The notes beneath the pieces are model-generated. The model did no database searches. It had not been told where the DNA came from and saw nothing but the letters and a program-made list of their open reading frames with translations. A stretch of 64,000 nt of DNA from Hevea brasiliensis (lineage: Eukaryota > Streptophyta > Magnoliopsida > Malpighiales > Euphorbiaceae): positions 40,697,593-40,761,592 of the forward strand of contig NC_079496.1 in the NCBI RefSeq assembly GCF_030052815.1, in the 5' to 3' direction. A program made the position numbers and the translations under genes. Below, one piece after another: positions 1 through 64,000 of this stretch; positions within the stretch are counted from its first letter, which is position 1, and the number at the start of each line of letters is the position of its first letter.

Positions 1-464
1 TCGTCCTCAACTGGCACACACCTCAACACTTCAGCCAGAGAGGGAATTCAAAGCCAATTCGTCCCACTAGACAAGCTAGCAAGGAATTCAATCAAATATA
101 CATGATAGCTGTGATTTCAAACCATTTATAATATTTTTCAAGCGACAAGTATCCATCAAATTCTATTCAAATTTTTTTTTCTATAATTTAAGCAATAACA
201 TACAAATTGTCATAATTTATTTCAATTGAAAATTCAAAATAAATAACTGTTGTGCACAAACCTCTAAAGAGTAGCCTCTTGGCCTTGACTCAGTGTTTCC
301 TTCCCCTCCCTGAGTCTTTGCTAATTGAAACACACAATTTAAAGTGTTTCAGTACTTAGCCAAATTATTTTTATCAATAAGGTCCAATAATTAATTTTAT
401 TTAATACTATTGCTTTCATTAACCTATAATGTTGACCTTTGATGCACTCTAGGGGAATAATTTT
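1..464 (-). mobile_element. Gypsy LTR I, left part (cut by window edge)
   Basis: Part of a gypsy-type LTR of the same family as F and H. It matches the F LTR segment around 31100-31590, including the stretch with 'ttgtgcacaaacctc' and 'gactcagtgtttcctt'. It stops at 464, where solo LTR H is inserted, and resumes at 13632. The target duplication ATTTT is at 460-464 and 13627-13631. No protein is encoded. The left LTR end lies outside the window, so it cannot be told whether I is a solo LTR or belongs to a longer element. Confidence 0.8.
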
Positions 465-1454
465 TGTCACACCCTACTCCCTCGTAAGATGTAACATGAT
501 CCCGTAGTACACCTAATGAATTACCGTACTTTGCCTACCGATAACCCATTAGATATACTACAAGGGATTTTAAAATAATTTTCGTGAAATTTAAATCATT
601 GATTAAAATCTGGTGTTATAAATTTTTTTTCAAAATTTCGGCAAAGTGCAGGCTGTGCTTTGAGAAAACAGTTCCTCAAACCTGAAAAGGAAAACGCCCC
701 AACATGTTTTCTCAAATTCAACTCCAATAACTTCATTTCATCTCACAATTCAATCTCAATAATCATATCAATTTATTTTCAAACCAACCTCATCATAAAA
801 GAAATATTTCATTGATTACAAGACTCAAAATTAATATTACAAAACAATTTAGGTAAATTAAATCTCAAATTTTCATTTACAATAATTTACATTTAATTAC
901 ACACCAAAATATTTTACAAGAGTTTTTATACAACTGCTCAAATAATTTACATACATATTATTACATGCATACATCAAAACCTGTGTACATGGGTATACCT
1001 GGAGCTGATCTGAAAGTCTCTTCGAAGAAGCTTATTCAATTGCTCTATGCTCTTTTCACCTGCGACAGCATACAAAGCTATCGCTGAGTGGTGAACTCAG
1101 TGGTGAACTCAGTGGTGCACAACTATAATTTCAAACATGGTACAATATACCTTAACAAAAATTACAGCAAATAATTTAGAAATCTGGATACTCATCAAAT
1201 TCCAAAACTCAAAATATTCATTGGCAATAATATAAATCATTTGTATAAAATGACTTTGATCACGAAATTCAATTTATCAAATCATAACTGACCATTTAAG
1301 GTAATTCCAACAAAATCAATTACACTTAAATCATAACTGAAATCACAATTCTTTACTATTCAAAAACCATTATTTATCTCAAAAGCCATTCTTTATCTCA
1401 AAAACCATTCTTTATCTCAAAAACCATTCTTTATCTGACTAACTATGCAAGACT
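465..1454 (-). mobile_element. Solo gypsy LTR H, left part
   Basis: Begins with TGTCACACC, the plus-strand left end of the F-family LTR, and is interrupted at 1454 by copia element A. It resumes at 10805. The last five bases (AGACT) are duplicated on the far side of A. With A removed, H is about 3.8 kb, has TG...CA ends and is flanked by the exact duplication ATTTT. It has no internal region, so it is a solo LTR left by LTR-LTR recombination. It holds a 12-bp duplication ('ggtgaactcagt' twice near 1089-1112) that is absent from F. Confidence 0.85.
1366..1437. repeat. Short tandem repeat, about 19 bp, four units
   Basis: Imperfect tandem copies of a unit like 'ctcaaaaaccattctttat' inside gypsy LTR H. 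Equivalent arrays occur in both F LTRs near 23645-23725 and 30610-30690, so this is a fixed part of this LTR family and not a separate element. Confidence 0.7.
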
Positions 1455-3515
1455 TGAAGGAACAAAAGCGTGAAAAACACAAGTTTATACCATTGAATTC
1501 AAAAATTTTCACCTAGGGTCACATGCATCATGCAAGATTTATTTTTATCTATTTGATTTCAATGATAAACAACATATTAAAACTCTTTTAATATGTTTTT
1601 GGATCTGTATTTGTCATTTAAGATTTTAAAACTAATCAGATTAATTTTAGAACCCTAGATTAAATCAAGAACAAACACACTAACCTCTTGATGCACTGCA
1701 GTGTATTTGCTCCCTTGAGATTCGTCTTCAGGACACCAAATGTTGTCCCTCTAGCTTGTCTGCACCAAGAACACCTATGGCAGCCCTTGAACAGCTTCTA
1801 AAGCTTTTTCTATTAACTAGAAAATCAAGTTCTCCCTTTTAAAAGAATATAGATGCAAACAAGACACTAGAAACAATTTCTGGTGTTCTTCATTCAAGAG
1901 ATTGTTTCTCCAATCTCTTGGATTGATGAAAGAAGAAGAATAACAGGAGGAGAGAATTGCACACCAAGGTGGCAGCACAAAGGAGTGGCCACTGCTTGTG
2001 TTTTATTTTTTCTCATAACACTTATATAGCTATGTCAACACATTAAACCCTTGCCACATATCACCCTTTGATTAGCTCAAGGCTTAAGTGACCCAATCAC
2101 ATTGTGCCAAGTGTGAAACCGATATTTAATCTTAATTTTAATCATCTTACATGATTAAAAACATTTGGCAAGCTTAATGGTGCCACGTGTCACACTGCGA
2201 AATGATCAAAATGCCCTTATGTCTTAATTTTGAGTTCTTAACCCAAAATAATTATTTCTCTTCTTTTAATCAATTTATATCAAATATAAATTAATTTCTT
2301 ATTAATTAAATTCATATTTAAACACTTCAAATATAAATTTAACTTATACTATACATCTAGTAATCTAAATTTGGTTTCAAGTCATGCTAGGGACTTTGCA
2401 ATCTAATTGCAAACCAAACCTATTTAATTAATCAATTAAACTCTTTAATTAATTAATTAATCATATTTAATTAGGTGATAACTTGTGTATGTGTGTGACT
2501 TACTAGGCTCATCACTAATTGGCAATGTGATATGATATCAACTCTTAATATCATCAGAACTCTTTCTTACCATAAATGATTTTTCTAAATCATTTTATGT
2601 ACCTCATAGACCATGGTTAACACCTAGCATAGAATGCCATGGACACCCAATTAGTAATAAGGTTTACCTTAAATGAACCTATAATCATATGTTACCATGC
2701 ACTAGAATCTCTTTGTTACAAAATCCCAACTCAAGTTAGAGTCATGGTTTATGTCAAACTCCATTTACTATTAATATTATGTTCTCTTTTAATTCCAGTT
2801 CTTGATTAAAAAGATTTTCTCATCAGAAACTCTTTTCTGATTAAATCTATCTGTCCTGGCCAGGAACTTGAAACATCAAGAATAATTAAATGAACATAGG
2901 ATTTTATCTCTATTTACTTAAAGGAACAGATTCCATCTTGATCAACACCTACCTCCATATATAACTAGTAGGAGCCAACACATGTCCATATACCCATACA
3001 CAGTACAAGTATGAAAGCAGTATCAAACTCAAACTACCTATATACAAGATAACTGTGCTATCTCAGGTCTAAAGATTATATGCACTAATATGATTTATGA
3101 CAAAACATTGAAAAGAGTAAACTCCATGTGCTTGTCATAAGTGTCACTGGTTCGGCCTACCTATCATTTATAAGTGACTATCATGTTTGTCATATGGCAT
3201 GAGACTCACCATTTCATCTTATTTATATCTCATATAAATAACATGGGAACAAACATGAATACAATCTTTCTAGATAAGTCATGTTCTTATTATGAAATAT
3301 CCTCGATTGTGAACCTATTTATGATACTTTGTGCTATAAATAATGTCACTCATATTCTTAACAACTTAAGAATAATATTTTTAACAAAATATCAATGGAC
3401 CTTTTCTATTACACATAAATATATTATGTAAACGGAAAAGTGGAAAAGCCTTTTATTAATAAAAAAATGTATAAGATACATACTAAATGATATACTATAG
3501 GGCATACTATTAACA
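1455..3515 (-). repeat. 3' LTR of copia A
   Basis: The LTR is 2061 bp and spans TGAAGG...TAACA as read on the plus strand. Against the 5' LTR it lacks about 32 bp near 2178, where 'cttatgtgtaatgcc...' is missing, but it keeps the 0.6 kb that the 5' LTR has lost. A TATA-like CTATATAAG (minus strand) lies near 2024-2033. A CACGTG box occurs near 2184-2189. An 85-codon ORF runs antisense to the element at 3174-3431. Confidence 0.9.
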
Positions 3516-3531
3516 ATCTCCCACTAGCACT
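3516..3531 (-). promoter_or_regulatory. Polypurine tract of copia A
   Basis: Directly inside the 3' LTR, the minus strand reads GTGCTAGTGGGAGATT, a purine-rich primer for plus-strand DNA synthesis. The same tract precedes the 3' LTRs of B, C and D. Confidence 0.8.
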
Positions 3532-5293
3532 AGAGCCATTCATTACAATATCTTAGACCTATCTTCTCAAGATGTTGGTCTAGCTGAGTCTGTGACATAG
3601 GCTTAGTGAATGGATCAGCCGAATTTTCAGCTGATGCTATTTTCTGCATGGCCACATCGCCTCGCCCAACTATTTCTCTGATAATGTGGTAGCGCCTTTT
3701 TATTTGTTTGGATTTTTAGTGAGACCTGGGTTCCTTAGCCTGTATGACTGCTCCATTATTGTCACAGTGTAGTGGAACTGCTGACTCAATGGAAGGAACT
3801 ACTGCAAGTTCTATCACGAACTTCTTTATCCAAATAGCTTCCTTTGTAGCATCTGATGCAACAATATACTCAGCCTCTGTTGTGGAATCTGCAGTCGTGC
3901 TCTGTTTGGAACCCTTTCAACTGACTGCACCTCCATTACAAATTAACACATATCCAAATGTAGACTTTCTATCATCGATACCTAATTGGAAATCAGAATC
4001 AGTATAACCATCTAATTGCAAGTCTCCACCTCCATATATCAAGAATAAATCCTTAGTTCTTCTCAAGTACTTAAGGATATTCTTAACAGCTATCCAGTGT
4101 TCCAAACTTGGATTGGATTGATACCTGCTAGTCAAACTAACAGCATATGTGATATCCGGCCTAGTACACAACATTGCATACATTAAACTTCCAATAGCCG
4201 AAGCATATGGAATCCTGGCCATCTTATCTCTTACTTCAGGTGTCTTTGGAGACATCTCTTTAGGAAGGTGAATACCATGTCTCACTGGTAACAATCCTCT
4301 CTTGGAATCAAGCATGTTAAACCTCTTTAACACCTTTTCCAAGTATAGACTTTGGGATAAACCAATTATTCTTTTCGCTCTATCTCTGTAGATGCGAATT
4401 CCAATTATATAGGTTGCCTCCCCTAAGTCTTTCATGGAGAATGTATTTGACAACCATATCTTTACAGTTGTCAACATACTTATTTCATTACCCATCAACA
4501 GTATGTCATCCACATATAAGACAAGGAAAGTGATAACACTGTCACTAACCTTCTTTTATACACATGGCTCATCCTCATTTTTGATAAAACCAAAGGATTT
4601 AATGGCTTCATCAAAATGGATGTTCCAACTCCTCGAAGCTTGTTTCAACCCATAAATGGATCGCTTTAGCTTGCATACCTTGGAACCATCTTGGGATTTA
4701 AAACCCCTTGGTTGTTGCATGAAAATGTTTTCTTCAATGTATCCATTGAGAAAAGCTATTTTGACATCCATTTGCCAAATCTCATAATCATAGTATGTAG
4801 CTATTGCTAATAGAATCCTAATTGATTTAAGCATGGCAACAGGCGAGAAAGTCTCCTCATAGTCGATTCCTTGCCTTTGGCGCAACCCATTCACTACTAG
4901 CCTTACCTTATAGGTCTCTACCTTTCCATCAGAACCAATTTTCTTCTTGAAAACCCATTTGTTCCCTATAGGTACAATACCTTCAAGTGAGTCAACAAGA
5001 TCCCAAACTTGATTCTTATACATGGAATCAATCTCGGATTTCATAGCATCAATCCATTTTGAAGAGTTTATATCTGATATAGCTTCTTCATAAGTGAGTG
5101 GATCTTCTTCATGATCTACTTCTTCATGAGTAGACAACTCTTGTTCTTCTTCATGAAAGAAACCATATCTCACTGGTAGGTGAGATACCCTAATTGTTCT
5201 ATGAGGAACTGCTATAGATGTTTCATCAATGGGTATAGGTTGACTAGATGGATCTATATCCATCTGATCTGTTGATTGGTCAGAATTCTCCAA
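3530..5293 (-). pseudogene. Copia A pol: reverse transcriptase and RNase H (broken)
   Basis: The 3' part of the A polyprotein. It starts in the acidic linker after integrase, then gives the RT signature region ('NKWVFKKKIGSDGKVETYK', 'MDVKIAFLNGYIEENIF', 'YGLKQASRSWN'), the start of the catalytic motif at 'MDDILLMGN', and the RNase H segments 'DGYTDSDFQ', 'TEAEYI' and the C-terminal 'HYHIIREIV'-like part. Breaks in one frame are TAA at about 4556 (TATAAG became TAAAAG, just before the YVDD motif) and TGA at 3917 (a Trp codon of 'VSWKSSK' became TGA). The usual terminal stop after 'QLD' is lost, so the frame runs to TAG at 3530. RT copies element RNA to DNA and RNase H removes the RNA strand. 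Neither can be made intact here. Confidence 0.88.
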
Positions 5294-5360
5294 TTCCTAC
5301 TCTATTTGCCTTCCTTTGCCTCTTTCTTGAACAAACTGTTGTTCAAGAAATGTGGCATCT

Positions 5361-6011
5361 CTACTTATCACAACCTTTTGTGAAAGTAGGCAAATAAAAA
5401 TAATATTCAAAACTATCTTTTGGATATCCAACAAATCGACCTTTTTCTAATCTGGTTTCCAATTTATCAGTGTTCAGCTTTTTAATATAAGCTGGAAAAC
5501 CCCAAATCTTAACATGCTTAAGACTTGGTTTTCTTCCATGCCATATCTCATAAGGTGTGGAAGAAACTGATTTTGATGGAATCCTATTCAGAATATACAA
5601 AGTTGATTCTAATACAAATCCCCAAAAGGAGATTGGCATATCAGTATAGCTCATCATACTACGTACCATATCCAATAGGGTATGATTTCTCCTTTCAGAT
5701 ACACCATTCAGCTGTGGTGTTCCTGGAGGAGTCAGCTGGGAAACAATGTTGTGCTCTCTCAAGTACTCATCAAATTCAGTACTCAAATATTCACCTCCAC
5801 GATCTAATCGAAGAGCTTTAATACTCTTTCCTGTTTGATTTTCTACTTCAGATTTAAATTCTTTGAACTTTTCAAAGGATTCATGTTTGTATTTCATCAA
5901 ATACAAATACCCAAACCTTGATTTATCATCAGTAAAGGTAATAAAATATTGAAAACCGCTTCTAGCCATTTCCTTAAATGGACCACATACATCACTATCT
6001 ATTAGCTCCAA
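5361..6011 (-). pseudogene. Copia A integrase core (frameshifted)
   Basis: Encodes the copia integrase catalytic core: 'DVCGPFKE' with the first Asp, 'LDRGGEYLS' with the second Asp, and 'NGVSERRN' with the Glu of the D,D(35)E triad, then the conserved 'GRKPSLKHVKIWG' and 'KGRFVGYP'. It is out of frame with the upstream gag-protease part because of a 17-bp tandem duplication near 6007-6040. It is out of frame with the RT part because of an extra A near 5385 in 'gtgaaagtagg' (other copies have 'gtgaagtagg'). A TAG near 5297 also separates it from the downstream frame. Confidence 0.88.
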
Positions 6012-7537
6012 AATATTTTTAGCTCTAAAATATTTTCAGCTCTTAGCCCTTGTCCAACAAAGGGTGATCTAGTCATTTTGCCCTGAAGGCAAGATTCACA
6101 AGTTGGAGTAGGCTCAGAGCCCAATGAGGATAAAATCCCCATTTTCTTCAATTTTGCAATCCTATCTTCTGCAACATGACATAACCTTAAGTGCCAAATA
6201 TATTTTGAACTTGAGTTGGTTTTCACCATGGCATTGTATTCTTTTAGATCACTTGCATTCAATTTGTGTTTGTCATTATTATCCAAATAATAAAGACCAT
6301 CATTCATATAACCCAAACCGACATATTTATTTCCAAAATAAATATTGCAAACATCATATGTGAACTGAAATTCATAGCCATTTCTAGTCAAACTACATAT
6401 AGAAATGATGTTCTTAAAAGCATCAGGTACATATAAAATATTATCCAAACACAAAACATGTCCAAACATGCAAAAAGATTTAGATCCTATGGCTAAAGCT
6501 TTAATAGTTGAGCCATTGCCAATCCAGACTCTAACATCTTGAGAACGCAAGCTGCTGTTACTTGCTAGTTCCTGCATATCATTAGAAATGTGAGAACTGG
6601 CACTAGTATCTAAAACCCAAGCTGCAGATGAATTATGAGTATCATTAGAATCTAAATAATAAGATATGGACATACCTTCCGAAGGTGTGTCCTTCTTGTC
6701 CTTCAGAGAAGAAAGATACTCTGGGCAGTTTCTTTTCCAGTGCCCATCTTTCTGGTAGTGGAAACACTTTCCTTTGCCTCCTTCAGCTTTAGTCTTCCCT
6801 TTCTTTTTAGCTATTTTCTTAGAAGGACCAGGAATCTGAGTTTTCTTTTTCTTATTGCCCTTCTTCTTATTGGGCTTTCCAGTAGAAGAAGATGGAATCA
6901 AAGCTACCTCTTTTCCTTTATTACCCAGCATATTTTTTTGGGCAATAACCAGCATGTTGAGTAAACCAGCTAAGGTGCATTCCTGTTGAGTCATAGGGAA
7001 ATTTGTCACAAAATTCCCAAAAGACTCAGGAAGGAACTGAAGGATCAAATCCGTCTGTAGTTGGAAATCCATGTTGAAGTCAAGATGTTCCAATTGCTCA
7101 ATCAGCTGAATCATCTTGTGGACATGATCCCCAAAATTTTGTCCCTCAGACATCCTCATGCCAAACAGCTGCCTAGATATCTCATACCTAACATTCCTAC
7201 TGTGCTCACCATACAACTCTTGTAGGTGAAGGAGGATCTCACTCGCACTCTGCATGTTCTCATGCTGCTTCTGTAACTCATTACTCATGGAAGCAAGCAT
7301 GTAACACTTAGCTCTCATATCATGCTCCTTCCACTTGTCAAAAGTTTCATGTTCCTCTTGAGTGGCCTTTGGAGGTAAAGGACCAGGAACATTTGAGTTT
7401 AGAACATATCCTATATGTTCAAGGTTTAGAATAAGTTTCAAATTTCTTAGCCAATCAGAGAGATTAGGTCTTGTCAACCTATTGCGATCAAGTATGCTTG
7501 TAAGGATATTGGATGGTGGTGGTTGTTCTGTGCTCAT
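6002..7537 (-). pseudogene. Copia A gag, protease and pre-integrase region
   Basis: The longest open frame of A (511 codons), from ATG at 7537 ('MSTEQPPPSN'). Residues 1-210 are the Gag capsid region of the copia UBN2 type ('SDWLRNLK', 'DKWKEHDMRAKCYML'). A Lys-rich stretch is followed by a zinc knuckle whose second Cys is Tyr ('CFHYQKDGHWKRNC'). Then comes the aspartic protease motif, here 'VLDTSASSHIS' (Ser for the usual Gly), and the pre-integrase HHCC zinc-binding region ('HLRLCHVAED...CESCLQGK'). Gag packages the RNA and the protease cuts the polyprotein. Compared with A, copies B, C and E have lost from the knuckle through to 'LKEYNAMVK'. The frame ends through the duplication at about 6010. 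Confidence 0.9.
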
Positions 7538-8710
7538 TTTTATCAGAAAATTAACTGCAGAAAATAACCAGATTAATTAGTAAATGTATCATGCAATTAA
7601 CCAAAATGATTATGGTCTTTTAATCAAATTGGTCCTCCCACTAACTTTGCAAATCCTACACTTCCAAAGTAGAAAACAGAAATCCTAGTTGGATGGAATT
7701 CTAGTAGGTGATTGAATTCTTATAATTCTACTGATCATTCTCAGGTACATCCATTATTGGACTTACAATAAACTATAAGTGAGCAACTCCTAGCCCATCA
7801 CATCTCATGTGAGGTTCAATCCTTTACCTAGCCCTTAATGCTCAAAATCTCAGGTACATCCATTATTGACTTGTCTTGCATTAGTTAAGTTGATCCCATT
7901 GAGCCAGTAATTATGCAAATAATTTTAATGTCCTCAGGTACATCCAATATTGGCCACCAAACCATTTACATATTTATAACATCTCATGCTTAACAATTAT
8001 TCTTAAGAAAATCTCTTAAATTAATTGCATCTCATGCAAGTATTTAAAATTTCTTAAAATAGTTGCCTCAATGGAGGGCCCATGTTATAATTACTTTAAT
8101 TATAGCATTTCCAACTTAATCATTTCTTTGGAAGATTTTATAGTCATCCTAATTACTATTAAGGTCTCACTTTGCACATTATTTATTTAGCATGCCTATA
8201 TTATATAATTGCATACATTCCCATACATCTCATGCATTCATGGATAAGCAGTAAATATGGTATGATCATGGACTTTCTAAGGAATTCAATTCTAAGCCAC
8301 CAAGAATTGAATCAGGGCATTCCTAGGTGCATTTCATTCATTCATTTTACAAGAGTTGCTGAAGGAGTACATAATCAACACTTGATCTTGAATTCCTCCC
8401 ACTGGTCCCACCAATGCTCTTGACCTCCTTGAACTTCTTGCAATCCAATATTACATAGTAATCCTTGGCATACCAAGGCGAATTTACAAGAAATTAAATA
8501 AATGAAATTACAACCCAAAATTTATTACAAACTTAATAATACATGCCCAAAATAAATTAAAATAAATTAATTAATTTACAATCCCAAATAAAACATAAAA
8601 GAAATAAATCCAATCACATTGGTCTTTTATAGTCCATGATCATCCATCATGCATATCACTATTTAACAATTAAATAAAACATACATTTTTAAATTAAATT
8701 GAATATCTCA

Positions 8711-9024
8711 TATTCAACTTAAAAATCCAGATTTGAATATGATTCAAATAAATCTAAAAATTCAGATTTGATTCTCATTCAAACAAATTTAAAAATTCAT
8801 ATTTGAATCACATTCAAACAATTTTATAAATTCATATTTGAATCACATTCAAACATTTTAAAAAAAAATCATATCTGAATATTATTCAAACAACTTTAAA
8901 AATTCAGATTTGAATATGATTCAAACAACTTTAAAAATTCAGATTTGAATCACATTCAAACAACTTTTAAAATTCAGATTTGAATCTCATTCAAACAATT
9001 TTTAAAATTCTGATTTGAATCATA
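8711..9024 (-). repeat. Leader minisatellite of copia A
   Basis: Imperfect tandem repeats of about 30-34 bp of the type 'attcagatttgaatatgatt' plus 'caaacaactttaaaa'. Homologous arrays lie in the leaders of B (35335-35676), C (46136-46473) and E (59175-59500). Confidence 0.8.
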
Positions 9025-9274
9025 ATTTAATTGTGTGATTAAAATTGCTAATTAAACACTTTAATTAGTCAAAGAATAGGCCTTAGATTATACAGTAATT
9101 ATAGAATTAAAAGCCAAACCTTGAACCACCCATGGAAGCCAAACCATGCACACCATTGATGGTGTTTTTCAAGCATGCCGCCACACCTCCATTGCAACCA
9201 GCAGTGGATAAATCATCTCATGATCAAAACACACAATTAAATCATATAGTCAACAATCTAAATGGCAAATATAG

Positions 9275-9288
9275 TGGCTCTGATACTA
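9275..9288 (-). promoter_or_regulatory. Primer-binding site of copia A
   Basis: The minus strand reads TAGTATCAGAGCCA directly after the 5' LTR. This is the initiator-Met tRNA primer site TGGTATCAGAGCCA with one G-to-A change. Confidence 0.8.
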
Positions 9289-9290
9289 AA

Positions 9291-10804
9291 TGAAGGAACG
9301 GAAGTGTGAAAAACACAAGTTTGTACTATTGAAATAAAAAATTTTCACCTTGGGTCACATGCATCATGCAAGATTTATTTTTATCTATTTGATTTCAATG
9401 ATAAACAACATATTAAAACTCTTTTAATATGTTTTTAGATCTGTATTTTCCATTTAAGATTTTAAAATTAATCAGATTAATTTTAAAACCCTAGATTAAA
9501 TCAAGAATAAACACACTAACCTCTTGATGAACTGCAGTGTATTTGCGCCTTTGAGATTTGTGTTCAGGACACCAAATATTGTCCCTCTAGCTTGTCCACA
9601 CCAAGAACACCTATGGCAGCCCTTGAACAGCTTCTAAAGCTTTTTCTATTAATTAGAAAATCAAGTTCTGCCTTTTAAAAGATTAGAGATGTAAACAGGA
9701 CACTAGAAACAATTTCTGGTGTTCTTAATTCAAGAGATTGTTTCTCTAATCTCTTAGATTGATGAAAGAAGAAGAAGAAGAGGAGAGAATTGCACACCAA
9801 GGTGGTGGCACAAAGGAGTAGCTGCTGCTTGTGTTTTATTTTTTCTCATAACAACACTTATATAGCTATGTTAACACATTAAACCCTTGCCACATGTCAA
9901 CTTCGATTAGCTTTAGGTTTAAGTGACCCAATCACATTGTGCCAAGTATGAAACCTATATTTAATCTTAATTTTAAACATCTTACATGATTAAAAACATT
10001 TGGCAAGCTTATGTGTAATGCCATGTGTCACCATCTCATGGTGCCACGTGTCACACTGCGAAATGATCAAAATGCCCCTGTGTTTTAATTTTGAGTTCTT
10101 AACCCAAAATAATTATTTTTCTTCTTCTAATTAATTTATATCAAATATAAATTAATTAATTAATCTCTATTAATTAGTTTCTCATTAATTAAATTCATAT
10201 TTAAATATTTTAAATATAAATTTAACTTATACTATACATCCAATAATCTAGATTTGATTTCAAGTCATGCTAAGGACTTTGCAATCTAATTGCAAACGAA
10301 ACCTATTTAATTTATCAATTAAACTCTTTAATTAATTAATTAAATCATATTTAATTAGGTGATAACTTGTGTATGTGTATGATTTATGACAAAAATTTGA
10401 CAAGAGTAAACTCCATGTGCTTGTCATAAGTGTCACTGGTTTGGCCTGCCTATCATTTATAAGTGCCTATCATGTTTTTCATAGGGCATGAGACTCACCA
10501 TTCCATCTTATTTATATCTCATATAAACAACTTGAGAACAAACATGAATACAATCTTTCTGGATAAGTCATGTCCTTATTATGAGGTGTCCTCGATTGTG
10601 AACCTATTTATGATACTTTGTGTTAGAAATAATGTCACTCATATTCTTAACAACTTGAGAATAATATTTCTAACAAAATATCAATGGACCTTTTCTATTA
10701 CATATAAATATATTATGTAAACGGAAAAGTGGCAAAGCATTTTATTAATAAAAATATGAATAAGATACATACTAAATGATGTGCTCTAGGCCATACTACT
10801 AACA
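9291..10804 (-). repeat. 5' LTR of copia A (internally deleted)
   Basis: 1514 bp instead of about 2.1 kb. Homology jumps from 'gtatgtg' to 'tatgatttatgac' at about 10380, skipping the stretch that corresponds to about 2495-3088 of the 3' LTR, with a short TATG match at the junction. A TATA-like box (CTATATAAG on the minus strand) is at 9858-9866, and CACGTG is near 10044. An antisense 85-codon ORF is at 10463-10720. Confidence 0.88.
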
Positions 10805-13626
10805 AGACTAATCTGAAGGGGCCACCTTCGGGGTCATTCTAACTCCCTATGGTCGGGGAGGTCGAATCATCATGCACAGTACACACCACAATAATGAAAC
10901 TTCCGAAAGGGCCATAAGATAAAAACTTAGATCTAACCTCTAATAAGAGGAGAATCTAAGCCTGTGCATGTATCATGGTAATCAAAACCCAACTAACTCC
11001 ATTGTCTTCTCAACAAATGAGAGAGACGAGTAATAACCTAGTCAAGCATCTATAGTGAGATATAAAAAAATATCACAATCCTTTTAGTGAGCATAAATCA
11101 CAATACAATTCGATTCAAAGTCAATTCCAATATCCAATAATTTTTATGCTTATCACAATTCAAATCATAAATTTGGATTTTTCCATGCAAATTGCCCATC
11201 ATAATTGAAAACATGTTCTATCATAATTTTCCAAAACATAATTTATTCAATCCACAACAATGCTTAATACTTGTGGAAATACCATTTCACAAAGCTAAAT
11301 TCATACATACTATAATAATTTCAATAATCATTGAATTAAATCCAATGCTTGTTAAACATAATACATAAGAAAAATATGTCATTTAATCATATAAAATATT
11401 CAGAATAAAATCAGTTAAAAACTAGTTGTGCACAAACCTTTGATAAGTGCCTCTTAGCTCTGACTCAGTGTTTCCTTCCCTTTCCCTGAGTCTTTGCAAA
11501 CTGAAACTCACAATTTGAAGTGTTTTAGTACTCATTTAAATTGTCTCTAACAATAAGGTTCATTAACTAATTTATTGAATTCTATTATTTCCTTAGTCAA
11601 CCTAAGATGTTGACCCTCGATGCATTCTAGGTGAATTAGGTTTAATGTTACCAATATGTCACATTTTATAACCCTTTAGTGTTGGTATATGTTACCAATT
11701 TCATTTTCAATTATATTGCATTTTATTGCAATTTGTCAGATTTCGGTATACTATTTTGACCTAATCGGATGACCTAGTTCCCTCATATTTTGGGTTTCGG
11801 TTCAAACAACAAACTTGTAGGTCTATGTCTTATTGCATGCGGGGAAAAATTTTAGGTCATTCTGAGTTGTGTAGACTAAGTTATGGTTAATTTACCAATG
11901 CTGGACAGAATGCACCAAAATGGTAACTTTAGGTCATTTTTAGGTCACTTTTGGTTCGGCCAGTTTTGGTACCTGAATTTGTGCAAGCTATTTGGCTTGG
12001 TTCTGGCCATTCTAGGCTTTGGTGTCTTCATAAGAATTGTAGATATATGTCTAAACTATTCATGGTAAAAATTTCAGGTCATTTGGATCTATTTTGAGTG
12101 AGTTATGGCCAAAACACTAACTACTGCCCAAATGGTCAATTTTCAGGCTTTCAAGTCACTAATCCGGATTTGGACATTTTTCAAGTCACCTTCTAGGCAG
12201 AATTTTGGTAAGCTTCCTTCATGAAAGTTGGCACATTTTGTGCCTAGTTTCACTTTCAATTGGTCTCATACCAATTGGAGTCACACACTTAAAGTTCTAA
12301 GCTAAAACATACACTGCCCTACTACACACTTCTCATCACTTACCAATTACATATTCAACACTTACCAAACTACCTCCTTCCTGCCAATTCTGATTTGTAC
12401 CTTACCATTAACACATTTAACAACACATTTTGGTCATTTTTGACAGCTTGTAACCATTCTCAATATGCACACTATAAAACAGAATTTTCCAAAGTCCATT
12501 TACACCATTTAACCACATGAACATACCCCATTTACATACCCAATTCCAAACCATTATACACATATCCATGCTGCCATTAATAACAACATATTAAACAATC
12601 GTAAACAAGTAAAAAAAAATACATATACTAAATCTCCATGGCTGCCAAAATATACATCTCCATTAAAACATCAAACTTCAAAAATGCTTCCATAAATTAA
12701 CTACCCACAACCTTGGTTACACTTTTAATGAAACAAGAATTGAAAACACTTACTTACCACTTTTGAAGTTCTTAAAAACCTCACCAAAACTTAACTTTCT
12801 TGCTCCTATTATGCTGCCTAAGATATGGTGGTCAAGTTTAGTGAAGGAACCTAATGGAAAAAGTGGCTAGAACATGGTGAACTTGAGCTTGGAGTGTGGA
12901 CGGCCATGGAGGACTCCCATGGAGTTTCGGCTGGTTCTCTTCCTAAGGTTGAAGATGAGTGCTGCACCTCCCAAGTGTCTCTTTAGGTGTCCAAATGCTG
13001 AAGTTAGTGGAGCACTAAGTGAGTTTATGATTTATTTAATCCAAAATTTCTAATTTCCCACATTTAACCTCTTTTCTTTTACTATTTAGATTATGTACCA
13101 CCATTTTAATTTTTCATGACATTTTCAAAGTGTAATATCATTTATTTTTAGTGGAAATTTAGGTCAAAAGGCAACTCGGGGTGTCAAATGACCACAATGC
13201 CCCTATTCGGGTTGCATTCCCGATTTTTCGGTAACACTAAGTTTTATCGTTTTCTCAATTTCTTGTCTTTCTTTGTACTAATTACTTAATTTTTCCTTGA
13301 TATTTATAATGACATTTATACTTCAATAGACGTTTATTTAAGTCTAAAAAATATTTTCCAGGGTTCCCCGCAGTCCAGGGCTAGTCAACGGTCCACGCCG
13401 CAACTTATCGGTGCAGTCACCCATCGCTATGGTTCTCGGCTCATTTAACTTGGTTACATTTCATTGCTATTATTTTTTCTTTGTTTTTCTTGTATTTTCT
13501 TTTCTTGTATTTCATTATTTTATGTCTCCTCACCCATATCTAAGTGTAGTTCTAGGCATCCTAGCTGTCCGGACAACACTGGTCACCAGAACAGTAGAAT
13601 GCACTACCGAACATAGGGGTGTTACA
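10805..13626 (-). mobile_element. Solo gypsy LTR H, right part
   Basis: Continues H after the A insertion, starting with the target duplicate AGACT and ending in GGGGTGTTACA at 13626. It contains the usual landmarks of this LTR: one copy of the 'ccctatggtcggggaggtcgaatca' unit at about 10847-10871 (F has two), the 'caatgcccctattcggg' block, and the near-terminal 'gaacagtagaatgcac'. After 13626 comes ATTTT, matching 460-464. The ORFs seen in it (for example 11883-12068 and 13411-13656) do not recur as protein and are taken as chance. Confidence 0.87.
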
Positions 13627-13631
13627 ATTTT

Positions 13632-15759
13632 AATGTTGCTAATATGTCACCTTTAAAGTCCTTCAGTGCTGGTATATGTTACTAATTTCATTTTTAAGTG
13701 TATTGCATTTTATTGCAATTTATCGGATTTTGGTATGCTGTTTTGACCTAGTTCCCTCGGTTTTCGGGTTCTAGTCCGAATTATAAACTTGTAGGTCTAT
13801 GTCTTAGTGAACTTTTGTCATAAATTTTAGGTCATTTGGAGTTTACTAGACCAAGTTATGGTCATTTTACTATTAATGGACAAATTGCACTAAAATGGCA
13901 AACTTAGGTCATTTTTAGGTCATTTCCAATTCTAGCAGTTTTTATACCCGAACTTGTGCAAGTATTTTGACTTACTTATGCTCATTTTTGGGTTTTGGTG
14001 TCTTCATAAGAGTTGTAGCTCTATGTCTAAGCTATCCATGGTTTACATTTCAGGTCATTTGGACCTGTTTTGAGTGTGTTATGGCCAAAATACTGACTGC
14101 TGTCCAAATGGTCAATTTTTAGGTTTGCAGAGTCACTAATCCGGATTTGGTCAATTCTCATGTCACTTTTTGGACAAAATTTAGGTAGGCTTTCTTCATG
14201 AAAGTTGGCACATTCTGTGCCTAGTTTCACCTCCAATTGGCCTGATACCAACTGGAGTCACACAATTCCATTTATAGCCTAAAACATATACTGCCCTTAA
14301 GACATTTTAAAAGCACCAATCCAAATACACATTCAACCAATTATATCTTCACTTCCCACACAATTATGCACTTGTACCATACCATAACCACTCAACATAT
14401 CACATTTAGGTCAACTTGGGCAGAATATAACAACTTCACAATACACCGAATGCAATCATAATTCACAAAGTCCAAACCCAACAATATATACACATAAACA
14501 CTCTTAATTACTACACATAACTTCCATCATCAAATTACACATTTATTCTCTACTAAATCATACACATATGCTGCCACTTTTAGTACCATAATTCAACAAT
14601 CTTTTCATGAATTTAAACACTTCAAATCTTCATCATGATGCTGCCAAAATAATACACATACATCAAGCTTTCCATTGTAACTTTTCAAACTTACAAATCA
14701 AACTTTATACATGGGAATCAACTCCAATACATTTAAACACTTAATTCAACACCTCAAACTACCAGTTACATGTAGAAATAAATCAACTTCCATGGACATG
14801 AGGGCTGCTAAAGTTTGAATAATTCACTAACTCAACAAATCCTTCAACTTATTCCATAATCTAACTCACCATAACCTTAGTTACAATTTTAATGAAATAA
14901 GTAATGAAAACACACACTTACCTCTTTTGAAGCTTGACCAAAACTTCAGTAAAACCCTTCTTTCTTGTTCCCTAAGTGCTGCACAAGTTGTATAGAACAA
15001 CTTTATTGAAGAAACTTAGAAGAATTGGTGGCTTGAAGATGGTGGATTGGCCATTGCATGGTGGATGGCCATGGGAGAGTTTGGGAGAAAGTTTGGTTCG
15101 GCAAGGTGAATGTGAGGTTGAAGATGAGAGAATTAAAGTGTAAATGGCTGTCCACTTAAGCATTTAAATACTCCATAGTGCTCCACTAATGTAAATTAAA
15201 TATTCATATAATTAAACTTTTAATTATCTTAAGTTTTACCCCTTAATTTCTCTTAATTATTCTACATATGGAATTTCATTTTTTCATGGCATTTTCAAAA
15301 GTCAACTTGGGGGTTCAATTGACCAAAATGCCCCTATTCGGTTTGTATTCCTGATTTTTCAGTAACACCGATTTTTTATCGGTTTCTCGATTTCTCGTTT
15401 TTCTTTGTACCAATTACTTAATTTTTCTTTGACATTTCTAATGTCATTTATACTTCAATAGATATTTATTTAAGTCTTAAAAATATGTTTCAAGGTTCCC
15501 CGCAGTCCAAGGTTAGTCAACAGTCCTCGCCGCAACTTCCTGGTGCGGTCACCCATCGCTACGGTTTTTGGCTTGTTTAACTTAGTCACATTTCATTGCT
15601 ATTATTTTTTCTTTATTTTCCTTGTATTTTCCTCTATTGTATTTCATTATTTCATTTCTCCTCACTAACATTTAAGTGTAGTTCTAGGCATTCTAGCTAT
15701 CTGGACAGATACTGGTCACTAGAACAGTAGAATGCACTATCGAACATAGGGGTGTTACA
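13632..15759 (-). mobile_element. Gypsy LTR I, right part
   Basis: Resumes LTR I after solo LTR H ('aatgttgctaatatgtcacc' aligns with the same block in F near 31580). It ends in GGGGTGTTACA at 15759 with the 'agaacagtagaatgcac' landmark. The next bases ('attcaagctcatagc') are not a polypurine tract, unlike the sequence after the F 3' LTR, so I ends here against foreign DNA. I is either a solo LTR or the 5' LTR of an element lying to the left. No gene is seen. Confidence 0.8.
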
Positions 15760-15875
15760 ATTCAAGCTCATAGCTTGAACAAAAATGGTGGAAGGAAGGG
15801 ACCAAGCAGCCAGCGAAGGAGAGAGAAGAAGTGGAGTGGAGAAGATGACTTGTGGTTGGTGGCTTTTGTCCCTTA

Positions 15876-15906
<31 letters not shown>
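15760..15906. other. Short stretch outside any recognised element
   Basis: About 147 bp between LTR I and copia D. It is purine-rich on the plus strand ('ggtggaaggaagggacc', 'gagagaagaagtgg') and ends in a microsatellite. A short ORF starts at 15785 but runs into the microsatellite and D, and I recognise no protein in it. This is the only candidate for pre-insertion host DNA in the window, although it might be part of another unrecognised repeat. Confidence 0.5.
15876..15906. repeat. (TG)n(TA)n microsatellite
   Basis: About seven TG and eight AT units, ending exactly where the D LTR begins (TGAAGG at 15907). D seems to have inserted into or beside the TA run. Confidence 0.85.
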
Positions 15907-18018
15907 TGAAGGAACGGATGTGCGAAAAACACAAGTTTATACCATTAAATTCAAAAATTTTTCACCTAGGTTCACATGCATCATGCAAGATTTATTTTTA
16001 TCTATTTCATTTTAATGATAAACAACATGTTAAAACACTTTTAATATGTTTTTTGATTTTTATTTTCCATTTAAGATTTTAAAATTAATCAGATTAATTT
16101 TAGAACCCTAGATTAAATCAAGAACAAATACACTAACATCTTGATACACTGCAGTGTATTTATGCCTTTCAGATGCATCATCAGGACACCAGATGTTGTC
16201 CCTCTAGCTTGTCCACACCAAGAACACCTATGGCAGCCCTTGAACAGCTTCTACAGCTTTTTCCATTAATTAGAAAATCAAGTTCTTCCTTTTAAGAGAT
16301 TAAAGATGTAAACAGGACGCTATAAACGATTTCTAATATTTTTAATTCAAGAGATTGTTTGTTAATCTCTTGGAATTGGTGAGAGATGAAGAAGAAGAGA
16401 AGGGAGAGCCTCAAGGTGGAGGCACAAATGAGAGCAGTAGCTGGTTTTATTTTTTCTCTTCATAACAACACATATATAGCTAGGTTAACACATTAAACCC
16501 TTGCCACATGTCACCCTATGATTGGTTCTAGGCTTAATTGACCCAATCACATTGTGCCAAGTGTCAAACCTATATTTAATCTTAATTTTAATCATCTTAC
16601 ATGATTAAAAGACATTTGGCAAGCTTATGTGTAATGCCATGTGTCACCATCTCATGGTACCACATGTCACCCTCTGAAATGACCAAAATGCCCCTGTGTC
16701 TTAATTTTGAGTTCTCAACCCAAAATAATTATTTCTCTTCTTCTAATCAATTTATATCAAATATAAATTAATTAATTAATTAATCTTTATTAATTTATTT
16801 CTCATTAATTAAATTCATATTTAAACACTTTAAATATAAATTTAACTTATACTGTACATCTAATAATCCAGATTTGGTTTCAAGTCATGCTAGGGACTTT
16901 GCAATCTAATTGCAAACCAAATCTATTTAATTAATCAATTAAACTCTTTAATTAATTAATTAAATCATATTTAATTAGGTGATAACTTATGTATGTGTGT
17001 GACTTACTAGGCTCATTACTAATTGGCAATGAGAAATGATATCAACTCTTAATATCATCAGAACTCTTTCTTACCATAAATGATTTCTCTAAATCATTTT
17101 ATGCACCTCATATACCATGGTTAACACCTAGCATAGCATGCCATGGTCACCCAATTAGTAATAAGGTTTACCTTAAATGAACCTATAATCATATGTTACC
17201 ATGTAATAGAATCTCTCTGTTACAAAATCCCAACTCAAGCTGGAGTCATGGTTTATGTCTAACTCCATTTGTTATGAATATTATGTTCTCTTTTAATTCT
17301 AGTTCTTGATTAAAAGATTTTCTCATTAGAAACTCTTTTCTGGATAAATCTATTTGTTTTGGCCAGGAACTTGAAACATCAAGAGCAATTAAATGAACAT
17401 AGGATTTTATTTCTACTTACTTAAAGGAACAGATTCCATCTTGATCAACACCTACCTCCATATATAACTAGTAGGAGCCAACACATGCCCATATACCCAT
17501 ACACAGTACAAGTATGAAAGCAGTATCAAACTCAAACCACCTATATACAAGATAACTGTGCTATCTCAGGTCTAAATATTATATGCACTGATATGATTTA
17601 TGACAATGCATTGACAAGAGTAAACTCCATGTGTTTATCATACGTGTCACTGGTTCGACCTACTTATCATTTATAAGTGCCTATCATGTTTGTCATATGG
17701 CATGAGACTCACCATTCCATCTTATTTATATATCATATAAATAACTTGGGAACAAACATGAATACAATCTTTCTGGATAAGTCATGTCCTTATTATGAAG
17801 CATCCTCGATTGTGAACCTATTTATGATACTTTGTGCTAGAAATACTACCACTCATATTCTTAACAACTTAATAATAGAATTTCTAACAAAATATCAATG
17901 GACCTTTTCTATTACACGTAAATATATTATGTAAATGGAAAAGTGGAATTGCCTTTTATTAATAAAAACATGTACAAGATACATACTAAATGATATGCTC
18001 TAGGGTATACTACTAACA
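15907..18018 (-). repeat. 3' LTR of copia D
   Basis: The LTR is 2112 bp and runs TGAAGG...TACTAACA. It has a TATATA-type box on the minus strand at 16473-16479 and an antisense 85-codon ORF at 17677-17934. It differs from the B/C/E LTRs at many scattered sites. The polypurine tract follows at 18019-18034. Confidence 0.9.
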
Positions 18019-18077
18019 ATCTCCCACTAGCACTAGAGCCATTCATTACAATATCTTAGACCCATCTTCTCAAGATG

Positions 18078-18525
18078 TCAGTTTAGCTGAGTCTGTGACA
18101 TAGGCTTAGTGAATGGATCAGCTGGATTTTCAGCTGATGCTATTTTCTGCATGGCTACATCGCATCGCCCAACTATTTCTCTGATAATATGGTAGCGCCT
18201 TTCTATGTGTGTGGATTTCTGGTGAGACCTGGGTTCCTTAGCCTGTATAACTGCTCCATTGTTGTCACAGTGTAGTGGAACTGCTGACTCAATGGAAGGA
18301 ACTACTGCAAGTTCTGTCACGAACTTCTTTATCCAAACAGCATCTTTTGCAGCCTCTGATGCAGCAATATACTCAGCCTCTGTAGTGGAATCTGCAGTCG
18401 TGCTCTGTTTGGAACTCTTCCAACTGACTGCACCTCCATTACAAATGAACACATACCTAGAGGTAGACTTTTTATCATTGATATCTGATTGGAAATCAGA
18501 ATCAGTATAACCATCCAATTGCAAA
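18078..18525 (-). pseudogene. Copia D pol fragment: RNase H C-terminal part
   Basis: About 148 codons from 'MQLDGYTDSDFQ' to the normal stop after 'MSQTQLN'. It shows the RNase H core Asp in 'DGYTDSD', the Glu and Tyr of 'TTEAEYIAA', the Asp of 'CDNNGAV', and the C-terminal 'HIERRYHIIREIV'. The reading frame of this piece is clean. Its 5' side is cut at 18525 by gypsy F, and the missing upstream part resumes at 43315. Confidence 0.9.
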
Positions 18526-18999
18526 TGTCACACCCTACTCCCCTGTAAGATGTAACATGATCCCGTAGTACACCTAATGAATTACCGTACTTCGCCTATT
18601 GATAATCCATTAAATATACTATAAGGGATTTTAAAACAATTTTCATGAAATTTAAATCATCGATTAAAATTTGGTGTTATAAAATTTTTTTCAAAATTTC
18701 GGCAAAGTGCCGGTTGTATTTTGATAAAACAGTTCTTCAAAACCTGTAAAGAACACACTCCCAATATGTTTTCTCAAATACAACTTCAATAACTTCATTT
18801 GAACCCATAATTCAAATCTCAATAATCAAATCAATCTCCTCATAAAAGAAATATTTCATTGATTACAATACTCAAAATTAATATTACAAAACTATTCAGA
18901 TAAATGAAATCCCAAATTTACATTTACAATAATTTACATTTACAATAATTTACATTTAATTACATACAAAAATATTTTACAAGAGTTTTTTATACAACT
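18526..18999 (-). repeat. 3' LTR of gypsy F, left part
   Basis: The first 474 bp of the F 3' LTR up to the G insertion. It is closely matched by 29731-30190 in the 5' LTR. It ends in CAACT, the target duplication of G. Confidence 0.88.
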
Positions 19000-21900
19000 T
19001 GTAACACCCCTCACCCGACTACAGTGTAGCCGAGCAAGGCGTGCTACAACCGGTGCCGGAGCACCCTATCTTATCTTACTTTATTTCTTTCATATTTTGA
19101 TCTCGTTGTATTTTAATATTAATTATTTTTCGATGGAGAAACCAGCGGAGTTTCCCCTATTTTATTACCAGTTGACGTGTTTTACTATTTACCTGTTTGA
19201 AAGTTTCAATAATATTTTACAAATAAAATCTCATCAATTATTTTCATAACCATCTCATAATTCACATCTCATTCATATATCTCAATTTCATATTCATTTC
19301 CATGCATTGTCTATATATTTTAAATCTGTCTTCGAATCCATACAATCTCATTCATGCTCAAATCACATAAGTAAAATTTTCAAATTTCTTTAATTTACAT
19401 AATATATAAATTAACTACATATGAAAAAGCTAATTTATTAAATTACATTACATTTCTATTAATTTCCTGTTCATAATCTACATTATAATACAATATCTAG
19501 CATTTTATACTAAATACAAAATATGATCTATATGGGCCCTATCTACATGCATTGCTAAGGAGGTGACAACCTTGAATACTCCAGCCACTTCTGCAGATCT
19601 GGACTCCAAAAATCTTAGTCAAAGTAATCGCTGGGCTTTAACTTCAGTACCTGCGCGAGGAAACAAATCCATCGCGCTAAGCATTGCTGCTTAGTGGTGC
19701 AATAATATAACAAGGAAATAATATACAAATAAAGATAGAAATAAAACATAATTCAAATAATTAAGATTTATTTATACTTCACATGCAGTTTCTAAAATTT
19801 AATATGCTGTATCTTAATTTAGTCTTCTTTGAAAGTGTTTATTTGCCAATGTACAGTAATAATGTACAAAGAAAAATGATTTGAAAATAATAAATTTATG
19901 CTTATATTGTTATATAAGCACATTTGCAATATTTATTTATGTTATAATTTTCTTTGCTAATCTTTTAGCATTTTCTCTATACTTGCTAGGTTGTCTCAGA
20001 TTATTTCATAAGAAGTAAATTTTGATATTTGTCCAGTTCATTTCGATTCTTTCTAATAAATAACTATCCTAATTTAGTTTAGGTCATCTTACTCATTTAT
20101 TTTATTTAATTTCTAATATTTTTAATTGCTAATATTCTTAACTTATCTCAATAAATTACACTGCCCAAGTAACCTACAACAGGCTGACTAAACTGGATAA
20201 CGGGTCGTTGGCACTGGACACCGCGGTGCCTCGGGCCGTCATACCATGGGACGCAGAACGTCAACCACGTATGCAGTCAGTATGGCTAAAAAGCCATGAT
20301 AACACATAATCGGGCATAAAAGCCATGAATGTTGGCATAAAGCCATGAATACGGGCATAAAGCCTTTCACAGTACTGCTAAAACAATACCCTATTGGCAT
20401 GCCAATCTATCCAATATGACACACGTGTCTAGGCAATACAAGGGCACATAATATCATTAAATATTAATTTATTGTGTTTTATGAATTCATTATTTCATGA
20501 TAAATTTCAATTATAATTCATACATTCCTTTGATCATTTATATGATCACAATTCACATCAATTATCCTTTTATACCATTGCACTCAAAATACTTCTCCTT
20601 TCTATAATAATGAGAACTAATGTCTCATTCATACATTAATATAGTTCATTTATTCATTCATTATGTTATTCATATTGATCACAATTCTAAACAATGGTTC
20701 ACATGTACCATTGTATTCAAAACATTTTCCTTTCTCATTTATACATTCAAGAATCTACTTATGTAATTACAAATTTTATATTTCAAGTTGAGTTACTAAT
20801 ATTTTATGAATTCCATTTGTGATGGGCATATAAGCCATAACTATCTATTTACATCCATTTGGTGACTTATTTTTCATGTTTCAAGTAATCCATGAATATT
20901 TCATAGATTTAAAATTTATGGTTTTAATTTCCTTTTAACAATTTTGACTAAGATACATAGTCCACATTTGTCATACAATTCTAAGCATTTAAGCTTAGAA
21001 TTGGTTCTAGGTCTTCATCTTAGTTTGTTACTCATTTTGATTACTATTCACCTTACTAGTCAACCAAAATGTTGACTTTTTCATACTTAAGGGATATGTT
21101 AATTCTAATTACACCAAGATCCCATATTTTGAGTTTTACATTTGCTAGTATTAATTGCCAATTGCAATTTAAAGTCCCCTAGATGCATTTCTAATTTCAA
21201 ATTTTGAATTTCAAGTTTTGGTGTCACTATTCACCTCATTGGTCAACAAAAATGTTGACTTTTGGATAGAAATTAGGTATATTGGTTTTAACACTCCCAA
21301 TGCACCACATTTTACATTAAAAATTGTTGGAATTGATTACCATTACCATTTCTAAGCTTAAAACAAGAGGGCAGAATTTCCAGTTTTTGAAGCCTAACTT
21401 TACTGTTCCATTAAGCACTGTTGCAGTGGGAATTTGAGGAAATGGTAGACATGAAAGTTGTTCCTTATTTTGTCTAGTTGAATTTCATTTTTTGAATCAC
21501 TCCATTTGGAGTTTTGTAGCTCCAGATATGGTCCAAAAAAAACAGCTGGCCGGATTTCTATTCTGCAGAAATTACCAAATCTACAGTACCATGAACAGTG
21601 ACTGTGACTGCCATTTGGGTTACATTCTGGTCATAATTTTGGGTAGGTTTCTTCATGAAAGTTGTTTTTCTATGTCTTAACTTGTTGCTGTAAAAATTTC
21701 AGGTCAATTGACCATATCTACAGTGAGTTATGGCCAAATGAATAGTTACTGTTCATTTGGTCATTTCTGCAAGTCTCATTGCGAGGTATCCGGATTGGGG
21801 CCAACTTTTGGTCCTCTTGCTTTGGTCTTTTGGGCATGGTTTCTTCAGCAAAAATGTGCCATTATAAGCCTAGTTTCATGTCCAATTGGCCAAACACCAA

Positions 21901-22162
21901 TTGGACCTACACAACCAAAGTTATGGCTGTCTAAGTGGACTGAAATTTCAGTCACCCTGCTGCACTTACAAGGCAGCTTACTCATTCCCTTTGCCATGCT
22001 ACATTTGAGTCGAAATTATGGTCAACTTACCTAAAATGGTCACTAATTGACCCTTATAATGTTCTTTCACAATTTCATAAGCTAAATCAAAGTTTCACAC
22101 CTCAAAACCCTAATTTCCATTATAAATTTTCATAATTACCTTAATTAATCACTTTCATTCCT

Positions 22163-22200
<38 letters not shown>

Positions 22201-23221
22201 AAACATACTCTCTAGTTCACTCTAAGTCCATCAAGACACTCAATCATGTTCCTTCTTTAGGGCTGCCAAAAATCATGGTGGACATACACATAACTTTTAT
22301 TCATTTAAGTTACAAATTCATACTTGTTTCAAGTCTCTAGCATGGGATTAAAGAGTTTTAAGTATATATGTGCACTAACCTCTTGTAGGGCAGAATTTTC
22401 CCAAGTTAATCTTCACTTTCTTTCCCTTTCTAGGGTAGAGACAAGTTTTTAGTGAAGGGACTTAGGGTTTTGGGGTGAGGAAAGCATGGAAATTGAAGCT
22501 TTAGAATGTTTGTTAATGGAGGAGTGAGGGAGGAGGTGAAAAACGTTTTTGAAAGAGAAGAAGGGCTGCTGTTTGCTTTTTAATTCTTTGGTCTCTTTTG
22601 ACTCTTTTTATTAGTTAATTTGATGGTTACTTAATTGTGATTGGTGGACAATTTTAAATGACCTCATAATATGTCATAATTGGCATTTATTGTATTTTCT
22701 TTTCTCTTCTTCTCTACTCACTTTCAATTAATTTTTTATCAATATTAATTCATATTTTATGTCATAATAATTATTTACTTAACTGGACAAGTCAGCCAAA
22801 AATCACCTCTGAAGGCGAAATAACCAAAATGCCCTCCGTTTGGCTCAACGGGTCAAAATTGTCTGTACCGATTGAAAAATTTTTCTAGGTATTTTCTTGG
22901 TATTCTAATGCCATAGGAACCTCAATAACCCTTCTCTGGAGTCCCAAAAATTATTTTATAATTTTTCCCCCGGGTCTAGGGCTCCTCATTGCGAGAACCG
23001 CAACTTCCCTCTGGGTTACCCCTCGCTAGGGCACCGGCTCATTTGACTTAGTTGTATTTTATTTCTAAAATTTTTACTAAATTTTTCTTATTAATATTTG
23101 AGTTAATTTTGGTTCTTGACTTTAGTTTAAATATTTTTCCGGATGTTCTACCTGTCCGGACCGACACCGGTCACCGGAACAGTAGAATGTACGGAGTTGC
23201 TACCGGGAGGGTGTTACACAA
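19000..23221 (-). mobile_element. Solo LTR G of a related gypsy family
   Basis: 4222 bp with perfect 10-bp inverted ends, TGTAACACCC...GGGTGTTACA, flanked by the exact 5-bp duplication CAACT (18995-18999, 23222-23226). The uninterrupted target reads 'tatacaactgctcaaat' at about 30181. Its right end shares landmarks with the F LTR ('gtccgga...ccggtcac.ggaacagtagaatg', then GGGTGTTACA), which gives the minus orientation and a distant kinship. There is no primer-binding site, polypurine tract or coding region inside, so it is a solo LTR. The ORFs at 21492-21680 and 21708-22034 have no recognisable domain. Confidence 0.85.
22165..22197. repeat. (TA)n microsatellite in solo LTR G
   Basis: About sixteen uninterrupted TA units within G. 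Confidence 0.9.
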
Positions 23222-26200
23222 CTGCTCAAATAATTTACATACATATTATTACATGCATACATCAAAACCTATGTACATGGGTATACCTATGATATACCTA
23301 GAGCTGATCTGAATATATCTTCAAAGAAACTTACTCACTGCTCTATGCTCTTCTTACCTGCGACAGCATACAAAGCTATCGCTGAGTGGTGAACTCAGTG
23401 GTGCACAACTATAATTTAAAATATAGTACAATATACATTGACAAAATTTACAGCAAATAATTTGGAAATCTGAATACTCATCAAATTCCAAAACTCAAAA
23501 TATTTATTGCCAATAATGTAAATCATTTGTATGAAATGACTTTGATCACGAAATTCAATTTATCAAATCATGACTAACCATTTAAGGTAGTTCCAACAAA
23601 ATCAATTATACATAAATCATAACTGAAATCACAATTCTTTATTATTCAAGAAAAACATTTTGTATCTCAAAAATCATGTTGTATCTCAAAAATCATTCTT
23701 TATCTCAAAAGTCATTCTTTATCTCACTAACTATGCAAGACTAATCCGAAAGGGCCATATTCGAAGTAATTCTAACTCTCTATGGTCGGGGAGGTCGAAT
23801 CAGAGTCTAACTCCCTATGGTCGGGGAGGTCGAATCATCGTGTACAATACACATCACAATAATGAATCTTCCGCAAGGGCCATAACAATAATAAAAAAAA
23901 AAAAACTTAAATCTAACCACAAATCAGAGGAAAATCTAAGCCTGTGCACGTACTATGGTAATCAAAACACAACTAACTCCATTGTCTTCTCAACAAATGA
24001 GAGAGATGGGTAATAACCTAGTCAAGCATCTATAGTGAGATATAAAACAATATCACAATCCTTTTAGTGAGCATAAATCACAATATAATTCGATTCAAAT
24101 TCAATTCCAATATCCAATAATTTTTATGCTCATCACAATTCAAATCATAAATTTGAATTTTTCCATGAAAATTACCATCACAATTCAAAACATGTTCTAT
24201 CACAATTTTCCAAAACATAATTTATTCAATCCATAACAATGCTTAATACTTGTGGAAATACCATTTCACAAAGCCAAATTCATACATACTATAACCATTT
24301 CAATAATCATTGAATTAAATCCAATACTTGTTAAACATAATACATAAGAAAAATATATTATTTAATCATATGAAATATTCAAAACAAAATCAGTTAAAAA
24401 CTAGTTGTGCACAAACCTCTGATAGCTGTCTCTTGGCTCTGACTCAGTGTTTCCTTCCCCTTCCCTGAGTCTTTGCTAACTTAAACACACAATTTGAAGT
24501 GTTTCAGTACTCATTTAAACTGTCTCTAAGAATAAAGCTTAATAATTAATTTATTGAATTCTATCATTTCCTTAGTTAACCTAAGATGTTGACTCTCGAT
24601 GCAGTCAAGGTGAATTAGGTTTTAATGTTACCAATAGGGTTGGTACATGTTACCCAATTCATTTCCATGTATTTTTCATTTTATTGCAATTTGCTGGATT
24701 CCAGAATACTAGTTTAACCTAGCCGGACAACCTACTTCCCTCGGTTTTCGGGTTTTGGTCGAAACTACAAACTTGTAGATCTATGTCTTATTGCACGCAG
24801 GGTAAAATTTTAGGTCATTCCGAGTTTACTAGACTAAGTTATGGTCATTTTACTATTGCTGGTCAGAATGTAACAAAATTGGTCACTTCAGGTTATTTTA
24901 GGTCAATTTTGGTTCGGCCAGATTTTGGACCCGAACTTGTGCAAGCTTTTTAACTTACCTATGGTCATTTCTGGGCATTTTCATAAGACTTGTAGATATA
25001 TGTCTTAGCTATTCATGGTTAAAATTTCAGGTCAATTAGACCTGTTTTGAGTGAGTTATGGCCTAAACACTAACTGCTGCCCAAATGGTCAATTTTCTGG
25101 CCTTAATTGCACTAATCCGGATTTGGTCACTTTTCAAGTTACCTTACAATTAGAATTTTGGTAAGCATGAAAGTTGGCACATTTTGTGCCTAGTTTCACC
25201 TCCAATTGGTCTCATACCAATTGGAGCCACACACTTAAGGTTCTAGGTCCAAAACATAAACTGCCCTATTGCATTTTATTCATTACTCATCAAAGGACAC
25301 TTTTAAGAATTACCAAACTACACATTCATGCCAATTCTGATTTGTACCATAACCTAAACATAATTCACAACATATTGTTGGTCATTTTGGCAGCTTATAA
25401 TCACACTCAACATGCACCATATAGTGCAGAATTTTTTAAGCTTAAATTACAACAATTCAATCACCTAACCTAGCTCATTTACATGTCCAACCTCACACCA
25501 TCATACATATACCCAAACTGCCATAACAACTATCACAATTCAACATTTATATTCCATAAACCAAACATGAAATAACATCTTTATGGTTCACCAAACCAAA
25601 CTGCCGATTCATACATTACAGTCCATTAATTTCCAAGCTTCCAAATTCAAATACACATTCACATATACTAAGTATACATCACCCAAATTAATTCCTATAC
25701 ACATAAACATTTAATCAACCCTTTAATCTACCATTTACTAGCAAGAATAAACTATCCTCAAGGAGTTTCCATGGCTGTCAAAAGTACAACTCTCCCTTTA
25801 AACATCAAACCTTAAAATTCTTTCCACAATTCAAGTACCCATAACCTCCTCACAAACTTTAATGAAGCAATAACCAAAAACACAAACTTACCGCTTTGGA
25901 AATTCTTCAAAACCTCTCCAAAACATGGTCTTCTTGCTGCCTATCTACTGCCCATTGTGTAAGGATCACTTTTAATGGAGAGACTTACAAGAAATTATGG
26001 CTTGAAAGTGAAGATTGGAGCTTTGCATGGGTGGCCGGCCATGGAGGACAATGGAGAGAAAATGAATTTGGCAAAAATCAAGAAATGAGGAAGATGAAGG
26101 TGAAAGTGGGAAAAATTTTTGCATTTTATAGTCCCACTTGGTGGTCCACTAATTGTCCATTAAGTATAATTAATATTATAATAATCAAATCTTATTAACA

Positions 26201-26769
26201 TTTCAATTAATCCCCCTTAAGTCCTCTAATTACATTACTTGTAAAATTTCTTATTTCCATGGCATTTTAAAAAATTTAATACCACTTATTCTTAATGGAC
26301 ATTTAGGTCAAAAGGTAGTTCGGGGTGTCAATTGACCACAATGCCCCTATTCGGGTTGCATTCCCGATTTTTCGGTAATACCGAGTTTTATCGTTTTCTC
26401 GATTTCTCATTTTTCTTTGTACTAATTAATTAATTTTTCTTTGATATTTATAACGGCATTTATACTTTTATAGACATTTATTTAAGTCCTAAAAATATTT
26501 CCAGGGTTCCCTGCGGTCCAGGGCTAGTCAACGGTCCACACCGCGACTTCCCGGTGCGGTCACCCATTGCTAGGGTTCTCGGCTCGCTTAACTTGGTTAC
26601 ATTTCTTTGCTATTATCTTTCCTTTGTTTTTCTTGTATTTTCTTTTCTTGTATTTCATTATTTTATGTCTCCTCACTCATATTGAAGTGTAGTTCTAGGC
26701 ATCCTAGCTATTCGGACAACACTGGTCACTGGAACAGTAGAACGCACTACCGAACTTAGGGGTGTTACA
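23222..26769 (-). repeat. 3' LTR of gypsy F, right part
   Basis: Continues the F LTR from the duplicate CAACT to GTGTTACA at 26769. It carries the four-unit 19-bp array near 23645-23725 and two copies of the 'ccctatggtcggggaggtcg' unit near 23800-23840. A TATAAAA box on the minus strand at 26124-26130 is a likely promoter, also present in the 5' LTR at 42664-42670. The ORFs in it (23660-24013, 25174-25473, 25896-26198) have no recognised domain and look like chance. Confidence 0.88.
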
Positions 26770-26785
26770 ATTCTCACCCCCTTAA
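26770..26785 (-). promoter_or_regulatory. Polypurine tract of gypsy F
   Basis: The minus strand reads TTAAGGGGGTGAGAAT directly before the 3' LTR start TGTAACACC, the expected place and composition for the plus-strand primer. Confidence 0.8.
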
Positions 26786-26831
26786 AATAAATTTCATCTC
26801 GAAATTTTACCTGGCATTAGTCTCTGAACAA

Positions 26832-27875
26832 CTATGGGTGCTGTCTCCTCATATCCTCTTCACGTTCCCAAGTAGCTTCCTGGCCTGAATGATGGTTCCA
26901 CAGCACTTTAACCAGGTGTATCTGTTTGTTCCTCAGCTGCTTCACCTCATATGCCAGAATTTCTATGGGTTCTTTATCATATGAGAGGTCTGGATTTACC
27001 TCAACCTCTTCAATTGATAGTACATGAGATGGGTCAGATCTGTACCTCCTTAACATGGACACATGAAAGACACTGTGTATCCTTGTTAACTCCGGAGTTA
27101 ATGGCAACTGATATGCCAAAGGACCCACTCTTTCCAGAATCTCCTATGGTCCGATGAAACGAGGATTCAGTTTCCCCTTTCTGCCAAATCTCATAATCCT
27201 CTTCCAAGGAGAAACTTTGAGGAATACCTTATCACACACTACATATTCAATATCTCTTCTCTTCAGACCAACATAGGACTTCTGACGATCTGATGCAGCC
27301 TTGAGTCTATCTTTGATCAATCTGATCTTTTCCTCTGTCTGCTGAACAATTTCTGGCCTAATCATCTTCCTTTCACCTACTTCATCACAACATAGGGGAG
27401 TTCTGTACTTCCTGCCACACAAAGCCTCATATGGAGGCATTCCAGTGCTTGATTGGTAGCTGTTGTTATAAGCAAACTCAATCAAAGGCAAGTGTGTATC
27501 CCAACCACCTTCAAACTCAATCACACAAGTCTGTAGCATATTCTCCAATATCTGAATTTCCCTCTCAGACTGGCCATCTATCTGTGAGTGGAATGCTGTG
27601 CTGAAGTTCAATCTAGTTCCTAGGGCTCTCTGAAGACTACCCCAGAATCTAGAAGTGAACCTAGGATCTCTGCCTGATACAATCAATACTAGCACTCCAT
27701 GCAGTTTTACAATCTCATTTATGTACAATCTAGCCAATCTTCCCAGGCTATAGTCCATCCGGACTGGCAAAAAGTGAGCAAACTTGGTTAATTTGTCAAC
27801 TATAACCCATGCTGTATCATGACTATTCTGTGTCCTCGGAAGTCTCATCACAAAATCCATAGTTATCTGTTCCCT
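26832..27875 (-). pseudogene. Gypsy F integrase, second copy, with chromodomain-like tail
   Basis: A Ty3/gypsy integrase in one frame broken by a single TAG at 27144. The catalytic core starts at 'ITMDFVMRLPRT' (first Asp). The second site reads 'SGRDPRFTSRFW', where the family has 'SDRDPRF', so the second catalytic Asp is Gly (GGC). The Glu is present in 'DGQSERE'. After the core come 'RPEIVQQTEEKI', 'GDKVFLKVSPW'-like text (here 'CDKVFLKVSPW') and, past the stop, 'GPLAYQLPLTPEL' and 'HSVFHVSMLRRY'. A tail 'EPIEILAYEVKQLRNK...VLWNHHSGQEATWEREEDMR' resembles the chromodomain of plant chromoviruses. Integrase inserts element DNA into the genome. Loss of the Asp and the stop make this copy inactive. 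Confidence 0.87.
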
Positions 27876-28130
27876 TACAATGTTTCATAGGGTGCCACTT
27901 GTATGCTAGCTTGACACTTATTAATGTATACAAATTCTGTTAGTGGGATGTATCTGTCCCATCTCCCCTCGGATTCAATGACACAAGTTCTCAGTATATT
28001 CTTGAGGGCTTATCACATATTACAAGTTATTATTATCATTTCATTTCATTATTTATAGAAACTCAATGAGTTTCAAAATTTATCTGAATCACTTGTTTCG
28101 ACTATCCATCCGTCTGAGGATGACAAGTTG
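27876..28130 (-). pseudogene. Gypsy F integrase, first copy, decayed fragment
   Basis: Translating the minus strand gives pieces of a second integrase core: 'HPQTDG' followed by a stop (about 28100-28120), then 'CVIESEGRWDRYIPLTEF', then 'VAPYET' near 27885. These correspond to the middle of the core found again downstream ('FHSQIDGQ', 'CVIEFEGGWDTHLPLIEF', 'MPPYEA'). The fragment runs straight into the start of the second copy at about 27876. So part of integrase is present twice in tandem, the upstream copy being more decayed. Confidence 0.7.
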
Positions 28131-28815
28131 TATTGATATCTCCAAGCATATAGCAATTATTGTGGTACAGGTAATTCACATTAATGTAACCGAGTCACTG
28201 ACTCTAGCTACCTTACAAGTGTAGTAGTTTGATATGCTAATTCTAAAGTTTTAAATTTCTTACTAGAATTTTCACATTTATTTCCCGTAATAGTACTCTA
28301 TTTGGGCTCAACTGTATCAATTTATAGATTACTTACAAATATTCTTAATTTATTGTACCACGAGGAAGCACGTAGCTCTACTTAATAATCCCGTGTCGGT
28401 ATTGTAATCTGCAGCTTGCAATACAAACATCGAGAACATTATATAGCCACTACGTTATAACCTCATGGGCTAGGTTTTCTAACATCTTATCTTTCTCGAA
28501 TCCACTAATATCCTAAATCGATTCTGATTATAATTTCCTTTGACAATTACTAACAGTAACATCTTTTCCCTCATCTAGAGCAATTATATTACTGTAACTT
28601 ACTTTTAGGTCCTCTTGCCTTACATTAAGTAGGCTCACCAATTAGCTTTATAATTTATGGTATGTTAGAAAATACTTTTAGCTAACAATTCTTTCAAAAT
28701 TAATGTCAATCATACTTGTTATTATAGTTTTGATCCTAAAAGACTAGTCACTAACACATCAAAATTTATTCCCCAGTAAGGGAATAACAACAAAACATAG
28801 AATTCTAACACTAAC
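28131..28815. other. Unrecognised interior of gypsy F
   Basis: About 685 bp of AT-rich DNA between the gag remnant and the integrase fragment. Protease, RT and RNase H are expected here in a full element, but I could not read any of their motifs on either strand. It is either very decayed pol or filler DNA. Confidence 0.4.
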
Positions 28816-29544
28816 TTATAAATAAGTAGTGTTGGGATCAAATATTAACTCATTGTTTCTTTCAAAAATTAAGGACTTACCAGCAGCTACATCTGAAGTT
28901 TCTGCTATTTCTCCTTGGTGCTTAGTGGACGCTCTGATTGGTGCGCTACTATATTCGGGTTGATTCACTGTGTTATAGTGGTGAGGAGTACCAACTCTAT
29001 TTCTATCTCGACTCTGACTGACGGTCTGTGAACTCCGGAGAGCAGATCGAGATGGTCTACTACAATCTCTAAGAAAGTGTCCAAGCTTTCCACAATTGTA
29101 ACAGCCTCCAGAGGCCCTTCGACAAATACCTCCATGTAGCTTATCACAAACATGGCAGAAACGGGTAGAGTAGGAACTTCTGGTTGTTCGATGACTAGAT
29201 CTTGGTGTTCTCTGCCCTGATGATTCGCCTCTGTCATATCTCTGAGCTCGAGGTTCCTCAAATTCTTTTCTTTTCCCCAAATTATTACTCGAGTTCTGAC
29301 CTGTAGATTTTTCCCTCTTCTCTATTTCACACTGCCCTTATGGGGGCTGGGTCTATACTTGGGCTTGGGCTAACAGATTATCAGCCATTTGTTGGAAGAA
29401 AGTGGCCATTTGCTAGGCCATTTGTGCAGTAATTTGTACTGGTAAAACTAGTACAGTCGGGCCTTACACACTTTGTGGAGTTGGGGCCTCAACTTGTACT
29501 TTTTCCATCACGAACTGTTCTATTGTCTCATTCTTCTCTTCCAT
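28816..29544 (-). pseudogene. Gypsy F gag remnant with zinc knuckle, capsid missing
   Basis: From a likely ATG at 29544 ('MEEKNETIEQF') one frame runs down to 28816 but contains about four stops. The last 154 codons (29280-28816) are open. They hold a basic linker ('GKRKEFEEP', 'SSGQRTPRS') and a clean CCHC knuckle C-YN-C-GKLG-H-FLRD-C at about residues 60-73, plus an upstream C..C pair. The N-terminal 'MATFFQQMADNLLAQAQ' joins almost directly to the linker. The 200 or so capsid residues normal for gypsy Gag are absent, so Gag is internally deleted. Gag would package the RNA; this form could not assemble a normal particle. Confidence 0.75.
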
Positions 29545-29710
29545 ATCTTTTCACAAGATTTTCTATTCCTGTACAACCAACATAAGGAGATTCCTCTCCA
29601 TTAGTTCATATTTATGATGTAAATGTACTATATGTATCAAACATTTGAGTAGTTGTAGTTACCGACAAAAAGATTTCAAATTCACAGTTCGAAATTTACT
29701 TAAAAACCAT

Positions 29711-29723
29711 TGCTCTGATACCA
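29711..29723 (-). promoter_or_regulatory. Primer-binding site of gypsy F
   Basis: The minus strand reads TGGTATCAGAGCA, complementary to the initiator-Met tRNA 3' end, seven bases inside the 5' LTR. It fixes the orientation of F. Confidence 0.88.
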
Positions 29724-29730
29724 CAAAACA

Positions 29731-32700
29731 TATCACACCCTACTCTTCTGTAAGATGTAACATGATCCCGTAGTACACCTAATGAATTACTGTACTTTGC
29801 CTACTGATAATCCATTAAATATACTACAAGGGATTTTAAAACAATTTTCATGAAATTTAAATCATCCATTAAATTTTGGTGTTATAAAATTTTTTTCAAA
29901 ATTTCGGCAAAGTGCCGGTTGTATTTTGAGAAAACAGTTCTTCAAAACCTGCAAAGAACACACTCCCAATATGTTTTCTCAAATACAACTTCAATAACTT
30001 CATTTGAACTCATAATTCAAATCTCAATAATCAAATCAATCTCCTCATAAAAGAAATATTTCATTGATTACAATACTCAAAATTAATACTACAAAACTAT
30101 TCAGATAAATGAAATCCCAAATTTACATTTACAATAATTTACATTTAATTACATACCAAAATATTTTACAAGAGTTTTTTATACAACTGCTCAAATAATT
30201 TACATACATATTATTACATGCGTACATCAAAACCTATGTACATGGGTATACCTATGATATACCTGGAGCTGATCTGAATATGTCTTCAAAGAAACTTACT
30301 ACTGCTCTATGCTCTTCTTACCTGCGACAACATACAAAGCTATCACTGAGTGGTGAACTCAGTGGTGCACAACTATAATTTAAAATATAGTACAATATAC
30401 ATTGACAAAATTTACAGTAAATAATTTGGAAATCTGAATACTCATCAAATTTCAAAACTCAAAATATTTATTGCCAATAATGTAAATCATTTGTATGAAA
30501 TGACTTTGATCACGAAATTCAATTTATCAAATCATGACTAACCATTTAAGGTAGTTCCAATAAAATCAATTATACATAAATTATAACTGAAATCACAATT
30601 CTTTACTATTCAAGAAAAACATTATGTATCACAAAAACATGCTGTATCTCAAAAATCATTCTTTATCTCAAAAATCATTCTTTATCTCACTAGCTATGCA
30701 AGACTAATCCGAAAGGGTCATATTCGAAGTGATTCTAACTCCCTATGGTCGGGGAGGTCGAATCAGATTCTAACTCCCTATTGTCGGGGCGGTCGAATCA
30801 TCGTGCACAGTACACATCACAATAATGAATCTTCCGCAAGGGCCATAATGATAAAAAAACACTTAGATCTAACATCAAATCAGAGGAAAATCTATGCCTG
30901 TGCACGTATCATGGAAATCAAAACACAACTAACTCCATTGTCTTCTTAATAAATGAGAGACACGGGTAATAACCTAGTCAAGCATCTATAGTGAGATATA
31001 AAACAATATTACAATCCTTTTAGTGAGCATAAATCACAATATAATTCGATTCAAATTCAATTCCAATATCCAATAATTTTTATGCTCATCACAATTCAAA
31101 TAATAAATTTGAATTTTTCCATGAAAATTACCATCACAATTCAAAACATGTTCTATCACAATTTTCCAAAACATAATTTATTCAAACCATAACAATGGTT
31201 AATACTTGTGGAAATACCATTTCACAAAGCTAAATTCATACATACTATAACCATTTCAATAATCATTGAATTAAATCCAATGCTTGTTAAACATAATACA
31301 TAAGAAAAATATGTCATTTAATCATATGAAATATTCAAAACAAAATCAGTTAAAAACTAGTTGTGCACAAACCTCTGATAGCTGTCTCTTGGCTCTGACT
31401 TAGTGTTTCCTTCCTCTTCCCTGAGTCTTTGCTAACTGAAACACACAATTTGAAGTGTTTCAGTACTAATTTAAATTGTCTCTAAGAATAAAGCTTAATA
31501 ATTAATTTATTGAATTCTATCATTTCCTTAGTCAACCTAAGATGTTGACCCTCGATGCAGTTTAGGTGAATTAGGTTTTAATGTTACCAATATGTCACAT
31601 TTGTAGCCTTTTATGGTTGGTACATGTTACCCAATTCATTTCCATGTATGTTGCATTTTATTGCAATTTGCTGGATTCCGGAATACTAGTTTAACCTAGC
31701 TGGACGACCTAGTTCCCTCGGTTTTCGGGTTTTGGTCGAAACTACAAACTTGTAGATCTGTCTTATTGCACGCGGGGCAAAATTTCAGGTCATTCTGAGC
31801 TTACTAGACCAAGTTATGGTCATTTTACTATTACTGGTTAGAATGTACCAAAATTGGTCACTTTAGGTTATTTTAGGTCAATTTTGGTTCGGCCAGTTTT
31901 TGAACCCGAACTTGTGCAAGCTTTTTGACTTGCCTATGGTCATTTCTGGGCTTTGGTTTCTTCATAAGACTTCTAGATATATGTCTTAGCTATTCATGGT
32001 TAAAATTTCAGGTCAATTGGACCTGTTTTGAGTGAGTTATGGCCTAAAAACTAACTGTTGCCCAATTGGTCAATTTTCAGGCCTTAATTGCACTAATCCA
32101 GATTTGGTCACTTTTCAAGTTACCTTAGAAGCAGAATTTTGGTAAGATTCCTTCAAGAAAGTTGGCACATTTTGTACTAGTTTTGCCTCCAATTGGTCTC
32201 ATACCAATTGGAGCCACACACCTAAGGTTCTAGGTCCAAAACATAAACTGCCCTATTGCATTTTGTTCATTACTCATCAAAGGACACTTTTAACAATTAC
32301 CAAACTACACATTCATGCCAATTCTGGTTTGTACCATAACCTAAACATAATTCACAACATATTGTTGGTCATTTTGACAGCTTATAATCACACTCAACAT
32401 GCACCATATAGTGCTGAATTTTTCAAGCTCAAATTACAACAATTCAATCACCTAACCTAGCTCATTTATATGTCCAACCTCACACCATCATACATATACC
32501 CAAACTGCCATAACAACTATCACAAATCAACATTAATATTCCATAAACCAAACATGAAATAACATCTTTATGGTTCACCAAACCAAGCTGCCGATTCATA
32601 CATTACAGTCCATTAATTTCCAAGCTTCTAAATTCAAATACACATTCACATATACTAGGTATATATCACCCAAATTAATTCCTACACACATAAACATTTA

Positions 32701-32961
32701 ATCATCCCTTTAATCTACCATTTACCAACAAGAATAAACTGTACTCAATTAGTTTCCATGGCTGCCAAAAATACAGATCTCCCTTTAAATATCAAACCTC
32801 AAAATTCTTTCTACAATTTAAGTACCAATAACCTCCTCACAAACTTTAATGAAGCAATAACCAAAAACACAAACTTACCACTTTGGAAATTCTTCAAAAC
32901 CTCTCCAAAACTTGGTCTTCTTGCTGCCTATCTACTGCCCATTGTGTAAGGATCACTTTTA
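29731..32961 (-). repeat. 5' LTR of gypsy F, left part
   Basis: Starts TATCACACC (TG mutated to TA) and aligns along its length with the F 3' LTR. It is interrupted at 32961 by copia B. The last bases TTTTA (32957-32961) are the B target duplication. It carries the 19-bp array near 30610-30690 and two copies of the 'ccctat.gtcggg..ggtcgaatca' unit near 30740-30800. Confidence 0.88.
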
Positions 32962-35067
32962 TGTTAGTAGTATGCCCTAGAGCATATCATTTAGTATGTA
33001 TCTTGTATATATTTTTAATAATAAAAGGCATTTCCACTTTTCCGTTTACATAATATATTTATGTGTAATAGAAAAGGTCCATTGATATTTTGTTAGAAAT
33101 ATTATTCTTAAGTTGTTAAGAATATGAGTGACAATATTTCTAGCACAAAGTATCATAAATAGGTTCACAATCGAGGATACTTCATAATAAGGACATGACT
33201 TATCCAGAAAGATTGTATTCATGTTTGTTCCCAAGTTATTTATATGAGATATAAATAAGATGGAATGGTGAGTCTCATGCCATATAACAAACATGATAGG
33301 CACTTATAAATGATAAGTAGGCCGAACCAGTGACACTTATGACAAGCACATGGAGTTTACTCTTGTCAATGTTTTGTCATAAATCATATCAGTGCATATA
33401 ATCTTTAGACCTGAGATAGCACAGTTATCTTGTATATAGGTAGTTTGAGTTTGATACTGCTTTCATACTTGTACTGTGTATGGGTATATGGGCATGTGTT
33501 GGCTCCTGCTAGTTATATATGGAGGTAGGTGTTGATCAAGATGGAATCTGTTCCTCTAAGTAAATAGAGATAAAATCCTATGTTCATTTAATTATTCTTG
33601 ATATTTTAAGTTCCTGGCCAGGACAGATAGATTTATTCAGAAAAGAGTTTCTGATGAGAAAAATCTTTTAATCAAGAACTGGAATTAAAAGAGAACATAA
33701 TATTCATAGCAAATGGAGTTTGACAAAAACCATGACTCCAGCTTGAGTTGGGATTTTGTAACGGAGAGATTCTAGTGCATGGTAACATATGATTATAGGT
33801 TCATTTAAGGTAAACTTTATTACTAATTGGGTGGCCATGGCATGCTATGCTAGGTGTTAACCATGGTCTATGAGGTTCATAAAATGATTTAGAGAAATCA
33901 TTTATGGTAAGAAAGAGTTCTGATGATATTAAGAGTTGATATCATGTCTCATTGCCAATTAGTGATGAGCCTAGTAAGTCACACACATACACAAGTTATC
34001 ACCTATTTAAATATGATTTAATTAATTAATTAAAGAGTTTAATTGATTAATTAAATAGATTTGGTTTGCAATTAAATTGCAAAGTCCCTAGCATGACTTG
34101 AAACCAAATCTAGATTATTGGATGTGTAGTATAAATTAAATTTATATTTAAAGTGTTTAAATATGAATTTAATTGATGAGAAATTAATTAATAGAGATTA
34201 ATTAATTAATTTATATTTGATATAAATTAATTAGAAGAAGAAAATAATTATTTTGGGTTAAGAACTCAAAATTAAGACACAGGGGCATTTTGGTCATTTC
34301 ACAGTGTGACTCGTGGCACCATGAGATGGTGACACATGGCATAACACATAAGCTTGCCAAATATTTTTAATCATGTAAGATGATTAAAATCAAGATTAAA
34401 TATAGGTTTGACACTTGGCACAATGTGATTGGGTCACTTAAACCTAGAGCTAATCAAAAGGTGACATGTGGCTAGGGTTTAATGTGTTAACCTAGCTATT
34501 TAAGTGTGGTTATGAAAAGAAAACATAACCAGCAGCCTCTCTTCTCAATTGTCACGCCACTTTGAGCCTCTCCAGCTATTTCTTTTCATCTCTCATCAAT
34601 TCAAAGAGATTAGCCATCAATCTCTTGAATTAAGAACACTAGAAATTGTTTCTAGTGTCCTGTTTACATCTCTAATCTCTTAAATGGCAGAACTTGAATT
34701 TCTAATTAATAGAAAAGGCTTTAGAAGCTGTTCAAGGGCTGCCATAGGTGTTCTTGGTGTGGACAAGCTAGAGGGACAACATCTGGTGTCCTGAAGACGA
34801 ATCTCAAAGGCGCAGACACGCTGCAGCACATCAAGAGGTTAGTGTAATCGTTCTTGATTTAATCTAGGGTTCTAAAATTAATCTGATTAATTTTAAAATC
34901 TTAAATGGCAAATACAGATCCAAAAACATATTAAAAGAGTTTTAATATGTTGTTTATCATTGAAATCAAATAGATAAAAATAAATCTTGCATGGTGCATG
35001 TGACCCTAGGTGAAAATTTTTTAATTCAATGGTATAATCTTGTATTTTTCACGCTTCCGTTCCTTCA
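32962..35067 (+). repeat. 5' LTR of copia B
   Basis: TGTTAG...CCTTCA, 2106 bp. Inferred signals are a TATTTAAG box at 34497-34504 (U3 end) and AATAAA at 34979-34984, about 480 bp further on, as a possible polyadenylation signal. An 85-codon ORF lies antisense at 33046-33303. Confidence 0.93.
34497..34504 (+). promoter_or_regulatory. Putative TATA box of copia B
   Basis: TATTTAAG in 'cctagctatttaagtg'. The same place reads TATATAAG in A and is TATTTAAG in C (45301-45308) and E (58340-58347). Confidence 0.5.
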
Positions 35068-35069
35068 AT

Positions 35070-35083
35070 TGGTATCAGAGCCA
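35070..35083 (+). promoter_or_regulatory. Primer-binding site of copia B
   Basis: TGGTATCAGAGCCA, two bases after the LTR end, complementary to initiator-Met tRNA. Confidence 0.92.
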
Positions 35084-36850
35084 CTATATTTGCCATTTAG
35101 ATTGTTGATTATATAATTTAATTGTGTGTTTGATCATGAGATCAAGAGATTCATTGCTGGTTGGATCATGAGATGTGGCGTCACACATGGTGAAGCCACC
35201 ATTGGTGGCGGCAACAATGGTTCCTTGGGTGGTTCAAGGTTTGGCTTTTAATTCTGCAATTGTTGTATGATCTAAGGCCTATTCTTTGACTAATTAAAGT
35301 GTTTAATTAGTTGTTTTAATCACACAATTAAATTATGATTCAAATCAGAATTTTAAAAATTGTTTGAATGTGATTCAAATCTGAATTTTAAAAGTTGTTT
35401 GAATGTGATTCAAATCTGAATTTTTAAAGTTGTTTGAATCATATTTAAATCTGATTTTTTAAAATTGATTCAATAAAATTCAGATCTGATTTTTTAAAAA
35501 AATATTTGAATGTGATTCAAATCTGATTTTTTAAAAAAATGTTTGAATGTGATTCAAATCTGAATTTTTGAAGTTGTTTGAATGTGATTCAAATCTGAAT
35601 TTTTAAATTTGTTTGAATGTGATTCAAATCTGAATTTTTAAATTTATTTGAATCATATTCAAATCTGATTTTTAAGTTGAATATGAGATATTCAATTTAA
35701 TTTAAGTATGTATGTTTTATTTAATTGTTAAATAGTGATATGCATGATGGATGATCATGGACTATAAAAGACCAATGTGATTGGATTTATTTCTTTTATG
35801 TTTCTTTGGGATTGTAAATTAATTAATTTATTTTAATTTATTTTGGGCATGTATTATTAAGTTTGTAATATTTTTTGGGTTGTAATTTCATTTATTTAAG
35901 TTCTTGTAAATTCGCTTGGTATGCCAAGGATTACTATGTAATATTGGATTGCAAGAAGTTCAAGGAGGTCAAGAGCATTGGTGGGACCGGTGGAGGAATA
36001 CAAAATCAAGTGTTCATTATGTAATCCATCAGAAACTCTTGTAAAAAGAATGAATTAAATTCACCAAGGAATGCCTGATTCAATTCTTGGTGGCTCGAAT
36101 TGAATCCCTTAGAAAGTCCATGATCATACCATATTTACTGCTTATCCATGAATGCATGAGATGTATGGGAAAGTATGCAATTATATGATATATGCATGCT
36201 AAATGGATAATGTGCAAAGTGAGACCTTAATAGTAATTAGGATGGCTATAAAATCTTCCAAACAAATGATTAAGTTGGAAATGGTATAATTAAAGTAATT
36301 ATAACATAAGCCCTCCATTGGGGCAATTATTTTAAGAAATTTTAAATAGTTGCATGAGATGCAATTAATTTAAGAGATTTTCTTAAGAATAATTGTTAAG
36401 CATGAGATGTTGTAAATATGTAAATGGTTTGGTGGCCAATATTGGATGTACCTGAGGACATTAAAATTATTTGCATAATTACTGGCTCAATGGGATCAAC
36501 TTAACTAATGCAAGATAAGTCAATAATGGATGTACCTGAGATTTTGAGCATTAGGGGCTAGGTAAAGGATTGAACCTCATATGAGATGTGATGGGCAAGG
36601 AGTTGCTCACTTATAGTTTATTGTAATTCCAATAATGGATGTACCTGAGGATGATCAATAGAATTATAAGAATTCAATCACCCACTAGAAATCCATCCAA
36701 CTAGGATTTTCGTTTTCTACTTTGGAAGTGTAGGATTCGCTAAGTTAGTGGGAGGACCAATTTGATTAAAAGACCATAATCATTTTGGTTAATTACATGA
36801 TACATTTACTAATTAATCTGTTTATTTCTGCAATTAATTTTCTGATAAAA
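35084..36850 (+). other. 5' leader of copia B
   Basis: Non-coding leader of about 1.77 kb. It contains the AT-rich minisatellite 35335-35676 and three copies of GGATGTACCTGAG (within 36437-36457, 36521-36540 and 36630-36650). No gene is seen. Confidence 0.75.
35335..35676 (+). repeat. Leader minisatellite of copia B
   Basis: Imperfect tandem repeats of about 30-34 bp of the form 'gtttgaatgtgattcaaatc' plus 'tgaatttttaaa'. Confidence 0.85.
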
Positions 36851-37575
36851 ATGAGCACAAAACAACCACCACCATCCAATATCCTTGCAAGCATACTTGA
36901 TCACAATAGGTTGACAGGACCAAATCATTCGATTGGCTAAGAAATTTGAAACTTGTCCTGAACCTTGAACATATAGGATATGTTCTAGATTCAAATGTTC
37001 CTGGTCCCTTACCTCCAGAGGCCACACAAGAGGAACATGAAACTTTAGACAAGTGGAAGGAGCATGATATGAGAGCTAAGTGTTACATGCTTGCTTCCAT
37101 GAGTAATGAGTTACAGAAGCAACATGAGAACATGCAGAGTGCTAGTGAGATCCTCCTTCATCTACAAGAGTTGTATGGTGAGCACAGCAGGAATGCTAGG
37201 TATGAGATATCTAGACAGCTATTCCGTATGAGGATGTCTGAGGGACAGAATGTTGGGGATCATGTCCACAAGATGATTCGGCTGATTGAGCAGTTGGAAC
37301 ATCTTGACTTCGACATGGATTTCCAACTACAAACGGATTTGATCCTTCAGTCCCTTCCTGAGTCTTTTGGGAATTTTGTGACAAATTTCCATATGACTAA
37401 ACAGGAATGCACCTTAGCTGAATTACTCAACATGCTAGTTATTGCCCAAAAGAATATGCCAGGCAATAAAGGAAAAGAGGTAGCTTTGGTTGCATCTTCT
37501 TCTGCTGGAAAGTCCAACAAGAAGAAGGGCAATAAGAAAAGAAACCTCAGATTCCTGGTCCTTCTAAGAAAATAG
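36851..37575 (+). pseudogene. Copia B gag (frameshifted)
   Basis: Starts at the family ATG 36851 ('MSTKQPPPSN'). The capsid region is open from 36946 ('LVLNLEHIGYVLDS', 'DKWKEHDMRAKCYML', 'LYGEHSRNARYEIS'). The N-terminal 30 codons are out of frame because of a disrupted CTGTCTG site at about 36925-36935. Near 37537 one A of a run is missing, which throws the Lys-rich C-terminus out of frame and gives TAG at 37573. The zinc knuckle survives only as 'KCFHCQ' in another frame. Confidence 0.85.
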
Positions 37576-37602
37576 CTAAACAGAAAAGGAAGACTAAAGC
37601 TG

Positions 37603-40347
37603 ATGAAGGCAAAGGAAAGTGTTTCCACTGCCAACAGGAAAGTGTTTCCATTGCCAATAAGAAAGTGTTTCCACTGGCCAGAGTATAGCAATCTAAATGA
37701 AAGCAATGCCGTGGTGAAAAACAACTCAAGTTCAAAATATATTTGGCACTTAAGGTTATGTCATGTTGCAGAAGATAGGATTGCAAAATTGGAGAAAATG
37801 GGGATTCTATCCTCATTGGGCTCTGAGCCTACTCCAACTTGTGAATCTTGCCTTCAAGGCAAAATGACTAGATCACCCTTTGTTGGACAAGGGCTAAGAG
37901 CTGAAAATATTTTTGAACTAATACATAGTGATGTATGTGGTCCGTTTAAAGAAATGGCTAGAGGGGGCTTTTATTATTTTATTACCTTTACTGATGATAA
38001 ATCAAGGTTTGGGTATTTGTATTTGATGAAATACAAACATGAATCCTTTGAAAAGTTTAAGGAATTTAAATCTGAAGTAGAAAATCAAACAGGAAAAAGT
38101 ATTAAAGCTCTTCGATCAGATCGTGGAGGTGAATATTTGAGTACTGAATTTGATGAATACTTGAGAGAGCATGGCATTGTTTCTCAGCTGACTCCTCCAG
38201 GAGCGCCACAGCTGAATGGTGTATCTGAAAGGAGAAATCGTACCCTATTGGATATGGTACGTAGTATGATGAGCTATACTGATATGCCAATCTCCCTTTG
38301 GGGATTTGCATTAGAATTAGCTTTGTATATTCTGAATAGGATTCCATCAAAATCAATTTCTTCCACACCTTATGAGATATGGCATGGAAGAAAACCAAGT
38401 CTTAAGCATGTTAAGATTTGGGATTGTCCAGCTTATGTCAAAAAGTTGAACACTGATAAATTGGAAACCAGATCAGAAAAAGGTCGATTTGTTGGATATC
38501 CAAAAGATAGTTTTGGATATTATTTTTATTTGCCTACTTCACAAAAGGTTGTGATAAGTAGAGATGCCACATTTCTTGAACAACAGTTTGTTCAAGAAGG
38601 AGGCAAAGGAAGGCAAATAGAGTTAGAATTGGAGAATTCTGACCAACCAACAGATCAGATGGATATAGATCCATCTAGTCAACCTATACCCATTGATGAA
38701 ACATCTACAGCTGTTCATCGTAGAACAACAACTGTATCTCACCCACCAGTGAGATATGGTTTTCTTCATGAAGAAGAACAAGAGTTGTCTACTCATGAAG
38801 AAGTAGATCATGGAGATGATCCACTTACCTATGAAGAAGTTATATCAGATATAGACTCTTCAAAATGGATTGACGCTATGAAATCCGAGATTGATTCCAT
38901 GTATAAGAATCAAGTTTGGGATCTTGTTGACCCACCTGAAGGTATTGTACCTATAGGGAACAAATGGGTTTTCAAGAAGAAAATTGGTTCTGATGGAAAG
39001 GTAGAGACCTATAAGGCAAGGCTAGTAGCGAAAGGGTTTCGCCAAAGGCAAGGAATAGACTATGAGGAGACTTTCTGCTTTGTTGCCATGCTTAAATCAA
39101 TTAGGATTTTATTAGCAATAGCTGCATACTATGATTATGAGATTTGGCGGATGGATGTCAAAATGCCTTTCTCAATGGATACATTGAAGAAAACATTTTC
39201 ATGGAACAACCTAAGGGATTTGAATCCCAAGATGGTTCCAAGGTATGCAAGCTAAAGCGATCCATTTATGGGTTGAAACAAGCTTCGAGGAGTTGGAACA
39301 TCCGTTTTGATGAAGCCATTAAATCTTTTGGTTTTATCAAAAATGAGGATGAGCCATGTGTATATAAGAAGGTTAGTGACAGTGCTATCACTTTCCTTGT
39401 CTTATATGTGGATGACATACTGTTGATTGGTAATGACACAGGTATGTTGACAACTATAAAGGTATGGTTGTCAAATACATTCTCCATGAAAGACTTAGGA
39501 AAGGCAACCTATATTCTTGGGATTCGCATTTATAGAGATAGAGCGAAAAGAATAATTGGTTTATCCCAAAGTCTATACTTGGAAAAGGTGTTAAAGAGGT
39601 TTAACATGCTTGATTCCAAGAGAGGATTGTTACCAGTGAGACATGGTATCCACCTTTCTAAAGAGATGTCTCCAAAGACACCTGAAGAAAGAGATAAGAT
39701 GGCCAGGATTCCATATGCTTCGGCTATTGGAAGTTTAATATAGGCAATGTTGTGTACTAGGCCGGATATCGCATATGCTGTTAGTTTGACTAGCAGGTAT
39801 CAATCCAATCCAGGTTTGGAACACTGGATAGCTGTCAAGAATATCCTTAAGTACTTGAGAAGAACTAAGGATTTATTCTTAATTTATGGAGGTGGAGACT
39901 TGCAATTGGATGGTTATACTGATTCTGATTTCCAATCAGATATCGATGACAGAAAGTCTACCTCTGGATATGTGTTCATTTGTAATGGAGGTGCAGTCAG
40001 TTGGAAGAGTTCCAAACAGAGCACGCATCGCAGATTCCACTATCGAGGTCGAGTATATTCTCGCATCGATGCCGCAAAGGAAGTCGCTTTGGATAAAGAA
40101 GTTCGTGACAGAACTTACAGTAGTTCCTTCCATTGAGTCAGCTGTTCTATTACACTGTGACAATAATGGAGCAGTCATATAGGCTAAGGAACCAAGGTCT
40201 CACCAGAAATCCAAACACATAGAAAGGCGCTACCACATTATCAGAGAAATAGTTGGGCGAGGCGATGTATCCATGCAGAAAATAGCATCAGCTGAAAATC
40301 CAGCTGATCCATTCACTAAGCCTATGTCACAGACTCAGTTAGACTGA
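37603..40347 (+). pseudogene. Copia B pol: integrase, RT, RNase H (broken)
   Basis: Open from the 23-bp repeats through integrase (HHCC part 'HLRLCHVAED...CESC', then 'DVCGPF', 'SDRGGEY', 'NGVSERRN') and into RT ('NKWVFKKKIGSDGK') as one frame to 39255. It shifts at about 39160 where an 'aaaacagcc' site reads 'aaaatgcc'. It continues with the YVDD motif ('LYVDDILLIGN') to a TAG at 39741 (Tyr codon TAT to TAG), then RNase H 'DGYTDSDFQSD'. Around 40021-40095 many CTG/CAG sites are scrambled to TCG/CGA and the frame is lost again. The normal end ('SQTQLD', TGA 40345-40347) is present. There is no protease between gag and integrase. Confidence 0.88.
37614..37682 (+). repeat. Three 23-bp tandem repeats at gag-pol junction (B)
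   Basis: Units 37614-37636, 37637-37659 and 37660-37682 of the type GGAAAGTGTTTCCATTGCCA plus ACA, starting inside the zinc-knuckle codons 'KCFHC'. One unit fewer than in C and E, which changes the gag-to-pol phase by one base. Confidence 0.92.
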
Positions 40348-40390
40348 CATCTTGAGAAGATAGGTCTAAGATATTGTAATGAATGGCTCT

Positions 40391-40406
40391 AGTGCTAGTG
40401 GGAGAT
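40391..40406 (+). promoter_or_regulatory. Polypurine tract of copia B
   Basis: AGTGCTAGTGGGAGAT immediately before the 3' LTR start TGTTAG. Confidence 0.85.
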
Positions 40407-42509
40407 TGTTAGTAGTATGCCCTAGAGCATATCATTTAGTATGTATCTTGTATATATTTTTAATAATAAAAGGCATTTCCACTTTTCCGTTTACATAATA
40501 TATTTATGTGTAATAGAAAAGGTCCATTGATATTTTGTTAGAAATATTATTCTTAAGTTGTTAAAAATATGAGTGACAATATTTCTAGCACAAAGTATCA
40601 TAAATAGGTTCACAATCGAGGATACTTCATAATAAGGACATGACTTATCCAGAAAGATTGTATTCATGTTTGTTCCCAAGTTATTTATATGAGATATAAA
40701 TAAGATGGAATGGTGAGTCTCATGCCATATAACAAACATGATAGGCACTTATAAATGATAAGTAGGCCGAACCAGTGACACTTATGACAAGCACATGGAG
40801 TTTACTCTTGTCAATGTTTTGTCATAAATCATATCAGTGCATATAATCTTTAGACTGAGATAGCACAGCTTATCTTGTATATAGGTAGTTTGAGTTTGAT
40901 CTCGCTTTCATACTTGTACTATGTATGGGTATATGGGCATGTGTTGGCTCCTGCTAGTTATATATGGAGGTAGGTGTTGATCAAGATGGAATCTGTTCCT
41001 CTAAGTAAATAGAGATAAAATCCTCTGTTCATTTAATTATTCTTGATATTTTAAGTTCTGGCCAGACAGATAGATTTATTCGTAAAAGAGTTTCGATGAG
41101 AAAAATCTTTTAATCAAGAATTGGAATTAAAAGAGAACATAATATTCATAGCAAATGGAGTTTGACATAAACCATGACTCCAGCTTGAGTTGGGATTTTG
41201 TAACGGAGAGATTCTAGTGCATGGTAACATATGATTATAGGTTCATTTAAGGTAAACCTTATTACTAATTGGGTGGCCATGGCATGCTATGCTAGGTGTT
41301 AACCATGGTCTATGAGGTTCATAAAATGATTTAGAGAAATCATTTATGGTAAGAAAGATTTCTGATGATATTAAGTGTTGATATCATGTATCATTGCCAA
41401 TTAGTGATGAGCCTAGTAAGTCACACACATACACAAGTTATCACCTATTTAAATATGATTTAATTAATTAATTAAAGAGTTTAATTGATTAATTAAATAG
41501 ATTTGGTTTGCAATTAAATTGCAAAGTCCCTAGCATGACTTGAAACCAAATCTAGATTATTGGATGTGTAGTATAAATTAAATTTATATTTAAAGTGTTT
41601 AAATATGAATTTAATTGATGAGAAATTAATTAATAGAGATTAATTAATTAATTTATATTTGATATAAATTAATTAGAAGAAGAAAATAATTATTTTGGGT
41701 TAAGAACTCAAAATTAAGACACAGGGGCATTTTGGTCATTTCAAATTGTGACATGTGTCACCATGAGATGGTGACACATGGCATAACACATAAGCTTGCC
41801 AAATATTTTTAATCATGTAAGATGATTAAAATCAAGATTAAATATAGGTTTGACACTTGGCACAATGTGATTGGGTCACTTAAACCTAGAGCTAATCAAA
41901 AGGTGACATGTGGCTAGGGTTTAATGTGTTAACCTAGCTATTTAAGTGTGGTTATGAAAAGAAAACATAACCAGCAGCCTCTCTTCTCAATTGTCACGCC
42001 ACTTTGAGCCTCTCCAGCTATTTCTTTTCATCTCTCATCAATTCAAAGAGATTAGCCATCAATCTCTTGAATTAAGAACACTAGAAATTGTTTCTAGTGT
42101 CCTGTTTACATCTCTAATCTCTTAAATGGCAGAACTTGAATTTCTAATTAATATAAAAGGCTTTAGAAGCTGTTCAAGGGCTGCCATAGGTGTTCTTGGT
42201 GTGGACAAGCTAGAGGGACAACATCTGGTGTCCTGAAGACGAATCTCAAAGGCGCAGACACGCTGTAGCACATCAAGAGGTTAGTGTAATCGTTCTTGAT
42301 TTAATCTAGGGTTCTAAAATTAATCTGATTAATTTTAAAATCTTAAATGGCAAATACAGATCCAAAAACATATTAAAAGAGTTTTAATATGTTGTTTATC
42401 ATTGAAATCAAATAGATAAAAATAAATCTTGCATGGTACATGTGACCCTAGGTGAAAATTTTTGAATTCAATGGTATAATCTTGTATTTTTCACGCTTCC
42501 GTTCCTTCA
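40407..42509 (+). repeat. 3' LTR of copia B
   Basis: 2103 bp. The differences from the 5' LTR are few and mostly at CTG/CAG or CCTGG/CCAGG sites, apart from a cluster at 41742-41758. Antisense 85-codon ORF at 40491-40748. Confidence 0.93.
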
Positions 42510-43309
42510 TTTTAATGGAGAGACTTACAAGAAATTATGTCTTGAAAGTGAAGATTGGAGCTTTGCATGGGTGGCCGGCCATGGAGGACAATGGAGAGAA
42601 AATGAATTCGGCAAAAATCAAGAAATGAGGAAGATGAAGGTGAAAGTGGGAAGAATTTTGGCATTTTATAGTCCCACTTAGTGGTCCACTAATTGTCCAT
42701 TAAGTATAATTAATATTATAATAATCAAATCTTATTAACATTTCAATTAATCCCCCTTAAGTCCTCTAATTACATTACTTGTAAAATTTCTTATTTCCAT
42801 GGCATTTTAAAAAATTTAATACCACTTATTTTTAATGGACATTTAGGTCAAAAGACAGCTCGGGGTGTCAATTGACCACAATGCCCCTATTCGGGTTGCA
42901 TTCCCGATTTTTCAGTAACACCGAGTTTTATCGTTTTCTCGATTACTCATTTTTCTTTGTACTAATTAATTAATTTTTCTTTGATATTTCTAATGGCATT
43001 TATACTTCAATAGACATTTATTTAAGTCCTAATAATATTTTCCAGGGTTCCCTGTGGTCTAGGACTAGTCAACGATCCACGCCGCGACTTCCCGGTGTGG
43101 TCACCCATTGCTAGGGTTCTTGGCTCGCTTAACTTGGTTACATTTCTTTGCTATTATCTTTCCTTTGTTTTTCTTGTATTTTCTTTTATTGTATTTCATT
43201 ATTTTATGTCTCCTCACTCATATCGAAGTGTAGTTCTAGGTATCCTAGCTTTACGGACAACACTGGTCACTGGAACAGTAGAACGCACTACCGAACTTAG
43301 GGTGTTACA
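42510..43309 (-). repeat. 5' LTR of gypsy F, right part
   Basis: Continues F from the TTTTA duplicate to GGTGTTACA at 43309, matching 25976-26769 of the 3' LTR. A TATAAAA box lies on the minus strand at 42664-42670, about 640 bp from the transcription-side end of the LTR. Confidence 0.88.
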
Positions 43310-43314
43310 GCAAG

Positions 43315-43769
43315 TCTCCATCTCCATAGATCAAGAATAAATCCTTAGTTCTTCTCAAGTACTTAAAGATATTCTTGATAGCTATTTAGTGTTCCAAACC
43401 TGGATTAGATTGATACCTGCTAGTCAAACTAATAGCATAGGCGATATCCGGCCTATTACACAACATTGCATACATTAAACTTCAAATAGCCAAAGCATAT
43501 GGAATCCTGGCCATCTTATCTCTTTCTTCAGGTGACTTTAGAGACATCTCTTTAGAAAGATGGATACCATATCTCACTGGTAACAATCCTCTCTTGGAAT
43601 TAAGCATGTTAAACCTCTTTAACACCTTTTCCAAGCATAGACTTTGGGATAAATCAATTATTCTTTTTGCTCTATCTCTATAGATGCAAATCCCAAGAAT
43701 ATAGGTTGCCTCCCCTAAGTCTTTCATGGAGAATATATTTGACAACCATACTTTTACAGCTGTCAACAT
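43315..43769 (-). pseudogene. Copia D pol fragment: RT C-terminal part
   Basis: The piece of D between insertions F and C. It encodes the region after YVDD ('VWLSNIFSMKDLGEATYILGI', 'LEKVLKRFNML', 'KMARIPYA') in a clean 95-codon frame down to 43482. There a Gly codon has become TGA, followed by the connection toward RNase H. The flanking sequence on either side is found at 18525 and 53329. Confidence 0.88.
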
Positions 43770-45870
43770 TGTTAGTAGTATGCCCTAGAGCATATCATTT
43801 AGTATGTATCTTGTATATATTTTATTAATAAAAGGCATTTCCACTTTTCCGTTTACATAATATATTTATGTGTAATAGAAAAGGTCCATTGATATTTTGT
43901 TAGAAATATTATTCTTAAGTTGTTAAGAATATGAGTGACAATATTTCTAGCACAAAGTATCATAAATAGGTTCACAATCGAGGATACTTCATAATAAGGA
44001 CATGACTTATCCAGAAAGATTGTATTCATGTTTGTTCCCAAGTTATTTATATGAGATATAAATAAGATGGAATGGTGAGTCTCATGCCATATAACAAACA
44101 TGATAGGCACTTATAAATGATAAGTAGGCCGAACCAGTGACACTTATGACAAGCACATGGAGTTTACTCTTGTCAATGTTTTGTCATAAATCATATCGAT
44201 GCATATAATCTTTAGACACGAGATAGCAGCTTATCTTGTATATAGGTAGTTTGAGTTTGATACTGCTTTCATACTTGTACTATGTATGGGTATATGGGCA
44301 TGTGTTGGCTCCTGCTAGTTATATATGGAGGTAGGTGTTGATCAAGAAGGAATCTGTTCCTCTAAGTAAATAGAGATAAAATCCTATGTTCATTTAATTG
44401 TTCTTGATGTTTCAAGTTCCTGGCCAGGACAGATAGATTTATTCATAAAAGAGTTTCGATGAGAAAATCTTTTAATCAAGAACTGGAATAAAAAGAGAAC
44501 ATAATATTCATAGCAAATGGAGTTTGACATAAACAATGACTCAAGATTGAGTTGGGATTTTGTAACAGAGAGATTCTAGTGCATGGTAACATATGATTAT
44601 AGGTTCATTTAAGGTAATTCTTATTACTAATTGGGTGGCCATGGCATGCTATGCTAGGTGTTAACCATGGTTTATGAGGTTCATAAAATGATTTAGAGAA
44701 ATCATTTATGGTAAGAAAGAGTTCTGATGATTTTAAGATTTGATATCATGTCTCATTGCCAATTAGTGATGAGCCTAGTAAGTCACACACATACACAAGT
44801 TATCACCTATTTAAATATGATTTAATTAATTAATTAAAGAGTTTAATTGATTAATTAAATAGTTTTGGTTTGCAATTAAATTGCAAAGTCTCTAGCATGA
44901 CTTGAAACCAAATCTAGATTATTGGATGTGTAGTATAAATTAAATTTATATTTAAAGTGTTTAAATATGAATTTAATTGATGAGAAATTAATTAATAGAG
45001 ATTAATTAATTAATTTATATTTGATATAAATTAATTAGAAGAAGAAAATAATTATTTTGGGTTAAGAACTCAAAATTAAGACACAGGGGCATTTTGGTCA
45101 TTTTGCAGTGTGACACGTGGCACCATGAGATGGTGACACATGGCATAACACATAAGCTTGCCAAATATTTTTAATCATGTAAGATGATTAAAATCAAGAT
45201 TAAATATAGGTTTGACACTTGGCACAATGTGATTGGGTCACTTAAACCTAGAGCTAATCAAAAGGTGACATGTGGCTAGGGTTTAATGTGTTAACCTAGC
45301 TATTTAAGTGTGGTTATGAAAAGAAAACATAACCAGCAGCCTCTCCTCTCAATTGTCACGCCACTTTGAGCCTCTCCAGCTATTTCTCTTCATCTCTCAT
45401 CAATTCAAAGAGATTAGCCATCAATCTCTTGAATTAAGAACACTAGAAATTGTTTCTAGTGTCCTGTTTGCATCTTTAATCTCTTAAAAGGCAGAACTTG
45501 AATTTCTAATTAATAGAAAAGGCTTTAGAAGCTGTTCAAGGGCTGCCATAGGTGTTCTTGGTGTGGACAAGCTAGAGGGACAACATTTGGTGTCCTGAAG
45601 ACGAATCTCAAAGGCGCAGACACGCCGCAAAGACATCAAGAGGTTAGTGTAATCGTTCTTGATTTAATCTAGGGTTCTAAAATTAATCTGATTAATTTTA
45701 AAATCTTAAATGGCAAATACAGATCCAAAAACATATTAAAAGAGTTTTAATATGTTGTTTATCATTGAAATCAAATAGATAAAAATAAATCTTGCATGGT
45801 GCATGTGACCCTAGGTGAAAATTTTTGAATTCAATGGTATAATCTTGTGTTTTTCACGCCTGTTCCTTCA
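43770..45870 (+). repeat. 5' LTR of copia C
   Basis: TGTTAG...CCTTCA. CACGTG at 45114-45119 lies about 185 bp upstream of the TATTTAAG at 45301-45308. Antisense 85-codon ORF at 43853-44110. Confidence 0.93.
45114..45142 (+). promoter_or_regulatory. G-box inside an imperfect hairpin in the copia LTR
   Basis: CACGTGGCACCAT and ATGGTGACACATG, separated by GAG, form an imperfect inverted repeat. CACGTGGC matches the plant G-box/ABRE core. The same block occurs in the C 3' LTR (about 52563) and E LTR (about 58150). It is altered in B: CTCGTG in the 5' LTR, and a perfect 13-bp hairpin without CACGTG in the 3' LTR. Confidence 0.5.
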
Positions 45871-45871
45871 A

Positions 45872-45885
45872 TTGGTATCGAGCCA
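45872..45885 (+). promoter_or_regulatory. Primer-binding site of copia C
   Basis: Reads TGGTATCGAGCCAC, where the family has TGGTATCAGAGCCA. One base is missing at a CAG site, which may be a consensus error and not a real loss. Confidence 0.75.
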
Positions 45886-47651
45886 CTATATTTGCCATTT
45901 AGATTGTTGATTATATAATTTAATTGTGTGTTTGATCATGAGATCAAGAGATTCATTGCTGGTTGGATCATGAGATGTGGCGTCACACATGGAGAAGCCA
46001 CCATTGGTGGCGGCAACAATGGTTCCATGGGTGGTTCAAGATTTGGCTTTTAATTCTGCAATTGTTGTATGATCTAAGGCCTATTCTTTGACTAATTAAA
46101 GTTTTTAATTAGTTGTTTTAATCACACAATTAAATTATGATTCAAATCAGAATTTTAAAAAATGTTTGAATGTGATTCAAATCTGAATTTTAAAAGTTGT
46201 TTGAATGAGATTCAAATCTGAATTTTTAAAGTTGTTTGAATCATATTTAAATCTGATTTTTTAAAATTGATTCAATAAAATTCAGATCTGATTTTTTAAA
46301 AAATATTTGAATGTGATTCAAATCTGATTTTTTAAAAAATGTTTGAATGTGATTCAAATATGAATTTTTGAAGTTGTTTGAATGTGATTCAAATCTGAAT
46401 TTTTAAATTTGTTTGAATGAGATTCAAATCTGAATTTTTAAATTTATTTGAATCATATTCAAATCTGGAATTTTAAGTTGAATATGAGATATTCAATTTA
46501 ATTTAAGAATGTATGTTTTATTTAATTGTTAAATAGTGATATGCATGATGGATGATCATGGACTATAAAAGACCAATGTGATTGGATTTATTTCTTTTAT
46601 GTTTCTTTGGGATTGTAAATTAATTAATTTATTTTAATTTATTTTGGGCATGTATTATTAAGTTTGTAATAATTTTGGGTTGTAATTTCATTTATTTAAG
46701 TTCTTGTAAATTCCTTGGTATGCCAAGGATTACTATGTAATATTGGATTGCAAGAAGTTCAAGGAGGTCAAGAGCATTGGTGGGACCAGTGGGAGGAATT
46801 CAATATCAAGTGTTGATTATGTACTCCTTCAGCAACTCTTGTAAAATGAATGAATGAAATGCACCTAGGAATGCCCTGATTCAATTCTTGGTGGCTCAAT
46901 TGAATCCCTTAGAAAGTCCATGATCATACCATATTTATCGCTTATCCATGAATGCATGAGATGTATGGGAATGTATGCAATTATATGATATATGCATGCT
47001 AAATGGATAATGTGCAAAGTGAGACCTTAATAGTAATTAGGATGGCTATAAAATCTTCCAAACAAATGATTAAGTTGGAAATGGTATAATTAAAGTAATT
47101 ATAACATAAGCCCTCCATTGGGGCAATTATTTTAAGAAATTTTAAATAGTTGCATGAGATACAATTAATTTAAGAGATTTTCTTAAGAATAATTGTTAAG
47201 CATGAGATGTTGTAAATATGTAAATGGTTTGGTGGCCAATATTGGATGTACCTGAGGACATTAAAATTATTTGCATAATTACTGGCTCAATGGGATCAAC
47301 TTAACTAATGCAAGATAAGTCAATATTGGATGTACCTGAGATTTTGAGCATTAGGGGCTAGTAAAAGGATTGAACCTCACATGAGATGTGATGGGCAAGG
47401 AGTTGCTCACTTATAGTTTATTGTAATTCCAATAATGGATGTACCTGAGGATGATCAATAGAATTATAAGAATTCAATCACCCATTAGAAATCCATCCAA
47501 CTAGGATTTCCGTTTTCTACTTTGGAAGTGTAGGATTCGCTAAGTTAGTGGGAGGACCAATTTGATTAAAAGACCATAATCATTTTGGTTAATTACATGA
47601 TACATTTACTAATTAATCTGGTTATTTTCTGCAGTTAATTTTTTGATAAAA
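45886..47651 (+). other. 5' leader of copia C
   Basis: Same layout as in B: minisatellite 46136-46473 and the three GGATGTACCTGAG motifs at about 47242, 47326 and 47436. No gene is seen. Confidence 0.75.
46136..46473 (+). repeat. Leader minisatellite of copia C
   Basis: Homologous to the array in B, with small unit-level differences. Confidence 0.8.
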
Positions 47652-48377
47652 ATGAGCACAAAACAACCACCACCATCCAATATCCTTGCAAGCATACTTG
47701 ATCACAACAGGTTGACAGGACCTAATCTGTCTGATTAGCTAAGAAATTTGAAACTTGTCTTGAACCTTGAACATATAGGATATGTTCTAGATTCAAATGT
47801 TCCTGGTCCCTTACCTCCAGAGGCCATACAAGAGGAACATGATACTTTGGACAAGTGGAAGGAGCATGATATGAGAGCTAAGTGTTACATGCTTGCTTCC
47901 ATGAGTAATGAGTTACAGAAGCAACATGAGAACATGCAGAGTGCTAGTGAGATCCTCCTTCACCTACAAGAGTTGTATGGTGAGCACAGCAGGAATGCTA
48001 GGTATGAGATATCTAAACAGTTATTCCGTATGAGGATATCTGAGGGACAGAATGTTGGGGATCATGTCCACAAGATGATTCGGCTGATTGAGCAGTTGGA
48101 ACATCTTGACTTCAACATGGATTTCCAACTACAAACGGATTTGATCCTTCAGTCCCTTCCTGAGTTTTTTGGGAATTTTGTGACAAATTTCCATATGACT
48201 AAACAGGAATGCACCTTAGCTGAATTACTCAACATGCTGGTTATTGCCCAAAAGAATATGCTGTGCAATAAAGGAAAAGAGGTAGTTTGGTTGCATCTTC
48301 TTCTACTGGAAAGTCCAACAAGAAGAAGGGCAATAAGAAAAAGAAACCTCAGATTCCTGGTCCTTCCAAGAAAATAG
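47652..48377 (+). pseudogene. Copia C gag (in-frame stop, frameshift)
   Basis: ATG at 47652 ('MSTKQPPPSN'). A TAG at 47736-47738 replaces the Trp of 'SDWLRN'. Downstream the capsid region is open in the same frame from 47748. A base is missing at about 48286 ('gtagtttgg' against 'gtagctttgg'), after which the true Gag C-terminus (Lys-rich, 'GPSKKIAKQKRKTK') continues in the frame that begins at 48287. Confidence 0.87.
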
Positions 48378-49331
48378 CTAAACAGAAAAGGAAGACTAAA
48401 GCTGATAAAGGCAAAGGAAAGTGTTTCCACTGCCAACAGGAAAGTGTTTCCATTGCCAACAGGAAAGTGTTTCCATTGCCAGTAAGAAAGTGTTTCCACT
48501 GGCCAGAGTATAGCAATCTAAATGAATACAATGCCATGGTGAAAACCAACTCAAGTTCAAAATATATTTGGCACTTAAGGTTATGTCATGTTGCAGAAGA
48601 TAGGATTGCAAAATTGGAGAAAATGGGGATTCTATCCTCATTGGGCTCTGAGCCTACTCCAACTTGTGAATCTTGCCTTCAAGGCAAAATGACTAGATCA
48701 CCCTTTGTTGGACAAGGGCTAAGAGCTGAAAATATTTTGGAACTAATACATAGTGATGTATGTGGTCCGTTTAAAGAAATGGCTAGAGGGGGCTTTCATT
48801 ATTTTATTACCTTTACTGATGATAAATCAAGGTTTGGGTATTTGTATTTGATGAAATACAAACATGAATCCTTTGAAAAGTTCAAAGAATTTAAATCTGA
48901 AGTAGAAAATCAAACAGGAAAAAATATTAAAGCTCTTCAATCTATCGTGGAGGTGAATATTTGAGTACTGAATTTGATGAATACTTGAGAGAGCATGGCA
49001 TTGTTTCTCAGCTGACTCCTCCAGGAACGCCACAACTGAATGGTGTATCTGAAAGGAGAAATCGTACCCTATTGGATATGGTACGTAGTATGATGAGCTA
49101 TACTGATATGCCAATCTCCTTTTGGGGATTTGCATTAGAATCGACTTTATATATTCGAATAGGATTCCATCAAAATCGCTTTCTTCCACACCTTATGAGA
49201 TATGGCATGGAAGAAAACCAAGTCTTAAGCATGTTAAGATTTGGGGTTGTCCAAATTTATATCAAAAAGTGAACAACGATAAATTGGAGACCAGGATCGT
49301 AAAAAGGTCGATTTGTTGGATATCAAAATGA
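48287..49331 (+). pseudogene. Copia C gag C-terminus to integrase (protease absent)
   Basis: From 48287 one frame reads the Gag basic tail, 'GKCFHCQQ', the translated 23-bp repeats, then 'LNEYNAMVKTNSSSKYIWHLRLCHVAED' of the pre-integrase domain. So in C the four repeats join gag to pol in frame. It continues through the HHCC Cys pair ('CESC') and the first Asp ('DVCGPF') to 48964. The frame is lost at about 48935, where 'cgatcagatcgtgg' reads 'caatctatcgtgg'. The integrase resumes at 48961 ('STEFDEYL', 'NGVSERRN') and shifts again near 49155 and 49265. The second catalytic Asp falls at the first break. Confidence 0.87.
48416..48507 (+). repeat. Four 23-bp tandem repeats at gag-pol junction (C)
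   Basis: Units start at 48416, 48439, 48462 and 48485. Because 23 is not a multiple of three, successive units are read as 'KCFHCQQE', 'SVSIANR', 'KVFPLPVR' and 'KCFHWPEY'. Three extra units (69 bp) restore the phase. Confidence 0.93.
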
Positions 49332-49477
49332 TAGTTTTGGATATTATTTTTATTTGCCTACTTCACAAAAGGTTGTGATAAGTAGACATGCCACATTTCT
49401 TGAACAGTTTGTTCAAGAAGGAGGCAAAGGAAGGCAAATAGAGTTAGAATTAGAGAATTCGACCAACCAATGCATCG

Positions 49478-51166
49478 ATGGATATAGATCCATCTAGTCA
49501 ACCTATACCCATTGATGAAACATCTACACTGCTTCCTCGTAGAACAAACATGGTATCTCACCCACCAGTGAGATATGGTTTTCTTCATGAAGAAGAACAA
49601 GAGTTGTCTACTCATGAAGAAGTAGATCATGGAGATGATCCACTTACCTATGAAGAAGCTCTATCAGATCTAGACTCTTCAAAATGGATTGATGCTATGA
49701 AATCCGAGATTGATTCCATGTATAAGAATCAAGTTTGGGATCTTGTTGACCCACCTAAAGGTATTGTACCTATAGGGAACAAATGGGTTTTCAAGAAGAA
49801 AATTGGTTCTGATGGAAAGGTAGAGACCTATAAGGCAAGGCTAGTAGCGAAGGGGTTTCGCCAAAGGCAAGGAATAGACTATGAGGAGACTTTCTACTTT
49901 GTTGCCATGCTTAAATCAATTAGGATTTTATTAACAATAGCTGCATACTATGATTATGAGATTTGGCAGATGGATGTCAAAACAGCCTTTCTTAATGGAT
50001 ACATTGAAGAAAACATTTTCATGGAACAACCTAAGGGATTTGAATCCCAAGATGGTTCCAAGGTATGCAAGCTAAAGCGATCCATTTATGGGTTGAAACA
50101 AGCTTCGAGGAGTTGGAACATCCGTTTTGATGAAGCCATTAAATCTTTTGGTTTTATCAAAAATGAGGATGAGCCATGTGTATATAAGAAGGTTAGTGAC
50201 AGTGCTATCACTTTCCTTGTCTTATATGTGGATGACATACTGTTGATGGGTAATGATACAGGTATGTTGACGACTATAAAGGTATGGTTGTCAAATACAT
50301 TCTCCATGAAAGACTTAGGGGAGGCAACCTATATTCTTGGAATTCGCATCTATAGAGATAGAGCGAAAAGAATAATTGGTTTATCCCAAAGTCTATACTT
50401 GGAAAAGGTGTTAAAGAGGTTTAACATGCTTGATTCCAAGAGAGGATTGTTACCAGTGAGACATGGTATCCACCTTTCTAAAGAGATGTCTCCAAAGACA
50501 CCTAAAGAAAGAGATAAGATGGTCAGGATTCCATATGCTTCGGCTATTGGAAGTTTAATGTATGCAATGTTGTGTACTAGGTCGGATATCGCATATGCTG
50601 TTAGTTTGACTAGCAGGTATCAATCCAATCCAGGTTTGGAACACTGGATAGCTGTCAAGAATATTCTTAAGTACTTAAGAAGAACTAAGGATTTATTCTT
50701 GATTTATGGAGGTGGAGACTTGCAATTGGATGGTTATACTGATTCTGATTTCCAATCAGATATCGATGATAGAAAGTCTACCTCTGGATATGTGTTCATT
50801 TGTAATGGAGGTGCAGTCTGTTGGAAGTGTTCCAAACCGAGCACGACTGCAGATTCCACTACTGAGGCTGAGTATATTGCTGCATCAGATGCTGCAAAAG
50901 AAGCTGTTTGGATAAAGAAGTTCATGACAGAACTTACAGTAGTTCCTTCCATTGAGTCAGCAGTTCCATTACACTGTGACAACAATGGAGCAGTCATACA
51001 GGCTAAGGAACTAAGGTCTCACCCAAAATCCAAACACATAGAAAGGCACTACCACATTATCAGAGAAATAGTTGGGCAAGGCAATATAGCCATGCAGAAA
51101 ATAGCATCAGCTGAAAATCCAGCTGATTCATTCACTAAGCCTTTGTCACAAGCTCAGTTAGACTGA
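49478..51166 (+). CDS. Copia C reverse transcriptase and RNase H (open)
   Basis: 562 open codons ending at the family stop (TGA 51164-51166). The first 60 or so residues are the acidic linker after integrase ('MDIDPSSQPIPIDE'), and the ATG there is internal to the polyprotein, not a true start. The RT region has 'NKWVFKKKIGSDGK', 'MDVKTAFLNGYIEENIFMEQP', 'YGLKQASRSWN' and the active-site 'LYVDDILLMGN'. The RNase H region has 'DGYTDSDFQSDIDDRKSTSGY', 'TTEAEYIAA', 'CDNNGAV' and 'HYHIIREIV'. Cys replaces Trp/Ser in 'AVCWKCSK' against 'AVSWKSSK'. It would copy RNA to DNA in the particle, but it lies in an element without protease and downstream of breaks. Confidence 0.85.
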   Translation: MDIDPSSQPIPIDETSTLLPRRTNMVSHPPVRYGFLHEEEQELSTHEEVDHGDDPLTYEEALSDLDSSKWIDAMKSEIDSMYKNQVWDLVDPPKGIVPIGNKWVFKKKIGSDGKVETYKARLVAKGFRQRQGIDYEETFYFVAMLKSIRILLTIAAYYDYEIWQMDVKTAFLNGYIEENIFMEQPKGFESQDGSKVCKLKRSIYGLKQASRSWNIRFDEAIKSFGFIKNEDEPCVYKKVSDSAITFLVLYVDDILLMGNDTGMLTTIKVWLSNTFSMKDLGEATYILGIRIYRDRAKRIIGLSQSLYLEKVLKRFNMLDSKRGLLPVRHGIHLSKEMSPKTPKERDKMVRIPYASAIGSLMYAMLCTRSDIAYAVSLTSRYQSNPGLEHWIAVKNILKYLRRTKDLFLIYGGGDLQLDGYTDSDFQSDIDDRKSTSGYVFICNGGAVCWKCSKPSTTADSTTEAEYIAASDAAKEAVWIKKFMTELTVVPSIESAVPLHCDNNGAVIQAKELRSHPKSKHIERHYHIIREIVGQGNIAMQKIASAENPADSFTKPLSQAQLD

Positions 51167-51225
51167 CATCTTGAGAAGATGGGTCTAAGGTATTGTAATG
51201 AATGGCTCTAGTGCTAGTGGGAGAT

Positions 51226-53323
51226 TGTTAGTAGTATGCCCTAGAGCATATCATTTAGTATGTATCTTGTATATATTTTATTAATAAAAGGCATTTCCAC
51301 TTTTCCGTTTACATAATATATTTATGTGTAATAGAAAAGGTCCATTGATATTTTGTTAGAAATATTATTCTTAAGTTGTTAAGAATATGAGTGACAATAT
51401 TTCTAGCACAAAGTATCATAAATAGGTTCACAATCGAGGATACTTCATAATAAGGACATGACTTATCCAGAAAGATTGTATTCATGTTTGTTCCCAAGTT
51501 ATTTATATGAGATATAAATAAGATGGAATGGTGAGTCTCATGCCATATAACAAACATGATAGGCACTTATAAATGATAAGTAGGTCAACCAGTGACACTT
51601 ATGACAAGCACATGGAGTTTACTCTTGTCAATGTTTTGTCATAAATCATATCAGTGCATATAATCTTTAGACTGAGATAGCACGCTTATCTTGTATATAG
51701 GTAGTTTGAGTTTGATCTGCTTTCATACTTGTACTATGTATGGGTATATGGGCATGTGTTGGCTCTCGCTAGTTATATATGGAGGTAGGTGTTGATCAAG
51801 AAGGAATCTGTTCCTCTAAGTAAATAGAGATAAAATCCTATGTTCATTTAATTGTTCTTGATGTTTCAAGTTCTGGCCAGACAGATAGATTTATTCGTAA
51901 AAGAGTTTACGATGAGAAAATCTTTTAATCAAGAACTGAATTAAAAGAGAACATAATATTCATAGCAAATGGAGTTTGACATAAACCATGACTCCGGCTT
52001 GAGTTGGGATTTTGTAATGAGAGATTCTAGTGCATGGTAACATATGATTATAGGTTCATTTAAGGTAATTCTTATTACTAATTGGGTGGCCATGGCATGC
52101 TATGCTAGGTGTTAACCATGGTTTATGAGGTTCATAAAATGATTTAGAGAAATCATTTATGGTAAGAAAGAGTTCTGATGATATTAAGAGTTGATATCAT
52201 GTCTCATTGCCAATTAGTGATGAGCCTAGTAAGTCACACACATACACAAGTTATCACCTATTTAAATATGATTTAATTAATTAATTAAAGAGTTTAATTG
52301 ATTAATTAAATAGATTTGGTTTGCAATTAAATTGCAAAGTCCCTAGCATGACTTGAAACCAAATCTAGATTATTGGATGTGTAGTATAAATTAAATTTAT
52401 ATTTAAAGTGTTTAAATATGAATTTAATTGATGAGAAATTAATTAATAGAGATTAATTAATTAATTTATATTTGATATAAATTAATTAGAAGAAGAAAAT
52501 AATTATTTTGGGTTAAGAACTCAAAATTAAGACACAGGGGCATTTTGGTCATTTTGCAGTGTGACACGTGGCACCATGAGATGGTGACACATGGCATAAC
52601 ACATAAGCTTGCCAAATATTTTTTAATCATGTAAGATGATTAAAATCAAGATTAAATATAGGTTTGACACTTGGCACAATGTGATTGGGTCACTTAAACC
52701 TAGAGCTAATCAAAAGGTGACATGTGGCTAGGGTTTAATGTGTTAACCTAGCTATTTAAGTGTGGTTATGAAAAGAAAACATAACCAGCAGCCTCTCCTC
52801 TCAATTGTCACGCCACTTTGAGCCTCTCCAGCTATTTCTCTTCATCTCTCATCAATTCAAAGAGATTAGCCATCAATCTCTTGAATTAAGAACACTAGAA
52901 ATTGTTTCTAGTGTCCTGTTTGCATCTTTAATCTCTTAAAAGGCAGAACTTGAATTTCTAATTAATAGAAAAGGCTTTAGAAGCTTTTCAAGGGCTGCCA
53001 TAGGTGTTCTTGGTGTGGACAAGCTAGAGGGACAACATTTGGTGTCCTGAAGACGAATCTCAAAGGCGCAGACACGCTGCAGCACATCAAGAGGTTAGTG
53101 TAATCGTTCTTGATTTAATCTAGGGTTCTAAAATTAATCTGATTAATTTTAAAATCTTAAATGGCAAATACAGATCCAAAAACATATTAAAAGAGTTTTA
53201 ATATGTTGTTTATCATTGAAATCAAATAGATAAAAATAAATCTTGCATGGTGCATGTGACCCTAGGTGAAAATTTTTGAATTCAATGGTATAATCTTGTG
53301 TTTTTCACGCTTCCGTTCCTTCA
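51226..53323 (+). repeat. 3' LTR of copia C
   Basis: 2098 bp, preceded by the polypurine tract at 51210-51225. Antisense 85-codon ORF at 51309-51566. Several CTG/CAG sites differ from the 5' LTR. Confidence 0.93.
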
Positions 53324-53328
53324 ATCAT

Positions 53329-56300
53329 ACCTGTGTCATTACCCATCAACAATATATCATCCACATATAAGAAAAGGAAAGTGATAGCATTGTCACTAAC
53401 CTTCTTATATACAAATGGCTCATCCTCATTTTTGATAAAACCAAACGATTTAATGGCTTCATCAAAACGGATGTTCCAACTCCTCAAAGCATGTTTCAAC
53501 CAATAAATGGATCGCTTTAGCTTGCATACCTTGGAACCATCTTGGGATTCAAAACCCCTAGGTTGTTCCATGAAAATGTTTTCTTCAATGTATCCATTGA
53601 GAAAAGCTGTTTTGACATCCATCTGCCAAATCTCATAATCATAGTATGCAGCTATTGCTAATAGAATCCTAATTGATTTAAGCATGGCAAAAGGTGAGAA
53701 AGTCTCCTTATAGTCGATTCCTTGCCTTTGGCGAAACCCTTTCACTACTAGCCTTGCCTTGTAGGTCTCTACCTTTCCATCAGAACCAATTTTCTTCTTG
53801 AAAACCCATTTGTACCTTATAGGTACAATACCTTCAGGTCGGTCAACAAGATCCCAAACTTGATTCTTATACATGCAATCAATTTCGGATTTCATAGCAT
53901 CAATCCATTTTGAAGAGTCTATATCTAATATAGCCTCTTCATAGGTAAGTGGATCATCTCTATGATCTACTTCTTCATGAGTAAACAACTCTTGCTCTTC
54001 TTCATAAAGGAAACCATATCTCATTGGTGGGTGAGATACCCTGGTTGTTCTACGAGGAATAGCTGTAGATGTTTCATCAATGGGTGTAGGTTGACTAGAT
54101 GGATCTATATCCATCTGATCTGTTAGTTGGTCAGAATTCTCCAATTCCAACTCTATTGGCTTTCCTTTGCCTCCTTCTTGAACAAACTGTTGTTCAAGAA
54201 ATGTGGCATCTCTACTTATCACAACCTTTTGTGAAGTAGGCAAATAAAAAAAAATATCCAAAACTATCTTTTGGATATCCAACAAATCGACCTTTTTTTG
54301 ATCTGGTTTCCAATTTATCAGTGTTCAACTTTTTGACATAAGCTGGACAATCCCAAATCTTAACATGCTTAAGACTTGGTTTTCTTCCATGCCATATCTC
54401 ATAAGGTGTGGAAGAAATTGATTTTGATGGAATCCTATTCAGAATATACAAAGCTAATTCTAATGCAAATCCCCAAAAGGAGATTGGCATATCAGTATAG
54501 CTCATCATACTACGTACCATATCCAATAGGGTACGATTTCTCCTTTCAGATACACCATTCACCTGTGGCGTTCCTGGAGGAGTCAGCTAGAAAACAATGC
54601 CATGCTCTCTCAAGTATTCATCAAATTCAGTACTCAAATATTCACATCCACGATCTGATTGAAGAGCTTTAATACTCTTTCCTGTTTGATTTTCTACTTC
54701 AGATTTAAATTCTTTGAACTTTTCAAAGGATTCATGTTTGTATTTCATCAAATACAAATACCCAAACCTTGATTTATCATCAGTAAAGGTAATAAAATAA
54801 TGAAAACCGCCTCTAGCTATTTCCTTAAATGGACCACATACATCACTATGTATTAGCTCCAAAATATTTTCAGCTCTTAGCCCTTGTCCAACAAAGGGTG
54901 ATCTAGTCATTTTGCCCTGAAGGCAAGATTCACAAGTTGGAGTAGGCTCAGAGCCCAATGAGGATAGAATCCCCATTCTCTCTAATTTTGCAATCCTATC
55001 TTCTACAACATGACATAAACTTAAGTGCCAAATATATTTTGAACTTGACTTGTTTTTCACCATGGCATTGCATTCATTTAGATCACTTGCATTCATTTTG
55101 TGTTTGTCATTATTATCCAAATAATAAATACCATTATTTATATAACTCGAACCAACATATTTATTTCCAAAATAAATATTACAAACATCATCTGTGAGCT
55201 GAAATTCATAGCCATTTCTAGTGAAACTAGAGATAGAAATGATGTTCTTAAAAGCATCGGGTACATATAAAATATTATCCAAACATAAAACATGTCCTGA
55301 CATGTAAAAAGATTTAGATCCCATGGCTAAAGCTTCAACAATTGAGCCATTGCCAATCCGGAGTCTAACATATCGAGAATGCAAACTGCTACTATTTGTT
55401 AGTTCCTGCATATCATTAGAAATGTGAGAACTGGCACCAGTATCTAAAACCTAAGCTGTAGATGAACTATGAGTATCATCAGAATCTAAATAACAAGATA
55501 TGGACATACCTTTCGAAGGTGTATCCTTCTTGTCCTTCAGAGAAGCAAGATACTTTGGGTAGTTCCTTTTCCAGTGCCCATCCTTCTGGCAATGGAAACA
55601 CTTTCCTTTACCTCCATCAGCTTTAGTCTTCCCTTTCTGTTTAGCTATTTTCTTAGAAGGACCAGGAATCTGAGGTTTCTTTTTCTTATTTCCCTTCTTC
55701 TTTTTGGACTTTCCAGCAGAAGAAAATGCAATCAAAGCAACCTCTTTTCCTTTATTGCCTGGCATATTCTTTTGGGCAATAACCAACATGTTGAGTAAAC
55801 TAGCTAAGGTGCATTCCTATTTAGTCATATGGAAATTTGTTACAAAATTCCCAAAAGACTCAGGAAGGGACTGAAGGATCAAATCCGTCTGTAGTTGGAA
55901 ATCCATGTTGAAATCAAGATGTTCCAACTGCTCAATCAACCGAATCATCTTTTGGACATCATCTCCAATATTTTGCCCCTCAGACATCCTCATGCGGAAC
56001 AGCTACCTAGATATCTCATACCTAGCATTCCTACTGTGCTCACCATACAATTCTTGTAGGTGAAAGAGGATCTCACTCGCACTCTGCATGTTCTCATATT
56101 GCTTCTGTAACTCATTACTCATGGAAGCAAGCATGAAACACTTAGCTCTCATATCATGCACCTTCCACTTGTCCAAAGTTTCATGTTCCTCTTGAGTGGC
56201 CTCTGGAGGTAAGGGACCAGGAACATTTAAATCTAGAACATATCCTATATGTTCAAGGTTCAGGACAAGTTTCAAATTTCTTTGCTAATCAGACAGATTA

Positions 56301-56371
56301 GGTCCTGTCAACTTATTGTGATCAAATATGCTTGCAAGGATATTGGATGGTGGTGGTTGTTCTGTGCTCAT
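53329..56371 (-). pseudogene. Copia D gag-pol: gag, protease, integrase, RT N-terminal part
   Basis: Read from ATG 56371 ('MSTEQPPPSN'). Gag has Trp-to-TAG in 'SDWLRN' (about 56285) and Gln-to-TAG (about 56003). The zinc knuckle is 'CFHCQKDGHWKRNY' (last Cys lost). The protease region carries a canonical 'VLDTGASSHIS' at about 55410-55440, just after a Trp-to-TAG. The HHCC domain and integrase core run in open pieces 55411-54587 and 54562-54212, with 'SDRGCEYL' at the second Asp. A shift follows at about 54245 (extra A in 'aaaaaaaata'), then RT to 'LYVDDILLMGND', where C interrupts. D thus preserves the protease that B, C and E lack, though with stops. Confidence 0.87.
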
Positions 56372-56804
56372 TATTATCAGAAAATTAACTGCAGAAAATA
56401 ACCAGATTAATTAGTAAATGTATCATGTAATTAACCAAAATGATTATGGTCTTTTAATCAAATTGGTTATCCCACTAACTTAGCGAATCCTACACTTCCA
56501 AAGTAGAAAATGGAAATCCTAGTTGGATGGATTTGTAGTGGATGATTGAATTCTTATAATTCTATTGATCATCCTCAGGTACATCCATTATTGGAATTAC
56601 AATAAACTATAAGTGAGCAACTCCTTGCCCATCGCATCTCATGTGAGGTTCAATCCTTTACCTAGCCCCTAATGCTCAAAATCTTAGGTACATCCATTAT
56701 TGACTTATCTTGCATTAGTTAAGTTGATCCCATTGAGCCAGTAATTATGCAAATAATTTTAATGTCCTTAATATTAGCCACCAAACCATTTACATATTTA
56801 CAAC
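56372..56804 (-). other. Part of the 5' leader of copia D
   Basis: Non-coding leader sequence directly upstream of the D gag. It holds two GGTACATCC motif copies (about 56576 and 56689), plus a degenerate third at about 56770 where 'cctcaggtacatccaatattgg' is shortened to 'ccttaatattag'. E interrupts it at 56805, before the minisatellite. Confidence 0.75.
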
Positions 56805-58909
56805 TGTTAGTAGTATGCCCTAGAGCATATCATTTAGTATGTATCTTGTACATATTTTATTAATAAATGGCATTTCCACTTTTCTGTTTATATAATATAT
56901 TTATGTGTAATAGAAAAGGTCCATTGATATTTTGTTAGAAATATTATTCTTAAGTTGTTAAGAATATGAGTGACAATATTTCTAGCACAAAGTATCATAA
57001 ATAGGTTCACAATCGAGGATACTTCATAATAAGGACATGACTTATCCAGAAAGATTGTATTCATGTTTGTTCCCAAGTTATTTATATGAGATATAAATAA
57101 GATGGAATGGTGAGTCTCATGCCATATAACAAACATGATAGGCACTTATAAATGATAAGTAGGCCGAACCAGTGACACTTATAACAAGCACATGGAGTTT
57201 ACTCTTGTCAATGTTTTGTCATAAATCATATCAGTTCATATAATCTTTAGACCTGAGATAGCATAGTTATCTTGTATATAGGTAGTTTGAGTTTGATACT
57301 GCTTTCATACTTGTACTGTGTATGGGTATATGGGCATGTGTTGGCTCCTACTAGTTATATATGGAGGTAGGTGTTGATCAAGATGGAATCTGTTCCTCTA
57401 AGTAAATAGAGATAAAATCCTATGTTCATTTAATTGTTATTGATGTTTCAAGTTCCTGGCCAGGACAGATAGATTTATTCAGAAAAGAGTTTCTGATGAG
57501 AAAATCTTTTTAATCAAGAACTGGAATTAAAAGAGAACATAATATTCATAGCAAATGGAGTTTGACATAAACCATGACTCCAGCTTGAGTTGGGATTTTG
57601 TAACAGAGAGATTCTAGTGCATGGTAACATATGATTATAGGTTCATTTAAGGTAAACCTTATTACTAATTGGGTGGCCATGGCATGCTATGCTAGGTGTT
57701 AACCATGGTCTATGAGATTCATAAAATGATTTAGAGAAATCATTTATGGTAAGAAAGAGTTCTGATGATATTAAGAGTTGATATCATGTCTCATTGCCAA
57801 TTAGTGATGAGCCTAATAAGTCATACACATACACAAGTTATCACCTAATTAAATATGATTTAATTAATTAATTAAAGAGTTTAATTGATTAATTAAATAG
57901 GTTTGGTTTGCAATTAAATTGCAATGTCCCTAGCATGACTTGAAACCAAATCTAGATTATTGATGTGTAGTATAAATTAAATTTATATTTAAAGTGTTTA
58001 AATATGAATTTAATTAATGAGAAATTAATTAATAGAGATTAATTAATTAATTTATATTTGATATAAATTAATTAGAAGAAGAAAAATAATTATTTTGGGT
58101 TGAGAACTCAAAATTAAGACACAAGGGCATTTTGGTCATTTTGCAGTGTGACACGTGGCACCATGAGATGGTGACACATTGGATCACACATAAGCTTGCC
58201 AAATGTTTTTTAATCATGTAAGATGATTAAAATCAAGATTAAATATAGGTTTGACACTTGGCACAATGTGATTGGGTCACTTAAACCTAGAGCTAATCAA
58301 AGGGTGACATGTGGCAAGGGTTTAATGTGTTAACCTAGCTATTTAAGTGTTGTTATGAGAAAACAAAATATAACCAGCAGCCACACTCCTTTGTCACGCC
58401 ACTTTGTGGGTTTTTATCTCTTCTTCTTCATCTCTTATCAATTCAAAGAGATTAGCCATCAATCTCTTGAATTAAGAACACTAGAAATTGTTTCTAGTGT
58501 CCTGTTTACATCTCTAATCTCTTAAAAGGCAGAACTTGAATTTCTAATTAATAGAAAAAGCTTTAGAAGCTATTCAAGGGCTGCCATAGGTGTTCTTGGT
58601 GTGGACAAGCTAGAGGGACAACATCTGGTGTCCTGAAGACGAATCTCAAAGGCGCAGACACGCTGCAGTGCATCAAGAGGTTAATGTAATCGTTCTTGAT
58701 TTTATCTAGGGTTCTAAAATTAATCTGGTTAATTTTAAAATCTTAAATGGCAAATACAGAACCAAAAACATATTAAAAGAGTTTTAATATGTTGTTTATC
58801 ATTGAAATCAAATAGATAAAAATAAATCTTGCATGATGCATGTGACCCTAGGTGGAAATTTTTGAATTCAATGGTATAAACTTGTGTTTTTCACGCTTCC
58901 GTTCCTTCA
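56805..58909 (+). repeat. 5' LTR of copia E
   Basis: 2105 bp. TATTTAAG at 58340-58347, CACGTG near 58151, antisense 85-codon ORF at 56888-57145. Confidence 0.92.
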
Positions 58910-58910
58910 A

Positions 58911-58924
58911 TTGGTATCAGAGCC
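58911..58924 (+). promoter_or_regulatory. Primer-binding site of copia E
   Basis: TGGTATCAGAGCCA right after the LTR, the initiator-Met tRNA primer site. Confidence 0.9.
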
Positions 58925-60679
58925 ACTATATTTGCCATTCAGATTGATGTTTATATGATTTAATTGTGTGTTTGATCATGAGATCAAGAGTTTATTGCTG
59001 GTTGCAAAGTCAAAGTGGCGGCACAAATGATGAACACCATGGTGTGCATGGTTGATGCATCACAATGGTGTGCAAAGGTAAATGGATGGTGAATGTGCAA
59101 TTGTTGTATGATTTAAAATCCATTTTATGTCTAATTAAATTGTTTAATTAGAATTTTTATCACACAATTAAATTATGATTCAAATCAGAATTTTAAAAAT
59201 TGTTTGAATGTGATTCAAATCTGAATTTTAAAAGTTGTTTGAATGTGATTCAAATCTGAATTTTTAAAGTTGTTTGAATCATATTTAAATCTGATTTTTT
59301 AAAATTGATTGAATAAAATTCAGATCTGATTTTTTAAAAAATATTTGAATGTGATTCAAATCTGATTTTTTAAAAAATGTTTGAATGTGATTCAAATCTG
59401 AATTTTTAAAGTTGTTTAAATGTGATTTTTTAAATTTGTTTGAATGAGATTCAAATCTGAATTTTTAAATTTATTTGAATCATATTCAAATCTGAATTTT
59501 TAAGTTGAATATGAGATATTCAATTTAATTTAAGTATGTATGTTTTATTTAATTGTTAAATAGTGATATGCATGATGGATGATCATGGACTATAAAAGAC
59601 CAATGTGATTGGATTTATTTCTTTTATGTTTCTTTGGGATTGTAAATAAATTAATTTATTTTAATTTATTTTGGGCATGTATTATTAAGTTTGTAATAAT
59701 TTTTGGGTTGTAATTTCATTTATTTAAGTTCTTGTAAATTTTCCTTGGTATGCCAAGGATTACTATGTAATATTGGATTGCAAGAAGTTCAAGGAGGTCA
59801 AGAGCATTGGTGGGACCAGTGGGAGGAATTCAAGATCAAGTGTTGATTATGTACTCCTTCAGCAACTCTTGTAAAATGAATGAATGAAATGCACCTAGAA
59901 TGCCCGATTCAATTCTTGGTGGCTCAATTGAATCCCTTAGAAAGTCCATGATCATACCATATTTCTCGCTTATCCATGAATGCATGAGATGTATGGGAAT
60001 GTATGCAATTATATGATATATGCATGCTAAATGGATAATGTGCAAAGTGAGACCTTAATAGTAAATAGAATGACCATAAAATCTTCCAAACAAATGTTTA
60101 AGTTGGAAATGCTATAATTAAAGTAATTATAACATAGGCCCTCCATTAGGGCAATTATTTTAAGAAATTTTAAATAGTTGCATAAGATGCAATTTATTTA
60201 AGAGATTTTCTTAAGAATAATTGTTAAGCATGAGATGTTGTAAATATGTAAATGGTTTGGTGGCCAATATTGGATGTACCTGAGGACATTAAAATTATTT
60301 GCATAATTACTGGCTCAATGGGATCAACTTAACTAATGCAAGATAAGTCAATAATGGATGTACCTGAGTTTTTGAGAATTAGGGGGTAGGTAAAGGATTG
60401 AACCTAACATGAGATGTGATGGGCAAAGAGTTGCTCACTTATAGTTTATTGTAATTCCAATAATGGATGTACCTGAGGATGATCAATAGAATTATAAGAA
60501 TTCAATCACCCACTAGAAATCCATCCAACTAGGATTTCCGTTTTCTACTTTGGAAGTGTAGGATTCGCTAAGTTAGTGGGAGGACCAATTTGATTAAAAG
60601 ACCATAATCAATTTGGTTAATTACATGATACATTTACTAATTAATCTGGTTACTTTCTGCAGTTAATTTTCTGATAAAA
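58925..60679 (+). other. 5' leader of copia E
   Basis: Minisatellite at 59175-59500 and three GGATGTACCTGAG motifs at about 60269, 60354 and 60464. The segment 58990-59110 differs from B and C ('ttgcaaagtcaaagtggcggc' against 'ttggatcatgagatgtggcg'), so the first part of the leader is diverged or replaced. No gene is seen. Confidence 0.7.
59175..59500 (+). repeat. Leader minisatellite of copia E
   Basis: Homologous array. One unit is shortened near 59415-59435 compared with B and C. Confidence 0.8.
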
Positions 60680-61445
60680 ATGATCACAAAACAACCACCA
60701 CCATCCAATATCCTTGCAAGCATACTTGATCACAATAGGTTGACTGGACCTGATCTGTCTGATTGGCTAAGAAATTTGAAACTTGTCCTGAACCTTGAAC
60801 ATATAGGATATGTTCTAGATTCAAATGTTCCTGGTCCCTTACCTCCAGAGGCCACACAAGAGGAACATGAAACTTTGGACAAGTGGAAGGAGCATGATAT
60901 GAGAGCTAAGTGTTACATGCTTGCTTCCATGAGTAATGAGTTACAGAAGCAACATGAGAACATGCAGAGTGCGAGTGAGATCCTCCTTCACCTACAAGAG
61001 TTGTATGGTGAGCACAACAGGAATGCTAGGTATGAGATATCTAGGCAGCTGTTCCGCATGAGGATGTTTGAGGGACAGAATGTTGGGGATCATGTCCACA
61101 AGATGATTCGGCTGATTGAGCAGTTGGAATATCTTGACTTCAACATGGATTTCCAACTATAGACGGATTTGATCCTTCAGTCCCTTCCTTGGTCTTTTGG
61201 GAAATTTTGTGACAAATTTCCATATGACTCAACAGGAATGCACCTTAGCTGGTTTACTCAACATGCTGGTTATTGCCTAAAAGAATATGCCAGGCAATAA
61301 AGGAAAAGAGGTAGCTTTGGTTGCATCTTCTTCTGCTGGAAAGTCCAACAAGAAGAAGGGCAATAAGAAAAAGAAACTTCAGATTCCTGGTCCTTCTAAG
61401 AAAATAGCTAAACAGAAAAGGAAGACTAAAGCTGATGAAGGCAAA
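60680..61445 (+). pseudogene. Copia E gag (stops and frameshift)
   Basis: ATG at 60680 ('MITKQPPPSN'; others have MST). The N-terminus is intact in E alone among the young copies, including 'LSDWLRNLK'. The capsid region is open to TAG at 61160-61162 (Gln to stop in 'DFQLQTD'). An extra A at about 61203 shifts the frame, and a TAA replaces Gln in 'VIAQKN' at about 61277. From 61287 the basic tail ('GPSKKIAKQKRKTK') is open up to the repeat array. Confidence 0.86.
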
Positions 61446-61536
61446 GGAAAGTGTTCCACTGCCAACAGGAAAGTGTTTCCATTGCCAATAGGAAAGTGTT
61501 TCCATTTCCAGTAAGAAAGTGTTTCCACTGGCCAGA
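61446..61536 (+). repeat. Four 23-bp tandem repeats at gag-pol junction (E)
   Basis: Units start at 61446, 61468, 61491 and 61514. The first has lost one T and is 22 bp, which throws gag and pol out of phase although the unit number matches C. Confidence 0.92.
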
Positions 61537-64000
61537 GTATAGCAATCTAAATGAATACAATGCCATGGTGAAAACCAACTCAAGTTCAAAATATATTTGG
61601 CACTTAAGGTTATGTCATGTTGCAGAAGATAGGATTGCAAAATTAGAGAAAATGGGGATTCTATCCTCATTGGGCTCTGAGCCTACTCCAACTTGTGAAT
61701 CTTGCCTTCAGGGCAAAATGACTAGATCACCCTTTGTTGGACAGGGGCTAAGAGCTGAAAATATTTTGGTGCTAATACATAGTGATGTATGTGGTCCATT
61801 TAAAGAAATGGCTAGAGGGGGCTTTCATTATTTTTACCTTTACTGATGATAAATCAAGATTTGGGTATTTGTATTTGATGAAATACAAACATGAATCCTT
61901 TGAAAAGTTCAAAGAATTTAAATCTGAAGTAGAAAATCAAACAGGAAAGAGTATTAAAGCTCTTCGATCAGATCGTGGAGGTGAATATTTGAGTCTCGAA
62001 TTTGATGAATACTTGAGAGAGCATGGCATTATTTCTCGGTGACTCCTCCGAGGCATACGGCTAAATGGTGTATCCGAAAGGAGAAATCGTACCCTATTGG
62101 ATATGGTACGTAGTATGATGAGCTATACTGATATGTCAATCTTCTTTTGGGGATTTGCATTAGAATCAGCTTTGTATATTCTGAATAGGATTCCATCAAA
62201 ATCAGTTTCTTCCACACCTTATGAGATATGGCATGGAAGAAAACCAAGTCTTAAGCATGTTAAGATTTGGGGTTGTCCAGCTTATATCAAAAAAGCTGAA
62301 CACTGATAAATTGGAGACCATATCAGAAAAGGGTCGATTTGTTGGATATCCAAAAGATAGTTTTGGATATTATTTTTATTTGCCTACTTCACAAAAGGTT
62401 GTGATAAGTAGAGATGCCACATTTCTTGAACAACAGTTTGTTCAAGAAGGAGGCAAAGGAAGGCAAATAGAGTTAGAATTGGAGAATTCTGACCAACCAA
62501 CATATCAGATGGATATAGATCCATCTAGTCAACCTATACCCGTTGATGAAACATCTACAGTTGTTCCTCGTAGAACAACCAGGGTATCTCACCCACCAGT
62601 GAGATATGGTTTTCTTCATGAAGAAGAACAAGAGTTGTCTACTCATGAAGAAGTAGATCATGGAGATGATCCACTTGCCTATGAAGAAGCTATATCAGAT
62701 ATAGACTTTTCAAAATGGATTGAAGCTATGAAATTTGAGATTGATTCCATGTATAAGAATCAAGTTTGGGATCATGTTGACCCACCTGAAGGTATTGTAC
62801 CTATAGGGAACAAATGGGTTTTCAAGAAGAAAATTGGTTCTGATGGAAAGGTAGAGACCTATAAGGCAAGGCTAGTAGCAAAAGGGTTTCGCCAAAGGTA
62901 AGGAATCGACTATGAGGAGACTTTATCGCCTGTTGCCATGCTTAAATCAATTAGGATTTTATTAGCAATGGCTGCATACTATGATTATGAGATTTGGCAG
63001 ATGGATGTCAAAACAGCTTTTCTCAATGGATACATTGAAGAAAACATTTTCATGGAACAACCTAGGGGATTTGAATCCCAAGATGGTTCCAAGGTATGCA
63101 AGCTAAAGCGATCTATTTATGGGTTAAAACAAGCTTCGAGGAGTTGGAACATCCGTTTTGATGAAGCTATTAAATCCTTTGGTTTTATCAAAAATGAGGA
63201 TGAGCCATGTGTATATAAGAAGGTTAGTGACAGTGCTATCACTTTCCTTGTCTTATATGTGGATGACATACTGTTGATGGGTAATGACATAGGTATGTTG
63301 ATGACTATAAAGGTATGGTTGTCAAATACATTCTCCATGAAAGACTTAGGGGAGGCAACCTATATTCTTGGGATTCGCATCTATAGAGATAGAGCGAAAC
63401 GAATAATTGGTTTATCCCAAAGTCTATACTTGGAAAAGGTGTTAAAGAGGTTTAACATGCTTGATTCCAAGAGAGGATTGTTACCAGTGAGACATGGTAT
63501 CCATCTTTCTAAAGAGATGTCTCCAAAGACACCTGAAGAAAGAGATAAGATGGCCAGGATTCCATGTGCTTCGGCTATTGGAAGTTTAATGTATGCAATG
63601 TTGTGCACTAGGCCGGATATCGCATATGCTGTTAGTTTGACTTGCAGGTGTCAATCCAATCCAGGTTTGGAACACTGGTTAGCTGTCAAGAACATCCTTA
63701 AGTACTTGAGAAGAACTAAGGATTTATTCTTGATTTATGGAGGTGGAGACTTGCAATTGGATGGTTATACTGATTATGATTTCCAATCAGATATTGATGA
63801 TAGAAAGTCTACCTCTGGATATGTGTTCATTTGTAATGGAGGTGCAGTCAGTTGGAAGAGTTCCTAACAGAGCACGACTGCAGATTCCACTACAGAGGCT
63901 GAGTATATTCGCATCGAGATCCGCAAAGGAAGCTGTTTGGATTAAAAGTTCGTGGAGAACTTACAGTAGTTCCTTCCATTGAGTCGGCGGTTCCATTACC
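61451..64000 (+). pseudogene. Copia E pol: integrase, RT, RNase H (broken, runs off the window)
   Basis: Pre-integrase and integrase: 'FHCQQESVSIANRK', 'HLRLCHVAED', 'DVCGPF' to about 61830, where two bases are missing. It then continues with 'SDRGGEYLS' to about 62040, where a cluster of CTG/CAG sites is scrambled. It resumes at 62097 and shifts at about 62293 (one extra base). RT runs from 62221 with TAA at 62899 (Gln of 'RQRQG'), then 62938-63867 with 'LYVDDILLMGND' and 'DGYTDYDFQSD' (Tyr for Ser) to TAA at 63865 (Lys of 'SSKQ'). Past that, more scrambled CTG/CAG sites (63905-63990). No protease region. Confidence 0.86.

Follow-up and report, generated by a model that had tools for sequence, protein, structure and literature searches.

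How did three retrotransposons without a protease come to lie in the 64,000 nt stretch of the Hevea brasiliensis genome analysed here (the window), beside relatives in which the protease region is present, and does the short tandem array at their deletion site have a function? Elements B, C and E are Ty1/copia LTR retrotransposons, as seen from their domain order, the LTR pairs of B and C, the primer site and the TSD. The LTR pairs of B and C show K2P distances of 0.0130 and 0.0125, respectively, and four of five bases match in the TSD of C. In B and E the primer site, TGGTATCAGAGC, follows the 5′ LTR; the version found in C is one base shorter. Retrotran_gag_2, gag_pre-integrs, rve and RVT_2 (Pfam) were identified in ORFs of B and C, and the copia order can be followed along B. 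Elements A and D have protease-bearing structures; the protease active-site motif of A is DTS, not DTG, and in D a stop codon stands immediately ahead of the DTG motif. The window contains no Rfam match at the gathering threshold and no tRNA gene. Taken with the evidence presented below, B, C and E very probably represent a numerous non-autonomous subfamily, mobilised in trans, of a Ty1/copia element with long LTRs, with the array as a copying scar.

Table 1. Retrotransposon features in the window (positions are those of the window).
Feature	Position	Strand	Remarks
Element A, protease-bearing structure	1454..10805	-	
Protease core of A	6592..6616	-	
35-bp repeats in A	8715-9021		
Element B, protease-deleted copia copy	32962..42509	+	LTRs 32962-35067 / 40407-42509
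TSD of B, TTTTA	32957-32961 + 42510-42514		both flanks
35-bp repeats of B	35336..35675	+	5′ LTR-gag interval
ORF of B	37603..39255	+	array tail, gag_pre-integrs (from profile position 8), rve, SH3, RVT_2 start; no Pol_BBD
23-bp array of B, 3 units	37613..37675	+	out of frame relative to the array of C
Deletion-junction word of B	37676..37699	+	common to subfamily
Element C, protease-deleted copy	43770..53323	+	inside D; flanking 5-mers AACAT / ATCAT
35-bp repeats in C	46139-46476		
Main gag ORF of C	47748-48377	+	frame differs from 48287-48964 stretch
Open stretch of C	48287..48964	+	gag tail, array, pre-integrase domain
23-bp array of C, 4 units	48415..48500	+	gag tail and integrase share one frame across array
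Element D, protease-bearing structure	53324..56804 plus 43310-43769	-	split by C and E insertions
Protease core of D (DTGAS)	55426..55450	-	
Element E, protease-deleted copy	56805..64000	+	inside D; continues past window end, left border only in window
35-bp repeats in E	59176-59500		
23-bp array of E, 4 units	61445..61529	+	first unit 22 bp; out of frame

The initial annotation had proposed that B, C and E share one derived change, absent from A and D, by which about 0.5 kb is missing. The common change was confirmed: in all three, sequence is missing from the second half of the zinc knuckle, across the protease and up to the pre-integrase domain, and an identical junction lies beside the 23-bp repeats. 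The loss itself is also real, with a corrected size. From an anchor ahead of the knuckle to the start of the integrase, A and D measure 624 bp and B, C and E 178, 201 and 200 bp, corresponding to net losses of 446, 423 and 424 bp, or to 492 bp (164 codons) when the loss is reckoned with one repeat unit. Pol_BBD, the protease profile of Pfam, is present in the tested ORFs of A and D and absent from those of B and C, in which gag_pre-integrs begins at profile position 8. Since the missing aspartic protease is the defining trait of the subfamily, the subfamily is classified as a derived non-autonomous member and not as a complete element; gag, integrase and reverse transcriptase sequence is still present in the deleted class. 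Splicing was considered as an origin of the deletion and rejected, because the scar retains a GTAT that a 5′ splice site located there would have cut out.

The junction word occurs at 3,532 places in the H. brasiliensis genome (at most one mismatch) and the protease core word at 5,752, both being lower bounds obtained with single words, among which the protease-bearing ones are the more numerous. An integrase word common to both classes gave 15,045 matches, and reversed-word controls gave none in all three cases. A 21-base word from the repeat unit had no match in viral and genome contig collections, which may omit Hevea genome records. Sampled deleted copies are younger than their protease-bearing relatives, with a median LTR-pair K2P of 0.0170 (18 of 20 copies datable) versus 0.0332 (12 of 20 datable; P=0.0008), and the youngest of the 12 protease-bearing copies is older than 10 of the 18 deleted ones. 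In the LTR tree, all 22 deleted rows and 8 of the 21 protease-bearing rows fall into one branch (SH-aLRT 98); the deleted class and part of the protease-bearing class share an LTR lineage. Scaling 5,752 by 8/21, a small sample, places about 2,200 protease-bearing copies in this branch. Open protease stretches persist, as 3 of 13 genomic protease-bearing copies (L039, L041 and L049, the last with a 1-bp length difference) are stop-free in the protease frame from the knuckle to the integrase start. Copy number, LTR ages and LTR tree thus support descent of B, C and E from one deleted ancestor that went on multiplying, as initially suggested. A class that lacks a protease, yet has multiplied to thousands of copies and more recently than its sampled protease-bearing relatives, has probably borrowed the enzyme from them.

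Other routes to the same distribution can be weighed against these data. That one deleted insertion was segmentally duplicated, or that a series of independent deletions took place, is exceedingly improbable: the copies are similar, and some C1 neighbours (L023 + L024, L037 + L038) are probably tandem complexes, but B is inserted in another repeat, C and E lie at different points of D, the flanks of all three differ (for E at its left border), and thousands of copies share one identical junction. It is also improbable that gene conversion or unequal recombination, instead of transposition of a deleted RNA, spread one deletion into pre-existing copies. Recombination among copies is indeed strong and LTR-sharing tandems occur (L037, L160, L068). 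However, old copies converted in this way should match the LTR divergence of protease-bearing copies, and the divergence of sampled deleted copies is about half of it; B has in addition a perfect TSD and 1.3% LTR divergence.

Among 48 deleted copies, mean r2 decreased from 0.167 at less than 50 bp to about 0.05 past 150 bp (0.023 after shuffling), a decay expected if RNAs of different copies get copied together. In the same copies, deleted-class variants found in at least four copies and not segregating in the protease-bearing class gave N/S counts of 13/7 for gag and 19/9 for integrase, indistinguishable from singletons (107/29 and 205/59; P 0.25 each), as expected if the proteins of the deleted class are dispensable, with the proviso that this filter also reduces power. 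Without it, N/S was low for shared variants compared to singletons, both in gag (20/27 vs 130/42, P 3e-5) and in integrase (36/28 vs 248/71, P 0.0009), so that some selection on these two genes is possible.

Under mobilisation in trans, a deleted RNA would use the LTR lineage and primer site of protease-bearing copies, would be packaged together with them, and would be matured by their protease. The success of a protease-less subfamily suggests that copies can share this enzyme, and lets the subfamily serve as a natural experiment that may tell which retrotransposon functions are needed in cis. The scar provides a one-word marker with which parasite and helper can be counted, dated and typed for expression across Hevea accessions, and the question of how autonomous parents are overtaken by parasitic copies would become testable in a crop genome harbouring thousands of copies.

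LARD and TRIM elements are mobilised in trans and have no coding domains; the Hevea subfamily differs from them in retaining gag, integrase and reverse transcriptase sequence. In PMC3735527, barley BARE2 is described as parasitic on BARE1, with an 8-bp deletion that removes the Gag start codon and with packaging demonstrated in trans. Both BARE2 and the Hevea subfamily are Ty1/copia elements with a conserved deletion of one essential protein, and both retain the LTR signals and most of the coding region. The Hevea subfamily likewise carries one derived coding deletion across many insertions and shares an LTR lineage with domain-bearing copies. Whereas BARE2 lost the Gag start, the Hevea subfamily lacks the protease and half of the knuckle (net 0.42-0.49 kb) and has a tandem array at the scar; BARE2 persists via its sister subfamily BARE1, as the Hevea subfamily probably does via protease-bearing relatives. 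In wheat, according to PMC9744471, long elements of RLG_Sabrina retain Gag-protease but have neither reverse transcriptase nor integrase. These two are also missing from RLG_WHAM; in RLC_Angela, the non-autonomous half has a coding sequence described as highly degenerate. Like the Hevea subfamily, these are LTR subfamilies of high copy number, non- or semi-autonomous, that evolve alongside autonomous ones (PMC9744471), Sabrina being the reverse case in which the protease is kept. A literature search, largely without full texts, retrieved no account of a plant LTR subfamily that has lost its protease and none of this copia family in Hevea, which does not prove absence from print; the words "protease" and "non-autonomous" do not occur in the passages of PMC7353026 that were covered.

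The number of 23-bp units had been proposed to decide whether Gag is fused to Pol. The arithmetic is right, since one or four units are in frame and other numbers out of frame. As predicted, the three units of B and the 22-bp unit of E shift the phase, and neither element reads through into integrase. The four units of C, supposed to fuse gag to integrase, are stop-free locally, but gag is frameshifted upstream by a 1-bp deletion about 130 bp ahead of the array. With another 1-bp deletion in an A-run ahead of the array of B, neither gag frame arrives at the array unbroken, and the gag-to-integrase frame is unbroken in none of the three elements. Arrays could be read at 90 of 100 listed genomic places: 52 are in frame and 38 out of frame, which together with the frameshift in C leaves the proposed function unsupported. 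Counted by length, which keeps 7 irregular copies separate, four units form the commonest class (50/90), followed by three units (25/90); by core matches, one to five units were found in 4, 5, 28, 51 and 2 copies, respectively. Copy L184 was judged out of frame by its sequence.

It is very unlikely that repeat number is a functional switch, in which one or four units would yield a Gag-Pol fusion, three units would end Gag after VFPLARV, and the mixture would set the Gag:Gag-Pol ratio. Besides the frame arithmetic and the predominance of four- and then three-unit arrays, the gag tree speaks for it: four-unit copies are clustered (11 changes vs a shuffled mean of 16.5; 1/500 as low) and three-unit copies are not (10 vs 11.8; 51/500), as if in-frame sources had more offspring. 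On the gag+integrase tree, clustering of four-unit copies is weak (12 vs 15.7; 17/500), and three-unit copies are again unclustered (11 vs 11.0; 340/500). However, when only three- and four-unit rows are kept and 5 odd rows dropped, clustering lies within the shuffles (gag 9 vs 10.6, integrase 9 vs 10.5, both 10 vs 10.6), and, when the gag and integrase trees are checked against each other, SNPs of like frequency are as scattered as unit number. Three-unit arrays are present in several sublineages, 3 of the 50 four-unit arrays contain a stop codon, and the gag frames of B and C are broken before the array is reached. Identical out-of-frame arrays were also found paired at different genomic sites. 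The tree evidence on unit number in this recombining population is mixed and, given the broken gag frames and recurrent out-of-frame arrays, a regulatory role of the array is not supported. We are equally doubtful of a heritable, population-level phase switch produced by array slippage, with four- or one-unit copies making a protease-less Gag-integrase-reverse transcriptase fusion and three-unit copies Gag only. If it were true, both components of the particle would come from the protease-less pool, with slippage setting their ratio, and the drain on the helper's protease may explain the greater age of sampled protease-bearing copies.

Most likely, copying errors at a small hairpin within the knuckle left the array behind as a scar, 23 bp being the spacing of two AGGA words in D. 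Units are gained and, more often, lost, with changes of frame as a result; keeping the frame does not seem needed for a deleted copy to be copied. The repeat unit folds into a hairpin of -8.6 kcal/mol (z -2.1), a value matched by 8 of 200 shuffles. The 23-bp step implies that the unit was duplicated earlier than the deletion or along with it, but a search for copies in which a duplicated unit accompanies an undamaged knuckle (38-base word, at most 3 mismatches) found none, the two matches both continuing as an array.

Five copies of a copia family with long LTRs were found within the 64-kb window (see table below). The initial annotation had derived the protease-deleted copies B, C and E from one deleted ancestor, the alternative being segmental duplicates of one insertion sharing the same flanks. 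This alternative fails: B lies in another repeat, and C and E lie at two different points of D, the right border of E being beyond the window. B is bounded by a perfect 5-bp target duplication (TTTTA), C is flanked by AACAT and ATCAT, and their LTR pairs diverge by 0.0130 and 0.0125 (K2P), respectively. Because target sites and flanks differ, and B and C have their own 5-bp flanks and LTR-pair divergences, these three copies represent separate insertion events. Between the 5' LTR and gag, A, B, C and E each have an array of a 35-bp repeat (8.7 to 9.6 copies). Among the other repeats of the window, the 238-aa ORF encodes what resembles a gypsy-type integrase.

Positions of the copia copies and other features in the window
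Feature	Position	Strand	Description
Element A	~1454-10805	-	protease-bearing structure
Element B	32962-42509	+	protease-deleted copy
Element C	43770-53323	+	protease-deleted copy, inserted in D
Element D	43310-43769, 53324-56804	-	protease-bearing structure, split by C and E
Element E	56805 to past window end	+	protease-deleted copy, inserted in D
35-bp array, A	8715-9021		5' LTR to gag
35-bp array, B	35336-35675		5' LTR to gag
35-bp array, C	46139-46476		5' LTR to gag
35-bp array, E	59176-59500		5' LTR to gag
Relative of host repeat of B	23214-26769		uninterrupted
238-aa ORF	27144-27860	-	among other repeats
Main gag ORF, C	47748-48377		
Fused ORF, C	48287-48964		spans 23-bp array

The pre-knuckle anchor lies 624 bp from the integrase start in both A and D; this spacing is 178 bp in B, 201 bp in C and 200 bp in E. 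A Pfam search matched Pol_BBD (protease fold) to ORFs of A and D; the ORFs of B and C had no such match, and their pre-integrase domain begins at profile position 8. Searching the 1.88-Gb genome for 24-base words with at most 1 mismatch (reversed-word controls all gave 0), we found the deletion-junction word at 3,532 places, the protease-core word at 5,752 and an integrase-start word common to both classes at 15,045. Five places with the shared word and neither class word were read: three were deleted copies with a mutated junction, one was a decayed protease structure and one had unrelated upstream sequence. The class words miss mutated copies, which makes both class counts minimum values.

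On a midpoint-rooted LTR tree of 43 rows (the deleted copy L029, too short, left out), one branch (support 98) holds all 22 deleted and 8 of the 21 protease-bearing rows, the other 13 protease-bearing rows lying outside. One shared junction is carried by thousands of copies, in the same LTR lineage as protease-bearing copies. The class label requires 3 changes on the gag tree (40 deleted rows, C and L001 being one locus, and 13 protease-bearing rows) and 5 on the integrase tree, 3 of them forced by strongly supported branches, against a shuffled mean of 11.8 in both cases; L001 to L008 had been chosen for likeness to C. Two protease-bearing copies, L045 and L049, are placed within the deleted class on all three trees (gag, integrase and LTR). 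Our reading of these trees is that the deletion originated inside a single LTR subfamily in which protease-bearing copies persist, with exchange between copies.

Insertion ages were compared over ~900 bp of the LTR pair at exact word matches, using the first 20 protease-bearing places and 20 of the first 22 junction places on contig C1 (L020, without downstream anchor, and L024, a probable tandem neighbour, were omitted). Median divergence was 0.0170 (0.0067-0.0347; 18/20 datable) in deleted copies versus 0.0332 (0.0192-0.0703; 12/20 datable) in protease-bearing copies (Mann-Whitney P 0.00076); the sampled deleted copies were inserted later. At a quoted plant rate of 1.3e-8, not specific to Hevea (PMC9744471), the medians correspond to ~0.65 and ~1.3 million years.

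Deleted RNA is probably co-packaged with protease-bearing RNA and matured by the protease of protease-bearing copies. Neither A nor D is a likely source of this protease, because the active-site motif of A is DTS and a stop codon immediately precedes DTG in D. Elsewhere in the genome, the knuckle-to-integrase stretch is stop-free in 3 of 13 protease-bearing copies that had been selected by an exact match to a DTG word; among the three, L049 has a 1-bp length difference. The nearest precedent is the Gag-less BARE2, for which BARE1 provides the packaging (PMC3735527); the Hevea subfamily lacks the protease region instead. Wheat long Sabrina keeps Gag-protease and lacks reverse transcriptase and integrase (PMC9744471). 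No subfamily lacking the protease region only was found in the literature searched. The accessible part of a Hevea transposon survey describes recent Ty1/copia insertions and does not mention a protease-deleted subfamily (PMC7353026).

The array at the junction repeats a 23-bp unit, AGGAAAGTGTTTCCACTGCCAAC. In D an AGGA word recurs 23 bp downstream, where A has AAGA, and the unit can form a hairpin of -8.6 kcal/mol (8 of 200 shuffles were equally good). The array probably arose by slippage or template switching at this AGGA/hairpin site. Duplication would have preceded or accompanied the deletion, since the units contain the spacer between the two AGGA words; a genome word search found no intact copy bearing a duplicated unit.

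Unit number modulo three had been proposed to decide Gag-Pol fusion, the four units of C fusing gag to integrase. The fused ORF of C does span the array, but the main gag ORF is in another frame, a 1-bp gap being visible. B lacks one base in an A-run upstream of the array, and the array of E is out of frame, as had been predicted. An unbroken gag-to-integrase frame is found in none of the three. The modulo-three rule fares better across the array itself: in the first 90 of 100 listed junction places, scored by anchor-to-junction length, the frame is kept in 52 and is also stop-free in 49, upstream frames not being covered by these counts. Four units (length 109) occur in 50, three (86) in 25, two (63) in 4, five (132) in 2, one (40) in 2 and irregular arrays in 7. 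Gag ends after VFPLARV or earlier with three units, after ESVSTGQSIAI or earlier with two, and inside the array with five.

Out-of-frame arrays recur at different flanks. L064 and L068 share the same unusual out-of-frame array but differ in their 5' flanks. A clean GGGAG duplication borders L064, and the 3' side of L068 continues into another copy, so that recombination is possible for this pair. The sister three-unit copies L011 (TCCCA/GCCCA) and L018 (no matching duplication at its flanks) also differ in flanks. The four-unit label was clustered on the gag tree, with 11 changes (shuffled mean 16.5; 1/500 as low), and only weakly so on the gag plus integrase tree, with 12 (15.7; 17/500); the three-unit label did not cluster (10 vs 11.8, 51/500; 11 vs 11.0, 340/500). 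With three- and four-unit rows only, five odd rows being dropped, unit number fell inside the shuffle range (gag 9 vs 10.6, integrase 9 vs 10.5, both 10 vs 10.6), and SNPs of like frequency scattered to a similar extent when the gag and integrase trees were cross-checked (on average 0.77 and 0.83 changes per minor row; 9/12 for units). On such mixed tree results, a mild tendency of in-frame lineages to persist is no more than a possibility. The preferred reading of the array is that of a scar left by slippage, with frame changes as a side effect.

Linkage disequilibrium among deleted copies drops to background past ~150 bp (48 of 53 rows, here and for selection; L020, L024, L029, L038 and L071, rearranged or probable tandem partners, omitted). 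Nonsynonymous/synonymous counts in the deleted class were 130/42 for singletons versus 20/27 for variants in at least 4 copies in gag (P 3e-5), and 248/71 versus 36/28 in integrase (P 0.0009). Once sites with the same two alleles in protease-bearing copies were removed, they became 107/29 versus 13/7 and 205/59 versus 19/9 (P 0.25 each). The corresponding counts for variants shared by at least 4 copies of the protease-bearing class were 2/17 (gag, 13 copies) and 8/11 (integrase, 12 copies). We read this as strong gag constraint in the protease-bearing class, and as weak or absent constraint, at low power, on variation private to the deleted class.

L029 and L053 have a strongly diverged integrase segment forming one long branch, and are either chimaeric copies or members of a related family. 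The polypurine end of another copy lies upstream of L037 and L160, a primer site lies downstream of L068, and the pairs L023/L024 and L037/L038 are spaced about one element apart; these are probably LTR-sharing tandems from unequal recombination. Two contigs filed as Escherichia coli, C5P41_24865 (2,583 bp) and C5P36_26520 (592 bp, including a four-unit array), encode pieces of the element at 97-98% identity and are probably plant DNA contaminating bacterial drafts.
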